This document shows positions 1 to 64,000 of a DNA stretch of 64,000 nt, piece by piece. The notes under the pieces were generated by a model. The model was not told the origin of the DNA. It worked only from the letters and a program-made list of their open reading frames with translations, and ran no database searches. The stretch's first letter is position 1; every line of letters starts with the position of its first letter. This DNA comes from Idiomarina aquatica (lineage in GTDB: Bacteria > Pseudomonadota > Gammaproteobacteria > Enterobacterales > Alteromonadaceae): positions 1,364,001 through 1,428,000 of the forward strand of contig NZ_PIPS01000001.1 in assembly GCF_003987185.1 (NCBI RefSeq), written 5' to 3'. Made by a program: the position numbers and the translations under genes.

Positions 1-82
1 TAAATCTTTTACTTTAACAGGAAATGATGTCAAACAGGCGGCTCAGGAAGTAAAGTCAAAAATAGAAGAGCTAATTAGGTGA
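1..82 (+). CDS. Rhs cassette 1: C-terminal end of an Rhs-type toxin protein (partial, 5' outside the window)
   Basis: An open frame enters from the left edge (first full codon at base 2) and stops with TGA at 80-82. The 26 visible residues end TGNDVKQAAQEVKSKIEELIR. This resembles the end of the Rhs C-terminal domain at 9665-10228 (SDAVKQAIDKIKKTFE): a charged helix with the same DxVKQA start. A small membrane-protein gene begins five bases after the stop, as in the other cassettes of this island, and a shared terminator repeat follows. From this layout I infer that it is the tail of an Rhs toxin tip. Whether it belongs to a full-length rhs gene or to another truncated cassette cannot be told from this window. 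Confidence 0.5.
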   Translation, partial: KSFTLTGNDVKQAAQEVKSKIEELIR

Positions 83-86
83 TACC

Positions 87-347
87 ATGGCAAAACACAA
101 TCAATTTAAAGCGACTTTGATAGCTTTAATAATCTGCATTATTAGCTTTAACTTTGTAAAAATCGGGGGGGAGTTCTATTTCAACCCCTTCTATATATTG
201 AGCTTTGTATTTGCAATAACACTGATCGTTAAGTCAATAAATTATGTTTGTCCTAGCTGTCAGAAAAACCAAGTAATTCGCTCATTTCTTAGTTATCGAC
301 TTCCAAAGGCGGAATGCTACTCTTGCAACTGTAAGTTAGAAAAATAA
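87..347 (+). CDS. Small membrane protein with zinc-ribbon-like cysteines, putative immunity protein of Rhs cassette 1
   Basis: 86 residues. Two hydrophobic segments lie at about residues 9-28 and 33-52, followed by a short soluble tail with two cysteine pairs (CPSC near 55 and CYSC near 77), a spacing that suggests a small metal-binding ribbon. The ATG lies five bases after the stop of the upstream Rhs fragment, so the two are probably translated together. Each later Rhs cassette also has a small hydrophobic protein in this position. Known Rhs systems place the immunity gene directly after the toxin tip, so immunity is the likely role, presumably in the inner membrane. No named family is recognised. 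Confidence 0.55.
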   Translation: MAKHNQFKATLIALIICIISFNFVKIGGEFYFNPFYILSFVFAITLIVKSINYVCPSCQKNQVIRSFLSYRLPKAECYSCNCKLEK

Positions 348-366
348 ATTTACTCTAGCGTGTCGA

Positions 367-406
367 TTTGAATCCATAGCCTCGCCCTCGCGGGGCTTTG
401 TTTTTT
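367..406 (+). terminator. Rhs-cassette terminator repeat, copy 1
   Basis: A GC-rich hairpin (AGCCTCGC, then CCT, then GCGGGGCT) is followed by a T-rich run, as expected of a rho-independent terminator. It is preceded by TTTGAATCCA. The whole block recurs almost unchanged at 10631-10670, 12360-12397 and 13442-13482, each time after the putative immunity gene of an Rhs cassette. It may also serve the minus-strand ORF at 437-733, whose stop lies about 30 bases to the right. Confidence 0.75.
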
Positions 407-436
407 GCTCACATCAAGGCAAGTCGTAGCGGTTCA

Positions 437-733
437 CTATTCAGATGTGACGGTGCAAGGTTTCGTGTCAATGCCATGCTTGGTGGCAAAAGCCATCAGT
501 TTCTTATCGTAAAAGTTCATATCCGGTTGGTAACGGCAGAAGAACTTTATTTCTGCATTTTCTTGGTCATAGATAGCCCGAATATCGTTTTCCCCAGCAT
601 CAATCGAGAAAGTACCATCGTCTAGCCGATAAGCAACCTGTCCGCCAACGAAGCATTCTTGCGTAAATGTTGTCAGCAGGCTTTCAACCTGCTCTGGCTT
701 CACAGTTTGAAATGCGGTGCGGCAGTATGGCAT
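437..733 (-). CDS. Conserved hypothetical protein (copy A)
   Basis: 98 residues, no recognised domain, no signal peptide or membrane segment. A second copy at 13512-13808 has exactly the same length. The last ~55 residues are nearly identical between copies (AGENDIRAIYDQEN, then FFCRYQ and NFYDKKLMAFATKHGIDTKP), while the first ~40 differ at many positions yet stay in frame and conservative (for example CFVGGQVAYRLDDG against SFVGGQSAYQLDDG). This pattern argues for a real gene under selection rather than a chance frame. It runs towards the cassette terminator, on the strand opposite the Rhs genes. Function unknown. Confidence 0.55.
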   Translation of the reverse strand: MPYCRTAFQTVKPEQVESLLTTFTQECFVGGQVAYRLDDGTFSIDAGENDIRAIYDQENAEIKFFCRYQPDMNFYDKKLMAFATKHGIDTKPCTVTSE

Positions 734-860
734 AGACTTTGGCTCTTGCTGTTTTTGCTGTCTTTCGATTATAGCTAAAAACAGTATCTGAGCACGGCTA
801 AATCCGCCGGGGTAGATTAATTACTGTTCATTGTTGTGGGGCGTGCTATGCAAAGACGCT

Positions 861-1045
861 TGTTCCTCGCTGACGGTTTTCTTGTTCCACCTTAAAAGTA
901 CTTGGCGTGCCATTTTTTGGGCGGACTGTGCCATTTGGATGAGAATTTGCACATAGATATTCCCATGGAAAGGAACATCTCAGCACCTTTAAGGGAAACG
1001 CTTGGTGACATTAAGGTGGAACACGAAAACCATCAAAGTGGAACA
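861..1045. repeat. ~185-bp segment with 35-bp inverted ends (copy A)
   Basis: Bases 861-895 and 1011-1045 are inverted repeats of each other with a handful of mismatches. Each arm contains two GTTCCAC-type motifs (for example GTTCCACCTTAA) spaced about 20 bases apart. The interior also has a GTGCCATTT motif twice. Repeated binding-site-like motifs in inverted terminal arrays are typical of transposon ends, including IS21-like and Tn7-like elements, so this may be a non-autonomous or internally deleted element. No convincing coding sequence lies inside. A second copy is at 13894-14079. Confidence 0.6.
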
Positions 1046-1092
1046 AAAACTATTTGTGTGAGTGAAGTATTTGTGAGTCGAAATTGACAGGT

Positions 1093-1252
1093 TTATTTGA
1101 AGCAAGGATGGTTATTAGCCAAGATCCAATGAAGTGTTTTGGTACAAAAAATACTTTCTGCTTCGTCGCTAAATGTAGGGGGCAAACTAAGCCCGATCTC
1201 TATAACTCTTCCTAGATCTGAGGATAGTCTTTGCTCGAATTGGTCTCTATCA
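1093..1252 (-). pseudogene. 3' part of an unrecognised gene split by the IS21 element
   Basis: Minus-strand frame ending with TAA at 1093-1095. Removing the IS and one copy of the 6-bp duplication joins this piece in frame to 3643-4373 and restores a 294-residue protein. This part encodes its C-terminal ~51 residues (RDQFEQRLSSDLGRVIEIG..., ending ILANNHPCFK). The same C-terminal piece occurs at 14127-14320 without the rest of the gene. Confidence 0.7.
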
Positions 1253-1307
1253 TATAGAGCGTCAACTATCTTGACTGATCAGCGTCAATTAACTTGACGG
1301 GTTGTCG

Positions 1308-2066
1308 TCATCCTTCTTGTTTAGTTTTCAGTGATGCTTTCCTCCTGTAGCTTTCCCCTAAGCACTGGATAATGGTCGCGTGATGCACCAGACGGTCGAT
1401 GGCTGCAATGGTCATGCTTGAGTCATCGAACAGCGTGTCCCAGTCCTCGAACGACTGATTCGACGTAATGATCATGCTGCAACGCTCGTACCGATGAGCA
1501 ATGAGCTCGAACAGGACGCTGGTTTCTTGCTCGGTTTTACGGATATAGCCGATGTCGTCGACGATAAGCACTGCGTACTTATCCAGTTTAAGTAATGCAT
1601 CCTCAAGCTTAAGCTCTTGTTTTGCTTGCTGCAGATGTTGCACTAATGCGGTTGCAGAGCTGAACTTCACACGGATACCAGCTTCGATTAGGCCGTAGCC
1701 TATACTGCTGGCGATGTGAGTTTTACCAACGCCACTGGCACCGAACAAGAGTATATTAGCGCCTTGTTTCACCCAGCCGGGCCGATCTATTAAGTCATGG
1801 ACCTGCGCCTTGTTAACGCCTTCTATGGCGTTGAAGTTAAAGCCGCTAAGGTGCTTGCCGGGCGGCAGTTTTGACTCACGCAGATGTCGTTGCAGTCTTT
1901 TGTCTTCGCGGCTGGCGAGTTCGGCACTGCATAACTCAGCAAGGTATTGTTGCGGTGACCACTGTTCATGGATGGCTTTCTCTGCCATAGTCTGCCAGAG
2001 TTCGCGGATTGAACCCAGACGCAGTTGTTTAAGCATTAGCGGCAATGAGGCGGTGGCGTTATCCAT
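1308..2066 (-). CDS. istB: IS21-family helper ATPase IstB
   Basis: 252 residues, normal length for IstB, the DnaA/DnaC-like AAA+ ATPase that assists the IstA transposase. The Walker A motif GASGVGKTH is at about 109-117 and the Walker B segment VLIVDDIG near 166-173. The sensor-like stretch MIITSNQSFEDW and the terminal R-R-x-S-L-K motif are also typical. A strong ribosome-binding site (GGAGGT) precedes the ATG at 2066, and the start overlaps the istA stop by eight bases. The frame is intact, unlike its partner istA. Confidence 0.93.
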   Translation of the reverse strand: MDNATASLPLMLKQLRLGSIRELWQTMAEKAIHEQWSPQQYLAELCSAELASREDKRLQRHLRESKLPPGKHLSGFNFNAIEGVNKAQVHDLIDRPGWVKQGANILLFGASGVGKTHIASSIGYGLIEAGIRVKFSSATALVQHLQQAKQELKLEDALLKLDKYAVLIVDDIGYIRKTEQETSVLFELIAHRYERCSMIITSNQSFEDWDTLFDDSSMTIAAIDRLVHHATIIQCLGESYRRKASLKTKQEG

Positions 2067-3551
2067 GATTACCTCCGTGCAGCAGTGATTGGTACTGACT
2101 CAGTGCGTGCTGATGAACGGTCATCTTAGGTATGGCTGCTGGCGGGCACGTAAATCGCTCTTCGCAGTCATAAATGCTCGGCACGCGACCATGCTCGATT
2201 TCGTTCATTACGAACTCGCCGAGTCGTTGCTCATGTCCAGTTTTACTGGCTAGATGAAGCAAGCGGACGATGTAGTAGCAGGCTTTATCTGCCATCATCG
2301 TGTCGTTCACGTGTGACCAGATATGTTTGTAGTTGTCGCTGGGTAACAGCTCATCACGCATTGTGAATGGCGGAACGCTCTGGGCTTTTTAACCAGTGCG
2401 TCTATGACATGCCGGTAATTGACGCTGCGTACTCGCTTAGACCCCTGTGCATAGACTCGTGGTAACGTATCAGTAAGGACAGTGCCCAGGTAAAGCTCCA
2501 GGCGGCTATCATAGAGCCTGACCAGCAAGCGACTTCCAACCAGTCGAGATGGCACGGTATAGGTCACGCGTTTCAAGGCGATGGTACTGGTGCGGCTTAC
2601 CCTCAGGTAATGTTCAGTGTAATTGACGCTGGTGTGCACAGGAAGCGGCTGTAATTGTCGCTGCTCTTGGGCTAGCTTATCAGCAACCCGACGGTTACGG
2701 CGCTCGATAATACTTTGTACGAACGCCTCATAATCAGATCTTGAGGTAAAGTCATAGCTACCACGTATTCTTAATGCTTGCTCCAGTTGAGCTTTAATGT
2801 GGCGATTCGGTGACTCGATAGCGCCATTTTCCTGCGCAACTCCCCGATTATTTCGGGAGGCTTTGAAGCCATAATGGCGCATTAGCTCGGTAAAGCGTTC
2901 AGTGAAGTCATCCTGCTCGGTACGGTTTTTATACGCTGCGCTTAAGCTGTCAGTGCGGATTTCAGCTGGCACGCCACCTGCTGCAATCAGAGCGTTCTGC
3001 AGACCATCAGAGAAAGCGGCAAAGCTCTCACCACCATAAATAACCTGAGCAAACGCCCAACCACACGCTGGCAACCGGAAGTGGAATAACTGATGTTGTA
3101 GCACTTCACCCAGAATACTGACCGGATATTGGACTTTTGTGAAGTCCGCAATTCCTAACCTGCCTAGCTCATGATGTTGGACAAAGACGACATCGCCTGA
3201 ACCAGCGTTAAGGTGTCGCCACTGCTTAACTCGGCGCTCCAGTGTACGTCGGGACGAAGGATTGAATTTATCTTGGTAGTGTTCGCATAAGTGGTCGTAT
3301 ATACCGACCGGCGTGATGTCGCTATCTTTTTCTAGCAAAGGGATTACAACGCTATCCCAAATTGATTCCAGCGGGTCAGGACGCGTTCGCCAGCTTCGTT
3401 GACCATTTTTAGGTTGAAGCGCCTGCTTTTCGATGCGATAGCCGGAGCTTTCAGAGATACCAGCTTTTGCCGCAGCTACCTTCTGAGTGTTGTTCTTTCT
3501 GAATTTCATATAAAGATTAACCTGTTGATCTGTAACTTGCTTTCCCGACAC
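2059..3551 (-). pseudogene. istA: IS21-family transposase IstA, frameshifted
   Basis: The 5' frame (GTG at 3551, GGAGGT six bases upstream) encodes 414 residues with an N-terminal HTH and a DDE integrase core: D136 (GIADFTK), D201 (RTDSLS) and E246 (QENGAIES). It then leaves the reading frame near 2360. The normal IstA C-terminus (MRDELLPSDNYKHIW..., through VTVHQHALSQYQSLL) continues in another frame down to 2059. The join ..FRHSQ|MRDELLP is restored by one added base near 2360, next to a short A run. A single-base deletion is the simplest reading. Sequencing error or a programmed shift cannot be excluded, although no classic slippery heptamer is seen. Confidence 0.82.
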
Positions 3552-3642
3552 AGCATTACCTCCGTTTTGCTGTATCGAACCCTATCAGATCAACCGGTCA
3601 AGATAATTGTCGCGGACCGGTCAGGTTAATTGTCGCTTAATA

Positions 3643-4373
3643 CTATCACCCGACGAAGAAGATGGTGTCAGCAGTTCGTTGAGCATTATTCCCATATCCA
3701 GCATTTTCAGTGTTCGGTATTTATAGCCAAACAAAAATAGAAAAAGTGCATAAGCATATTGCTCGGCTGTCGTTGGCCTTAAATGCTTGCACTCTCTGAT
3801 TTGGTTGAGTGTGATAAAAAGCAGTGCGTTGAGCGAGTCGAGTGATCTCGCTTCAAACTGTGTTTGCCTTTGACTAGGGTACGATTGCTTTAAAGCGCTG
3901 AGCGGTATTTCATCTAAGCAGTGCCAGCTAAACAGCTTTCTAAATAATTTCCCTCCGTATTGAATTGCAAACTGCTTCAGCGATGACTCTATCGTAACTC
4001 GATGGTCGATCAAAGACCAAAGCGGGTGCTTTAAGATATTGGCGGTTGGATAATTCACACCATCAAAGAATAAGTCGATGGTATTCGACTGTGTCATTGC
4101 TCTGCCAGCAAATAACTTGTACCAAAAGTTTGGATATTTCAGTTGGGTAGTGTCCTTTGAATCGTAGTCCAATGATTCGATGAAACGCACCATTGAAGGA
4201 TGGTTATTTTCTTCGAGATGCCTCTGAACAGCAATTTGTCCTGCAACCGATCGCATTACTGGAGACAACGCTAAATATCGACTTTTTATCTCCGTGCGCC
4301 TGTCCTCAGTCAGTGGGTAAAAAGCCTCCCAACTCCAGAAATTATTGAGTTCAATAGATGAAGTATTATTCAT
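3643..4373 (-). pseudogene. 5' part of an unrecognised gene interrupted by the IS21 element
   Basis: The frame starts at ATG 4373 and runs 243 codons to the IS boundary; read on into the IS it would end at 3621 with a short foreign tail. Together with 1093-1246 it would have encoded 294 residues. The product looks soluble and mostly helical, with aromatic-rich stretches (LNNFWSWEAFYPL, YPNFWYKLFAG) and a moderately hydrophobic region near 220-230. I do not recognise the family. The duplicated tail ends inside this gene at 3682, so only the last ~65 residues also occur at 14127-14320. The complete version therefore belonged to this left location. Confidence 0.65.
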
Positions 4374-4549
4374 TCACTGACCTTTCTATTTGAAGAATAT
4401 TAAACGAATTTTCAATAAATACAGCATATTAAGTATCTCCGCTCATTGAGTCATCAGGACGAATCTGGTTAATAAATCGACAATGTTTATTTCAAATTTT
4501 GAGTATAGGCTAATTGTCACCGTTAGTTTGATATGGAGGATGACAAACA

Positions 4550-4807
4550 TTGAGTGACGAAGAACGAGAATTTCTGGCCATGCAGCTTGAGCAAGATTTG
4601 TTGAAGTTATACGGCTCACCAATTCTCACCATTGAGCAATTACAACGAGCTTTGAACTACCGAAGCGTGGCTGCGGTGAAACAAGCCATTCAAAGGCAAA
4701 CGTTGCCCGTGCATATTTTTGAGCTTCCTAACAGAAGAGGACGATTTGCGCTGGTGAGAGATGTCTGTAAATTTTTGGCTAGCCAAGCCTGCGCGAGGGA
4801 GGACTGA
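4550..4807 (+). CDS. Small helix-turn-helix-like DNA-binding protein (tentative)
   Basis: 85 residues, TTG start with a GGAGG ribosome-binding site at about 4536-4540. The core LTIEQLQRALNYRSVAAVKQ followed by a basic loop and a beta-hairpin-like FALVRDVCKFLA has the shape of AlpA/excisionase-type winged-helix proteins, which serve as regulators or recombination directionality factors in mobile elements. That assignment rests on the pattern only. The gene is a single unit closed by a strong terminator at 4855-4889 and lies upstream of the IS21-like operon with its tyrosine recombinase. A link to that recombinase is possible but unproven. Confidence 0.5.
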   Translation: MSDEEREFLAMQLEQDLLKLYGSPILTIEQLQRALNYRSVAAVKQAIQRQTLPVHIFELPNRRGRFALVRDVCKFLASQACARED

Positions 4808-4854
4808 GCAATGTAATTCGCTAACTAAAAAATTTTATTGGCGCAAATAGAACA

Positions 4855-4889
4855 AAAGCCCTCAGAGCGGCAACTCTAAAGGGCTTTTT
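4855..4889 (+). terminator. Rho-independent terminator after the small HTH gene
   Basis: Stem AAAGCCCT/AGGGCTTT with an inner AGAG/CTCT pair and a small loop, followed by a T run. The remaining ~130 bases before istA hold the partial palindrome TGACATTTGTCA near 4938-4949, which may be an operator or transposase site. Confidence 0.85.
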
Positions 4890-5017
4890 GGTTGAGCATC
4901 GAATCGAAACTCGATACTGAATCATTGTTCTTGATGTGACATTTGTCAAGTTTCCTGCTGTTGAAAAGAAAGCTTTGGTCGCCTGCGCCTCTTTTTACCT
5001 ATTGAGAGGACATCAAA

Positions 5018-6568
5018 ATGATGAATGTCAGCACTATCCGAGCCGTCGTGAGGGCTAAGTTCGTGAAGCCCGACATCACTGTCAGAGAGCAGGCGGCTTT
5101 CGCTGGAGCATCGCCTTCAGCAACGCACCGTCTTAACAAGCGTTGTCAAAAACTCAAGATCGATCATCTGTTACTTGAGCAGCTAAGCAATAAGGAGGTT
5201 GTCGAAGTGCTTTTGTACTCCGACCATCGGACATCTTGTAAACGTGAGCCAGACTACAACGAAGCGCTACGCGAGTTAAGCAAAGCGCGAGGCAAACGTA
5301 AAAGCAGAACTGTTCTTTACCTTGAATACCGGGCTATCGACCCGGCAACGGCTATGAGCAAGACTCACTACTTTCGGATGCTTAATAAAGTCATGAAGCG
5401 CGTCAAGGTAGTTATGAAGCAGCATCATGTGGCTGGTGAAAATATGTATATCGACTATGCAGGCACAAAGGTATTTTACAAGGTCGGTGGCGAGAAAGTA
5501 TGGGTGAAAATCTTTGTCGCCACGTTAGGTGCGTCAAAGAAATTATTTGCTTTCGCAACAGAAGGAGAAAAGACAGTTCATTGGATTGACGGTATGACAA
5601 AAGCCGTCACTTACTTCGCCGGTTGTACTGAGACGGTGACAATGGATAACGCAAAAGCCCTAGTCAGCGAGCCGGGTCTTGTAGCTAATCTCGTTGATAA
5701 CGTGATGTTCTGGGCTGAGCACTACGGCTGTTTGATCAACACCTGTCGCGTCGGTCACCCCCAAGATAAGTCCTTGGTAGAAAATGGGGTCAAGTTTATT
5801 ACACAGCGTGTTTTAGTGCCGATGTTGAACATGACGTTTTTCGACATAAACGAGATCAATCAGTACATTCTAAAAGAAGTCGAGAAGCTCAATAATGAGT
5901 GCTTCCAAGGGTTTGATATTTCACGCAACGATCTCTTTGAGGAAAATGAGCGGGGTGCGTTGCGCCCTTGCCCTGCGACCCCTTATCGTATGGTAACTGA
6001 TCGCCAAGTTAAACGCGTCAAACCGGATTACCATTTTGAATATGGTAACCATGACTATTCCGTACCCTATACGCTTGCTGGAGAGTCCGTTGATATCGTC
6101 GTGACTCAAAATGAAATCGGCATCTATCACCAAAACCGTTTTGTTTATAAGCACCACCTCAGCAAAAACAAAGGTGGGTCTACGACCATTCCTGAGCACA
6201 TGTCAGCCGAGCATCTGGCCGATTTCAGTATGTGTGACAAAAAGGCCAATATTAAGTGGGCTGAGGACACTGGTGAACAAGTTCAGGCAATTGTTGAGAG
6301 CTGGTACTCGCAGACAAAGAACCCGCAGTCCCGGCCCATCGCTAAGCGCTGTCGAGCACTAATGAATTTGGTTCAAAAACAAGGGAGTAACCTTGTGAAC
6401 CAAGCGTGTGAATATGCGCTTCGTCATGACATGGATAAGCCCAGTGAAATCGAATTGATTATTAGCGCTCAAAAGGCGGAGGGTGGCTTCGAAAACCTTC
6501 CGTCTCGTGTTGAATTGCACGGCAACATTCGCGGTAGAGACTACTACGGAGATAACTATGATGCTTAA
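5018..6568 (+). CDS. istA: IS21-family transposase IstA (second element)
   Basis: 516 residues, full length for the family. A basic N-terminal region probably binds the ends. The DDE core shows D146 (MYIDYAGTKV), D210 (VTMDNAKAL) and E255 (DKSLVENGVK). A C-terminal beta-barrel-like region (HFEYGNHDYSVPYTLAGE) and a helical tail follow. GAGG lies about ten bases before the double ATG at 5018. The stop at 6568 overlaps the istB start. The frame is intact, so it is potentially active. Confidence 0.92.
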   Translation: MMNVSTIRAVVRAKFVKPDITVREQAAFAGASPSATHRLNKRCQKLKIDHLLLEQLSNKEVVEVLLYSDHRTSCKREPDYNEALRELSKARGKRKSRTVLYLEYRAIDPATAMSKTHYFRMLNKVMKRVKVVMKQHHVAGENMYIDYAGTKVFYKVGGEKVWVKIFVATLGASKKLFAFATEGEKTVHWIDGMTKAVTYFAGCTETVTMDNAKALVSEPGLVANLVDNVMFWAEHYGCLINTCRVGHPQDKSLVENGVKFITQRVLVPMLNMTFFDINEINQYILKEVEKLNNECFQGFDISRNDLFEENERGALRPCPATPYRMVTDRQVKRVKPDYHFEYGNHDYSVPYTLAGESVDIVVTQNEIGIYHQNRFVYKHHLSKNKGGSTTIPEHMSAEHLADFSMCDKKANIKWAEDTGEQVQAIVESWYSQTKNPQSRPIAKRCRALMNLVQKQGSNLVNQACEYALRHDMDKPSEIELIISAQKAEGGFENLPSRVELHGNIRGRDYYGDNYDA

Positions 6569-7310
6569 AAATAAGATAACGTCTAATCTGTCAGAGTTAA
6601 AGCTCCACGGTATGGTCAGCGCTCTTAAGCAACAGTTCAGCAACGACAATTATGAGGACAAAGGCTTTTTGCAGCGATTGGATGAGCTAGTTGTTGAGCA
6701 GCTTAATGTCACTTCAAATGCGCGTACCGCAAGGATGATGAAGCAAGCCGCAATACGTTTTCCCGCTGCTTCCATCGGCGATATTAACTACTCCCTTATG
6801 CCTTCTCTAAAGCCTGCTGTTGTCAAGGAGCTGGCTGAACTTGAGTGGCTGAAAAATCACCGTCATATCATTATCACAGGGCCGACAGGAACAGGTAAAA
6901 CGTCCTTGGCAAGCGCTTTCGGTAATGCTGTTATATCAAGTGGCATTCCTGCTATTCACTGCCGTTTTAAAACGCTGATCCTTAACCTTGCTGCCGCAGA
7001 CACAGATAAGCGAGCCGCAACGTTCAGAAGGAGAGTCGAGAAAGCACCACTTCTTATCATTGATGATTGGGGAACCGCACCTTTATCAGTGACCGAGCGC
7101 CATTCACTTTTTGAGTTGATTGAGAAGCGTGACCAAAACTCGTCCCTGTTGATCACATCGCAATTTGCAATTGTTGAGTGGCATGATGCCTTCGGTGATG
7201 CAACCGTTGCAGATTCTACGCTTGATCGGATTGTCCATAGTGCTCACAAGATTGTTCTAAAAGGAGAGTCGATCAGGAAGTTATTGGGACTTCGGGGGAG
7301 CGCGAAATGA
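6558..7310 (+). CDS. istB: IS21-family helper ATPase IstB (second element)
   Basis: 250 residues. ATG at 6558, with a second ATG directly after it; GGAG lies upstream inside the istA end. Walker A GPTGTGKTS, Walker B LLIIDDWG and the sensor stretch SSLLITSQFAIVEWHDAFGD mark an AAA+ ATPase of the IstB/DnaC type that positions IstA on target DNA. The stop overlaps the next start in an ATGA arrangement at 7307-7310. Confidence 0.92.
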   Translation: MMLKNKITSNLSELKLHGMVSALKQQFSNDNYEDKGFLQRLDELVVEQLNVTSNARTARMMKQAAIRFPAASIGDINYSLMPSLKPAVVKELAELEWLKNHRHIIITGPTGTGKTSLASAFGNAVISSGIPAIHCRFKTLILNLAAADTDKRAATFRRRVEKAPLLIIDDWGTAPLSVTERHSLFELIEKRDQNSSLLITSQFAIVEWHDAFGDATVADSTLDRIVHSAHKIVLKGESIRKLLGLRGSAK

Positions 7311-7795
7311 ATATGTCATCTAGCAACCCGTACTTGAACGTACTGGGTCAACTCAATCTTGACGAGTTGAATATTCAGCAAGCATTCGATTATTACCGCC
7401 AACGTTATCAGCAAAGCGAGCTAGCACAGCAATTCGTCGCTAAAAGCTGCGCTATCGACGACGATGTGAAGGAACATTTTTCGGTTGGATATTGTGATCG
7501 TACCATGGGCAAACATATCCCGAAGGCTAGAACCTATGAGGGAGCCGCGATAAGAGGAAGCCTTCAACGCGCTGGACTAGTGCGCGCAACTGGACACGAA
7601 CTGTTCAGGGGCTGTGTTGTGTTTCCGACGTATCATGAAAACGGGAGTGTCATTTCTGCGGTTGGTTATCGTGTCGGAAGGGTTCGTACCTCTGATAAAC
7701 TGGTTGTCTATTGGCGACGGCCTGAGCCGAACGCTTTTGTGGACGTCGGGCTATCACTTGCCAGAGAGCTTATTCATGGTCAAGCCTTCCACTAA
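7307..7795 (+). CDS. DnaG-type primase N-terminal catalytic subdomain (Toprim_N-like) protein
   Basis: 162 residues. The middle and C-terminal parts match the layout of the N-terminal half of the bacterial primase RNA polymerase domain: a helix YYRQRYQQS, then VKEHFSVGYCDRTMG (compare the family's RFxIGYAP), LQRAGLVR, and FRGCVVFPTYHENGSVISAV leading to GYRVG, like the RDRxxFPIxDxxGxVIGFxGR block of DnaG. It lacks the zinc-binding domain and the Toprim active site, so it cannot be a working primase alone. It may be a DNA- or protein-binding module. It is coupled to istB (ATGA overlap) and overlaps the recombinase start by 20 bases, which suggests a role in the same mobile element. Confidence 0.65.
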   Translation: MNMSSSNPYLNVLGQLNLDELNIQQAFDYYRQRYQQSELAQQFVAKSCAIDDDVKEHFSVGYCDRTMGKHIPKARTYEGAAIRGSLQRAGLVRATGHELFRGCVVFPTYHENGSVISAVGYRVGRVRTSDKLVVYWRRPEPNAFVDVGLSLARELIHGQAFH

Positions 7796-8729
7796 GCGTA
7801 TCTGGCGATGTGCCAAGTACTATTTTGAGCTTTGTCTCGCCAAGGGGCAAAGCTCAGATACCATCAGAGGCAAGCGCAGCGGGCTTAAAAAGTTTTTTCT
7901 CTGGTGCTTGGGGCGTAACGTTACTCGCGTAGACCAAATCAATTTAGACCTGATGGATGGCTATGCGGCGTATCTCAATGCTTATCGAAAGCCATTGGAC
8001 AATAAACCCCTGTGCGCAGCACAGAAGCGTAATCTTCTGACGTTCGTGAAAACCTTTGTGAAGTACCTGTACATTAAAGGGTTACTATCGGCTAATCCCC
8101 TTCAGAATATTGAGCTTCCATCAAAAGGTGAGCAGATCCCCAAAGCACTCTACACCGAGGAGGAAATCGAAGTCATACTTGAGCAACCGCTGCTGTTCGG
8201 CATTAAAGGACTGCGCGACAGGGCAATACTCGAAACCTTTTTTGCGACAGGCATACGTCGCGGTGAGCTTGTTAAGCTCAATGTTGACGATATTGATTTC
8301 TCAGCAAAGCTCGTTCGTGTTCATGGGAAGGGAAAGAAAGAGCGCCTAGTGCCAATCAGTCAGCGGGGCTGTGAATGGGTCGCGTTCTACATCGGAAAAA
8401 TCCGCCCCATGTTTGCCTTCATTGGTTCCGGGAAAGCGTTATTTCTGGCGAACAATGGGAAGCGCTACATACCCGGAAAGCTGTCAGACATGGCTTCTCA
8501 ATATGTGAAGCTTGCCGGGTTTGACCGCACCGGAGCTTGTCACCTGTACCGCCATAACACAGCGACAACGATGCTGGATAATGGTGCAGATTTAAGGCAT
8601 ATTCAAGAGATGCTTGGCCATGCAAGTATTCTGACAACTCAATTGTACACGCATGTAAGCCGTAAGAAACTTTCTCAAGTCTATCAGGACACTCATCCCT
8701 CAGCGCGAGGCGGTAGCGGGTTGTTTTGA
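7776..8729 (+). CDS. Tyrosine recombinase (XerC/D-like integrase)
   Basis: 317 residues from the ATG at 7776, preceded by an AGAG site; the open frame extends further upstream but into the previous gene. The N-terminal SAM-like core-binding domain (about 5-95) is followed by the catalytic domain with all expected residues: Arg in TGIRRGEL, Lys in HGKGKKER, His-x-x-Arg in CHLYRHNTATT, His in LGHAS and Tyr in TTQLYTHV. The length fits XerC/XerD-like recombinases. A complete tyrosine recombinase behind an IS21 transposase pair is unusual. It may resolve cointegrates or mediate site-specific insertion of the element. Confidence 0.88.
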   Translation: MVKPSTKRIWRCAKYYFELCLAKGQSSDTIRGKRSGLKKFFLWCLGRNVTRVDQINLDLMDGYAAYLNAYRKPLDNKPLCAAQKRNLLTFVKTFVKYLYIKGLLSANPLQNIELPSKGEQIPKALYTEEEIEVILEQPLLFGIKGLRDRAILETFFATGIRRGELVKLNVDDIDFSAKLVRVHGKGKKERLVPISQRGCEWVAFYIGKIRPMFAFIGSGKALFLANNGKRYIPGKLSDMASQYVKLAGFDRTGACHLYRHNTATTMLDNGADLRHIQEMLGHASILTTQLYTHVSRKKLSQVYQDTHPSARGGSGLF

Positions 8730-8745
8730 TGATTTAAAACAATAG

Positions 8746-8781
8746 TTGACATTGTGCATTCAACCCATCAAAATGATAGGT
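8746..8781 (+). promoter_or_regulatory. Promoter and operator-like palindrome of the toxin-antitoxin pair
   Basis: TTGACA at 8746-8751, a 17-base spacer, then CAAAAT as a possible -10. The -10 region overlaps the inverted repeat ACCCATCA-AAA-TGATAGGT (8763-8781), with a related half-site just downstream. Type II antitoxins usually repress their own operon through such palindromes. This is inferred from position and symmetry only. Confidence 0.55.
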
Positions 8782-8801
8782 ATCAGGTTGATAGGTTTTT
8801 G

Positions 8802-9143
8802 ATGAATAAAAACAACCCTAAAGGCGTAAACGAATTTCCTCTGTCGGAGGAAACCGCCAGAAAGATAATGAATGATCTGGCAACGAATTATACTCACAGG
8901 ATTCGATGGAGCAATCACGTCAAGGAACGCATGAGGGAGCGAGGGGTTACTACTGGACAAATAATCACCTTACTTAAGAGTAAGCATTCAGTATTCAGAG
9001 AAGGCCCGTATCCAGAAGTGAACGGAGACTGGAAATTTAACTTGAAAGGGTTAGCAGCAGGCAAGGTTATTGAATTGACTGTTGCACTTAAGAATCATCA
9101 TGACAGTCCTATGTCAGTTCTGGTAACTGTATGGCTCGATTAA
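8802..9143 (+). CDS. DUF4258-type protein, probable toxin of a type II toxin-antitoxin pair
   Basis: 113 residues from the ATG at 8802; the frame is open further upstream, but that start would lie inside the promoter/operator. The segment IRWSNHVKERMRERGVTTGQI followed by ILLK-like spacing matches the DUF4258 pattern (S-x-H-x-x-x-R-M-x-E-R-G), and the C-terminal half is beta-rich (VIELTVALKNH, SVLVTVWLD). DUF4258 proteins are commonly paired with HTH antitoxins and compared with RelE/MqsR-like RNases; no activity is assumed here. The antitoxin gene begins nine bases after its stop. Toxin-first order is as in mqsRA and higBA. Confidence 0.68.
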   Translation: MNKNNPKGVNEFPLSEETARKIMNDLATNYTHRIRWSNHVKERMRERGVTTGQIITLLKSKHSVFREGPYPEVNGDWKFNLKGLAAGKVIELTVALKNHHDSPMSVLVTVWLD

Positions 9144-9152
9144 GAGGTTGGT

Positions 9153-9593
9153 ATGTACCATTACATTGAAAGCGGTTTATCAAATATATATCTCAAAAAT
9201 GGTTTTACCGTTGAACACATCGATGGTGAAGAATATACAAGTATTGATGATATGAATGGGCTGCATAAAGCGATAGGACAGGCTGTTGTGGACAGCAGAA
9301 AACCACTTACGCATGAAGAATTTAAGTTTTTGCGTATTGAGATGAATATTTCTCAGAAAATGCTTGGCACACGTTTTGGTGTGGATGAGCAGACAATTGC
9401 CCGTTATGAAAAAGGCAAGACAAAAATTCCTCGAACTACAGACGCGGCTTTAAGAACACTGTACATGGAAAGCCAAGAAAAAAATAATCCAGTGAGCTAT
9501 TTTCTTGATCTACTGGCGGACACAGAAGCAGAGGAAGCTGCAAAAGAAATTCGCCTAGAGGAAATAGAAGATCACTGGGAAGTTGCCGCCTAG
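9153..9593 (+). CDS. HTH-XRE antitoxin-like regulator (MqsA/HigA type)
   Basis: 146 residues with an AGAGG site before ATG 9153. The C-terminal half contains a clear XRE helix-turn-helix: EEFKFLRIEMNISQKMLGTR, then FGVDEQTIARYEKGKTKIPR, close to the MqsA/HigA type (Q-x-x-x-G-x-x-F-G-V-x-x-x-T-I-x-R-Y-E-K-G). The N-terminal half lacks the zinc-binding cysteines of MqsA. Acidic C-terminus. It should neutralise the upstream toxin and repress the shared promoter. Confidence 0.78.
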   Translation: MYHYIESGLSNIYLKNGFTVEHIDGEEYTSIDDMNGLHKAIGQAVVDSRKPLTHEEFKFLRIEMNISQKMLGTRFGVDEQTIARYEKGKTKIPRTTDAALRTLYMESQEKNNPVSYFLDLLADTEAEEAAKEIRLEEIEDHWEVAA

Positions 9594-9664
9594 ATACTTT
9601 AGGGCGGGTCAGATTATGAGGGCTGTCCTATATAAATTCTGGTTCCTACATCGTACTAATTTAT

Positions 9665-10228
9665 ATGCAGGCACGATACTATGATCCCGTAATTGGGCGG
9701 TTTTATTCGAATGACCCTGTTGGATTTACAGGTGAAATTGACACTTTCAATCGATATTCATATGTGGCAAACAATCCATATAAGTATACTGACCCTACAG
9801 GTGAAGAAAAAATATCCTTGGGATTAACCGGTGAAGCAATGTTATTTGCTGGAGCCAGAGTAGGCTTTTCGGTAAGTTTTGACACCGAAACTTTAGAGAT
9901 TGGTGCGACGTATACGGCTGGGCCTAGGCTAGGAGTCGGCGTTGGAGTAGAGCCTAGTTTAACTATTGAACAGAGTGGTGAAGTTGCCCAAGACTCTTCT
10001 AACTCCGAAATCGCGGTGACTGCTGATGTAACTGTTGGTGCGATTTCTTATGGAGGAGAAGTAATGTCGGAAAACACCCTTAGTGGAGATGTTAAAAACC
10101 AAGCTAGCTTTGGCGAGCCCAAAGGAAAAGTCGGCTTGGGTGCCTCGGTAGGTGTTGAATTTAAAGGAGAAGTAACTTCCGACGCTGTCAAACAGGCAAT
10201 AGACAAAATAAAGAAAACTTTTGAGTGA
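9665..10228 (+). CDS. Rhs cassette 2: truncated Rhs core end plus variable C-terminal domain
   Basis: 187 residues. It opens with MQARYYDPVIGRFYSNDPVG, then NRYSYVANNPYKYTDPTGE, the conserved end of the Rhs repeat-associated core. The rest (about 47-187) is a variable tip of unknown type, predicted beta-rich with many alternating Gly/Val/Glu (LGVGVGVEPSLTIEQ, VGLGASVGVEFKGEV) and a C-terminal helix like that of cassette 1. There is no good ribosome-binding site, and the beta-propeller/YD-repeat part of a real Rhs is missing. It is therefore likely a silent tip donor or a displaced orphan. Its upstream leader differs from that of cassettes 3 and 4, apparently replaced when the segment to the left was inserted. 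Confidence 0.75.
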   Translation: MQARYYDPVIGRFYSNDPVGFTGEIDTFNRYSYVANNPYKYTDPTGEEKISLGLTGEAMLFAGARVGFSVSFDTETLEIGATYTAGPRLGVGVGVEPSLTIEQSGEVAQDSSNSEIAVTADVTVGAISYGGEVMSENTLSGDVKNQASFGEPKGKVGLGASVGVEFKGEVTSDAVKQAIDKIKKTFE

Positions 10229-10231
10229 TGT

Positions 10232-10621
10232 ATGACTATCAAAAATAAAGAAACTTTAAATTTTTATACTGAAGCCCCTGCAAGATTAGTGATTTTCTCG
10301 TTTTTTTCTGCTGGGGTGTATAACATGTACTACTTTTACAAAAATTTTTTGAAAAATAGTGACGCCTCATCGCAATTGGTACTAGTTGCAAAATCAATCC
10401 TGTATCCGTTTTTCTGCTTTGGCTTGTTAAAAAAAGCGAGTACAAATACTGGAGATGATTCCAAATCTAGCGTAAAAGTTGTGCTTTTGTGGGGGGCGCT
10501 TTTCATTTTTGTTTATGCAGGTGGATTGTTGCAAGGGGATTTAAAATATCTAGCTTTCGCTACATTTATACCCCTACTTGGTATCAATTCCCTATTTAAG
10601 CGTGCAAACTCGCGGATATAA
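10232..10621 (+). CDS. Small multi-pass membrane protein, putative immunity of Rhs cassette 2
   Basis: 129 residues. About three to four hydrophobic segments are visible: LVIFSFFSAGVYNMYYFYKN, then SILYPFFCFGLL, then VVLLWGALFIFVYAGGLL and YLAFATFIPLLGI. The ATG at 10232 lies three bases after the toxin stop. By position it is the immunity partner of the cassette 2 tip. No family recognised. Confidence 0.6.
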   Translation: MTIKNKETLNFYTEAPARLVIFSFFSAGVYNMYYFYKNFLKNSDASSQLVLVAKSILYPFFCFGLLKKASTNTGDDSKSSVKVVLLWGALFIFVYAGGLLQGDLKYLAFATFIPLLGINSLFKRANSRI

Positions 10622-10630
10622 ATAAATCAA

Positions 10631-10670
10631 TTTGAATCCAAAGCCTCGCCCTCGCGGGGCTTTGTTTTTT
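10631..10670 (+). terminator. Rhs-cassette terminator repeat, copy 2
   Basis: Same TTTGAATCCA leader, AGCCTCGC/GCGGGGCT hairpin and T run as at 367-406. It closes cassette 2. Confidence 0.8.
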
Positions 10671-10700
10671 GGGTGCTCAATGCGGTAGGCTTCAATAATT

Positions 10701-10771
10701 AAGCTATACTGCTAACACACTGTATTAGATAAATTTTATTGATGCTTTACTATGGCTCGTAGTGTCGATTA
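10701..10771 (+). repeat. Rhs-cassette leader repeat (copy before cassette 3)
   Basis: 71 bases directly before the ATG of cassette 3. They align without gaps to 12426-12496 before cassette 4 at roughly three quarters identity. The last 24 bases are almost identical (TATGGCTCGTAGT then TCGATTA). The reading frame of the Rhs core is closed by a TAG in this leader, so it is not core coding sequence. It could be a weak promoter or an ancestral recombination junction. Confidence 0.65.
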
Positions 10772-11449
10772 ATGTATATGCAGGCACGATACTATGATCC
10801 AGTTATCGGGCGGTTTTATTCGAATGATCCGGTGGATGCGTTGGGCCACATGCAACGTGGTAATAGTATTGCTCGTGGATTTGGCAGATATACATACGCA
10901 AACAATAATCCATATAAATATGTTGACCCGGATGGCGAATTTGGATTGTTGGGAGCTGCTATCGGAGGAGCAATTGGAGGACTTTCATCAATAGCTGTTC
11001 AAGCTTTTACTGGTGATAAGCAAATAAATTGGTCAACTGTTGGAGCTGCTACGCTAACTGGCGCGGCAGTGGGCGCAACAGGTGGATTAGCTGGTGCTGC
11101 CGCTACAAAAATTGGACTTACAGGTGCTGAGGCTGCGGCGACAGTACTTACTCCCTCCGCTGGTGTTGCTGCTGTCGGGGGCGGATTGACCCAGATGGTT
11201 GAAAATACGGCGAATGGTGACCCCATACAACAAGATGTTGCGAAAGCGTCTGGTGTGAGTGCCGCAGGCACGGTAATTGGTGGTGTAGCGGGAGAAAAAG
11301 CGGTGAAAGCCCTAACAAACTCAACAAATTTAGGGCCAGCAGGAAGTCTCGCTGGAGGTAAAGCTACAGCCGAACTAATTGTTACAGGCACTCAAGAAGT
11401 TATAAATCAAGCGGCTTCTAATACGTGTGTCGGAGACGACTGCAACTAG
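10772..11449 (+). CDS. Rhs cassette 3: truncated Rhs core end plus Gly/Ala-rich C-terminal domain
   Basis: 225 residues. The first ~50 are the Rhs core end (MYMQARYYDPVIGRFYSNDP... and YTYANNNPYKYVDPDGEFG). The remainder is rich in Gly, Ala and Val with glycine-zipper-like runs (GLLGAAIGGAIGGLSS, ATLTGAAVGATGGLAGAA, VIGGVAGEKA) and no catalytic motif that I recognise. It ends CVGDDCN. Such sequences insert into or cross membranes. It could be a pore-forming tip or a translocation region whose enzyme domain is lost. The start lacks a clear ribosome-binding site. Confidence 0.75.
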   Translation: MYMQARYYDPVIGRFYSNDPVDALGHMQRGNSIARGFGRYTYANNNPYKYVDPDGEFGLLGAAIGGAIGGLSSIAVQAFTGDKQINWSTVGAATLTGAAVGATGGLAGAAATKIGLTGAEAAATVLTPSAGVAAVGGGLTQMVENTANGDPIQQDVAKASGVSAAGTVIGGVAGEKAVKALTNSTNLGPAGSLAGGKATAELIVTGTQEVINQAASNTCVGDDCN

Positions 11450-11498
11450 TTATAGATTGTGAAATTAATCGAGTTAATATTGCAGAAAATGAGATCGT

Positions 11499-11738
11499 AT
11501 GAACCTTTATTTTAAGTGCATAAAATCTGGAATTTGGAAAGCGAGTTTGCTGTTTTTAGTGTTTTTGTTGCTTGCAGTTTTTGTGGCATTAATCGACGAC
11601 AGAAATGACACGAGCTTCCTATTAGATTTTGACTTTTATATAAATATGATAAAAAGCCCTCTCATTGTAGGCATCTATATCATTCTGGCCATAGTGTTTT
11701 CGGTCTTATCAATTATGACACTGAGTAAAAGTAATTAG
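11499..11738 (+). CDS. Small two-helix membrane protein, putative immunity of Rhs cassette 3
   Basis: 79 residues with two hydrophobic helices at about 14-31 (ASLLFLVFLLLAVFVALI) and 54-74 (PLIVGIYIILAIVFSVLSIM), separated by a short polar loop. The gap to the toxin stop is 49 bases, longer than in the other cassettes, and the ribosome-binding site is weak. Immunity is inferred from position. Confidence 0.5.
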   Translation: MNLYFKCIKSGIWKASLLFLVFLLLAVFVALIDDRNDTSFLLDFDFYINMIKSPLIVGIYIILAIVFSVLSIMTLSKSN

Positions 11739-11844
11739 TAATGTTAATCCTGCCTTTATGCAGGACGTTGTTAAAAACTGACGCACTACAGAGTCTTTTT
11801 GTCTTCATTTAGCGTGTCATGTAGTGGTTAGAGGAGAAGCTCAT

Positions 11845-12345
11845 ATGGATTCAGGTCTACTAGGCGGTATTATAGGGGGAATAGTATCCATTGCCTTATG
11901 CAGCGTCGTTTCGACAAGAATTAGCCATAAATCAAACAATGGGCAACTAAAATTCGGTTTAATTGTATCTATCCTGTTTTGGGTTTGCTTATTTATTATT
12001 GGAATTTGTCTTTACAGTTTGATTTTCACAGACATTAATTATGAAAGGGATCTGTTTCCCATAATTGGTCTGATTGTGGGTTTCGGCTTGGCGGCTGTGT
12101 ACTCATTTGGAGAAGCATATAAGGTTAAAGGCAGCTTCAATTCTCAAACGATAGAGTTTCATACTCCTTGGACTGGGAGTAAACATGAAAAATGGACAGA
12201 TTTGGAGTCAGCGAAATTCAACGCTAGTGCGAATTGGTACACTTTAAACTTCAAAGGCGGTTCGAAAATTCGGCTTTCAGCTTTAATGCAAGGTCATGGG
12301 TTGGTCATCGACCATGTAAAATCTTTGGGCTATTCCGTTAAGTAA
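11845..12345 (+). CDS. Membrane protein with soluble C-terminal domain (second accessory protein of cassette 3)
   Basis: 166 residues from the ATG at 11845, preceded by GAGGAGAA; a GTG seven codons earlier has no such site. Three hydrophobic segments (about residues 5-23, 38-60 and 74-94) are followed by a soluble beta-rich tail (FNSQTIEFHTPWTGSKHEKW, then NWYTLNFKGGSKIRL) somewhat like bacterial PH-type domains. It lies ~105 bases after 11738 and before the cassette terminator. It may be a second immunity protein, or the surviving immunity gene of a cassette that lost its toxin. Confidence 0.55.
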   Translation: MDSGLLGGIIGGIVSIALCSVVSTRISHKSNNGQLKFGLIVSILFWVCLFIIGICLYSLIFTDINYERDLFPIIGLIVGFGLAAVYSFGEAYKVKGSFNSQTIEFHTPWTGSKHEKWTDLESAKFNASANWYTLNFKGGSKIRLSALMQGHGLVIDHVKSLGYSVK

Positions 12346-12359
12346 ATTATGAATAATGT

Positions 12360-12397
12360 TTTGAATCCATAGCCTCGCCCTTTCGGGGCTTTTTTTT
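12360..12397 (+). terminator. Rhs-cassette terminator repeat, copy 3
   Basis: TTTGAATCCATAGCCTCGCC then CTTTCGGGGCT and a long T run. It closes cassette 3; one compensated loop change relative to the other copies. Confidence 0.8.
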
Positions 12398-12425
12398 GAC
12401 ATCAACCGTGCAGACTACAAAGACT

Positions 12426-12496
12426 CAACTATACTGTTAAGTTACTGTACTAGTTATACTTTATTGACAATGTATTATGGCTCGTAGTATCGATTA
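12426..12496 (+). repeat. Rhs-cassette leader repeat (copy before cassette 4)
   Basis: Gap-free counterpart of 10701-10771. This copy contains TTGACA at 12464-12469 and TATCGA 18 bases further on, a possible weak promoter. The other copy reads TTGATG at that place, so promoter function is uncertain. Confidence 0.6.
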
Positions 12497-13207
12497 ATGT
12501 ATATGCAGGCACGATACTATGATCCAGTCATAGGTCGTTTCTATTCGAATGATCCGGTTGGGTATACTGATGCTAATCCAGTCATGTCATTCAACCGATA
12601 TATGTATGCAAACAATAACCCATATAAATATAAAGACCCTGATGGTGAATTTATACAATTTGCTATTGGTGCTGCTGTTGGATTTGCAAGTGAGGTAATA
12701 ACCCAAATAGCTTCAGGTGGAAGTGTAAGTGATTGGGGAGAGGTAGCCATGCAAACTGGTATTGGCGCTATCTCAGGAGGAACAGGCGGTGCGGCAGGTA
12801 AGTTAGCGAGTAAAGCTATCGGTGCATTAACAAAACCAGCTTCGGCAATGGGAAGCGGTGCTTCAAAGGTTGCAACTGAAGGTATAAGTGGTGCTGTATC
12901 AGGTGCTGTGACGGGAGCAACAGGAAGCTCATTAACACAATTATCCCAAACGGGCAGTATAGATGGTGGACAAGTTCTGGAAGCTGCTGGTAAAGGTGCA
13001 GCTCTTGGTGCTGTGTCAGGTGGAACTAGCGGACAATTTCAAGCAAATGCTACTCAAAAGACTCTTGGGAATTCTCGTGCGCAAACTATGTTCACCAATA
13101 CTCAGCCGGGAGCTACTGCTGGTAACGTAGCAGGTAATTCTGTTAATGCAGTATCCTCTGTTGCAGATAATGTCGCTTCAGGATGCGAGAGGCAAGGAGG
13201 GTGTTAA
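12497..13207 (+). CDS. Rhs cassette 4: truncated Rhs core end plus Gly/Ala-rich C-terminal domain
   Basis: 236 residues. The Rhs core end (MYMQARYYDPVIGRFYSNDP... and NRYMYANNNPYKYKDPDGEF) is followed by a low-complexity tip rich in Gly, Ala, Ser and Thr (FAIGAAVGFASEVITQIASG, GISGAVSGAVTGATGSS, GKGAALGAVSGGTSG). It ends CERQGGC; like cassette 3 it closes with two nearby cysteines. No enzyme motif is seen. Membrane insertion or pore formation is the most natural inference. Its stop overlaps the start of the immunity candidate (TAATG), with AAGGAGGG seven bases upstream, so the pair is tightly coupled. Confidence 0.75.
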   Translation: MYMQARYYDPVIGRFYSNDPVGYTDANPVMSFNRYMYANNNPYKYKDPDGEFIQFAIGAAVGFASEVITQIASGGSVSDWGEVAMQTGIGAISGGTGGAAGKLASKAIGALTKPASAMGSGASKVATEGISGAVSGAVTGATGSSLTQLSQTGSIDGGQVLEAAGKGAALGAVSGGTSGQFQANATQKTLGNSRAQTMFTNTQPGATAGNVAGNSVNAVSSVADNVASGCERQGGC

Positions 13208-13446
13208 TGAGACCAAGTAATAAAAAGTTGCTATTTCGGTATTTATTGTTATTTCCCATATACAATGTGGTGGGAATTGCTGTTGGTAGCTATGTTCTCT
13301 ATTTGCTTTTCGGTTGGGAGAAAAGCTACGCAATAGCATTTTTCAAAGTTGGAGCGGTTTTCTTAGTTTTACTGTTCTATCTATTGAATATAAGGACTTT
13401 GATAACTGCAATATCAGGAACGTTCAGCTCAAAGAAATCACTTTGA
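13207..13446 (+). CDS. Small two-helix membrane protein, putative immunity of Rhs cassette 4
   Basis: 79 residues from the ATG at 13207, which overlaps the toxin stop by one base and has a strong AAGGAGGG site. Hydrophobic helices lie at about 10-32 (YLLLFPIYNVVGIAVGSYVL) and 42-65 (AFFKVGAVFLVLLFYLLNI). Same length and topology as 11499-11738, although the sequences differ. The stop codon lies inside the terminator repeat. Confidence 0.65.
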   Translation: MRPSNKKLLFRYLLLFPIYNVVGIAVGSYVLYLLFGWEKSYAIAFFKVGAVFLVLLFYLLNIRTLITAISGTFSSKKSL

Positions 13447-13482
13447 ATCCAAAGCCTCGCCCTCGCGCGGCTTTGTTTTTTT
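13442..13482 (+). terminator. Rhs-cassette terminator repeat, copy 4
   Basis: Same block as at 367-406, here overlapping the stop of the upstream gene. The stem has one changed base (AAAGCC/GGCTTT and CGC/GCG still pair), then a T run. Confidence 0.75.
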
Positions 13483-13511
13483 CTCACATCAAGCCAAGTC
13501 GTAGCGGCTCA

Positions 13512-13808
13512 CTATTCAGATGAGACGGTGCAAGGTTTGGTGTCAATGCCATGCTTGGTGGCAAAAGCCATCAGTTTCTTATCGTAAAAGTTCATACCCC
13601 GTTGGTAACGGCAGAAGAACTTTATTTCTGTATTTTCTTGGTCATAGATAGCCCGAATATCGTTTTCCCCGGCATTAATGGAGTAAGAGCCATCGTCGAG
13701 CTGATAAGCGGATTGTCCTCCAACAAAGCTCTCTTTGGTCAATGAAGAGAGCACCTCTTCAACTCGCTTTGGTGGTACAGCTCGAAAGTTAGTTTGGCAG
13801 TAAGGCAT
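13512..13808 (-). CDS. Conserved hypothetical protein (copy B)
   Basis: 98 residues from ATG 13808 (a GTG two codons upstream is also open). It is the duplicate of 437-733: identical over most of the C-terminal half, divergent but in frame over the first ~40 residues. Its stop lies about 30 bases from the cassette terminator. No domain recognised. The conserved C-terminus AFATKHGIDTKPCTV may be the functional part. Confidence 0.55.
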   Translation of the reverse strand: MPYCQTNFRAVPPKRVEEVLSSLTKESFVGGQSAYQLDDGSYSINAGENDIRAIYDQENTEIKFFCRYQRGMNFYDKKLMAFATKHGIDTKPCTVSSE

Positions 13809-13893
13809 GAACACCGACTCTGGTTGCTACAGCTGTTTAGAGATTATAGACAATAATCGGGTCTGAAGATTGCTTTTTCTGTCAGAGGGTGCT

Positions 13894-14079
13894 TGTTCCA
13901 CGTTCACGGTTTTCGTGTTCCACCTTAAAATCTCTTGCTGTGCCATTTCAGGGTTCGAGGTGTGTCATTTGGGCGGTAATTTCCACCTAGATATTCCCAT
14001 GGAAAGGAACATCTCAGTACCTTTAAGGGAAACGCTTGGTGACATTAAGGTGGAACACGAAAACCATCAAAGTGGAACA
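13894..14079. repeat. ~185-bp segment with 35-bp inverted ends (copy B)
   Basis: Arms 13894-13928 and 14045-14079 are inverted repeats with about four mismatches, a better match than in copy A. Both arms hold two GTTCCAC motifs. The left inner part differs from copy A at many places, while the right arm and its inner flank are identical, so the copies have partly diverged or been converted. Confidence 0.6.
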
Positions 14080-14126
14080 AAAACTATTTGTGTGAGTGAA
14101 GTATTTGTGAGTCGAAATTGACAGGT

Positions 14127-14320
14127 TTATTTGAAGCAAGGATGGTTATTAGCCAAGATCCAATGAAGTGTTTTGGTACAAACCATACTGTCTGCTTCGT
14201 CGCTAAATGTAGGGGGCAAACTAAGCCCGATCTCTATAACTCTTCCTAGATCTGAGGATAGTCTTTGCTCGAATCGGTCTCTATCACCCGACGAAGAAGA
14301 TGGTGTCAGCAGTTCGTTGA
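14127..14320 (-). pseudogene. 3' fragment of an unrecognised gene (duplicate of the gene split at 1093/4373)
   Basis: Encodes the last ~65 residues (NELLTPSSSSGDRDRFEQRL..., ending ILANNHPCFK) of the protein whose 5' part lies at 3643-4373. Upstream of 14320 the frame reads into unrelated abiEii sequence in a wrong frame. The 120-residue open frame up to 14489 is therefore an artificial junction, not a gene. Confidence 0.75.
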
Positions 14321-14433
14321 TTAATTGTCCAGATTGTACCGCCTTTGAGCGCAAAACAGTCATGAGCCGCAACAAATGGTAGCACCTGCATAAGCAACTG
14401 AACCTGGCGATAATAAATACTATTTCTATCCAT
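14284..14433 (-). pseudogene. abiEii: Truncated AbiEii toxin gene
   Basis: The ATG at 14433 lies six bases after the abiEi stop. The first ~37 residues read MDRNSIYYRQVQLLMQVLPF then VAAHDCFALKGGT, the conserved start of AbiEii-type nucleotidyltransferase toxins; ALKGGT opens the nucleotidyltransferase motif. At 14320 the sequence enters the duplicated tail and the frame stops after 12 foreign residues at 14284. The catalytic Asp motifs are missing, so no active toxin can be made. Confidence 0.75.
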
Positions 14434-14439
14434 GATAAT

Positions 14440-15234
14440 TTACATCTCCTTGGGAACCGTAATTTGCCATTTGTTTTCCAGGCGACCATTTACCGCTACG
14501 ACTCTCTTACCTGCTCCTAAGTCGTAATCCTCTGACTTCAAGTATTTAAACCAAGGCTGTTGATTACGCTCCGCTAACCAAAAAAATAACCGTTTCACTT
14601 TTACATTAAGACAGCCTTTTAACAGCGTATCCAACTTACGAGGTGACAAGTTATGTAACCCCTGAAGAAGCGCGTCAGCATGCTCGAAACTGACGTGCTT
14701 AGGCACCTCGTTGAGTACTTCCAGATAGGCTTTTTCAACACACGAATACGTTATTTCCGGCAAACCTTTTACCCATTCATAATGACGGAACACACTTTGG
14801 TCGAGCAGTAATGACTCAGGCCACAGGCGCTTCGTGCCATGCCATGCAAAAGTAGCTCCCACATCTATCTTATTAACCCATGCCGGGAGCTTGTCGGGAG
14901 AATATAAGTCAACTATAGGATTACCACGTTTGTTTACGAAATGGCTTACGCCGTTTACCGCTAACGCACTCAACCCACCGACATGAACAGGAAGCTTAGC
15001 CATTTGCTGCAGTGAAGCGACCACCCCCTGCCAAGTCGGACGGGCTTCATCTCGGTAATAAACACCGGGAACGGCTACGAGTAAGGCCCCTCTTCGAACG
15101 GAATTGTCGATGTAATGCAAACTTAACCCCTGCTCTTGTAGCCAGCGTTTCGTTGCGACCATACCAAGCGGGAGTTTTTGCTTCAGCGTTTTGCCTGCTT
15201 CGTGATTTAGTATGTGATGCTCTTTTAGGTTCAC
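14440..15234 (-). CDS. abiEi: AbiEi-family antitoxin of a type IV toxin-antitoxin system
   Basis: 264 residues, intact. An N-terminal winged-helix region (MVATKRWLQEQGLSLHYIDN, then SVRRGALLVAVPGVYYRDE) is followed by the AbiEi C-terminal domain (VGGLSALAVNGVSHFV, a typical GLSALxxxGxxHxV block, and LYSPDKLPAWV). Such antitoxins counter AbiEii without binding it directly and repress their own operon through the N-terminal domain. Its partner directly downstream is truncated, so this is an orphan antitoxin. It may still act as a regulator or protect against an incoming AbiEii toxin. Confidence 0.82.
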   Translation of the reverse strand: MNLKEHHILNHEAGKTLKQKLPLGMVATKRWLQEQGLSLHYIDNSVRRGALLVAVPGVYYRDEARPTWQGVVASLQQMAKLPVHVGGLSALAVNGVSHFVNKRGNPIVDLYSPDKLPAWVNKIDVGATFAWHGTKRLWPESLLLDQSVFRHYEWVKGLPEITYSCVEKAYLEVLNEVPKHVSFEHADALLQGLHNLSPRKLDTLLKGCLNVKVKRLFFWLAERNQQPWFKYLKSEDYDLGAGKRVVAVNGRLENKWQITVPKEM

Positions 15235-15246
15235 AATATTATCTAT

Positions 15247-15331
15247 ATACGTTAATTATTGACGTGTATTTCACATTAATCAAACTAACTTGGTTTGATA
15301 ATAAAGCTAAACACGTCGATAAACAACGTAT
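15247..15331. promoter_or_regulatory. Operator-like inverted repeats upstream of abiEi
   Basis: Two 21-base arms, 15247-15267 (ATACGTTAATTATTGACGTGT) and the inverted copy at 15311-15331, match at 18 of 21 positions. Between them lies a smaller palindrome ATCAAAC-7 bases-GTTTGAT (15279-15299). They sit 13 bases before the abiEi start. Autorepression of abiE operons through paired inverted repeats is known, so this is the likely operator. The rest of the 15,332-15,542 gap shows nothing recognisable. Confidence 0.6.
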
Positions 15332-15542
15332 ATTTGTTACTTTTCAACCTATTTGAGCTCAATGGCATCGCGCAGCCGACATAAATAGCACTCATTTAGC
15401 TGTATGATTTTTGTGCTTGTTGAGGTTAGCTAACTTTAGTTTGCCACTAAACACAACAGCTAACGGTCACGCCGAAAAAAACATCAAAGAGAAGAATTTA
15501 GAATAGATACTAAAGGAAGAAAATCGCTAAAGACAAAGGAAA

Positions 15543-15619
<77 letters not shown>

Positions 15620-15683
15620 GCATGCTTATGGAAAGCGAGGGCATTATAGGGATTTGCCCTCGCGCTGTCCAGAGTTAGCTTGC

Positions 15684-17243
15684 TTATTGCTTTTGCAATG
15701 TCAGGTTATGAAAGTCAAAACTGAAGTCGGTAAAATCGGCAACGGCTTCCATGGTAGCGGTTTTAATTTGATTATCGCGATTAACGTCGAAATCGATAAA
15801 CGCATCGGCTTCCAGTAACGGTTCGTCCCAGCGCACAATAAAGGTATTGCCGTTGTAGTGTTCGAGTGTGCCTTTCAGCATATCGGTGTGAGTAAAATCA
15901 ATGCGCAGAGCATTATCTTGCTCGCTAATCACCACGTCACCGTACCAGGCGTCGTTGTATCGGCCCGCGTAATGGCTGAGTGGCAACGCAGGTTGAGGGT
16001 CTTCCACGTCATCGACGGTGAACTCGGCTTTTTTCTGAATAAACTCATGATATTTTTTGCTCTCATTGGCTACCCAGTCTTTGTCCGGTGTCCCCAGCAC
16101 TAATTCCAGCGATTCTTCGACAACAGCGGTGAGCGCGCCAAACGCCTGCTGATTGCTCATCACCGTAATGGCAAATTCTTTTTCGGGGATCACCGTGGTA
16201 AACGACAACATACCGAGGATGCCGCCGCTGTGGGATACGTGCTTAACACCGTAGTAGTCTTTAACGAACCAACCCAGCCCATAGCCGCGGAAGTAAGTGC
16301 CCTGCTCGGCAGCCTTTGCAGACACTGGCAACGGTGTTACCAGTTGCCACATATCATGCAATGAGTCTTCGCTGAACAACGTCTGACCGGTCGGTGTTTT
16401 CCCTTCGTTCAACAAGGTCAATAACCAACGGCTCATGTCATCAACACTGGCGGCCGTTGCACCCGCAGCGGCGAAATCTTCCAGAAAATCCAACGGAAAA
16501 CGGTGCAGCTCACCGTTCATTTCTATGGTACCAACAGCGACGTTGTCGTTGCCGGCATCTATCCGCGAGAAGCCAATTGTGCTTTCGTCCATCTGCATTG
16601 GCTCAAACAAGGTTTGTTCAACGTACTGATGGTATGGCATACCACTGACTTCAGCGATGACCTTGCCGGCAGTTACAAACATCAGGTTATTGTAATCAAA
16701 GCGTTCTCGGAAACCGTGCTCGATGGGCACGTTCGCTAAGCCGGCGATGACCTCATCGGTGCTTTTATCGGTATTTGGCCAGATCATCAAATCGCCAGCG
16801 CCAAGCCCAAGGCCGGAGCGGTGACTAAGTAGGTCACGGATGGTCAGTTCGCGGGTTATGTAAGGGTCAGACAGTTTAAATTCTGGCAAATGTTGGATGA
16901 CGTTATCATCCCAGTTCAGTTTACCCTGCTCGACCAATGTTGCCATCGCTGCGGCAGTCATCGCTTTGGTGTGCGAGGCAATGCCAAACAAGGTGGTTGG
17001 GGTGACCGGCTGCTGCGACTCAATATCGCGGATGCCAAAACCTTCCGCCAGGACAACTTCACCGTCTTTCACCGCAACAACGGCCAGACCGGGAATATTA
17101 AAAGCCTGCAGCGACTGTTCTGCGGTTTGGCGAATTTTCTGCTCGAGCGACGGCTGCGCGGTTTCCGGTGCCGGTTTTTCAGAACACCCGATCAGTGCGC
17201 TGACGGCAGCCGTTAGACAAAGAATTTTTGTTAACCCTTTCAT
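15684..17243 (-). CDS. Beta-lactamase-fold serine hydrolase lipoprotein (class C/S12 family) with DUF3471-like tail
   Basis: 519 residues. The N-terminus ends in a lipobox (VSALIGC), so it is a probable lipoprotein. The serine hydrolase triad motifs are present: SHTK (S-x-x-K, about residue 90), YNN (Y-x-N, about 184) in FDYNNLMFVTAG, and HSGG (about 338). The last ~90 residues (HYAGRYNDAWYGDVVI onward) resemble the DUF3471 domain often found in this family. Members include D-aminopeptidases, esterases and penicillin-binding-like proteins; the substrate cannot be predicted. The first gene after the tRNA, it is divergent from the TonB receptor. Confidence 0.85.
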   Translation of the reverse strand: MKGLTKILCLTAAVSALIGCSEKPAPETAQPSLEQKIRQTAEQSLQAFNIPGLAVVAVKDGEVVLAEGFGIRDIESQQPVTPTTLFGIASHTKAMTAAAMATLVEQGKLNWDDNVIQHLPEFKLSDPYITRELTIRDLLSHRSGLGLGAGDLMIWPNTDKSTDEVIAGLANVPIEHGFRERFDYNNLMFVTAGKVIAEVSGMPYHQYVEQTLFEPMQMDESTIGFSRIDAGNDNVAVGTIEMNGELHRFPLDFLEDFAAAGATAASVDDMSRWLLTLLNEGKTPTGQTLFSEDSLHDMWQLVTPLPVSAKAAEQGTYFRGYGLGWFVKDYYGVKHVSHSGGILGMLSFTTVIPEKEFAITVMSNQQAFGALTAVVEESLELVLGTPDKDWVANESKKYHEFIQKKAEFTVDDVEDPQPALPLSHYAGRYNDAWYGDVVISEQDNALRIDFTHTDMLKGTLEHYNGNTFIVRWDEPLLEADAFIDFDVNRDNQIKTATMEAVADFTDFSFDFHNLTLQKQ

Positions 17244-17359
17244 TTTCGCTTTCCTTTTGGCGTTTTATTGTTCTATATCGAAGGTTACCATAGCGGCTGA
17301 GTTTTTTACGTCGATCAATACCATTAAAAATAGTATTAAGCATTTATTGACTCTTTAAT

Positions 17360-17378
17360 GCGAATCGTTATCATTGTC
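17360..17378 (+). promoter_or_regulatory. Probable Fur box upstream of the TonB-dependent receptor
   Basis: GCGAATCGTTATCATTGTC matches the 19-base Fur consensus (GATAATGATAATCATTATC) at 13 positions. A second AT-rich stretch, ATGATAAGGATTCTCAT, overlaps the ribosome-binding site. This suggests iron repression of the receptor and the PepSY gene behind it. Confidence 0.6.
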
Positions 17379-17405
17379 GCACTTTTTTAAATGATAAGGA
17401 TTCTC

Positions 17406-19511
17406 ATGTTTAAGAAGACACTCTCTCTTGCAATCCTGACCGCATTATCAAGCTCGGCGATGGCGCAGCAGAATCAGACCGATAGCGTTGATATCGACGA
17501 AACCATCAAAATCACCGCAACACGTACCAGCATCCCACAAAGTGCGATTCCGGCAACGGTATCGGTTATTGATGGTGAAGACATTCGTCAGCAAATGACG
17601 GTCGCACAATCCTTATCGGACATCCTGGGCAACCTGATCCCGGCCTTTTCGCCCTCACGTCAGAAGCTAACCAGTGCCGGCGAGACCTTGCGTGGACGTG
17701 AACCGTTGTATTTGATTGACGGCGTGCCACAGTCAAACCCATTGCGGAATGGTTCTCGTGCTGCCATGACCATCGACCCGTTCATGATCGAGCGCGTTGA
17801 GGTCATTCACGGCGCCAGCGCCATTCAGGGCATGGGCGCCAGTGGCGGTATCATCAATATCGTCACGAAACAGGCCGAAGCCGGCACCTCACACGAAATG
17901 AATGCCGGTTTTATGGCACCGGATTCTGAAGTATCCGAAGGCCTCAGCTACCAGGCCGGTTACCTGCTGCGCCACGCGCAGGGGGATTGGCGCTTTGTCG
18001 GTGGTGTTCAGTACCGTGATACCGGTATGTACGTTGATGGTAACGGGATGCTTATCGGCGTCGACACCACACAGGGCGACACCATGGACTCCAAGAGTTA
18101 CGACGTGTTTGCCAAATTGGGTTACCAAATCGACCAGCAGCAGTCGCTGGAGCTGATGCTGAACCGTTTTGATATGGCTGGCAACGGTGACTACGGTTCG
18201 CTGGGCGGTAACCGCCTTGAAGGCATTCCAACGGTTTCGGTAAAAGGTGAACAACCGGGTGATGCACCAGAGAACGAGGTCACCACCTCAAGCCTGACCT
18301 ACAACAATACCGATTTTCTAAACGCCGAGCTGAACTGGCAATTGTTCTTACAGGACTTCTCTGCTCTATACGGCGGCGGTACCTACGGCGTGTTTCAGGA
18401 TCCGGCCTATGGCGACAACCTGTTTGACCAGTCACGTAACGATTCGCGCAAGTACGGTTCCCGGGTAACGATGAACTGGAACAACATCAAACAATCGCCG
18501 TTCTCCGTCAGTGCCGGTTTGGATTACCTAAACGACACCACCTTCCAGGAGCTGGCTCAGACCGGTCGTAAATGGGTACCAGAGACAGAATTCAAGAACT
18601 GGGCACCTTATGCGCAACTTCGTTACCAGGCCAACGGCTTAACCCTTAGTGGTGGTCTGCGCTACGAGTACGGCAAACTTAACGTGGATGATTTCACCAC
18701 CCTGGCCGGCTATAACTCGACCTTCGTTGAAGGCGGCGAGCCAAGCTTTAACGATCTGCTACCCAACCTGGGTGCCGTCTACGCACTGACCGATGAACTG
18801 CGCGTTTTTGCCAGCTACTCAGAAGGCTTTAGCATGCCGGACGTAGGTCGTGTGTTGCGCGGTATTTCGACACCGGGTCTTAGCATCAACAGTTTCTTAG
18901 ACTTACAGCCGGTGATTGCGGATAACCAAGAGATCGGCGTTGAATATCGTGATAACGCGCTGAGCGCCTCATTGAGCTACTTCCGCTCTGATTCTGACCT
19001 GGGCGCACGCCTGCAAGCTGACGCAGATGGCATCTACAGCGTTATGCGTGAAAAAACCGAAATTGACGGTATTGAGTTCAGTGCCGAATACGCACTATCG
19101 AACGATACCGCGTTTGGCTTAAATTACGCGGATACTGACGGCGAATACGACAGCAACGATGATGGCTCTGTCGACACGCAACTGGGTGGCCGTAACATCG
19201 CGCCAAAACGCGCTAACCTATACTGGTCGCAACAATGGACCGGTATGGTAAGCTCGAAAGTACAGTGGAATAAACTGTTTGACCGCGATATTTACAGTGG
19301 TGAGCAAGCCATCAACAACTTTGACGGCTATAACACCGTTGATGCGTCTGTACTTATCGAAACGCGTGATTTGGGTAACTTCTCGGTGGGTGTCGAAAAC
19401 TTACTGGATGAGTTTTACTTTACCTACTACGCACAAACCGTCGGCGGTGATACTCGTAACTTCGCTGGCCGTGGTCGAACTGTCAGCTTTAACTGGAATT
19501 ACCGTTGGTAA
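17406..19511 (+). CDS. TonB-dependent outer membrane receptor (siderophore/iron type)
   Basis: 701 residues from ATG 17406 (AAGGA site upstream; a start five codons earlier is less likely). A signal peptide (FKKTLSLAILTALSSSAMAQ) is followed by a plug domain: IKITATRTSIPQSAIPATVS, LYLIDGVPQSNP, then IERVEVIHGASAIQG and ASGGIINIVTK. The 22-strand barrel follows, ending in an aromatic residue (FNWNYRW), as outer membrane proteins do. The Fur box and the overlapping PepSY gene point to ferric-siderophore or related iron uptake. The ligand is not predictable. Confidence 0.9.
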   Translation: MFKKTLSLAILTALSSSAMAQQNQTDSVDIDETIKITATRTSIPQSAIPATVSVIDGEDIRQQMTVAQSLSDILGNLIPAFSPSRQKLTSAGETLRGREPLYLIDGVPQSNPLRNGSRAAMTIDPFMIERVEVIHGASAIQGMGASGGIINIVTKQAEAGTSHEMNAGFMAPDSEVSEGLSYQAGYLLRHAQGDWRFVGGVQYRDTGMYVDGNGMLIGVDTTQGDTMDSKSYDVFAKLGYQIDQQQSLELMLNRFDMAGNGDYGSLGGNRLEGIPTVSVKGEQPGDAPENEVTTSSLTYNNTDFLNAELNWQLFLQDFSALYGGGTYGVFQDPAYGDNLFDQSRNDSRKYGSRVTMNWNNIKQSPFSVSAGLDYLNDTTFQELAQTGRKWVPETEFKNWAPYAQLRYQANGLTLSGGLRYEYGKLNVDDFTTLAGYNSTFVEGGEPSFNDLLPNLGAVYALTDELRVFASYSEGFSMPDVGRVLRGISTPGLSINSFLDLQPVIADNQEIGVEYRDNALSASLSYFRSDSDLGARLQADADGIYSVMREKTEIDGIEFSAEYALSNDTAFGLNYADTDGEYDSNDDGSVDTQLGGRNIAPKRANLYWSQQWTGMVSSKVQWNKLFDRDIYSGEQAINNFDGYNTVDASVLIETRDLGNFSVGVENLLDEFYFTYYAQTVGGDTRNFAGRGRTVSFNWNYRW

Positions 19512-20536
19512 CACCCAACTTAACACAATGGCACCGCTGGCTGGGCTTAACGCTCAGCCTGTGGATGCTGTTAATGGCTATCAGCGGCTCGTTACTGTTG
19601 TACAAAAATGAGTTGCTGATGCTGCTTTATCCCCAACTTGCATTAGCTGAACCGGTTTCGGTATCCGCAGCGGGCACTATTGCCGATGGATTCTCCAGCG
19701 GCTACGCACTGATGCCAACCGCTGACCGCCCCTGGTTCGAAGTGGTTGATGCTGAAAAAACCCATTACTACTATGACGCCAATGGCACCCTCCTGTTAGA
19801 GCGCCATTACTTAGGCGATACCATGAGCTGGCTGGTCGAGTTGCACCATCACTTGGCGCTGAATGAGCTGGGTAAAGATATCTTAGGCATTCTCGGCTTA
19901 CTCAGTATTGCGCTTATCACTACCGGCATTGTGCGCTGGTGGCCCAGACGCGGCAGTTTCAGTCGAGCTCTCTCGGTACGGTGGTTTAACCCCTTTAGCA
20001 AACGCGGTATGCAAACTCTTTGGCAGTTACATCGCTTTATCGGTGTGACGCTGTTTGTTCCGATTGTTATCGTGATCATTACCGGCACCGCAATTATGTA
20101 CGCGGCTCCGGTGAAGTCCGTGTTGGTCAGTCTGTTCCCGCAAACGCAACAGCACTCCTTGCCGCCCCTACCGGACAAACAAGCCAGCAATTGGTCGCAG
20201 CGTTTAGCCTTGGTCGAGCAGGCATTGCCAACGGCTGAAGCGCGCCTACTGTATTTAGAAGAGCCGCAAATTCGGGCCAAACACCAAACTGAGTGGCATC
20301 CGAACGGACGCAATTACTTGCAGTTTACCCCTTCCGGCACCGTCGCTAAGGTCATTGACGAACGCAGTACCGCACTGGGTAACCGTGTGTCCAATATGAT
20401 TTATCCCACCCATGTGGCTGCTATCGGCGGCAGTCTTTATCTAACCATCATCCTGCTGTCAGGGCTTGCACTCATTGTCTTGCCCATTTCTGGCGTTTGG
20501 TTTTACGTCAAACGCAGGGGACAACGTCTTAAATAA
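19505..20536 (+). CDS. PepSY-associated transmembrane protein (putative iron-uptake reductase partner)
   Basis: 343 residues, TTG start inside the end of the receptor gene (overlap of seven bases), so the two are co-translated. Four membrane helices are visible: about 8-30 (WLGLTLSLWMLLMAISGSLL), 118-140, 176-198 (VTLFVPIVIVIITGTAIMYA) and 303-330. A periplasmic PepSY-like region with conserved HHHLALNELG and WHRWLG histidines is typical of the PepSY_TM family, which often accompanies siderophore receptors and may reduce ferric iron at the inner membrane. That role is inference. Confidence 0.82.
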   Translation: MVTPNLTQWHRWLGLTLSLWMLLMAISGSLLLYKNELLMLLYPQLALAEPVSVSAAGTIADGFSSGYALMPTADRPWFEVVDAEKTHYYYDANGTLLLERHYLGDTMSWLVELHHHLALNELGKDILGILGLLSIALITTGIVRWWPRRGSFSRALSVRWFNPFSKRGMQTLWQLHRFIGVTLFVPIVIVIITGTAIMYAAPVKSVLVSLFPQTQQHSLPPLPDKQASNWSQRLALVEQALPTAEARLLYLEEPQIRAKHQTEWHPNGRNYLQFTPSGTVAKVIDERSTALGNRVSNMIYPTHVAAIGGSLYLTIILLSGLALIVLPISGVWFYVKRRGQRLK

Positions 20537-20644
20537 CATGGACCGTATCGCTTTTTTTCAGCCTTTGGGCTTATCTACTTTGTCGGTTAGCTACAGATCG
20601 TTATAGTAACGTAAACAATCTGTCTTAAAACAAGAGGAAAATCT

Positions 20645-22180
20645 ATGTCGATTCAACGAGCCATTTCGACACTGGCGATATCAACTGCGTTGGCGCTGCC
20701 TGCAATGGCCAGCGACTATCTGTCGACCCAGACACGGTTTACCGATGACAATGCAACAGCATCGACTCGGGTCGTGTTTGTTGCTGAAGATCAAACGATT
20801 GAGGTCGAGGGTTGGTCTAGTGAGCAAAACCAGGCGGTTGCCCGGGCTGCTGAAATTGAAGACTTTACCGGAGCCGCCTCACAACTGGTGACCTTGGTGG
20901 CTCCCGCCGGAACTCAAGCGAACCACCTGATGCTGGCGGGCGTCGGCAACCCGGCCGAACTGTCACGTTTTAAAGCTGAGAAACTGGGAGCGGCGATTGC
21001 GGCAGCTCTAAAACCGGAGCTCAGCGACGTTGTTTTTGACACACGCTTGATCACAAACCCCGGCGTTGCCGCAGAAATCAGCGCCCAGGTGGCACACGGT
21101 ATCGACCTGCGTAATTACCGTTTTGACCGTTACCAGTCAGAGCCGAAAGCTCGCCCACAAACGACCTACCACTGGGTGACTCAGTCACCTAAAGTTGCCG
21201 AAAAACATTATCAGAACTTCCGTGCTATCGCCGAAGGTGTGTTTGTCGCGCGTGACATTACCGCTCTGCCGGGCAGCGATGGCTACCCTGAAGCGATTGT
21301 AAAATTAGCGCAGCAGGCGATGCAGGACCTGGACATTGACATCACGGTGATCACGCCGGAGCAGGTCAAAGAAATGGGCATGGGCTTACTGGAAAGTGTC
21401 AGTGCCGGCAGCCAACACGGTTCATACTTACTCGCAGCACACTACAAAGGCAGTGATGACGCTCCCATCGCGTTGGTCGGTAAGGGCAACACCTTTGACA
21501 CTGGCGGCTATAACCTGAAAACCAGTTCGTCATCGATTCTGCGTATGCAAACCGATAAAGCCGGCGCGGGAGCGGTTATCGGTACTGTCATGGCACTGGC
21601 CAAGCAACAAGCTCCGGTGAATGTGGTCGCCATTGCCCCGTTGTCACACAACCTGATCTCAGGGTCTGCGACACTGCCCGGTGATGTGGTTAAGGCCGGT
21701 GACGGCACCTTGGTTGAAATTGCCAATACCGATGCCGAAGGCCGCCTGATCCTGGGCGACGGTAACTGGTACGCCAACGCAACCTTTAAGCCGCGAGCTA
21801 TCGCCAATATCGCAACCCTTACCGGTTCTAAAGTCGGCGCTTTGGGTACCGGTTATGCGGCGATGTTTGCCTCCGCCGATGACTTGCGTCAAGCCATCAT
21901 CGAAGCCGGTAACATTACCGATGAGAAAGTCTGGGAACTACCATTAGAAGGCTATCCCGGCATCATCGACAGTCCGCTGGCGGATATTCGTAACATTGGC
22001 TCTCCGGGCACTCAGGCCGGTGCCGCTTTCCTCAAGCACTTTGCCGGTGATACACCGTGGATTCACATTGACATGGCGGCCGACGCTATGGTCAGCAGTC
22101 CAACCGGCATTCATCCGGCTGGACCAACAGGTTTTGGTGTTCGCTTGCTGACGGAATGGGTTCATCAGCTAAATAAGTAA
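20645..22180 (+). CDS. Exported M17-family leucyl aminopeptidase
   Basis: 511 residues. A signal peptide (AISTLAISTALALPAMA) precedes a complete M17 fold, unlike the usual cytosolic PepA. The metal-binding/catalytic stretches VGKGNTFDTGGYNLK, MQTDKAGAG and the family signature NTDAEGRLILGD are all present; Lys and Arg of the active site are conserved. It removes N-terminal residues from peptides with two divalent metals. Export suggests a role in using periplasmic or external peptides. Its own ribosome-binding site (AGAGGAAAA) precedes the ATG. Confidence 0.9.
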   Translation: MSIQRAISTLAISTALALPAMASDYLSTQTRFTDDNATASTRVVFVAEDQTIEVEGWSSEQNQAVARAAEIEDFTGAASQLVTLVAPAGTQANHLMLAGVGNPAELSRFKAEKLGAAIAAALKPELSDVVFDTRLITNPGVAAEISAQVAHGIDLRNYRFDRYQSEPKARPQTTYHWVTQSPKVAEKHYQNFRAIAEGVFVARDITALPGSDGYPEAIVKLAQQAMQDLDIDITVITPEQVKEMGMGLLESVSAGSQHGSYLLAAHYKGSDDAPIALVGKGNTFDTGGYNLKTSSSSILRMQTDKAGAGAVIGTVMALAKQQAPVNVVAIAPLSHNLISGSATLPGDVVKAGDGTLVEIANTDAEGRLILGDGNWYANATFKPRAIANIATLTGSKVGALGTGYAAMFASADDLRQAIIEAGNITDEKVWELPLEGYPGIIDSPLADIRNIGSPGTQAGAAFLKHFAGDTPWIHIDMAADAMVSSPTGIHPAGPTGFGVRLLTEWVHQLNK

Positions 22181-22195
22181 GCACTAACTGTGTTA

Positions 22196-22219
22196 GCGCG
22201 GCCTACTGATAGGCCGCGC
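22196..22219. terminator. Bidirectional terminator-like hairpin between the aminopeptidase and amidohydrolase genes
   Basis: CGCGGCCTA-CTGA-TAGGCCGCG, a perfect nine-base-pair stem between two convergent genes, overlapping the stop codon of the minus-strand gene. The T runs on either side are poor. Confidence 0.6.
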
Positions 22220-23549
22220 GTATTTCCTGCAGTTTTTTATCAATATCATTACGTGACAGCCATTCTCCTCTAACCATCACCCCAAGTACTTGCCTTAAGG
22301 CTTCCGCGTCTTCCAGAGGATTTTCGGAGAGCACCATAAAGTCAGCCCTATGGCCGCCCTCAATACGACCAAAACGATCCTGTTCGGCAAAATAATCACC
22401 CGCGGCGACCGTGGCGTAATAATAAATGGCCTCCAATGGAATGCCGGCTTGCTGCATTATGCGAATTTCATGATGGATAGAAAATCCCGGCACACTGAAC
22501 AGCTGCGGCGCATCGGTGCCAAAGATCAATTTCGCGTCAGCGTCATGCAGAGCCTTCAATAAGGCTTGCCGATTTTGTTGCTGTACATCGGCTTGGTCCT
22601 GATTAAAGTAACCCATGCTTGGCTGCTGATAGTAACCCAGCCAGCCCTCACGCACGGACGGCGGCACCAAATCGAGTTCTGGATAGTGCGCCAGCTGTTG
22701 TGGATCTTCAGCACCAATCAGCGTCGACCACAAGGCTTGCGTTGGCACCACCCCAACATCGTATTGCAAGGTTAGGTCAACCAGCTGAGCCAGCTCCTGC
22801 TCAGTAATGGGTCGGTCCAGAGCATCGACAAACTCTAAATAACCATCCATGTGATCAATGGTGCGCTGTCCTTCCTCCAACGCTACTTTCAGGCCAACAT
22901 CCTTCGGTACATGCCCGGCAAAATCCATATCACTGTCGCGTGCGGTTCTAGCCAAAGCCCGGTACTCAGCTAACGTCAGCCCCGGGTGGATTTTTAATAA
23001 ATCCCAACCCTGCTCGCGCTGTTCAATCACCCGTTGCGTTGCTTGCTCGACGGATTCGATGCTGTTGCCATTAAAGCTCGGCCCGGCAAGATACAGCGTC
23101 GGGCCCTGCCGGCGACCCTCGGCGATATCGGTCTTTAACTGCAGTTGGTGCGGATAGCCCAGCATGCCACGCACCGTGGTTACACCGTTGGCAACGTACA
23201 AGTACAACATATCGTCAGCATAACGTCTGGGCAGATCGCCAAAGTCGGTAGCCGGAGGCACATGGCCGTGCATTTCGGTAAAGCCTGCCAGCACATAACC
23301 GTCAGCGGCATCAATCAGCCGCGTGCTCTCCGGGAGATTCCGTGCTGCTGCCATGGGTACTACCGCCTGAATACGATCGTCCTCAATATAGACCGCGCGT
23401 TCACTGAGCAGTTGCGCCGCTTTGCCGTTAAAGGTGACCACGTTGGCATTGATAACCGCAATGTCCGGACTACTGACGTGTTCTGACTGCACCTGCTGGC
23501 AACCCGCCAGCAGAGCCATAGTGGTAAAAAGTCCTACGATTCGCTTCAT
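22203..23549 (-). CDS. Metal-dependent amidohydrolase-family lipoprotein
   Basis: 448 residues; lipobox LLAGC after the signal peptide. Amidohydrolase landmarks: GFTEMHGH (metal-binding H-x-H), LLKIHPG with the bridging lysine, FAGHVP and IDHMDG (metal histidines), and FGTDAPQ (catalytic Asp). The HPG and GTDAP forms resemble imidazolonepropionase- and prolidase-like members. Substrate unknown; a peptide or cyclic amide is likely given the neighbouring exported peptidases. Convergent with the M17 gene. Confidence 0.85.
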   Translation of the reverse strand: MKRIVGLFTTMALLAGCQQVQSEHVSSPDIAVINANVVTFNGKAAQLLSERAVYIEDDRIQAVVPMAAARNLPESTRLIDAADGYVLAGFTEMHGHVPPATDFGDLPRRYADDMLYLYVANGVTTVRGMLGYPHQLQLKTDIAEGRRQGPTLYLAGPSFNGNSIESVEQATQRVIEQREQGWDLLKIHPGLTLAEYRALARTARDSDMDFAGHVPKDVGLKVALEEGQRTIDHMDGYLEFVDALDRPITEQELAQLVDLTLQYDVGVVPTQALWSTLIGAEDPQQLAHYPELDLVPPSVREGWLGYYQQPSMGYFNQDQADVQQQNRQALLKALHDADAKLIFGTDAPQLFSVPGFSIHHEIRIMQQAGIPLEAIYYYATVAAGDYFAEQDRFGRIEGGHRADFMVLSENPLEDAEALRQVLGVMVRGEWLSRNDIDKKLQEIRAAYQ

Positions 23550-23660
23550 TCGATTTCCTCGCCTTATTGTGCGCTATGACCGACAACTGAATACGCTGAG
23601 TGTTAACGACTGAAATCCGTTTGGCAACTAAACTGAACGCTTTATTTTAAGGAGCCAGTG

Positions 23661-24248
23661 ATGAAAACCATTGTATTGATGATCACCCTGTTATTGTTCA
23701 GCTTCCCTACAGTGGCTGATGACGATTGGAGTCTTACCGATCAAGACATTGATAATCTGCTGTCTGCGTTGTATGAGGTGACGGCACTGACAAGTGGCAT
23801 TGAAAGCCCCGACGTCAACCCGCCAAATTACGATTTCACCAACCCACAGGCAGCCATCGACTACATGGTAGCGATGTTTGAGCCCAAAACATACCAACGT
23901 AACATAGCCCAGGAACTTACGTTTTACGCGAATAAAATCGGGCAGGAAACGCTACTGAACGCTATCCGCCCTTATACTTACACAAAATTGGAATCGTTTG
24001 CGCGCGACTCGGCCTTACTTTTTAGCGTCAGCATGAGACTTTCTCTGGAGACGGCCCACAAACAAGCCGGGCAGCCCAACCACCCTATTCTCGGGCGTAT
24101 CAGAGCAGTACAATCAGAGGTGCCCGACACAACGATAGAGGCCATACGTCGTAACTTCGATGCGATTGTCGAATTTGACGAGGCAACGGATTCTGGTCTG
24201 GAATTAAACACTCAGCCTTGGAACGCGTACACTGGTGCCCGTGAGTAA
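23661..24248 (+). CDS. Exported protein of unknown function
   Basis: 195 residues from ATG 23661 with an AAGGAG site six bases upstream. A signal peptide (KTIVLMITLLLFSFPTVADD) precedes a soluble, mainly helical periplasmic domain. No family recognised. Its 3' end overlaps the 3' end of the convergent alr gene by 45 bases, so the two transcripts are antisense there. Confidence 0.65.
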   Translation: MKTIVLMITLLLFSFPTVADDDWSLTDQDIDNLLSALYEVTALTSGIESPDVNPPNYDFTNPQAAIDYMVAMFEPKTYQRNIAQELTFYANKIGQETLLNAIRPYTYTKLESFARDSALLFSVSMRLSLETAHKQAGQPNHPILGRIRAVQSEVPDTTIEAIRRNFDAIVEFDEATDSGLELNTQPWNAYTGARE

Positions 24249-25298
24249 GTGCCATGAAATGGTATTGGCACAATCGGCAACCTCTCTGACATCGACCTGC
24301 TGCCCCCAAAGCTCGACATCATCACCGATGGTGGCTGACGGAATGTGAGTAATGTCGATGGTGATCATGTCCATCGAAACACGACCGACCAACGGCGCGA
24401 TTTCACCACGTAGCGCCGTTGGTGTGCCATTAACACATTGGCGTGGATAACCGTCCGCATAACCAATGGCTACCGTCGCAATACGCGTGTCCTGCTGAGC
24501 GATCCAGGCACTACCGTAGCCCACCGAATCACCCTTTTTAAGGTCATGAATGGCGATAACCGGCGCCTTCAGCGACATCGCCGGCAGCAGTGCCGGTTGT
24601 ATATCAGTTAACGTTGACGGGTTGACGCCATACATCAATAGCCCGGCTCTTACCCACTCATCGGCTCCGATTTGGCCACGCAATTGCGGGTTGAGAGTCG
24701 CCGCAGAGTTATGCAGGGAAACCTCAAAGCCTGGATGCTGCTGCTTTATTTTTTCAAACTGCTGACGTTGATAATGATTCAGCGGCATGCCGGTATCGGC
24801 ATTGGCGAGATGTGACATCAATACCACCTTAGCCACATTACCAGTTGCCTTTAATCGTGTAATAAACCGACCGGTATCGCTTAGTTCAATACCTAATCGG
24901 TGCATTCCGGTATCGATTTTTAGCCAAACCTCTAACGGTCGCGGCAACCGCGCGCGTTCAAGCCGTTCGAGCTGGTGCAACGAATGAACCACGGTACTGA
25001 AATTGTGTTGTGCACAGAGGGCGAGTTCGTTGTCAGTTTGGCAGCCTTCCAGGATCAGCACCGTTTTATCCGACTGCGGATACGCGTCTCGTAATGCCAG
25101 TGCCTCATCGGTAAAACCGACGCCAAAAGCATCCACCCTAGTGTCGATCGCTTCACAGACTAACCCCACACCGTGGCCGTAGCCATCGGCTTTGACGATG
25201 CCCAACAGTCGTCCGGCATCAATGTGCTGACGAATCCAGTCAAGGTTGTGTTGAAGCGCTTTGGTGCTGATTTCTGCGCGCGTAGCTCTGTAGTTCAT
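24204..25298 (-). CDS. alr: Alanine racemase
   Basis: 364 residues from ATG 25298; the open frame runs 81 codons further upstream, but the protein family begins at NYRATRAEISTKALQHN. The PLP lysine is in GIVKADGYGHG near residue 36. The second catalytic Tyr is in SVGYGSAWIA, and substrate-site stretches RAGLLMYGVNPS and GRVSMDMITID are typical. It makes D-alanine for peptidoglycan by PLP-dependent racemisation in the cytoplasm. Standard length. Confidence 0.95.
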   Translation of the reverse strand: MNYRATRAEISTKALQHNLDWIRQHIDAGRLLGIVKADGYGHGVGLVCEAIDTRVDAFGVGFTDEALALRDAYPQSDKTVLILEGCQTDNELALCAQHNFSTVVHSLHQLERLERARLPRPLEVWLKIDTGMHRLGIELSDTGRFITRLKATGNVAKVVLMSHLANADTGMPLNHYQRQQFEKIKQQHPGFEVSLHNSAATLNPQLRGQIGADEWVRAGLLMYGVNPSTLTDIQPALLPAMSLKAPVIAIHDLKKGDSVGYGSAWIAQQDTRIATVAIGYADGYPRQCVNGTPTALRGEIAPLVGRVSMDMITIDITHIPSATIGDDVELWGQQVDVREVADCANTISWHLLTGTSVRVPRLSV

Positions 25299-25430
25299 GG
25301 TTGTCCGTCTTCGACTTATTCTTATGAGCGAGTTTACCGCAATTTTCTGCGAGTTTAACGGAAGTCTTTGCACTTCGTCAGCGGCTTCAGTAACGTTAAC
25401 AAAACTTTTACCGTTCATGAGGGTATTACT

Positions 25431-27464
25431 ATGTGGCTGAAAGCATCTGCTATCGCACTCAGCCTGGGCGTCGTTGCTCCGCAACTGTCCGCCGAGGTGT
25501 TTAAATCCGAAGATATTTTCCAGTTGGAATACGCCAATCAAGTTTCAGTGTCACCGGATGGTCGCTACGTTGCCTATATCCGCAACAGTTTTGACGATAT
25601 GAAAGACTCAACCCGTCGTTCTTTATGGCTGGTTGAAACGGAAACCGGCAAGGCATTACCCATCTTTGATGATGGTCATAGCTACGGTGCCCTAAGCTGG
25701 TCAAATGACAGTAGCCGACTGGCTTTTACCTCCAACCGCAACGAGCAAAATCAAATCCATGTGTACTGGATAAATGAACAAAAGGTTGCCAAGGTCACCA
25801 ACGTGCATGAATCGCCGTCCAGTCTGGCATGGTCTAACGACGATCAACAGATCGCCTTTATGATGTCCGTGAAAGCCGGGCCGACGGAGTTTGAGAAATC
25901 GGTAAAAATGCCTGCAAAACCTCAAGGGGCGAAATGGGCAGACAGTACCATTGTGGTAGAAGAGACCTACTATCAGCGCGATGGCGCCGGCATTCTTGAG
26001 CCATCTCACAATCAGGTGTTTGTCGTACCTGCTTTGGGAGGCACGGCGCGGCAATTAACCGAAGGTGAATTCAGTCACCGCGGACCGCTAACCTGGTCTG
26101 AGAATGACGAGCACATTGTTTTTTCCGGCAACCGCCACGAGGACTGGGCTTATCAAGTGAACGAAAGCGACCTGTTCGCGGTATCGGTAAGCGATAAAAC
26201 GCTGACTCAAATCACCGATCTACCCGGTCAGGAAGGTTCTGCTCAATTTTCCCCGGATGGTGAACACCTGCTGTATCTGCACAGCGGGAATGAACCCGTG
26301 CCGTACCATAAAAACCAGCTGTGGGTTATGAACTGGGACGATCGTTCAGCGCGCGAACTGCAAGCTGATCTTGACCGTTCGTTTAGCAACCCACAGTGGA
26401 ACGGTGAAGAGCAGATTGCCGTGCAATTTGCTGATCGCGGCAAAAATGTCATTGCCACGATCACTCTCGACGACACTCTGACACGCCGTGCGGACGACGT
26501 CGGTGGCACCTATGTCAGCCGCCCCTACACCATGGGTTCTTTTAGCGCAGCGCTGGATGGATCTGTTGCCTATACCCGCGGCACACCATACCGCCCGGCC
26601 GATGTGGGTTTCCAACAACAAGGGGCGTCTTCGGTTTCTTTAACGCAACTGAATGAAGACCTACTGGCTCATCGTCAGCTTGGTGAGGTCCATGAAATTG
26701 AGTTTGAATCCCGTTACGATGGCCAAACGATCCAGGGTTGGTACATTACTCCGCCAAACTTTGACGAAAATAAAGAGTACCCTTTACTGCTGGAAATTCA
26801 TGGTGGCCCTCACCTGTCCTACGGACCGCATTTCGCGGCGGAACATCAGCGCTATGCCGCTGAGGGCTACGTGGTACTTTATGTCAATCACCGCGGTAGC
26901 ACGTCCTACGGTAAAGAGTTTGCGATGTTGTTAGATGGCAACTACTCCTCACCTTATGATTTTGCCGACCACATGAGTGGCATTGACGCGCTTATCGACA
27001 AAGGCTTTATTGATGATAACAACCTCTTTATTGCCGGAGGTTCAGCGGGTGGTATCGCAACGGCCTACGCCGTAGGTATGACCGACCGCTTTAATGCTGC
27101 AGCCGCGACTAACCCGGTCATTAACTGGGTGAGTAAAGTTCTGACCGCGGATAGTTCAATGGGTCAGATCCACAACCAGTTCCCGGGGATGCCGTGGGAG
27201 CAACTGGAACATTACTGGGAACGCTCACCGCTGTCTCTGGTCGGTAATGTCACTACCCCGGTAATGTTGTTCACCGGTGAAAACGACCGCCGTACCCCCA
27301 TTTCCGAAACCGAGCAATTCTATCAGGCGCTGCAACTGCGCAAAGTCGATACCGCTATGGTTCGGGTTCCGGGCGCGTCACACGGGGTAACGTATCGTCC
27401 ATCGAATATGATTGCGAAAATTGAGCACGCACTGGCGTGGTTCGAGAGGTACAAAAAGGACTGA
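25431..27464 (+). CDS. Exported S9-family prolyl oligopeptidase/acylaminoacyl peptidase
   Basis: 677 residues from ATG 25431 (GAGGGT site; the frame is open upstream without a signal sequence). The signal peptide (LKASAIALSLGVVAPQLSAE) is followed by a seven-bladed propeller with TolB/WD40-like repeats (VSPDGRYVAYIRN, FSPDGEHLLYL), then an alpha/beta-hydrolase domain from about 430. Catalytic triad: Ser in GGSAGG, Asp in GENDRRTP and His in GASHGVT. It cleaves short peptides in the periplasm. Its stop overlaps the next start (TGATG). Confidence 0.92.
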   Translation: MWLKASAIALSLGVVAPQLSAEVFKSEDIFQLEYANQVSVSPDGRYVAYIRNSFDDMKDSTRRSLWLVETETGKALPIFDDGHSYGALSWSNDSSRLAFTSNRNEQNQIHVYWINEQKVAKVTNVHESPSSLAWSNDDQQIAFMMSVKAGPTEFEKSVKMPAKPQGAKWADSTIVVEETYYQRDGAGILEPSHNQVFVVPALGGTARQLTEGEFSHRGPLTWSENDEHIVFSGNRHEDWAYQVNESDLFAVSVSDKTLTQITDLPGQEGSAQFSPDGEHLLYLHSGNEPVPYHKNQLWVMNWDDRSARELQADLDRSFSNPQWNGEEQIAVQFADRGKNVIATITLDDTLTRRADDVGGTYVSRPYTMGSFSAALDGSVAYTRGTPYRPADVGFQQQGASSVSLTQLNEDLLAHRQLGEVHEIEFESRYDGQTIQGWYITPPNFDENKEYPLLLEIHGGPHLSYGPHFAAEHQRYAAEGYVVLYVNHRGSTSYGKEFAMLLDGNYSSPYDFADHMSGIDALIDKGFIDDNNLFIAGGSAGGIATAYAVGMTDRFNAAAATNPVINWVSKVLTADSSMGQIHNQFPGMPWEQLEHYWERSPLSLVGNVTTPVMLFTGENDRRTPISETEQFYQALQLRKVDTAMVRVPGASHGVTYRPSNMIAKIEHALAWFERYKKD

Positions 27465-28288
27465 TGAACACACAGGCTATAAAAATTGCCACACTGGGGC
27501 CTGCCGGCACGTTCTCTGAACTGGCCGCGCAGCGCCTGGCAAGGGATAAGGGCATTACTGCCGATATTGAACTGGTCGATAACCTGAATACAGTGCTAAA
27601 CGTCGTTAACTCAACGACGCTGGGCTTAGTGCCCATCGAGAATCTAAGTGAAGGCTTCGTTTCTCCTGTGGTCGACAGTCTCGTCGCCAAACCATTACGG
27701 ATCATTGCAGAAACCAAGCTTCCGGTCGAGTTTCAGGTGGTCGCCAACCGTGAAGAGCCCGAACACCTTTGGGCTCAGTTCGTCGCGGCAGGCCAGTGCC
27801 GCCAGGCTTTGCAGCAACTGGATCTGCCAATTATCCACACCAGCAGTAACAGCGAAGCACTGATTAAGCTACAAAATGCGCTGTCTCCAGCGGCAGCGTT
27901 GATTCCGGCACATGTGCCGTGTCCGGATGACTTGCATGTGATACAACCGCGAGCAGCCGATATCGCTCATAATGAAACCCGTTTTGTGCTATTGTCCGCA
28001 TCCCAGACAACACCGCGGTTTGACGACAAGTTACCATGGAAAAGCAGTGTCTTGCTGGTCGACGATGATGATCACCCGGGGCTATTGGTCGACAGCCTCT
28101 CGGTCTTTGCCCGCCGTGGAATCAACCTGACATCCATCGTTTCGCGACCAACCGGTGGTAAATTTGGGCAATACCATTTTTTCATTGATTTTGACGGCCA
28201 CATCGACCAGCCACACATCAAAGAGGCTGTCGAACAGCTGGGCAAATTGAATCAAGTGCGCTGGCTTGGCAGCTATCGGGCCGCATAA
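27464..28288 (+). CDS. pheA: Monofunctional prephenate dehydratase
   Basis: 274 residues from ATG 27464, which overlaps the S9 peptidase stop and has an AAAGGA site. The catalytic domain (ATLGPAGTFSELAAQRLA, VPIENLSEGFV, and NETRFVLL near residue 175) is followed by a C-terminal ACT domain with NLTSIVSRPTGGKFGQYHFF, the phenylalanine-binding regulatory region. It converts prephenate to phenylpyruvate. The chorismate mutase domain of the fused enterobacterial P-protein is absent. Confidence 0.9.
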   Translation: MNTQAIKIATLGPAGTFSELAAQRLARDKGITADIELVDNLNTVLNVVNSTTLGLVPIENLSEGFVSPVVDSLVAKPLRIIAETKLPVEFQVVANREEPEHLWAQFVAAGQCRQALQQLDLPIIHTSSNSEALIKLQNALSPAAALIPAHVPCPDDLHVIQPRAADIAHNETRFVLLSASQTTPRFDDKLPWKSSVLLVDDDDHPGLLVDSLSVFARRGINLTSIVSRPTGGKFGQYHFFIDFDGHIDQPHIKEAVEQLGKLNQVRWLGSYRAA

Positions 28289-28303
28289 GAGGAAGGAGTA
28301 ATC

Positions 28304-28957
28304 ATGGCTTTAGAAGTCATTAAACACGAGCCACAACACGCTGCAGACGCCGTTATTATTTGGCTTCACGGCTTAGGAGCCTCCGGCAACGATTTTGTGC
28401 CGATGACCGAGCACCTGCAGTTTCCAAACGCTAACATTCGTTTTTTGTTCCCGCATGCGCCGCAGTTACCGGTTACCATCAACCAGGGAATGGTGATGCC
28501 GGCTTGGTATGACATCACCGACATCAGCATTGATCGGAAAATCGATAGTGAACAGCTTCGTGCTTCAGCGGCACAAGTGCAGCAACTGATTGATGAGCAA
28601 ATCGAACAAGGCATTGATAGCCGACGTATTATCATTGCCGGGTTTTCGCAAGGTGGCGCGGTTGGCTACGAAGTGGCATTAACTTATCCACAGCGACTGG
28701 GTGGTTTAATGGCTCACTCGACCTATTTTGCTACCGCGTCAGACATCAAAGCCAGTGACGCTAACCGGGACTTGCCTCTGCTTATCCAGCACGGAACACA
28801 AGATCCTGTGGTACCCGAGTCGTTGGGTAAAAAAGCCGCGCAAGATTTAACCTCGCGCGGCTATCCGGTAACCTACCAAACCTACCCTATGCCTCACTCT
28901 TTATGCCTGGAGCAAGTTCAGGATATGAAGAAGTGGCTGGCAGAGCGCTTCGCTTAA
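28304..28957 (+). CDS. Carboxylesterase of the alpha/beta-hydrolase family (EstB/YpfH-like)
   Basis: 217 residues. IWLHGLGASGNDF forms the oxyanion region. GFSQGGAVG holds the nucleophilic Ser (about 115); Asp is in QHGTQDPVVP and His in YPMPHSLC. The size and motifs fit the cytosolic phospholipase/carboxylesterase (APT1-like) family, which hydrolyses small esters. It follows pheA by 15 bases with an AGGAAGGAG site. Its stop overlaps the stop of the convergent purK. Confidence 0.9.
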   Translation: MALEVIKHEPQHAADAVIIWLHGLGASGNDFVPMTEHLQFPNANIRFLFPHAPQLPVTINQGMVMPAWYDITDISIDRKIDSEQLRASAAQVQQLIDEQIEQGIDSRRIIIAGFSQGGAVGYEVALTYPQRLGGLMAHSTYFATASDIKASDANRDLPLLIQHGTQDPVVPESLGKKAAQDLTSRGYPVTYQTYPMPHSLCLEQVQDMKKWLAERFA

Positions 28958-30039
28958 GCCAGTTTTTGCAGCTCGTCGCACCATTGTGTGGCGAGCTTTT
29001 GGCCACGCTCAAAGGTATCAATCATAAAGTTCACATGACCAACCTTGCGGCCCGGACGTGGCGCTTTTCCGTACCAGTGGCAATCAGCGGCAGACGCTTC
29101 CCACAGCACCTGCGGCAAACCATCAACGCCTATGGCATTAATCATCAGTGTCGGTGCGACCAAAAATTCAGGTAACGGCAACCCGGTAATGCAACGGATA
29201 TGTAAATTAAACTGATCGCAGTTGGCACCGCTCATCGTCCAGTGGCCAGAGTTATGAACACGGGGCGCAACCTCGTTAACCAACAATTGTTGTTGTTCAC
29301 CTTCGCCCACAACAAAAAACTCAATCGCCAGCACACCGACGTAGTCTATGTGGTCGGTCAACTTTTGGTGATACTGCTGTGCCATCGCTTCCAGCTGCTC
29401 GGAAAACTGCTGTGCACCGGCCATACTGTAAGCCAGGATACCGTCACGATGCACGTTCAGTGTTAATGGGTAGCCCCGTTGTTCGCCATGATGATCTCGC
29501 GCGGCAACGACCGACACTTCGTCAGTAAATGGAATCATATCTTCAACGATGCCTGGGTGCTGACCCGCATCTTCGGCGATCGCTGCGATATCCTGCCCCG
29601 GCTTCCAGCGCCACTGGCCTTTCCCGTCATAACCGCCACGCGCCGATTTAATGACAACGGCCTGCTCACATTGGCCCAGAATGGCTTGCAGTTCAGCAAC
29701 GTTTTGGTAAGCCTTCCAGGGTGCCGTTGGGATCGACAACTCGTCACATAACGCCTTTTGCGTGCGACGGTCGGTTAACTGATGGAAGCGTTCCGGCTTT
29801 AATAAAAACTTATCCTGAGTCCGCTCAACAAGATCTTCACCTAAGTGTTCGTGCTCCCAGGTGACAACATCAGCCCAGTCCTTGGCTTCTTCCAATGACA
29901 GAGCAACACTTTGATCGCTGGCTAATGCCATTACTTTGTGTTCTCGATCACTGTACAGCAAGCATTGGTGGCCCTGTTGAATGACGGCTTTACCAAGCAT
30001 CTGGCCCAGCTGACCATTACCAAGAATCAGTATGTTCAT
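28954..30039 (-). CDS. purK: N5-carboxyaminoimidazole ribonucleotide synthase
   Basis: 361 residues, ATP-grasp enzyme. [14 protein letters not shown] at the N-terminus, the ATP-grasp lid [23 protein letters not shown] and [14 protein letters not shown] are characteristic. It carboxylates AIR to N5-CAIR with ATP and bicarbonate in purine synthesis. Its start overlaps the purE stop (ATGA). Confidence 0.96.
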
Positions 30040-30527
30040 TTCGGTAACTCCAGATCCGCATTGGCCATCACTTTGTCGCGCTGTTTAGCGCGGAACGTCT
30101 GCACGGCCTCACGTACCTTACTATCGAAGGAACCAATAATTTGCGCCGCCAACAAACCGGCGTTTGCCGCACCGGCATCGCCAATCGCCAGTGTACCAAC
30201 GGCAACGCCTTTCGGCATCTGCACAATCGACAGCAGGCTATCCAGCCCTTTTAACTGCTTACTGGAAACAGGGACACCTAAAACCGGCAGCGCCGTATGA
30301 GCCGCCAGCATTCCTGGTAAGTGAGCTGCGCCACCAGCACCCGCGATAACCACCTTAACGTCACCAGCTTCCGCTTGTTCCATGTGGAACTTCAGTAAGT
30401 CGGGTGTGCGGTGCGCAGAGGCGACTTTTGCCTCCCAGTCGACACCCAGTTCGTCGAGCATGAGCGCAGCTTTTTGCATGGTTGGCCAGTCAGACTGCGA
30501 GCCCATTAGAATAAGAACAGAAGCCAT
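30036..30527 (-). CDS. purE: N5-carboxyaminoimidazole ribonucleotide mutase
   Basis: 163 residues from ATG 30527. [15 protein letters not shown] at the N-terminus, VASAHRTPD (catalytic His) and [16 protein letters not shown] are PurE signatures. It moves the carboxyl group of N5-CAIR to give CAIR, directly after PurK in the pathway. purE-purK form an overlapping operon. Confidence 0.96.
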
Positions 30528-30716
30528 GGAGCACCTTTTAGATTGAACAGTTTGCGTCGGTCTGAAAAGCACGGAATTGTAGCCACACCAGGCCTAAACT
30601 GCAAATCAATTGCAGAATTTTTGACCGTCGGCAGAGCTTCTCATACTATCAGCGAATAGACGCTGACAAAAATTTCGGTATGGTAGAAGCTGAATGACAT
30701 TACTAATGAGGTCGAT

Positions 30717-31262
30717 ATGCTACTTTCAGCCAAAGACTCGGTGTTACTCATCGTTGACGCCCAGGAAAAATTGCTGCCTGCTATTCATCAGCGCGATAAC
30801 GTCACATCAAGGATGCGCTGGTTAGCAGAAATTGCACTGCAATTGGACATCCCCATTTTAATTACTGAGCAATATCCTAAGGGGCTGGGTTATACGGTTT
30901 CGTCGTTACAGGAAATCATCGAATCAGCGCGCGTGATTGAGAAAACCCACTTCAGTGCCCTTCAAGAAGACAGTTTTAGAGATGTGCTGCGAGAGTACAA
31001 TAAGAAACAAGTCGTTATCATGGGCATGGAAACTCATGTTTGTGTGTTACAGACCGCGCTGGACATGAAGGCCGAGGGCTATCAGGTTTATCTTCCTTCC
31101 GACTGTGTGGGTTCCCGCCGACCCAATGATAAGGACACAGCAATTGCACGGATGCGGGATAATCGGGTTGATATCATCACGTCTGAAATGGCAGCTTTCG
31201 AGTGGCTGCATAAATCAGGAACCGATACCTTTCGCCACATTAGCAGAAACTGGTTGAAATAA
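30717..31262 (+). CDS. Isochorismatase-family hydrolase
   Basis: 181 residues. The family triad is visible: Asp in LLIVDAQEK (about residue 14), Lys in VIEKTHFSA (about 82) and Cys in GMETHVCVLQTALDM (about 117). The length matches YcaC/nicotinamidase-like members acting on small amides. Substrate unknown. Its own promoter region lies in the ~190-base gap from purE. Confidence 0.88.
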   Translation: MLLSAKDSVLLIVDAQEKLLPAIHQRDNVTSRMRWLAEIALQLDIPILITEQYPKGLGYTVSSLQEIIESARVIEKTHFSALQEDSFRDVLREYNKKQVVIMGMETHVCVLQTALDMKAEGYQVYLPSDCVGSRRPNDKDTAIARMRDNRVDIITSEMAAFEWLHKSGTDTFRHISRNWLK

Positions 31263-31274
31263 TTTGGCTTTTCA

Positions 31275-31302
31275 TTGACAGACTCTGTTTAAGGTATATA
31301 CT
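31275..31302 (+). promoter_or_regulatory. Promoter of the cold-shock gene, with a long leader
   Basis: TTGACA (31275-31280), a 16-base spacer and TATACT (31297-31302). The predicted transcript would begin near 31309, giving a 5' leader of about 135 bases before the ATG, a length like the cold-responsive leader of E. coli cspA. Confidence 0.7.
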
Positions 31303-31444
31303 CGGAAGTGCTGAGAAAATTCGGCTATTGATTTGAGATTTGTGTACGAAGTCCTCCTTTTGCTGTACCTCGTTTTGTAAGTCCAAGTAATACCTAAGTT
31401 TCTGAGCAATTGTTTTTTTACATGCACTACGAGGAAATATCAGC

Positions 31445-31651
31445 ATGTCTACTACTACTGGTAAAGTAAAATTCTTTAACGAAGCAAAAGGCTTCGGTTT
31501 CATCGAGCAAGAAAATGGCGCAGACGTATTCGTACATTTCAGCGCTATTCAAGCTGACGGTTTCAAAACTTTGGCTGAAGGCCAACAAGTTTCTTTCACC
31601 GTAGCACAAGGTCCTAAAGGTCCTCAGGCTGAAAACGTCGTTCCTATGTAA
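31445..31651 (+). CDS. CspA-family cold-shock protein
   Basis: 68 residues forming one cold-shock domain. RNP1 is KGFGFIEQ and RNP2 VFVHFSAI; the start [15 protein letters not shown] is typical. It binds single-stranded RNA and DNA and melts secondary structure. An ACGAGGAAAT site precedes the ATG. The long leader suggests regulation by temperature or growth phase. A single-gene unit ended by a strong hairpin. Confidence 0.96.
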
Positions 31652-31675
31652 GAACGCCGAAATATAGAATTCCAA

Positions 31676-31708
31676 AAACGCCGTGCTGGTATAGCACGGC
31701 GTTTTTTT
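31676..31708 (+). terminator. Terminator of the cold-shock gene
   Basis: AACGCCGTGCT-GGTAT-AGCACGGCGTT, an eleven-base-pair perfect stem followed by seven T residues. Confidence 0.95.
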
Positions 31709-31798
31709 ATGCCTAATGACTTAAACAATCACGCCATTTAGCCGATAATAATCTATATCAATTTTTGTTCAGATTTTTCAATCAATAAGCGCGAAATT

Positions 31799-33370
31799 AT
31801 GAGAGACACTGGTCCAGTTACACAGAAAGAAAAGCCGATCCCCGCTCACTATCGACTGGTATCGTCGACAGACCTCAAAGGGGTGATTACCCACTGTAAC
31901 CAGGACTTTATCGATATCAGCGGCTATTCTGAAGACGAGCTGATTGGTGAACCTCATAACATTCTTCGCCACCCCGACGTTCCGGCGCCCGTTTTTGAAA
32001 ACATGTGGAAAACCATTAAACGGGGCAAGCCCTGGATGGGGTTGGTGAAAAACCGCGCCAAAAACGGTGATCATTATTGGGTCAGTGCTTACGTTACGCC
32101 GATCATGGAAAACGGTAAACCCAAAGGTTTTGAATCCGTTCGGGTACCTACGACCGATGAACGTAAACGTCGCGCGATGGCCATCTATGAACGCATCAAT
32201 AACGGGCAGCCGCCGCTGCCACTGATAAAGCGCCTGGCGATGAGCGCTCGTGATTTATCACCGGTACTGGTTCCCGGCCTGATCAGCACCGGTGTCGTTG
32301 CCGGGCTCGCCGGAAGCATACCGGCGGCGGTAGTATTGGCCGGCACTCTGGTCTCCTCAGGGCTTTATAACCGCTATGTCAGCGCCATGATGCAGCGCTT
32401 GCTGGACAGTCGTCCGGAGGCGTTTGATTCTGAGTTAGTCGGTATGACGTACTTTCCTCGTCACGGTCGAGAAGCGCAGCTGGCCATGGTGCTACACAGT
32501 GAAGCGGCTCGAAACTATACCGCCTTAACGCGCATAAAAGATGCCGTCGGCGGCATCCTTAAGGTGGCCGAGGATACCCAACAACAAGCGCGCAGCAGCC
32601 ACGCTCAGGTTGAACGGCAGACCGAAGCAACCGATCAAACCGCAACCGCCATGACCGAAATGGCAACGGCTATCCAGGAAGTGGCTCGTACGGTAGAACA
32701 AAACGCCAGCCAGGCGGATGTAGCGCGCCAAAATGTTGAACGCAGTGTTACGCTCGCTCGCGAAGCCAGTAAGGTCATCGAAGGCTTGCACGAAGCGGTC
32801 GAACAAATAGCTCAGACTGTGCAGGCATTAGACGAGTCCACCGGCGCCATTGGTGAAGCCGCAGACCTGATTTCTTCCATTGCCGACCAAACCAACTTAC
32901 TGGCCTTAAACGCGGCGATTGAGGCGGCCAGAGCGGGCGAACATGGACGAGGGTTTTCGGTGGTCGCGGATGAGGTGCGCAATTTGGCATCACGAACGAC
33001 ACAATCGACCGACAGTATCCATCAGGTCATTGCTAAACTTCGGGAACGTGCGAAAGACGCGGTTGAGGTATCCCGAGAAGGCGAACAGACCGCGGCCGAC
33101 GGTGTTGAAAAAGTCCGTAAGGCAGATGAAGCACTCGCTGAAATCGCTCAAGCGATCGAGCAGATTGCCGCGATGTCAACGCAGATGGCCTCTGCTGTCG
33201 AAGAGCAAAGTGGTGTTGCCGAGCACATCAGTGAGCAAATTACGGAAATATCTGACATTGCCAAGCAAACGCAACAAACATCAGAACATACGGAGTCCTC
33301 AAGCATACAGCTTGAGGATACCGTTAAGCAGCTTTATGAATTGATCGAGCGCTTTAACCTGAAGAATTAA
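31799..33370 (+). CDS. Aer-like PAS-domain methyl-accepting chemotaxis protein
   Basis: 523 residues. An N-terminal PAS domain of the Aer type (about 20-120: [47 protein letters not shown]) is followed by a short hydrophobic segment (about 160-195: [20 protein letters not shown]). A long coiled-coil signalling domain with the hairpin tip [20 protein letters not shown] (about 362-381) ends the protein. There is no periplasmic domain, so it senses from the cytoplasm, probably redox or oxygen through FAD as Aer does. No C-terminal CheR-tethering pentapeptide is seen. Its stop overlaps the stop of convergent cysE. Confidence 0.92.
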
Positions 33371-34176
33371 CGGTCATCGCGTTGTTGGTGTTCGCGTCGC
33401 TCAGCGGCGCGAACCGTTTCTTCCAAAAATTCGACATCTTCCACATCAACTTTCGGAATATTACCGCAAACATCCCCACCGAGCTTATTCACCGCTTGGC
33501 AAAGGTCTGCAACTTTTTGGTCAAGTACATCAACATGGTCCAGCATACGCCCAATCGCGGTTGCTACCGGGTCAGGGTTATCCGCTGCGATGGCATAGGC
33601 ATCAAAGCCATAGGCTTTGGCCATTTTTTCGCGGCGCTCTGATGTTTCACGGTCAACGCCGGATTTTGCCACTCGAGCCGGAATACCAACCATGGTCGCT
33701 TTAGCCGGCACGTCTCTCACAACCACCGCATTCGAACCAATGCGAGCTTGCTCTCCGACCACTAACGGTCCAAGCACTTTCGCTCCGGCACCAATCACCA
33801 CACCGTTTTTAAGGGTGGGATGACGCTTACCTTTATTCCAACTGGTGCCACCTAGGGTTACACCATGGTATAACGTGACGTCATCGCCTATCTCCGCTGT
33901 TTCACCAATCACCACACCCATTCCATGATCAATAAAGAAACGGCGCCCGATACGGGCACCAGGGTGAATCTCAACGCCGGTTAGCCAGCGAGCAATATTG
34001 GATAGAAAGCGTGCTAGCCAGTAAAGTCGCCAGCACCACAATTTATGACTGATGCGATGAAACCAGATGGCATGCAGACCGGGATAATGAAACAGAACTT
34101 CCATTGTATTGCGCGCGGCCGGATCGCGATCAAAAACGCTTTTAATGTCTTCCCTGATGCCACTAAAAAATGCCAT
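33367..34176 (-). CDS. cysE: Serine O-acetyltransferase
   Basis: 269 residues. The N-terminal helical domain is followed by a left-handed beta-helix of hexapeptide repeats (about 65-170: [55 protein letters not shown]). The catalytic His is in IDHG. It transfers acetyl from acetyl-CoA to serine for cysteine synthesis. The ~90-residue extension after the hexapeptides, with acidic residues, is longer than in the E. coli form. Last gene of the yihI-DUF2489-cysE run. Confidence 0.93.
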
Positions 34177-34187
34177 GGTTCACTCCA

Positions 34188-34640
34188 TTACTGGACGAAA
34201 CGCTGTAACAAGCGATCAACGTCTGCCAGGATACGCTCTTTCATGCTCGCCTCGTACCCTTCTCGCTCTTTGTCCATTTCACGAATTTTCTTTTTCGGAA
34301 ACTTTTTGCGATTTTCATGCGTCGGCATATGCTTAATTTTATCGTACATCTCATGCATTGCCGGATAATCTTGTGAGTAATCATACTCAACCGAGTCGGG
34401 TCGATGATCAAGCAATACAACAATACGCAAACATCCCTCGGACAAGGGGCATTGATCCTGCTGCATTGCTTTAGCAATGGTAATCACACTCTCATCAATG
34501 CGGTCGATACGCTTCTGCACCGCATCCTGTCGCATTTGATTCTGTTGTTTTAACTGCCGTAACAGCTTATTGGCGTATACCGCCAGGGCAGCAATGATGG
34601 CAACCCCCAGTAAAATGACTATTATCACAGTTGTAGACAT
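34188..34640 (-). CDS. DUF2489-domain membrane-anchored protein
   Basis: 150 residues. One N-terminal helix (VIIVILLGVAIIAALAVYAN) anchors a cytoplasmic coiled and helical domain with conserved QDQCPLSEGCLRI and PAMHEMYDKIKHMPTHENRK, as in the DUF2489 family of gammaproteobacteria. Function unknown. The ATG overlaps the yihI stop by one base (TAATG), so the genes are coupled. Confidence 0.82.
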   Translation of the reverse strand: MSTTVIIVILLGVAIIAALAVYANKLLRQLKQQNQMRQDAVQKRIDRIDESVITIAKAMQQDQCPLSEGCLRIVVLLDHRPDSVEYDYSQDYPAMHEMYDKIKHMPTHENRKKFPKKKIREMDKEREGYEASMKERILADVDRLLQRFVQ

Positions 34641-35098
34641 TAATACTCCTCGTCGTCCCAGTCGTCATCGTCTTCCAGATCAATACCCAGTTCGGTCGCT
34701 AATTGTTCATAGCGTTCTGATTTTTCATCCAGGTATTGCTGTTCGGCATCGCTTAACTCCTCACCTTGCTCAAAACGAGTTACTAATGCTTGCAAGGTTT
34801 CGTCTTGCTCAAGGCGCTTCAATTCCTCCGCCGGCGTCAGTTGACTGACGGTAGCAGCTGACGCAACAGATACCAGAGGGATCTTGCGACGACTGCCTTT
34901 GCGGGGATCTGGCTGTTGCGATCCGGACTGACTGGCACTTTGTTTGGTAGCGGTCGACGAATGGCGCTGGCCGGGTTTAAGGCCCTTGCCTTTCTTTTTA
35001 CCACGGCTACTGTCAACGCTGACGCTGGTGTCTTTTGGCTTTTTCGCCGGAGCTAAGGGCCCTGGCTTTCTGGATTTCTTACGGCGAGTCATACTCAC
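34640..35098 (-). CDS. yihI: Der GTPase-activating protein YihI
   Basis: 152 residues. The highly basic N-terminal half (MTRRKKSRKPGPLAPAKKPK, GRKKGKG-type lysines) and the acidic C-terminal end (IDLEDDDDWDDEEY) fit YihI, which stimulates the GTPase activity of the ribosome-assembly factor Der. The central block LDEKSERYEQLATELGI is typical. First gene of a three-gene run; a terminator lies upstream at 35173. Confidence 0.88.
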   Translation of the reverse strand: MSMTRRKKSRKPGPLAPAKKPKDTSVSVDSSRGKKKGKGLKPGQRHSSTATKQSASQSGSQQPDPRKGSRRKIPLVSVASAATVSQLTPAEELKRLEQDETLQALVTRFEQGEELSDAEQQYLDEKSERYEQLATELGIDLEDDDDWDDEEY

Positions 35099-35170
35099 TC
35101 CTCATTTAGCTTGATACATCTATTGTAACGTAATGAGGGGGATTTCGTCAGTGAGTATGATAGAAAGAAA

Positions 35171-35200
35171 AAAGGCGATGCTTTCACATCGCCTGTCTTT
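35171..35200. terminator. Hairpin upstream of yihI
   Basis: AGGCGATG-6 bases-CATCGCCT, flanked by A-rich sequence on the left and T-rich sequence on the right (GTCTTTCT), so it could end transcripts in either direction. Read leftward, it would interrupt transcripts coming from the 35,200-35,600 region before yihI. Confidence 0.65.
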
Positions 35201-35287
35201 CTCATATTAGGCAGCGCACTGCGACTATGAGAATGGTTGTCACTGCTTCCGAGTTATTATTGCGGTCTTCCTTAACCTGATTTTGTT

Positions 35288-35400
35288 ATAATTTTTATAG
35301 TGTAGGAGTCCATTGCTCGTGACAATTTACTCCCTGGATTATCGATATAACTGTTGTTCTCAACGTTCGATAATCTAACTCGACCTCTTGTTATTTTTTT
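35288..35400 (+). ncRNA. Candidate small structured RNA in the yihI-cytochrome c4 gap
   Basis: The 566-base gap 35,099-35,664 has no convincing ORF. TGTTATAAT (extended -10 type, near 35284-35292) is followed by a small AGGAGT/TACTCC hairpin. Then comes a long hairpin: GATTATCGA (35337-35345) pairs perfectly with TCGATAATC (35367-35375), with an inner GTTG-TTCT-CAAC. About 13 bases later comes TTATTTTTTT. This suggests a transcribed small RNA but is not proof: no family match is recognised and the T run does not follow the stem directly. Confidence 0.35.
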
Positions 35401-35620
35401 GTATCGAGCTTAGCCGCCTTCAAGACGATCTTGTTATTTTAGTGTCTGATGAGTCAGCTCCAAATTTGGTGCTGTATCTCCGCAGACGTTGTAAAGACTA
35501 CTCGAATGAAATTTTTAATCAATGATTTTATTGATATAAAAAATAACTTTCTTATTACTTTTTGTTGTTAAGGCGTAAAAAAAGCCGTTTTTTATATCTT
35601 TTGTTATACCCTGAAGAGCT

Positions 35621-35644
35621 AAAAAAGGCGGTTAAAAAACCGCC
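35621..35644 (-). terminator. Terminator of the cytochrome c4 gene
   Basis: On the minus strand GGCGGTT-TTTT-AACCGCC is followed by six T residues, 20 bases after the stop of the cytochrome gene. Confidence 0.85.
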
Positions 35645-35664
35645 TCTTTAAACGAACTGAAGAA

Positions 35665-36291
35665 TTAATACAATCCGTGAAGATACTTAGATAACAATTC
35701 GATCTCTTCATCGGTCATTTTCTCAGCAACGCCGCGCATCATCCCGTTTGGATCGTTTGCACGTTCACCGCTGCGGAACATTTTCAGTTGTGATTCAAGG
35801 TATGCCGGGAACTGACCAGAAATGTCCGGGAATGCCGCCAGCCCCATGCCGTTACCACGAGGTCCGTGACAACCCGCACATGAAGGGACTTTCGATTCTG
35901 GGTTACCGCGACGATACAAGTCAGCGCCCTTAGCAATTACATCTTCCGGCGTACTGCCCTTTGGCTCATCCTGTGACGCGTAGTAAGCAGCCAGGTCTGC
36001 CATATCCTGTTGTGAAAGGCTGGCAACCTGCCCCATCATAATGGCGTTATTACGGCCTTCTTCACCACCGGTTTCAGCAGCAGTTTTAAAGTCCATCAGC
36101 TGCTTGAACAAATATTTTTCATGTTGGCCAGCCAAATGCGGATACATATCCGTTGGTGATTCACCTTGAGGGCCGTGGCAAGCTGCACACACCTGTGATT
36201 TATTCTTACCTGCTTCTGGGTCGCCCTGCTGCGCAAAAGCTACGCTTGTTGACCCAAGAAATAATCCCAAAATGATAGCGAATTTTTTCAT
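35665..36291 (-). CDS. Cytochrome c4 (di-haem c-type cytochrome)
   Basis: 208 residues from ATG 36291; the frame is open upstream but the signal peptide (KKFAIILGLFLGSTSVAFAQ) begins here. Two haem-binding motifs, CAACH (about residue 35) and CAGCH (about 135), lie one in each half, each followed by a distal Met region (MMGQVA and MMRGVA). Cytochrome c4 carries electrons in the periplasm, typically to cbb3 oxidase. It is divergent from yihA, the classical cytochrome c4-yihA-polA neighbourhood of gammaproteobacteria. Confidence 0.92.
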   Translation of the reverse strand: MKKFAIILGLFLGSTSVAFAQQGDPEAGKNKSQVCAACHGPQGESPTDMYPHLAGQHEKYLFKQLMDFKTAAETGGEEGRNNAIMMGQVASLSQQDMADLAAYYASQDEPKGSTPEDVIAKGADLYRRGNPESKVPSCAGCHGPRGNGMGLAAFPDISGQFPAYLESQLKMFRSGERANDPNGMMRGVAEKMTDEEIELLSKYLHGLY

Positions 36292-36454
36292 GTTTGCTTC
36301 TCTTGTATCTCTGGAGGCGGAGATCGCCGACATACATCGCGTTCGACAGACTGCTATTTTACACAAAACTCGTGTGGTTTAAATGATTAAAACGCATTCA
36401 GTGGCTATTTGATCATTGGCTGATGAGGTCAGATCCTTCATAATAGCGCTATAA

Positions 36455-37111
36455 ATGACCTATTCCTTAAATCGAGAGCAATCAAATACTGTGCCGGAAT
36501 CTAAAGCGATCAACTATCAGACAGCCAAGTTCATTACCAGTGCGCCAAATATCCGCAAGTTACCTGACGACACCGGTATCGAAATCGCGTTCGCAGGTCG
36601 CTCTAACGCGGGTAAATCGAGCGCACTGAACACACTGACTCGGCAAAAGTCTCTGGCTCGTACCAGTAAGACACCCGGACGGACGCAGCTTATTAACGTC
36701 TTTGAACTGGACACCGGCGAGCGGTTAATTGACTTACCGGGCTACGGCTTCGCCAAAGTGCCGATGGCCGTCAAGGAACAGTGGCAGCTTGCGCTTTCCG
36801 AATATTTGCAGAAACGTAAGTCGTTAAAGGGATTAGTCGTCCTCATGGACATCCGCCATCCGTTTAAAGAAACCGATCAGGAATTAATCTACTGGGCGGT
36901 AAGCTGCGAAATTCCAGTGTTGGCGTTATTGACCAAAGCGGACAAGCTGAAACAAGGTGCGCGCAAGAACATGGTGTTACAGGCACGCCAGGCAGCCATC
37001 GCCTTCAACGGTGATGTTCAGGTCGAAGCCTTTTCGTCGCTGAAAAAAATAGGCGTCGATAAAGTCGAAGCAAAACTGAATCAGTGGTTTGGTTATGACA
37101 CAGACGCATGA
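36455..37111 (+). CDS. yihA: Ribosome biogenesis GTPase YihA/EngB
   Basis: 218 residues. G1 GRSNAGKSS (about 49-57), G2 region [11 protein letters not shown]3 DLPGYGFAK and G4 TKADKL mark an EngB-type GTPase that assists 50S assembly and is usually essential. The first ~18 residues are variable, and a GTG near 36491 could be an alternative start. The 3' end overlaps the next gene by 17 bases. Confidence 0.93.
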
Positions 37112-38027
37112 TGTTCCGCCGTTGCGTGCATGGTTGTTACTCGGGTTATTAGCACTGATTTGGGGAAGTTCTTTTTTACTCATTAAAAAGGGTTTGATCG
37201 CATTTGGCGCCATGGAAGTCGGCGCCCTTAGAATTTCTGCCGCCGGGCTTGTGCTGTTGCCGCTGGTCGCCAAGCGACTGCATCGTATCACCGCTAAGCA
37301 CTGGGCCAAGCTAGCCAGTGTCGGGTTGGTCGGTAGCCTGATCCCTGCCTTTATGTTTGCCATCGCACAAACCCAAATCAGCAGCGGCATTACCGGAGTG
37401 CTCAACGCATTAACACCGATCGCTACCTTGGTTATTGGCGTCACTCTGTTTCAGCAGTCAGCACAACGGACTCAGGTCATCGGGGTTTTAATTGGGCTAT
37501 CCGGCACTCTGTTACTGATGACCGCTGGTGCCAACGGCAGTTGGACATTCAATACTTATGCGTTGCTGATCTTAGCTGCGACCATTTGTTACGGAATGAA
37601 TCTGAACCTGATTAAACACAAAATTTCTGATTTAAGTCCACTGACCATTACTGGCGTGAGCTTACTGATGGCCTCTGTGCCAGCAACCTTTTACCTATTT
37701 TTTGCAACGGACTTCGTCGCTCAAGTGCAACAGCCTGATGCCATGTTGTCGTTGGTTTCAGTGCTGGTACTCGGAATTGTTGGTACCGCGGGTGCGCTGG
37801 TCATCTTTAATTATGTCGTGCAACTGACCAATACCGTTTTCACCAGCTCGGTCACTTACCTTATTCCGATTGTCGCTATATTGCTGGGGATACTGGACGG
37901 CGAATCTTTCTGGTTGCAACACGCCGTCGGCATGCTGGCAATATTGGTCGGCGTGTGGTTTGCGAACCGTCGCGGCCGGTCCGGCTTAGCAGGCATTCCG
38001 CAGAAAGAAAAAAGCCCGGCTCAATGA
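37095..38027 (+). CDS. DMT-superfamily (EamA) inner membrane transporter
   Basis: 310 residues from ATG 37095, inside the yihA 3' end. Two EamA repeats with about ten membrane helices are visible, starting [20 protein letters not shown] and, in the second half, [20 protein letters not shown], ending in a basic tail (NRRGRSG). These carriers export small metabolites or amino acids; the substrate is not predictable. Confidence 0.88.
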
Positions 38028-38036
38028 GCCGGGCCA
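38007..38036 (-). terminator. Terminator of polA (overlaps the transporter 3' end)
   Basis: GCCCGGCTC-AAT-GAGCCGGGC, a perfect nine-base-pair stem; read on the minus strand it is followed by TTTTTTC. It lies about 115 bases beyond the polA stop and also covers the end of the transporter gene. Confidence 0.85.
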
Positions 38037-38148
38037 AAAACTACAATCCAGGGAGAACAAATTTTGAGGGCTGGATGTTCATTCCAATAACTTGCCCTCA
38101 CTTACTCCGACTGGGTTAATTAAAAAAAGTTCATAGTGTTAAAAAATT

Positions 38149-40920
38149 TTAGTGTGCTTCGTCCCAATTCATGCCGACACCCGCTTCGGCAATAAGCGGC
38201 ACATCAAGGCTGGCGGCCTGTTCCATGACATGACTTAATGCACTGACATAGTCATCAATTTTATGTTCAGCAATTTCAAACACCAGTTCATCGTGCACCT
38301 GCATGAGCATACGTACGTCTTTCTGACATTGCTTTTCGGCGATCCACTGATCAACTGCAATCATTGCTCGTTTAATAATGTCAGCGGCTGTACCCTGCAT
38401 TGGTGCATTGATTGCCGCTCGTTCAGCGGCTTTACGACGGGCCCCATTGGACGCCTTAATGTCAGGCAGTGGTAGGCGTCGACCGTACAAGGTTTTTACA
38501 AATCCCTGTTCTTTCGCCAACTTACGCGTATCTTCCATATACCGAAGCACACCCGGGAATCGTTCAAAGTACTTGTCCATATAGTGCTGAGCTTCATGGC
38601 GCGGAATGTCCAACTGGCGAGCTAAGCCAAAAGCCGACATACCATAGATCAAGCCAAAGTTAACCGCTTTCGCTCGACGCCGCTGCTCGTCAGATACTTC
38701 ATCGAGGCTGCAAGAAAACACTTCTGCCGCTGTCGCCCGGTGAATATCTTTACCTTCTGCAAACGCCGTCAAAAGCGCCTTATCCTGAGATAAATGCGCC
38801 ATGATCCGCAGTTCGATTTGGCTGTAGTCAATGGCCACAATTTTGTAGCCGGGTTCAGGCACAAACGCCTGACGAACCCGACGACCTTCCTCGGTACGGA
38901 TCGGAATATTCTGTAAATTCGGTTCTGTTGACGACAATCGTCCGGTTGCCGCAACCGCCTGTTGATACGATGTATGCACTCGGCCGGTGCGGGCATTAAT
39001 CATTTTCGGCAGCTTATCGGTATAAGTTGATTTCAATTTCGATAAGCTACGGTGGCGCAAAATCACGTCCGGCAACGGGTAGTCGTGCGCCAGTTCGTGC
39101 AATACATCTTCGGCCGTCGACGGTGCGCCCTTCGGGGTCTTTTTGATGACCGGGAGCTGCAATTTATCAAACAGAATGGCCTGCAGTTGTTTGGTTGAGC
39201 CTAAGTTAAACTCTTCGCCAGCAATTTCGAACGCCTTGCGCTCATACTCCACCAGCAGTTTTTCGATATCATGGCTTTGTTGCGCCAGCATATCGGCATC
39301 AATACGTACGCCATACTCTTCCATGTCGGTTAGTACCGAAATCAATGGTATTTCGATGTCCGTCAACACGTGCATCAACTCATCACTGGTTGATTCCAGC
39401 TTGCTCCACAGCACTTCATGCAACCGCAAGGTGATATCCGCATCCTCTGCCGCATAGGGAGCTGCCTGTTCTAATGCAATTTGATTAAACGTCAGTTGCT
39501 TAGCACCTTTACCCGCGATGTCTTCAAATTTAATCGGTTTGTGATTTAAGTACTGTAAACTCAGTGTGTCCATGTCATGCCGCGAACCAACACTATTAAA
39601 CACGTATGACGCGAGCATGGTGTCGTTTTTGATGCCCGCTAAGCGGATATCGTAACGACGTAGAATATGAGCATCGTACTTTAGGTTTTGTCCGACTTTC
39701 TGTGGTTTGTCAGCCTCAAGTAACGGTTTTAATTGTTGCAGTAACCAGTCACGACTGACTTGCTCCGGCGCCTCCATGTAGTCATGTGCAACCGGAATAT
39801 ACACGCCTTCACCTTCAGCACCCGATAACGACACGCCGACCAACTCCGCATCCATGTAGTTGAGGCTGGTGGTCTCTGTATCAAAGGCAAAATAATCGAG
39901 GGTGTTAAGCTTTTGTAAGTACTCACTGACCTCATCTTCACTCAGTAAGGTTTGATAGCCGTCGCGGGAAACACCCGTGTCTGGCGCATCGTCGCTATTA
40001 TGCGTTAAACCTAACGCCTGGTCGGTGGCAGCGCCCTGTTCCAATAACTCGCTTAACCAACGACGGAATTCACAACGTCCGTACAGCTCGGCCAATTTAT
40101 CATTATCAGCCGCAGAAATGCTGAGTTGCTGAGGGTTGAAATCCAGTTCCACATCGCATTTGATGGTGGCCAGCTCTCGGGACATCAGCAGTTGATCACG
40201 GTACTCCTGCAATTTTTTCGGCATTGACTTGGCACCACGGAAACTCAGTTTTGTTACCGCATCGACATCGTCATAAATGGCATCTATCGACGGAATTCCC
40301 TGTAACAGCGCCTGCGCGGTTTTCTCACCCACTTTCGGTAAACCCGGAATGTTATCGGAACTGTCACCCATCAACGCTAGGTAGTCGATGATTTGGTCGG
40401 GCGCGACACCGAACTTTTCCTTCACACCCTCCTCGTCCAACAAGGTATCGGTCATGGTGTTGATCAGCATCACGTGCTCATTAACCAACTGCGCCATGTC
40501 TTTATCGCTGGTGCTGATTAAGGTAAAGCGCCCTTCTTCGCCCGCCTGAGTTGCCAAGGTCCCAATGACATCGTCCGCTTCTACACCGTCCACACACAGC
40601 AACGGCAAACCCATCGCTTTGACAATTTCATGCAACGGCTCAATCTGGGAGCGCAGCTCATCCGGCATCGGCGGACGGTGTGCTTTATATTCAGCGTAAA
40701 TATCGCTGCGAAAGGTTTTGCCTTTAGCATCAAAAACGACCGCCATGTTCTCTGGCTTATAGCGCTTAAGCAAACTGCGTAACATATTAACGACGCCATA
40801 AATCGCGCCGGTGGGCTCGCCTTTGGAGTTCGTCAGGTGAGGTGGCGCGTGGAACGCTCGAAATAAATACGAAGAGCCATCGACGAGAATAAATGGGTTT
40901 TCTGGTACATTTTTGGTCAT
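38149..40920 (-). CDS. polA: DNA polymerase I
   Basis: 923 residues, full length. N-terminal 5'-3' exonuclease ([53 protein letters not shown]), middle 3'-5' exonuclease with DTET (about residue 349) and DITLRLHE, then the polymerase: motif [18 protein letters not shown], motif [20 protein letters not shown] and motif [14 protein letters not shown]. It removes Okazaki primers and fills repair gaps. All three activities appear intact. The upstream gap carries a perfect DnaA box. Confidence 0.97.
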
Positions 40921-41007
40921 TCAGCAAACCTTTTTGGCAGATTCTGAGGTTTCGGAGAAGAATGCCACAGCTTAGCATACAACGCTAGCAAGCACTGGTG
41001 AGTAACG

Positions 41008-41042
41008 TGTGGATAACTCTGTTGACAAATAGTTTCCCCACA
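41008..41042. promoter_or_regulatory. DnaA boxes in the polA/FAN1 divergent promoter region
   Basis: TGTGGATAA at 41008-41016 is a perfect consensus DnaA box (TTATCCACA on the minus strand). TTCCCCACA at 41034-41042 and TGTGGAAAC at 41155-41163 match seven of nine positions. TTGACA at 41022 with TAAATT sixteen bases on may be the rightward promoter. The rest of the 40,921-41,326 gap is AT-rich without recognisable genes. Role in transcription control is inferred. Confidence 0.55.
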
Positions 41043-42908
41043 GTAAATTTTAAATAATTTACCGTGTTTGAAATTTCTGTAATTGTTTGTTTTGGAAGGG
41101 TTTTATTACTGCAGGCATCCCAGTTTGCCCATCTTATTATTGTCTTGCTTCTCATGTGGAAACAATTTTTCCGCTTCGCTCATGGCGTACTTCGATGAAC
41201 GAAAGCGGTCGATAAGATTACCATAAAATCATCTTCGATCTACTGCTTATATGGTATTTTCTTAGACGATTTCGCTCGTTTTTTTCGTACCTCTTATAAG
41301 CACATTATTTTTTGGCAGGTATTTCAATGGATTGGGACGTCGCTGATGCTGATCAGCCCGATTATTATTGGCAGAATTTTGAAGTTGTTCGTCGGTGGGT
41401 GTTGCACTATCACTCGGCACTACTCAGCCGCGAGCTTCATGAAGCCCTCGACCACTATCAGCAACTGAGTGCGAATGCGCAAAAGTTATGGTTACGTCTG
41501 TATATGCGCAAAGGGGAGCTGTTCCGCACCAACAAACTCCATTACCACGAAATTGATATTGAAGGGGCGCTTGATGAGCTCGCTAAAAACGGCTGGATAT
41601 GCCTCCACAAAAACCCCTCAGCTAACGCTTTAAAGCTGTTTACTAAAGCCGAATTAACCGCGGCGTTCCCGGGTGAAACCTTGGCTCGGTTAAGTAAAGC
41701 CGAAATCGTACAGCAACTTGAACACACAGCCGCGGTGTTACCCGAAGCGGTCATTGAATTACAGAAGAATAGCCTCTTCCAACAACTGTCGCTGCTGTTT
41801 TTCGGCAACCGTCATCAGCAGCTGTCAGAATTTGTCGTCACCGCTCTCGGCCATGTTCGTTACGAGCCTTATCGTTATCAACCACGCGCGGTATTTCCGG
41901 ATCGCCGGCACTTCGAAATCTTTTGCAAAATCGAGCAATGGCAGCAACATTACAAGGAGCTACCGACCCTTTCCGAGCGTATCGACTGGGCATTGACACT
42001 GCCCTTGAACGACTGCCTCAGCGAGCTTCCCGAACGTTATCATGGTCGTTTCAGCCGCTTCCTGAATCGGGTTGCAAGAGACTGTGAGCGACAGCAGCAG
42101 TTTGAACAGGCTCTGACGCTTTATCAACGCTCGTCACGCCCTCCCAGCCGCGAGCGACAAGCCCGTATTCTCTATCGCCTGAATAAAAAGACGCGTTGCC
42201 AACAGGTGCTAACGACCATGCGCCAGCACCCCTGGGACGAACCGGAGTTGGCCGTTGCCACACAATTACTGGCGCGCTGGTTTAAACAACCGACCAACAC
42301 CGATAACATCACGATAACTGAGGAACTCGTGCACCTGAAATTCACCGCCAGACAGGTCGAACAAGCCGTATTAAGTCACTATCAACAATTGGGTTGGCAA
42401 GGCTTGCACGCGGAGAACCTGATTGTTCAGTCGCTGTTCGGACTGATCTTCTGGGATATTATTTTTTCAGAGGTAGACGGCGCGTTCATTCATCCCTTCC
42501 AACGGGCCCCCAGAGATCTAACGTCGCCTGCATTCTTCAAACATCGTCAGCAGCTTATCTCTGACCGGCTGAAATTACTGCTTTCAGATACTGCTGCGGT
42601 ACAGCAACTTATTCGCGACACCATCGAGCAAAAGCAGGGTATCGCTAATCCGTTCGTGCCCTGGCGTTGGCATTATCTAAGCGATGTTGAAGCCTGGTTT
42701 AACCGATTACCGGCTAAGGTTTGGCACGACATCTTTCAGCGCCTGGCGTTTGACGTCAAAAATAACCGCAGCGGCTTTCCGGATTTGTGGCTCTATAACG
42801 ATAAAGGGCAAGTTCAGTTGGTCGAAGTGAAAGGCCCGGGCGACAGCATCCGCCCCAATCAAAATGGTTGGTTAAACTTCCTCGCTCACCGTCAGGTTGA
42901 TGTGCGTC

Positions 42909-45218
<2,310 letters not shown>

Positions 45219-45247
45219 AGATTCTCACTTTACTTAGTTGGGATAAA

Positions 45248-45766
45248 TTATACCGCTTGTGACCGATAATCACAGGCCTTTTGCGCACACACGTAGCGCA
45301 CCACACCAGCCTGTTTCTTTCGCAATAGGATGGGAAAATCGCATTTTGGACACGCTTGTGCAACCGGGGGTAAATTGACTGAAAAATCACATTGAGGGAA
45401 CTGGTCACAGGCGTAAAAAGGCGATCCTTTACGCGAGGTTTTTTGAATTAAGCGACCATCACGATCTGCCTTGGCGCATAGAGGACATGCTACCTGTTCA
45501 GGGCTTGCCTGCGTATCAGGTTCGGCGACAAAATCACAGGTGGGGAAATTACTGCAGCCAACGAACAGCCCAAATCGGCCGCTCTTAATCTGTAATTCAT
45601 TACCACACTCAGGACACGCAACGCCCAAGCCCTCAGGTTCGATCTCTGATTGCTCACGTAAGCCTTGCGTAAATTGACAGGCAGGATACGCAGAACAGGC
45701 CAGAAAGCTATTATGGCCCTTGTGTTTGACCACTAGCTCGCTACCACATTCAGGACATTGCTGCAT
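45248..45766 (-). CDS. yrdD: Topoisomerase-type zinc-ribbon protein YrdD
   Basis: 172 residues made of four C4 zinc ribbons in tandem, each C-P-x-C ... C-x-x-x-P/A-x-C: starting CPECGSELV (4), CPECGNELQ (50), CPLCAKADR (92) and CPKCDFPIL (137). These resemble the C-terminal DNA-binding ribbons of topoisomerase I without its catalytic part. The conserved dprA-smg-yrdD-tsaC order suggests a role in DNA or RNA handling, but the function is not established. Confidence 0.9.
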   Translation of the reverse strand: MQQCPECGSELVVKHKGHNSFLACSAYPACQFTQGLREQSEIEPEGLGVACPECGNELQIKSGRFGLFVGCSNFPTCDFVAEPDTQASPEQVACPLCAKADRDGRLIQKTSRKGSPFYACDQFPQCDFSVNLPPVAQACPKCDFPILLRKKQAGVVRYVCAQKACDYRSQAV

Positions 45767-45794
45767 GGTTCCCCGCTCATCGCACGTCTGTTAA

Positions 45795-46268
45795 TCAGTG
45801 TAACGGGCCTTCGGGCTCCTCAAACAATAAACCTTCCATCTGATCATAAGCCGCTTCATGCCCTGGTAAATTAAACAAGACCATCAGCACGACCCACTTA
45901 AGGTCATCAAGGTTAAAGTTGGCCGTTTCCAGCTCCATCACACGATCAATCACCATTTCTCGTGTTGCGAAGTCTAACACGCCGAGGTTTTCGAGATAAA
46001 TCAAAAAGCCACGGCATTGACAGTCGAGCCTGGTTGTCTCCTGCTCTGTAAAGATGCGCGTTGACTGTGACGGTTGTGAGGACAAGTACGACTTGCCATC
46101 CGTGTCCTGCAAGTCAGCCAAGCGCTCTAGCCAGGCGAGAGCTTTTTGGATTTCCTGCCGATGAAACCCTGCGCGGGCCAGCTCATCGGTAAGTTCATCA
46201 TGGTCTACCACGACCTCTTGTTCGGAGTGTATATAGTTCTCGAACAAATACATGAGGATATCAAACAT
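45795..46268 (-). CDS. smg: Smg family protein (DUF494)
   Basis: 157 residues. [16 protein letters not shown] at the start and the C-terminal [17 protein letters not shown] are highly typical of Smg/DUF494, which always sits after dprA. Role unknown; soluble. It starts two bases after the dprA stop. Confidence 0.92.
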
Positions 46269-46270
46269 AA

Positions 46271-47311
46271 TTAGCGCCTCCCCACTTTGATATAACCGCC
46301 CGGTACAGCTGCTACAGCACCCTGTAACTCAAGTAATAATAATTGTTCCGTTACCTTTGCCGCAGAGAGACCACTTCGTTCGACTAACTGATCAACGGAA
46401 GTGGGCTCTGATCCCACATTAGCGAACAAATTTGTGTTTGCCAAGCTTTCTTGTTGCCAATGTTCATCGTCTGCTGCACTCATTTCGGGCAAGGCGATTT
46501 GGCCAAACCAGCTGATGATATCCTGCGACGTTGAAATGAGCTCTGCACCCTGCCGAATCAACCAGTGACAACCTTCGTATTCGCGTGCGTACAATGACCC
46601 CGGTACGGCACCAACATGGCGACCTTCATTAATTGCTGCCAAGGCGGTCGACATGGAACCGCTGCGTTTTGCCGCTTCTATCACCACAACACCTTTGCTT
46701 AATCCACTAATAATACGGTTACGGCGGGGAAAATGATCCATTCGCGCTGAAACACCGGGTGGAAACTCCGAAACGATAAGCCCCTGATGACTGATGAGAC
46801 GGTGCAATTGACGATTACGCGGTGGGTAAATTTTATCAATGCCGGTACCCAGAACGGCAATGGTTTTGCCCATCTCGACAGCCGTTGAATGTGCCTGTGC
46901 GTCGATGCCCATGGCCAAACCGCTGACAACGACAAGGTCAGCTTGGGTACAGTCGCGAGCAAACCAGTCAGCGGTTTGCAAGCCGCTATGGGAAGCCTTC
47001 CTGCTACCCACCAATGCCACACACTGTTGTTGCAGAAGTTCTTGCCGCCCATGCCAAAACAGCAACCAAGGCGGATCTTGTATCTGCTTCAGTAACGGCG
47101 GATAAACTTCATCATAAAAACCAATAACCCCCTGATTCGGTTGCTGCTGCCAGGTTAACGCTGCCGTCACCCATCGAGAATCAACCGGTTTTAACGATTG
47201 CGACCATCGCTCAAGCACGTCGGTGGTACTTTTTAGCTCGCGTGCATCCCTTTTTACGTCTTGTTTTGCGCGATTTAGCCCCAATAAAATACACAAATCC
47301 TGTTGATTCAT
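46271..47311 (-). CDS. dprA: DNA-processing protein DprA
   Basis: 346 residues. The Rossmann-like core carries [43 protein letters not shown] and [19 protein letters not shown]-terminal winged-helix region (about 295-346: [20 protein letters not shown]) is present. It binds single-stranded DNA and loads RecA during natural transformation. First gene of the leftward run, divergent from def across 64 bases. Confidence 0.95.
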
Positions 47312-47375
47312 AGACTGTCCTTAATACCCCAAAATACGTTAAACTAAGGGTAGTCAAAGCAATGGAGTTAAAATT

Positions 47376-47897
47376 ATGTCTCAGTTAACGGTTCTAAAAT
47401 ATCCGGACGAGCGTTTGCGCAAGGTTGCAGAACCGATAGCAACGGTGGATGACGCGCTACGCGCGACCATCGACGACATGTTCGAGACCATGTACGAGTC
47501 TCAAGGCGTCGGTTTAGCGGCGACTCAGGTCGATGTTCATAAGCGATTATTCGTCGCTGACTGCAGTGAAGATCAGAACGAACCCCTGGTGTTCATTAAC
47601 CCGGAGATTACAAAAGCTGAAGGTCACTTCACCAATGATGAAGGTTGCTTATCATTTCCCGGGGTTTACGCCAAAGTTGAACGAGCTGAAAAAGTCACAG
47701 TTCAGGCGCTGGATCGCAACGGCGAGAGTTTTAGCCTTGAAGCAGACGGATTGCTGGCGATTTGCATCCAGCATGAAATCGATCACTTGAATGGCAAACT
47801 TTTTGTGGATTATTTGTCGCCGCTTAAGCAAAGCCGAATCCGCAAAAAGCTTGAAAAAGAACAGCGCGTTCAACAAAAACTGGCGGCGGATGCCTAA
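47376..47897 (+). CDS. def: Peptide deformylase
   Basis: 173 residues. All three motifs are present: [16 protein letters not shown] (metal Cys) and [11 protein letters not shown] (H-E-x-x-H). It removes the formyl group from new N-termini. GGAG site before the ATG. First gene of def-fmt-rsmB-trkA; fmt follows after two bases. Confidence 0.97.
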
Positions 47898-47899
47898 GC

Positions 47900-48865
47900 A
47901 TGAGCCAACCGCTAAAGATTGTGTTCGCCGGCACACCCGAGTTTGCTGCACGACATTTACAAGCGTTGCTGGCATCGAAGCACCAGGTGGTCGCCGTTTA
48001 CACTCAGCCGGATCGCCCTGCCGGTCGTGGTAAGAAATTACAGCCGTCCGCGGTGAAACAACTCGCGCAACAGCATGAATTGCCAGTGTTGCAGCCTGAG
48101 TCATTGAAAGCTGAAGAGGCACAGCGCGAGTTGGCACAGTTGGACGCTGACGTGATGGTTGTGGTCGCTTACGGATTACTATTGCCACAACGCATTCTTG
48201 ATACACCGCGCTATGGCTGCATTAATGTGCACGGTTCGTTGCTTCCTCGTTGGCGCGGTGCCGCCCCGATTCAACGTGCCATTTGGGCCGGCGATGAAAA
48301 ATCCGGTGTGGCAGTAATGCAGATGGAAGCCGGCCTCGATACTGGTCCAGTATTACACGAAGTCAGCTGCGACATAGCCGCTGACGAAACCTCTGCCTCC
48401 TTGTATCAAAAGCTGGAGGCACTGGGTCCTGATGCGTTAATTACCGTGCTCGATGAGCTTGAACATTATCGTAATCAAGCGACCCCTCAGAACAACGATC
48501 AGGCGACCTATGCCAAGAAACTCAGTAAAGACGAAGGGCGTATTGACTGGAACCTGTCAGCACAACAACTTGAACGCAACGTACGAGCGTTTTTCCCATG
48601 GCCGACGGCCTGGTTCGACATCGATGGCTTCAAAGGAAATCAGTCGATGGTCAAAGTGCTGAAAGCGCTGTCATTACCTTCAACAACTCAGAACACGGCA
48701 GCAGGAACCATTGTCAGCGCGACCGCTGAAGGTATTGATGTAGCCTGTGGAGACGGCGTTTTGCGCATACTCGAAGCGCAAGTCCCGGGGAAGAAACCGC
48801 AACCAGTGGCAACACTCGTGAACGGGTATGCCGACATTTTTAGTAACGGGAAGCAACTCTCTTAA
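47900..48865 (+). CDS. fmt: Methionyl-tRNA formyltransferase
   Basis: 321 residues. [18 protein letters not shown], the folate site [17 protein letters not shown], and METGLDTGP-like [12 protein letters not shown] mark the catalytic domain, with the C-terminal OB-like domain from about 205. It formylates initiator Met-tRNA. Its stop overlaps the rsmB start (TAATG). Confidence 0.97.
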
Positions 48866-50184
48866 TGACCAAACCTCAAACCAAGCTTTCCGGCGCAGCA
48901 AGCCGAGCCGCAGCGACCCGCGCATTACACCGGGTGCTAAATGACGGCGAAAGCCTGACCAACGCTTTACCCGCAGAAACGGAACAGCTTGATGGCAATG
49001 ACAAACGATTAGCGCAAGCGATTTGCTACGGGGTGTTGCGTTTTTTACCCACGCTTAATCGTTTAGTTGCCGCCAAATTAAATAAGCCGCTCAAAGGCAA
49101 ACTGTCGATCCTCAACACTCTTTTGTTAGTGGGCGCTTACCAACTATATCAACTCCGTACCAAAGACCATGCAGCGGTCAGTGCCACGGTAGAAGCGGCA
49201 AAACAATTAAAACGGAAGAACCATACCGGCCTGATCAACGGAATTTTGCGCCAATTGTTACGCGAGGCGCCAGCGCGGGATGAACAAGATCAACGGACAC
49301 TCCCTGATGACCCGTTATTCAACCACCCACGTTGGTTTGTTGACGCCTTACAGACAGACTACCCAGAGCGCTGGCAGTCGATTTTAACGGCTAATAATCA
49401 ACACCCGCCGATGTGGTTGCGTGTGAATGAATCGCGCACGTCGGCCGCCGCTTACCAGAAACAGCTATTAGAGCAGGAAATTATCGCCCACACTGACCAC
49501 GAAGTCAGCAGCGCCCTGCGTCTGGACAAAGCCTGTTCGGTCGAACGTTTGCCCGGCTTCAGTAAGGGCGACGTGTCGGTTCAAGATCGTTCAGCACAAA
49601 TGGCCGGTTTTTTTCTAAACGCAGACGCAAGTCATCGTGTGCTTGATTGCTGCGCAGCGCCGGGCGGCAAGACGCTGCACTTACTGGAACGACATCAGTT
49701 CACAACGCCTTTAGTGGCGCTGGACGTCGATGCACAACGACTTGAACGTGTACGTGAGAACCTCGCGCGACAACAACAACCCGCTAACATTATTTGCGCC
49801 GACGTCGCTGATTTAGACGCCTGGTGGGATGGTAAACCATTTGATCGCATCTTACTGGATGCGCCCTGCTCCGCAACCGGAGTGATTCGTCGTCACCCGG
49901 ATATTAAGTGGTTGCGACGCAGAACCGATATCGAAGCATTGGTATCGTTACAGGCAACGATTATGGACACCATCTGGCAAACCTTAGCCGACGGTGGCGA
50001 ATTGCTCTACGCAACTTGCTCGGTGCTGAAACAGGAAAATCAGACCCAGGTTGAACACTTCCTCAGCCGCCATCAAGATGCTAATCTACTTCCGATATCC
50101 GAGCAGTCAGCGACGCTGCAACTGTTTCCGGAAACCTCCGGCGGCGATGGTTTCTTTTACGCAAGGTTAAGAAAACAATCATGA
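48865..50184 (+). CDS. rsmB: 16S rRNA (cytosine967-C5)-methyltransferase
   Basis: 439 residues. An N-terminal NusB-like domain (about 10-140) precedes the SAM-dependent domain: [34 protein letters not shown] (motif IV Cys) and [13 protein letters not shown] (catalytic Cys). It methylates C967 of 16S rRNA. The last codon overlaps the trkA start (ATGA). Confidence 0.96.
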
Positions 50185-51557
50185 AAATCATTATCTTAGG
50201 TGTTGGTCAGGTTGGCGGAACGTTAGCGGAGAATCTTGTTGGCGAACGCAATGATATTACCGTCGTTGATACCGATACCGACCTGCTTGAGGCACTGCAA
50301 GATAAGTATGATTTACAAGTTGTTGTCGGCAATGGTGCGCACCCGGATACGTTGCGTCGAGCCGGCGCGGAAGACGCGGATTTAGTGATTGCAGTAACCA
50401 ACAGCGACGAAACCAATATGATCGCCTGTCAGGTTGCCTATTCCATTTTTAATACGCCGACAAAAATCGCCCGAATTCGCTCTGAGGAATACATTCGTTA
50501 CCGCGATCAGCTGTTTCACAAGAACGATGCCCCGGTTGACTTTATTATCTCGCCGGAACAATTAGTCACGAATTACATTAAAAAGTTGATTGATTATCCC
50601 GGAGCATTACAGGTTATGGAGTTTGCCGGTGGCCGCGCCAGCTTAGTCGCCGTTAAAGCCTATTATGGCGGTAAATTGGTGGGACACGCGATCTCCACGC
50701 TGCGCGAGCACATTCCTAATATCGATACCCGTGTTGCGGCGATTTATCGTCAAGGACATCCCATACGTCCTACCGGCACCACCATTATCGAAGCCGATGA
50801 CGAGGTTTTCTTTATTGCCGATACCCGCCATATCAGCACGGTAATGGAAGAATTGCAGAAATTAGAAACCAAGTACCGCCGCATCATGATCGTCGGCGGC
50901 GGAAATATTGGCGCTGGTTTAGCCAAACAGCTTGAAAGCGACCATCGCGTTAAGCTGATTGAGCGAGATGACGCGCGTGCCGAAGAGCTGTCGCAACGTC
51001 TTGAGCATACGCTGATTTTTCGCGGTGACGCCTCGGATCAAAAATTACTTGAGGAAGAGCACGTTGAGGACATCGACGTTTTCATTGCAGTAACAAACGA
51101 CGACGAAGCCAATATCATGTCAGCGATGCTGGCAAAACGCATGGGTGCACGGAAAACGATGGTACTCATTCAGCGCAGTGCATACGTCGATTTAGTGCAA
51201 GGCGGCGAGATCGATATTGCCATTTCGCCACAAAGAGCAACCATTTCAGCGCTGTTAACGCACGTTCGCCGCGGTGACATTGTCAATGTTTATTCATTGC
51301 GTAAGGGCGCAGCTGAGGCGATTGAAGCCATCGCACATGGTGACGAAAAGACATCGAAAGTGGTCGGTAAAGCCATAAAAGAGGTGAAGTTGCCACCGGG
51401 AACCACCATCGGCGCCATTGTAAGAGGCAATGAGGTGCTGATGGCTCACAGCGAGACCATTATTCAGGCGGATGACCATGTCATCATGTTCTTACTGGAT
51501 AAAAAATACATCGATGAAGTCGAGCGCTTGTTCCAGCCCAGCGCGATGTTCTTTTAA
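50181..51557 (+). CDS. trkA: Trk system potassium uptake protein TrkA
   Basis: 458 residues with two tandem RCK modules, each a Rossmann domain ([17 protein letters not shown] near 3 and [17 protein letters not shown] near 235) plus a TrkA-C domain. It is the peripheral NAD-binding regulator of the TrkH/TrkG potassium channel. No trkH is in the window. Its stop overlaps the stop of convergent yigZ by four bases. Confidence 0.96.
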
Positions 51558-52162
51558 CACTTCCGCAGTTTCAACTGCCCCTGCGAAACCGCGTCCAAAC
51601 GCTCTTGCAAGGGCGCCAACTCGTCCGGTATCAATTCAATACGTTGATGCACTTGCTCGGTAAACTGACTGTCGCTGACACGCACATCAAATTGTTGCCA
51701 CAAAGGTTCTATGGCTCCCTGCAGATGATAAGGGTAGTCGAGTTCAAAACTTTCCCGATACACCACCAGCTCGGTCGGCAGCTTCTCGAGTGCGGCGGCA
51801 ACCGCCTGACCGTAGGCCCGTTGCAACCCTCCGGTACCTAACTTGACACCGCCAAAGTAACGCACCACCACCGCAGCAACATCACCCAGCGGAGCGTTCT
51901 GCAACACTGTCAACATGGGTCTGCCTGCGGTACCTGAGGGTTCGCCGTCATCGTTACAGCTAAACGTTCCCTGCTGTGGCGAGCCTAAAATACTCGCCGT
52001 GCAATAATGGCTGGCTTTGGGCCACTGTTGCATTGCACGATCGCTCAATCGTTGCAGGTCCTCGGGTTGCTTCATGACATCAACGACGGCGATAAAACGA
52101 CTGTTTTTAACCACCGTTTCCGCCACTGCAGTCGTTGCCGGACGTCGATAGTTGCTAGTCAT
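51554..52162 (-). CDS. yigZ: IMPACT-family protein YigZ
   Basis: 202 residues. [30 protein letters not shown] and the signature [18 protein letters not shown] identify the IMPACT/YigZ family. The C-terminal ferredoxin-like domain (from about 135) is present. Related eukaryotic proteins bind translation regulators; the bacterial function is not settled. It overlaps the slt stop by eight bases and is probably co-transcribed with slt. Confidence 0.92.
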
Positions 52163-54116
52163 AACTTGGCTGAATCTTCATCGCTTCTAAGGTTTCGAAT
52201 AAGTTGCCCTGATTTTCATGCAGTAAATAGTAAATCTGTTGATAAGTCATCACTGCCTTCACGTAATCACGCGTTTCATAATATGGGATTTGCTCAATCC
52301 ATTCATCGGCTGGTGTCGGGCTTTGCGGTAACCAGTCGAGAACCTTGTAATAACCGGCATTGTAGGATGCCGTCGCCAGCACATGGTTCTGATCAAAGCG
52401 ATTCTGTAATCGGCTGAGATAGTAAGTCCCCAGATCAACGTTGACTTCGGGTCGATGCAGTTGTCGATAGCTGATGTTATCGTTACGTAACCGCCGCGCG
52501 GTACTTGGCAGAATTTGCATCAACCCGCGTGCACCCGCGCTCGAATAGGCATCCGCACGAAACGCACTTTCACGGCGAGTAATAGCCATCGCCCAGGTCG
52601 GATCGATACCCACTTTATTCGAGGAATCCGTTAACAATTGACCATAAGCCATCGGGAAACGAATATTTATGGCATCAAAGTGGCCAATCTGCGCCAATGT
52701 CCATATCGCCTGATCATGCCACTCCCATTCACTCGCCAGCAACGCGGCCGCTTTGTGCGCCTCGCCATCGAGTTCAGTGAGCAAATGGTTCCATTCCCGG
52801 CGCGCGTCGACAAAACGCCCCAACTGAATAAATTCATAGGCTCGCTGTGCGCTCGGATGGTTTCGGACTTGTTCTAGCTCCATCAAGCTGACATCAATAG
52901 GCTCTCGTTCCAAACTGACCGGCTTACCCAATCGGGCAGAAGCCAGGAAACCATAATAGTTTCGCTCCTTGGCCAGCTCACTGTAGATTTCATTAGCACC
53001 CAGCTCATCACCGCTCAATTGACTGGCACGAGCCAACCAGTAACGCCACTGAGCTCCTCCGGCAATGGCTGCAGGAAGGCTTTGAATCGCTCGCTTTAAG
53101 TTACTAAAGTCGCGATCTCTTAAGTACGTCGCAAGTCGCCATTGCAGCGTGCGTTCATCAAGGGCGGACGGCGGCACCCGCTGATGCCAGACGCGTGCTT
53201 CTGGATGATCTTTCAGGCTCAGTGCCACCGCAAACTCAGCGGCTATTTGTTGGCGCTGTTCACGGTTAAACGGCAGTTTTTGGCTGAGCTTATCAAAAGC
53301 TTTTAAGGCAAGGTTTTCATTCGCCCAAATCAATTTTTGCAAGCCAAACGCGGCGATTTCGGCTTCTCTTTTTTGATCGACCCCGCGCCAGCGGCGGTCA
53401 GAATAGATAGCCGCCGGTGAATAGCGAACTTTATGATAGAGGTCCCCTAGATATCGGAGGTTTTCCGGTAGCAGCCCGGTTAGGTAAGGAATTAACGTTG
53501 GGTTACCGCCGTTGGCAGCTAAACTGATCCGTTGCCAAACCTTATCCGTGGTTCTTGCACCCAGATCAGCCCATTCATTCAATATCGAATTACAGGCCGT
53601 TGGTACCGAAAAGCCGTGCTTCCATATCGCATCGACTTTTTTGATGAACGGCGCGTCAGCCAGCCCCTGATTACGCTCAGCGGCAATCAACTGGCAACGG
53701 TGCGTTAGTGTGCCGGGGTGGCGGAAGTCGCGAATAAAGCGCTGCTCTTCACCCTGACTGGCCAAATACGTTAACCACGGGCGGCGTAATTGCCAGTCCA
53801 GCGGCGTCCCCTCGTACTGTTCTAAAAACGACAACACACGCTGTTCATTAGCCAGATAACCAACCTGCTGCAAACGTTCAAGCTCCAGGTAAGGTTTTAA
53901 CGGGTAACCATCAAGCTGTGTCAGTAGTCTTCGATACTCCGCCAGACGTCCACGTTTGGCTGCATATTCCGCTTTTCTGAATAGTTCCCGCTGCTCTGCG
54001 CGCTTTGCCTCTGAAGCGGCGGCCGACGATGGCACCGAGCAGACAAGCGCCATCGACACTAGCGCCGTAGCCGCGAGTGCTTTACTGTAACGAATGATAA
54101 ACGACTGCTTTTTCAT
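52155..54116 (-). CDS. slt: Soluble lytic murein transglycosylase
   Basis: 653 residues from ATG 54116, where the signal sequence begins (SKALAATALVSMALVCSVPS). A GTG 16 codons upstream is also open. A long helical superhelix (about 40-450) is followed by a lysozyme-like catalytic domain: ITRRESAFRADAYSSAGARG (catalytic Glu), then LMQILPSTARRL and TASYNAGYYKV. It cuts peptidoglycan to 1,6-anhydro-muropeptides in the periplasm. Typical Slt70 size and layout. Confidence 0.93.
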   Translation of the reverse strand: MKKQSFIIRYSKALAATALVSMALVCSVPSSAAASEAKRAEQRELFRKAEYAAKRGRLAEYRRLLTQLDGYPLKPYLELERLQQVGYLANEQRVLSFLEQYEGTPLDWQLRRPWLTYLASQGEEQRFIRDFRHPGTLTHRCQLIAAERNQGLADAPFIKKVDAIWKHGFSVPTACNSILNEWADLGARTTDKVWQRISLAANGGNPTLIPYLTGLLPENLRYLGDLYHKVRYSPAAIYSDRRWRGVDQKREAEIAAFGLQKLIWANENLALKAFDKLSQKLPFNREQRQQIAAEFAVALSLKDHPEARVWHQRVPPSALDERTLQWRLATYLRDRDFSNLKRAIQSLPAAIAGGAQWRYWLARASQLSGDELGANEIYSELAKERNYYGFLASARLGKPVSLEREPIDVSLMELEQVRNHPSAQRAYEFIQLGRFVDARREWNHLLTELDGEAHKAAALLASEWEWHDQAIWTLAQIGHFDAINIRFPMAYGQLLTDSSNKVGIDPTWAMAITRRESAFRADAYSSAGARGLMQILPSTARRLRNDNISYRQLHRPEVNVDLGTYYLSRLQNRFDQNHVLATASYNAGYYKVLDWLPQSPTPADEWIEQIPYYETRDYVKAVMTYQQIYYLLHENQGNLFETLEAMKIQPSYD

Positions 54117-54251
54117 TAATTCAAACGCATGTTTAAATAACCGTTGAAAAATTGGCGCATTCACGCCAAACTCTTTCTACCTTAACCTAAAGCTATATTA
54201 GAATCAGTTTCTTTATAGCACTAAATTTATGGATGTCGTGGGAGACCCAAC

Positions 54252-56408
54252 ATGATTTACCAAGGTGAAAGCATTCGGGTCGACTTTATTGAACCCGGTT
54301 TTGCCGAATTACAATTCGACGCGAAAGGCTCGGTCAATAAATTCGACCAAGCAACACTGGAAGAATTCAGTGAAGCTCTGACAAAACTAAAAAATACGGA
54401 CGACCTACGCGGTGTTATCGTCACCAGCAGCAAATCCACCTTCATTGTTGGTGCTGACATAACCGAGTTTTTAACGTTATTCTCGGATCAAGAACAAACT
54501 CGTAGCTGGGTTGCAAAAGCTTCCCGTGTATTTGACCAATTAGAAGACTTGCCGGTACCAACAGTGGGTGCCGTTAAAGGATTTGCGCTAGGTGGTGGCT
54601 GTGAAGCCTTGCTAGCGTGTGACTACCGTGTCGCTGATACCACCGCAACGATCGGTTTACCGGAAGTTAAACTGGGCCTTATCCCTGGCTTTGGCGGCAC
54701 CATGCGTTTGCCGCGCATTATCGGCCCGGACAACGCGTTAGAGTGGATTACAACCGGCAAAAACAACAGCGCCGAGGATGCCTTGAAGGTTGGCGCGATT
54801 GACGCCGTTGTCGCTCCGGAAAAACTGACCGAAGCGGCACTTAACCTAGCCAAAGCGGCGGCAGCCGGCGAACAGGACTGGCAGGCTAAACGTCAACCTA
54901 AGCTTGAACCTCTAAAAGCTAACGACACTGAGCTGACCATGACCCTGGTTACCGCAAAAGGTCTGGTCGCGGCGAAAGCAGGCAAGCATTACCCTGCCCC
55001 TCATAAGGCCATTGAAGCCATCGAAAACGGTGCTCGCGAACATCGCGAAGGCGCACTTAAAGCGGAGAACAATGCGTTCTTCGAATTAACCCAAACCGAT
55101 GCATGCCGTGCACAGGTTGGTATCTTCCTGGCGGATCAGGCGGTCAAAGGCAAGTCTAAAAAGTACGCCAAATCAGCGACCAAAGAGATCAAATCGGCGG
55201 GCGTACTGGGTGCCGGCATCATGGGCGGCGGTATTGCCTATCAGTCAGCGCTAAAAGGCGTTCCGGCAGTGATGAAAGACATCAAGCAGGACGCGTTGGA
55301 TCTTGGCATGAAAGAAGCCGGTAAGATCCTGAAAAAAGGTGTTGAACGCGGCAAGGTCAACCACGAAAAAATGATCAAGGTATTGTCGTCGATCACGCCA
55401 ACCTTGCTGAACGACGCCGTCAAAGACGTTGATATTGTCGTCGAAGCCGTTGTTGAGAACCCGAAAGTTAAAGGGTCGGTATTGGCGGAGATCGAGGGTG
55501 TTATCGGCAACGATGCCATTCTTACCTCAAATACCTCAACCATCTCAATTACCGAACTGGCGAAAAACCTAAAACGTCCAGAACAATTCTGCGGCATGCA
55601 CTTTTTCAACCCAGTGCACAAAATGCCCTTAGTAGAGATCATTCGTGGCGAAAAGACGTCTGATGAGACGGTCGCCGCGGTCGTTGCTTACGCACTAAAA
55701 CTGGGTAAAACGCCGATCGTTGTTAATGACTGCCCAGGTTTCTTAGTCAATCGCGTGTTGTTCCCATACCTTGCAGGCTTCGCCGGCATGGTTGACGAAG
55801 GGGTCGATTTTGTGGGTATCGACAAAGTCATGGAAAAACAATTCGGTTGGCCAATGGGCCCCGCCTACCTCAGTGACGTCGTCGGTATCGATACCGCCGA
55901 TCATTGTACGGTGGTGATGGAAGAAGGCTTCCCAAGCCGAATGAAGCGAGACACCTCGAGCGCCATTGCCAAACTGGCTGCCGCTGAACGTTACGGTCAG
56001 AAAAATGGTAAAGGTTTTTACGTTTACGGTACCGATAAGAAAGGCAAGCCAACGAAAGACGCCGATCCGGCAACTTATGAACTGCTTGGCTGTGAACAAG
56101 GCAAAAAACTTGAAGCCGATGACGTTATTGCGCGTTGCATGATCCCTATGGTGAACGAAGTCGTGCGCTGTCTGGAAGAAGGTATTGTCGGCTCTGCTGC
56201 TGAAGCAGACATCGCGCTACTTTATGGTTTAGGCTTCCCTCCTTTCCGCGGAGGACCTTTCCGCTACCTGGAAACCATGGGTATCGATAACTTTATTAAG
56301 CTGGCAGACCAATACGCTCACTTAGGCGAAATTTACCAAGTGACTGACGGTATGCGAGAAATGGCCAAAGCCGGCAAATCTTATTTCGACACGACCCGTG
56401 CGAAGTAA
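54252..56408 (+). CDS. fadB: Fatty acid oxidation complex alpha subunit
   Basis: 718 residues. The N-terminal enoyl-CoA hydratase domain shows [21 protein letters not shown] (catalytic Glu) and [11 protein letters not shown] (second Glu). The 3-hydroxyacyl-CoA dehydrogenase domain from about 310 has [15 protein letters not shown] (NAD) and [18 protein letters not shown] (catalytic His). It carries out hydration and dehydrogenation in beta-oxidation and works in a complex with FadA. No clear FadR site is seen upstream. Confidence 0.97.
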
Positions 56409-56424
56409 GGCGAGAGGAGGTTAA

Positions 56425-57591
<1,167 letters not shown>

Positions 57592-57625
57592 GTTGCGTTT
57601 TTAACGCAGTTAGCCACGCACAGTG

Positions 57626-57685
57626 AGGCTGTTTGTCGCTCGTTGACCTTCAGGTTGAAACGGGTAGCAAACAGCCTTTCGTTTT
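57626..57685 (+). terminator. Long-loop terminator after fadBA
   Basis: AGGCTGTTTG (57626-57635) pairs perfectly with CAAACAGCCT (57668-57677), followed by TTCGTTTT. The 32-base loop contains a smaller TCAGGTTGA-type hairpin. Confidence 0.75.
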
Positions 57686-57719
57686 CGTCGCACAAAAAGA
57701 GTCGATTTAACCTAACGTA

Positions 57720-57962
57720 ATGCAACACATGAACGCAGATAAAGAACTCGATACGCTGGGACTACGCTGCCCTGAACCGGTGATGATGGTGCGCGCCACG
57801 ATCCGTAAAATGGCCGTTGGCGAGGTATTACTCGTAATAGCCGATGATCCAGCAACAACGCGGGATATTCCTGGCTTTTGTGAGTTTATGGAGCATCAAC
57901 TGGTGGCCCAGGAAACGACCGAGACGCCCTACCGTTATTGGGTTAGAAAAAGCCACGGATAG
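57720..57962 (+). CDS. tusA: TusA-family sulfurtransferase
   Basis: 80 residues (ATG 57720; ATG 57729 is also possible). [20 protein letters not shown] contains the sulfur-accepting Cys of the C-P-x-P motif. It passes persulfide sulfur from IscS to the TusBCD/MnmA relay for tRNA 2-thiouridine synthesis. The conserved [18 protein letters not shown] follows. Single gene. Confidence 0.93.
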
Positions 57963-57999
57963 GTCGCGCCAATGGCGCGACGCCGTTTAATGACTGAGA

Positions 58000-58476
58000 T
58001 TACAAATACATTTCCCAGAATTCCGCTTTACCGACATCACCTAATTCATAGGGTTTGAAACCAAATTTCTTATAGGCGTTTTTAGCGCGTTCGTTCTTAT
58101 CCAGCACTTCCAGCGTCAACTTTACGCAGCCACGAAACTGAGCCAGAGTTTTTACTTCCTCAAGCAGTTTTTGCGCTACGCCCTCGCCGCGGTATTCAGG
58201 AATAACCGCGATATCGTGAATGTTCATCAACGGTTTTGCGGCGAACGTCGAAAAGCCCTCAACACAATTGGCGACACCAACCGGTTGATCACCATCAAAG
58301 GCGATTAACGAAAACACGTGATCGCGCTTGTCCATCTCTTTGATGAGATTTTCTTTAACCTCATCACTGATGCCTTCGCCTCCGCCCATCGGATCTTTGG
58401 CATAAGCATCCAACATAGAAATTACCGCTTGAGCATGGGCAGGATTTGAATAATCCGCCAATGTTATTTCAATCAT
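58000..58476 (-). CDS. GNAT-family N-acetyltransferase
   Basis: 158 residues. The acetyl-CoA-binding motif A is MNIHDIAVIPEYRGEGVAQK, followed by LLEEVKTLA and the C-terminal LEVLDKNERAKNAYKKFGF. The acceptor substrate cannot be predicted. It lies ten bases after tag on the same strand and is probably co-transcribed with it. Confidence 0.88.
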   Translation of the reverse strand: MIEITLADYSNPAHAQAVISMLDAYAKDPMGGGEGISDEVKENLIKEMDKRDHVFSLIAFDGDQPVGVANCVEGFSTFAAKPLMNIHDIAVIPEYRGEGVAQKLLEEVKTLAQFRGCVKLTLEVLDKNERAKNAYKKFGFKPYELGDVGKAEFWEMYL

Positions 58477-58486
58477 TGTTTATCCA

Positions 58487-59092
58487 CTAACTGGTTAATG
58501 AAAATTGCGTCATCTCTTCACACACTGGCTGATAACAATGGCAGTCAACCAGATGGTCATTCATCATACCGACTGCTTGCATGAAAGCATAACAAATTGT
58601 CGGACCAACAAACTTGAATCCCTGTTGTTTCAACGCCTTTGCCATTGCACGTGACGCCGCAGACTCGGTTGGAACCTCTCGTAAGGTACGAAACGCATTA
58701 ATTTGAGGCTGATGATCAACAAACTGCCACAACCAATGCGCGAAGTTAAGTCCTTTTTGCTGCATTGCGAGGTAAGCTTGCGCATTGACAAAAATTGCAT
58801 CGATTTTTGCGCGACTGCGAATAATGGCTTTGTTACTGTAAAGCGCATTCCGTTCATCATCGCTCATCGCAACAATGGCCTCTGGCTCAAAGCCCTTGAA
58901 AGCCTGTTCGTAGCCTTGTTGCTTGCGTAAAATCGTCAACCAGCTTAAACCCGCCTGCTGACCATCAAGACATAATTTAGCGAACAATTCGACAGGATCA
59001 CTGACAGGCCGCCCCCACTGTTGATCATGGTAGCGCCGATAATCGTCTGCCTGCTCACACCATGGACAACGATTTTGCGTAGCTTTTGTCAT
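58487..59092 (-). CDS. tag: DNA-3-methyladenine glycosylase I
   Basis: 201 residues. N-terminal RCPWCEQADDYRRYHDQQWG (zinc Cys and His), LCLDGQQAGLSWLTILRKQ (base-recognition Glu region), RGFKFVG-like QGFKFVGPTICYAFMQAVG and the C-terminal LVDCHCYQ (zinc ligands) match Tag. It excises 3-methyladenine from alkylated DNA. Divergent from glyQ. Confidence 0.95.
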   Translation of the reverse strand: MTKATQNRCPWCEQADDYRRYHDQQWGRPVSDPVELFAKLCLDGQQAGLSWLTILRKQQGYEQAFKGFEPEAIVAMSDDERNALYSNKAIIRSRAKIDAIFVNAQAYLAMQQKGLNFAHWLWQFVDHQPQINAFRTLREVPTESAASRAMAKALKQQGFKFVGPTICYAFMQAVGMMNDHLVDCHCYQPVCEEMTQFSLTS

Positions 59093-59185
59093 TGGGTCCC
59101 CTATAACCTAGGCGCATCAAAGGGTATAATCTAGGCATATTTTTTAGTCAGTGGTCAACTACCCGCACAGTATAAGAGAACATTT

Positions 59186-60100
59186 ATGTCTAAATACGAT
59201 GTAAAAACCTTTCAAGGATTAATCCTTGCGTTGCAGGACTACTGGGCGCAGCAAGGCTGTGCTGTAGTCCAGCCTCTGGATATGGAGGTCGGCGCCGGAA
59301 CCTTTCACCCGATGACATTTTTGCGCTCGTTAGGGCCTGAACCTGCGAGTTTTGCTTATGTGCAACCTTGCCGCCGCCCTACTGACGGTCGCTACGGTGA
59401 AAACCCCAACCGCCTGCAACACTACTATCAGTTTCAGGTCATCATGAAGCCGTCACCGAAAAACATTCAGGAGCTTTATTTAGGCTCACTTGAATTACTC
59501 GGTTTTGACACACTGACCCACGACATTCGCTTCGTTGAAGATAACTGGGAATCCCCAACCCTGGGCGCCTGGGGACTGGGCTGGGAAGTTTGGCTCAACG
59601 GTATGGAAGTGACGCAATTCACTTACTTCCAGCAAGTTGGCGGCATTGAATGTAAGCCAGTTTCTGGTGAAATCACCTATGGTCTTGAGCGTCTGGCAAT
59701 GTATATCCAGGGCGTCGACAGCATTTACGATTTAGTATGGACGGACGGGCCTCGCGGTAAGATTTACTACCGTGATGTATTCCATCAAAACGAAGTGGAA
59801 CAATCCACTTACAACTTTGAATACGCCGATGTCGAGGTGTTATTTCAGCGTTTTGAAGACTGCGAAAAGGAATGTCAGCTACTGATTGATAAAGCGCTGG
59901 CACTGCCCGCTTACGAGCAAGTGATGCGAGCCTCTCACGCCTTTAACCTGCTGGATGCCCGCCATGCGATATCCGTTACCGAACGTCAGCGCTATATTCT
60001 CCGCGTACGGACGATGGCGAAAGCTTGTGCTGAGGTTTATTACCAGTCGCGCGAAGCGCTTGGCTTCCCTCTTTGCCAGTCTCAATCAGAAGGAGCTTAA
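59186..60100 (+). CDS. glyQ: Glycyl-tRNA synthetase alpha subunit
   Basis: 304 residues. [39 protein letters not shown] and [20 protein letters not shown] are invariant stretches of the class II alpha subunit, which holds the aminoacylation site. AGAGAAC precedes the ATG. glyS follows after three bases. Two-subunit bacterial type. Confidence 0.98.
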
Positions 60101-60103
60101 ACA

Positions 60104-62170
60104 GTGAGAAAAGATAATTTGTTGATCGAACTTGGCACTGAAGAGCTTCCTCCTAAAGCACTTAAGTCGCTGAGCGAGAGTTTTGCTGAGGGTATCAAGC
60201 AAGGATTAGAAAGTAGCGGTCTTAAATTTACCGCGATTCAACCTCTGGCAACGCCCCGCAGACTGGCAGTTAAGGTCAGCCAACTTGATGCCGAGCAAGC
60301 CGACAAAGTGGTTGAAAAACGTGGGCCTTCCGTTGATGTCGCTTTTGATGATGATGGTAAACCGACCAAAGCCGCAGAAGGCTGGGCTCGCTCTAATGGC
60401 ATTACGGTTGAACAAGCACAGCGCCTGAAGACCGATAAAGGTGAATGGTTACTGCATAAGGCAGATGTAAAAGGTGAACCCTTAAGTAAATTGCTACCGG
60501 GGATCGTCGAGTCGGCGTTAAAGCAATTACCGATTCCTAAGCCAATGCGTTGGGGAGACAGTGACGCACAGTTTATCCGTCCGGTACATACATTGACGCT
60601 GGTTTACGGCGATCAGTCAATTGATGCGGAATTACTCGGGGTTCGTAGCGCACGTCATATTCTTGGGCACCGCTTCCACGCACCGCAGGGCTTTGAACTA
60701 GCCCACGCCGATGACTACGAGGAGCAGCTTAACGCACACTACGTAAACGTTGACCAACAACAGCGCATGGACACCATTCGTCGTGAGGTTAACCGGATTG
60801 CGGCAGAGCTTGGTGGCAAGGTTGTCGAAGACGAGGCTCTGATTGAGGAAGTCTCAGCATTGGTTGAATGGCCTGTTGCATTGCAGGCAAGCTTTGACGA
60901 AGCGTTTTTGGACGTCCCTAAAGAACCGTTGATTGTTACCATGAAAGACGACCAACGCTACTTCCCGGTCGAAGACGACCAGGGACGCCTGTTGCCGCGC
61001 TTTATTTTTATTACCAACATTGAAAGTAAAGATCCGCAGCAAATCGTGCAGGGTAACGAAAAAGTGGTTCGCCCACGACTTGCTGACGCGCAGTTTTTCT
61101 TTGAAACCGATAAGAAACAAAGCCTTGAGTCACGCCTACCCAAGCTGGCTTCGGTGTTATTCCAAAAACAACTGGGTAGCATCCAAGACAAAGCCGACCG
61201 CATCAGCGCATTGGCAGGACAGATTGCCGGACAATTGAATGCCTCCGTTGATGACGCCAAGCGCGCCGGGCTGTTATGCAAAGCCGACCTGGTCAGTGAA
61301 ATGGTACTCGAGTTTCCAGAAACGCAAGGGGTAATGGGTAAACACTATGCCCTGAACGACGGCGAAAGCGAAGCCGTTGCAGAAGCCATCGAGCAACACT
61401 ACTGGCCACGTTTTTCTGGTGATAACTTACCGGTGTCTGATGTTGCCTGCGCCGTTGCGCTTGCCGACAAGCTGGATACGTTGGTCGGTATTTTTGGTAT
61501 TGGCCAGACCCCCAAGGGCGACCGTGACCCCTTTGCGTTGCGCCGCGCCGCACTTGGCCTTATCCGAATCATGGTGGAAAAAGGACTGAATCTCGACTTA
61601 CAAGATGTCATTTCCACCGCCGCAGACGGTTTTTCCGACCGCTTGAGCAACAAGACGGTGGTGAGCGATGTGTTTGAATTTCTAATGGGGCGTTTCCGTC
61701 CTTGGTATCAAGATCAAGGCATCGATGTCGATGTTATTCAGGCCGTCATTGCACGCGCTCCGTCGCGCCCTGCTGACTTTGATGCACGCATCAAGGCCAT
61801 CGCATCATTTAAGCAATTAGACGCCGCAGAGAGCCTTGCAGCGGCTAATAAGCGTGTTGGTAACATTCTTGCCAAGTCTGAGATAGAACTTACGGGTGTT
61901 ATCAACCACGACTTGCTCAGCGAAGCACAGGAACAAACCTTAGCCGCCAAGATTGCTCAAACCGAAAAGAGTTGCGAACCGGATCTCGCTACCGGTAATT
62001 ATGAAGGTGCGCTTAATCGTATGGCCGACTTAAGAGACGACATTGATGCTTTCTTTGATAACGTCATGGTTAACGCCGACGACGAGAAGGTGAAAACGAA
62101 TCGCTTAAACCTGTTGATGCAATTACGGAATCTGTTTTTGCGGGTTGCGGATATTTCGTTACTTCAGTAA
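60104..62170 (+). CDS. glyS: Glycyl-tRNA synthetase beta subunit
   Basis: 688 residues from GTG 60104 with an AAGGAG site inside the glyQ end. [16 protein letters not shown] at the N-terminus, [20 protein letters not shown], the HD-like region [20 protein letters not shown] (about 390-410) and the C-terminal DALR-like anticodon domain are typical. It binds tRNA-Gly and completes the alpha2beta2 enzyme. Confidence 0.98.
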
Positions 62171-62197
62171 CCGCTCGATAAAAGCCTATGAGCAAAC

Positions 62198-62226
62198 AAA
62201 AAGCCTCGCATTAGCGAGGCTTTTTT
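62198..62226. terminator. Bidirectional terminator between glyS and gyrB
   Basis: AAAAAGCCTCGC-ATTA-GCGAGGCTTTTTT: a strong stem with A and T runs on both sides, serving both convergent genes. Confidence 0.92.
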
Positions 62227-62263
62227 ATGTTCGTTCATCAAATTTTCAGTTCAGCGCAACGCG

Positions 62264-64000
<1,737 letters not shown>

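What the first reader, a model, noticed from the sequence alone, without database searches (positions are those of the whole stretch)
1..13482. Serial array of truncated Rhs tip cassettes, each with an immunity candidate and a common terminator
Four units share one layout: a start at the last ~20 residues of the Rhs core (YMQARYYDPVIGRFY), an unrelated C-terminal domain, an immediately following small membrane protein, and a near-identical TTTGAATCCA-plus-hairpin terminator. Orphan rhs tips are known in enterobacteria, but here the repeated 5' core end and 3' terminator give each unit two homology arms, as in a cassette archive that could be copied into a full rhs gene. The full gene is not in this window. 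The archive role is inference.
Basis: partly seen in the sequence, partly recalled or inferred. Interest (0 to 1): 0.75.

Follow-up and report, generated by a model that had tools for sequence, protein, structure and literature searches.

The report
Integron-like shuffling of Rhs toxin tips
A marine bacterium keeps a row of spare toxin-tip and immunity cassettes behind a full-length toxin gene, and the sequence suggests that a mobile element with its own recombinase, rather than chance homology, inserts and stacks these cassettes at one exact DNA site.

Summary
The array is real, but its layout differs from the finding. A full-length rhs gene (1675 aa) lies directly left of the window and ends at window 82; the three true orphan tips start at 9662, 10775 and 12500. 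Between them sits a mobile module: IS21-type transposase and ATPase, a DnaG_N-like protein and a XerC/D-like tyrosine recombinase. The tips start with the same ~29 nt (TATATGCAGGCACGATACTATGATCCAGT), nearly fixed even at synonymous positions across many genera. 59 of 66 orphans carry a 21-nt non-coding left half that forms an inverted repeat with it; 0 of 65 core-fused tips do. In 15 of 15 informative loci found by the recombinase alone, a tip site lies downstream on the same strand. In a same-genus genome the module sits as an IS21-type insertion (6-bp target duplication; empty site in the 9 other genomes that have the flank) in circularly permuted order. Best reading: an integron-like system in which circles integrate at the rhs core end, giving rhs a new tip and pushing old tips downstream as a silent array. 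The recombinase step is inferred. Papers whose passages I read explain such arrays by homologous or illegitimate recombination; two say that no integrase is known for them.

The parts
1..82 (+). Last codons of the full-length rhs gene (whole gene = window -4945..82, 1675 aa); its tip-1 site lies at window -529
87..347 (+). Immunity candidate of the current rhs tip (86 aa)
   Evidence: position after the tip; function inferred
367..406 (+). Shared terminator TTTGAATCCA plus hairpin
437..733 (-). f98, 98-aa protein of unknown function; part of the element, repeated at 13512-13814 (77%)
946..961 (+). Abutted transposon ends: RE ...TTTGCA, 2 bp CA, LE TAGATATT... (circle or tandem type junction)
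927..1252 (-). Stretch with the C-terminal remainder of the DUF250 gene, split from its N-terminal part by an IS21 copy
1308..3551 (-). Resident IS21-type insertion sequence (252-aa and 414-aa ORFs); absent at this place in L006, so taken as a later insertion, not part of the module
3621..4373 (-). N-terminal part of the DUF250 gene (294 aa and intact in L006)
4550..4807 (+). hl85, small protein at the head of the module
5018..6568 (+). IstA-like IS21-family DDE transposase (NF033546, 163.1 bits, cut-off 160)
6555..7310 (+). IstB-like helper ATPase (NF038214, 206.9 bits, cut-off 200)
7307..7795 (+). 162-aa protein with weak DnaG_N similarity (24.1 bits, Pfam cut-off 26), found next to the recombinase
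7776..8729 (+). TyrRec: XerC/D-like tyrosine recombinase, R-K-H-R-H-Y set intact
8754..9143 (+). Cargo: DUF4258 protein (toxin-antitoxin-like, inferred)
9153..9593 (+). Cargo: HTH protein resembling MqsA-type antitoxins (below the NCBIfam cut-off)
9641..9661 (+). Left half-site GGTTCCTACATCGTACTAATT (right end of the integrated element)
9662..9690 (+). Right half-site / core TATATGCAGGCACGATACTATGATCC... of cassette 2
9665..10228 (+). Orphan tip 2
10232..10621 (+). Immunity candidate 2
   Evidence: function inferred
10631..10670 (+). Shared terminator
10671..10774 (+). Intercassette element: tandem TATACTGCTAA / CACTGTATTA repeats and left half GGCTCGTAGTGTCGATTAATG
10775..10803 (+). Right half-site of cassette 3
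10772..11449 (+). Orphan tip 3 (same cassette in L006 and, joined to a core fragment, in L007)
11499..11738 (+). Immunity candidate 3a (79 aa)
   Evidence: function inferred
11824..12345 (+). Immunity candidate 3b (173 aa, MARVEL-like hit below cut-off)
12360..12399 (+). Shared terminator
12400..12499 (+). Intercassette element with left half GGCTCGTAGTATCGATTAATG
12500..12528 (+). Right half-site of cassette 4
12497..13207 (+). Orphan tip 4
13207..13446 (+). Immunity candidate 4 (79 aa)
   Evidence: function inferred
13442..13481 (+). Shared terminator (in the repeat family, not listed by the consensus scan)
13512..13814 (-). f98', second copy of f98
13980..13995 (+). Second abutted RE-CC-LE junction
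14127..14489 (-). Truncated second DUF250: remnant of an older copy of the element

Best explanation
The locus is an integron-like platform built into a toxin gene. The last ~29 nt of the rhs core (TATATGCAGGCACGATACTATGATCCAGT, coding YMQARYYDPV) double as the target site of a XerC/D-like tyrosine recombinase. A cassette runs from this site through tip, immunity gene and terminator to a 21-nt left half-site; as a circle the two halves join into a ~47-bp imperfect palindrome. Recombination of a circle with the rhs site gives rhs a new in-frame tip with its immunity gene, and moves the former tip downstream behind a terminator and a non-coding left half, where it is silent. The recombinase travels with an IS21-type transposon that carries one such cassette plus cargo; circles formed at its ends (RE/LE) supply the module. 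Shown by sequence: the site, the half-site rule, recombinase adjacency, one cassette attached to one core and displaced behind an unrelated core, exact gain or loss of one cassette, one IS21-type insertion with target duplication, and the circular permutation. Inferred: that this recombinase catalyses the exchange, that circles are the substrate, that insertion is at the front, and that the small ORFs are immunity genes.
For: (1) DNA-level constraint: among 112 tips found by a protein motif in the 75 genome-contig loci plus window and its left flank, 45 of 53 orphans and 45 of 55 core-fused tips have the 26-mer exactly; 4 were in between. In 45 fused tips (Aestuariibacter array left out) the commonest codon takes 0.80-1.00 at nine codons, then 0.36-0.72 at the next seven although 39-44 of 45 keep the residue; 17 rhs core ends from other gammaproteobacterial families show 0.35-0.88 at the nine positions. 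(2) Half-site rule: left-half score at least 15/21 in 59 of 66 orphans, at most 13 in 65 fused, random positions at least 16 in 0.06%. (3) Recombinase: in 325 genomes of the window's family, 15 of 15 with a close homologue (E<=1e-120) have the site, against 84 of 325 overall (6e-10 if genomes were independent, which they are not). By locus, 15 of 15 informative homologues of at least 57% identity found by the recombinase search have a tip site (family 1 or 2) downstream on the same strand within 6 kb; with loci that had been fetched by a tip it is 23 of 24; 0 of 9 more distant ones, eight of them with only ~1.5 kb of flank. Catalytic residues invariant in 14 (which residues are catalytic is recalled). 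(4) In seven other elements the recombinase is 59-82% and its 162-aa neighbour 48-70% identical to the window's, IstA 24-51%. (5) L006 equals the window with cassette 2 missing, junction inside the 26-nt core, both sides about 99%. (6) The cassette attached to the window's rhs core is an orphan in G424 (91-93%), behind an rhs gene whose core is only 33% identical. (7) G424 also has the module as an 8.7-kb insertion with terminal inverted repeats (score 60, shuffled maximum 35) and duplication CATAGC, empty in the 9 other genomes that have the flank, in permuted order relative to the window. (8) A second rhs class (YYKARIYHPKLGRF) has its own site next to related recombinases; the four best off-site matches to the left half (19-20/21) all lie at it; it is in 30 of 325 genomes, control pattern 0.
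Against: No recombination was observed. 69 of the 84 genomes with the site have no recombinase at E<=1e-85, so many arrays must be immobile or served in trans. Seven of 66 orphans lack the left half. Crossover positions do not all fit one point: in three of the five same-cassette pairs (L017/L027, L056/L123, L059/L142) codons at +26 to +44 differ while the rest of the cassette is 97-100% identical, and the other two pairs also differ in that stretch, whereas the L006 and L037 junctions lie at or before +26; this suggests homologous exchange or gene conversion as well. The ~14-nt space between the clear inverted arms is wider than the 6-8 bp overlap usual for this enzyme class (recalled). One homologue of at least 57% (L048) has no site in its 1.7 kb downstream. 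Only one clear permutation and transposition case was worked out. The left-half consensus was drawn from the same orphans that were scored. A few arrays hold a site in the opposite orientation (L036, L133, L136). An Aestuariibacter array of about 20 tips with this site has a different left boundary and no such recombinase.
Confidence: 0.72

Rival explanations
1. Classical C-terminal displacement: tips move by RecA-dependent homologous recombination over the conserved core end, as proposed for enterobacterial rhs; the nearby recombinase only resolves or circularises its own transposon.
For: The known model for such arrays (Jackson 2009, PMC2935791, passages; Koskiniemi 2014, PMC3967940, passages). 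Synonymous patches at +26..+44 recombine separately from the rest of the cassette. 69 of 84 genomes with sites lack the recombinase at E<=1e-85. The Aestuariibacter tips keep core fragments.
Against: Most orphans have no core left of TATATGCAGG, so homology is only ~29-62 nt. The same cassette is attached to one core and displaced behind another that is 33% identical, whereas Jackson reports tips limited to cores of the same clade. Homology needs do not predict invariance of 29 nt with free codons on both sides, nor the inverted left half and its absence from 65 of 65 fused tips.
Confidence: 0.2
2. The left half plus ATG is an expression signal, so orphans are stand-alone toxin-antitoxin genes and conservation reflects translation start.
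For: 25 of 66 orphans have an ATG at -3 and the site itself holds an ATG at +3; Rhs orphans have been studied as toxin-antitoxin modules in Salmonella (PMC7043789, search listing and abstract start only).
Against: 0 of 66 have a Shine-Dalgarno-like motif; 4 promoter-like hits in the array against 9.5 in shuffles; the same 29 nt are nearly invariant inside the long rhs gene where no start is needed.
Confidence: 0.04
3. The array is a graveyard: IS-driven tandem duplication and decay around rhs with no organised mobility; the recombinase neighbours by chance.
For: IS21 copy, a split gene and a truncated second element copy in the window; the tip-3 copy in L006 carries a short deletion.
Against: Recombinase followed by a tip site on the same strand in 15 of 15 informative loci found by the recombinase, in several genera; intact recombinase; cassettes 99% identical between genomes with one cassette gained or lost.
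Confidence: 0.04

Closest known systems
Rhs C-terminal displacement arrays / orphan rhs and cdiA-CT modules (Jackson 2009; Poole 2011; Koskiniemi 2014)
   Same: Full-length gene followed by a string of silent tip-immunity pairs; newest tip attached, older ones shunted downstream; circular intermediates were already proposed.
   Different: [quoted passage not shown] Here: in most orphans no core fragment, a 29-nt DNA-constrained site, a half-site rule and an adjacent tyrosine recombinase.
Integrons
   Same: Tyrosine recombinase, promoter-less cassettes with a terminal recombination site, insertion next to a fixed platform site, older cassettes pushed back (works like; integron features recalled).
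   Different: Recombinase is not IntI (TIGR02249 83.9 bits, cut-off 265); no attC-type RYYYAAC/GTTRRRY pair (0 of 66); the platform site is inside a coding gene and makes protein fusions; module rides on an IS21-type transposon.
IS21-family elements
   Same: IstA and IstB above NCBIfam cut-offs, terminal inverted repeats, 6-bp target duplication, abutted ends.
   Different: Carries a second recombination module, a toxin-tip cassette and cargo genes.
Xer/shufflon-type tyrosine recombinases
   Same: XerC/D-like catalytic domain; C-terminal variants of a surface or secreted protein exchanged (shufflon recalled).
   Different: In most arrays examined the sites are direct repeats (exceptions L036, L133, L136), so insertion/excision rather than inversion is expected; scores lie below the XerC and XerD equivalog cut-offs.
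V. cholerae T6SS immunity gene arrays (Kirchberger 2017, PMC5361080)
   Same: Effector-immunity modules insert and displace older ones; the authors compare it with integrons.
   Different: They state that so far there is no evidence that an integrase facilitates the insertion (passage); no site or recombinase in the passages read.
Polyimmunity loci next to XerC/D genes (Zhang 2012, PMC3482391)
   Same: The authors note recombinase genes beside immunity arrays and call a role conceivable (passage).
   Different: No site, cassette boundary or toxin-tip fusion was defined in the passages read.

Membership tests
Orphan Rhs tip array (C-terminal displacement) | Full-length rhs gene upstream with the same core end | tested here: met
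Orphan Rhs tip array (C-terminal displacement) | Downstream fragments with unrelated C-termini, each followed by an immunity candidate | tested here: met
   immunity function not tested
Orphan Rhs tip array (C-terminal displacement) | Fragments lack translation start signals | tested here: met
   0 of 66 SD-like; sequence only
Orphan Rhs tip array (C-terminal displacement) | Fragments keep core pieces of varying length from the same rhs clade | tested here: not met
   No core left of TATATGCAGG in the window orphans; same cassette attached to one core and behind another 33% identical. Core pieces are kept in the Aestuariibacter array and some other loci
Integron | IntI-family integrase | tested here: not met
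   TIGR02249 83.9 bits against cut-off 265
Integron | attC sites with RYYYAAC / GTTRRRY core pairs (motifs recalled) | tested here: not met
   0 of 66 orphans with both in -45..+35; shuffles 0.34
Integron | Cassettes inserted by the integrase at a platform site | not testable with these tools
   Arrangement fits; no reaction shown
IS21-family transposon | IstA and IstB | tested here: met
   NF033546 163.1/160; NF038214 206.9/200
IS21-family transposon | Terminal inverted repeats and short target duplication | tested here: met
   L126 only: inverted ends score 60 against shuffled maximum 35; CATAGC on both sides, single copy in the 9 empty sites, CATGGC in one of them
Xer-type tyrosine recombinase | Catalytic R-K-H-R-H-Y | tested here: met
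   Aligned to XerD 1a0p; invariant in 14 sequences; identity of the catalytic residues recalled
XerC/XerD (chromosome dimer resolvase equivalogs) | Score above curated cut-off | tested here: not met
   TIGR02224 214.1/335.15; TIGR02225 213.9/329.6; NF002331 295.4/371
Gamma-mobile-trio islands | GmtY recombinase | tested here: not met
   NF040693 16.2 bits against cut-off 340

The most novel reading that the evidence does not exclude
A distinct class of site-specific cassette platform: a tyrosine recombinase and its site evolved inside the reading frame of a polymorphic toxin so that toxin tips and immunity genes are exchanged between unrelated Rhs carriers and genera, carried by an IS21-type transposon that also ships anti-phage defence systems (CBASS, Gabija and Thoeris genes as cargo), with apparently two site families for two Rhs core classes (no recombinase tree was built).
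Probability: 0.55. Interest if true: 0.9.

Novelty: new variant of a known kind. Interest (0 to 1): 0.82.

Why it matters
How polymorphic toxins swap tips has long been open. Jackson 2009 proposed circles and homologous recombination and noted that no integrase was known with Rhs (passages); Kirchberger 2017 noted the likeness to integrons and the lack of evidence for an integrase (passages). This locus supplies a candidate enzyme, a defined site, a rule that tells attached from displaced tips, and natural before/after pairs, so the question can be tested with reporter DNA. If true, it also links inter-bacterial weapons and phage defence in one mobile element. None of the titles and abstract starts listed by my ten paper searches (open-licence PubMed Central only, lists capped) describes it; subscription papers and most preprints are not held.

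Tried and rejected
Orphans as independently expressed genes: no start signals, no promoter excess. attC-type integron site: not met. A compensatory change between the two site families in the inverted repeat looked promising from single sequences (note) but the full table did not support it, so it is not claimed. A note says that G424 carries the tip-1 cassette 'fused + orphan'; on recheck the second copy starts 120 nt inside the cassette and 1.5 kb behind the fused site, so it is a displaced partial copy, not the attached tip. A second circular-permutation case from L135/L140 was looked for; the shared stretch turned out to be the common terminator and the case is undecided. The strict control motif gave only 3 contexts; a looser one gave 18 from 17 of 30 loci, 17 after dropping L170, a relative. 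The exact site in viral contigs: 0. Plasmids: 17 records with partial similarity, none covering 80% of the query; not followed. The first 'same upstream' screen used too strict a cut-off and was rerun.

Rows dropped or selected: the Aestuariibacter loci (L033, L060, L141, L142) left out of the codon and terminator counts because they repeat one array. One search was given 38 loci of my choice; hits that do not reach query residue 300 were skipped; loci whose contig ends close behind the recombinase (L108/L134, L110, L121) were set aside; loci of one place (L050/L135, L077/L133, L084/L136, L006/L143) count once. Of the 24 informative homologues of at least 57%, nine (L009, L011, L014, L017, L036, L048, L056, L080, and a second fragment in L136) were not found by the recombinase search itself; eight of these had been fetched because they hold a tip, so the 15-of-15 count is the fair one. 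The many weaker Xer-like hits (E 1e-40 to 1e-85) were not examined for sites, apart from those named. The 135 contexts include loci fetched because they match the site, so exact-match rates are quoted. The search for related loci kept the best 80 of 260 stretches, so more distant relatives are under-represented.

Full report
What is there. The window starts 82 bases before the end of a full-length rhs gene. The gene (ORF of 1675 aa) lies at L005:7055-12082, window -4945..82, and carries the same core end. It is followed by an 86-aa immunity candidate and the terminator. Three orphan tips follow much later, at 9662, 10775 and 12500. The four TTTGAATCCA-plus-hairpin stretches are real (0.30 expected), and the motif recurs in 37 of 110 related cassettes. 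The 9 kb in between hold a resident IS21 copy (1308-3551) and a module: hl85, IstA, IstB, a 162-aa DnaG_N-like protein, a XerC/D-like tyrosine recombinase (TyrRec, 7776-8729) and a DUF4258/HTH pair that looks like a toxin-antitoxin system.

The site. The 75 loci fetched by tip 3, the window and its left flank hold 112 tips by a protein motif. In 45 of 53 orphans and 45 of 55 core-fused tips the DNA is exactly TATATGCAGGCACGATACTATGATCC, including synonymous positions. In 45 fused tips with the Aestuariibacter array left out, the commonest codon takes 0.80-1.00 at YMQARYYDP, 0.36-0.72 at the next seven codons, whose residue is kept in 39-44 of 45, and 0.98 at the following N and D. Seventeen rhs core ends from other gammaproteobacterial families show 0.35-0.88 at the first nine. 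So the DNA itself is constrained, over about 29 nt. Left of the site, fused tips have ordinary core codons, whereas 59 of 66 orphans have a non-coding 21-nt half, GGWTCGTARTNYSRAYTAMTK, that forms an inverted repeat with GCAGGCACGATACTATGATCC; the 65 fused tips score 13/21 at most. In at least 21 of the 66 orphans (by a regular expression; more by eye) the half is part of a ~100-nt element with tandem TATACTGNTAA/ACTGTATTA repeats, as between the window's cassettes; behind module cargo only the 21 nt are seen. In 325 genomes of the window's family (unnamed; by the named loci probably Alteromonadaceae) the site occurs in 84 and its reversed control in none.

The recombinase. TyrRec aligns to XerD (1a0p, E 1.8e-38) and keeps R-K-H-R-H-Y; these are invariant in 14 sequences. 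It scores below the XerC, XerD and integron-integrase cut-offs. In the same 325 genomes 21 have a homologue at E<=1e-85. The 15 with E<=1e-120 all have the site; the 6 weaker ones have none. By locus, 15 of 15 informative homologues of at least 57% identity that the recombinase search itself found (14 in the family, and G253 of the order) have a tip site of family 1 or 2 downstream on the same strand within 6 kb. With loci that had been fetched by a tip it is 23 of 24; the exception is L048. None of 9 more distant ones has a site, eight of them with only ~1.5 kb fetched. In seven other elements IstA is 24-51% identical to that of the window, the 162-aa protein 48-70% and TyrRec 59-82%, as expected if TyrRec is tied to the invariant site. 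A second rhs class, ending YYKARIYHPKLGRF, has its own site (TAYTACAAAGCACGGATNTATCATCC) next to recombinases of 57-62% identity. The four best off-site matches to the left half (19-20/21) lie at it, and three more score 17, a level where chance matches are common; it occurs in 30 of 325 genomes.

Movement seen in sequence. L006 equals the window at about 99% but lacks cassette 2: window 3643-9700 is followed by 10827-11784, with the junction inside the 26-nt core; its tip 3 also carries a short deletion. Tip 3 occurs in Alteromonas joined to a core fragment (L007, 84-86%). The cassette attached to the window's rhs core occurs in G424 as an orphan (91-93%), with a partial second copy (97%), behind an rhs gene that has another attached tip and a core only 33% identical. 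L058 has the window's rhs core at 90% and another tip; identity ends 56 nt into the site.

The transposon. In G424 the module stands without rhs between unrelated genes. Its ends are inverted repeats (score 60, shuffled maximum 35), and the 8.7-kb element is flanked by CATAGC on both sides. Of 19 genomes of the genus searched, 10 hold the left flank; the 9 other than G424 have the uninterrupted sequence. Its order is LE-DUF250-hl85-IstA-IstB-162aa-TyrRec-cargo-left half-site-tip-immunity-f98-RE. In the window the same parts read site-tip1-immunity-f98-RE, CA, LE-DUF250-...-TyrRec-cargo-left half. That is the circle with RE joined to LE, opened at the tip site and lying in rhs. A second RE-CC-LE junction and a truncated DUF250 behind tip 4 are the remains of an older copy. 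[quoted passage not shown]

Mechanism. The simplest account is integron-like: circles (simple cassettes, or the whole transposon circle) recombine through left-half/right-half sites with the core end of rhs; rhs gains a tip and its immunity gene; the old tip is moved behind a terminator and a left half. The orphans look silent (0 of 66 with an SD-like motif; promoter-like hits below shuffles). Steps not shown: catalysis by TyrRec, the circle as substrate, front insertion, immunity function. Against a single fixed crossover: codons at +26..+44 differ in three of five same-cassette pairs that are otherwise 97-100% identical, so homologous exchange seems to act too. 69 of the 84 genomes with sites lack the recombinase at E<=1e-85.

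Comparison. [quoted passage not shown] Kirchberger 2017 compared T6SS immunity arrays with integrons and reported no evidence for an integrase (passages). Koskiniemi 2014 gave evidence for recombination within a shared 522-bp region in Salmonella (passages). Poole 2011 showed that orphan CdiA-CT/immunity modules encode functional pairs and that an orphan immunity protein is made (passages). Zhang 2012 noted XerC/D genes next to some polyimmunity loci (passages). The locus is an orphan tip array by its anatomy, fails the core-fragment feature of that model, and is not an integron by enzyme or site, though it works like one.

Verdict.

Noticed in passing
L128 5448-8585, L137 8922-11503, L134 18130-18672 and 8595-10304: Cargo of related elements matches PADLOC models of anti-phage defence: CBASS cyclase/HORMA/TRIP13/NucC, Gabija GajA and GajB, Thoeris ThsA (5' part at a contig end) and another GajA; 2 of the 10 proteins scanned, a 960-aa and a 571-aa cargo gene, had no match.
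   Followed up: partly
L141 3099-18703, L142 197-16449, overlapping L033 and L060 (Aestuariibacter sp. AA17): An array of about 20 tips behind a full rhs gene in which each unit keeps the last ~260 nt of the core and has another precise left boundary (...TTTTCACTAACAA before GCCATAACCGCCGCGTAAAAG); no TyrRec homologue at E<=1e-85 in this genome.
   Followed up: partly
L130 5888 (G391): A tip site with neither rhs core nor left half upstream (score 10 of 21), among ordinary chromosomal genes: possibly integration at a secondary site.
   Followed up: no
window 367-1252 and 13442-14320: The f98/DUF250 stretch is present twice (77% protein identity for f98), the second copy truncated before an AbiEi-type gene at 14440-15234.
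   Followed up: partly
site positions +26 to +44 of the tips: Codons after the invariant stretch occur as a few recurring haplotypes (GTT-ATC-GGG, GTC-ATA-GGT, GTG-ATT-GGG) that recombine separately from the cassettes.
   Followed up: partly
L048: An Oxalobacteraceae metagenome contig carries the module (TyrRec 63%) near an rhs-like tip, without the exact site.
   Followed up: no
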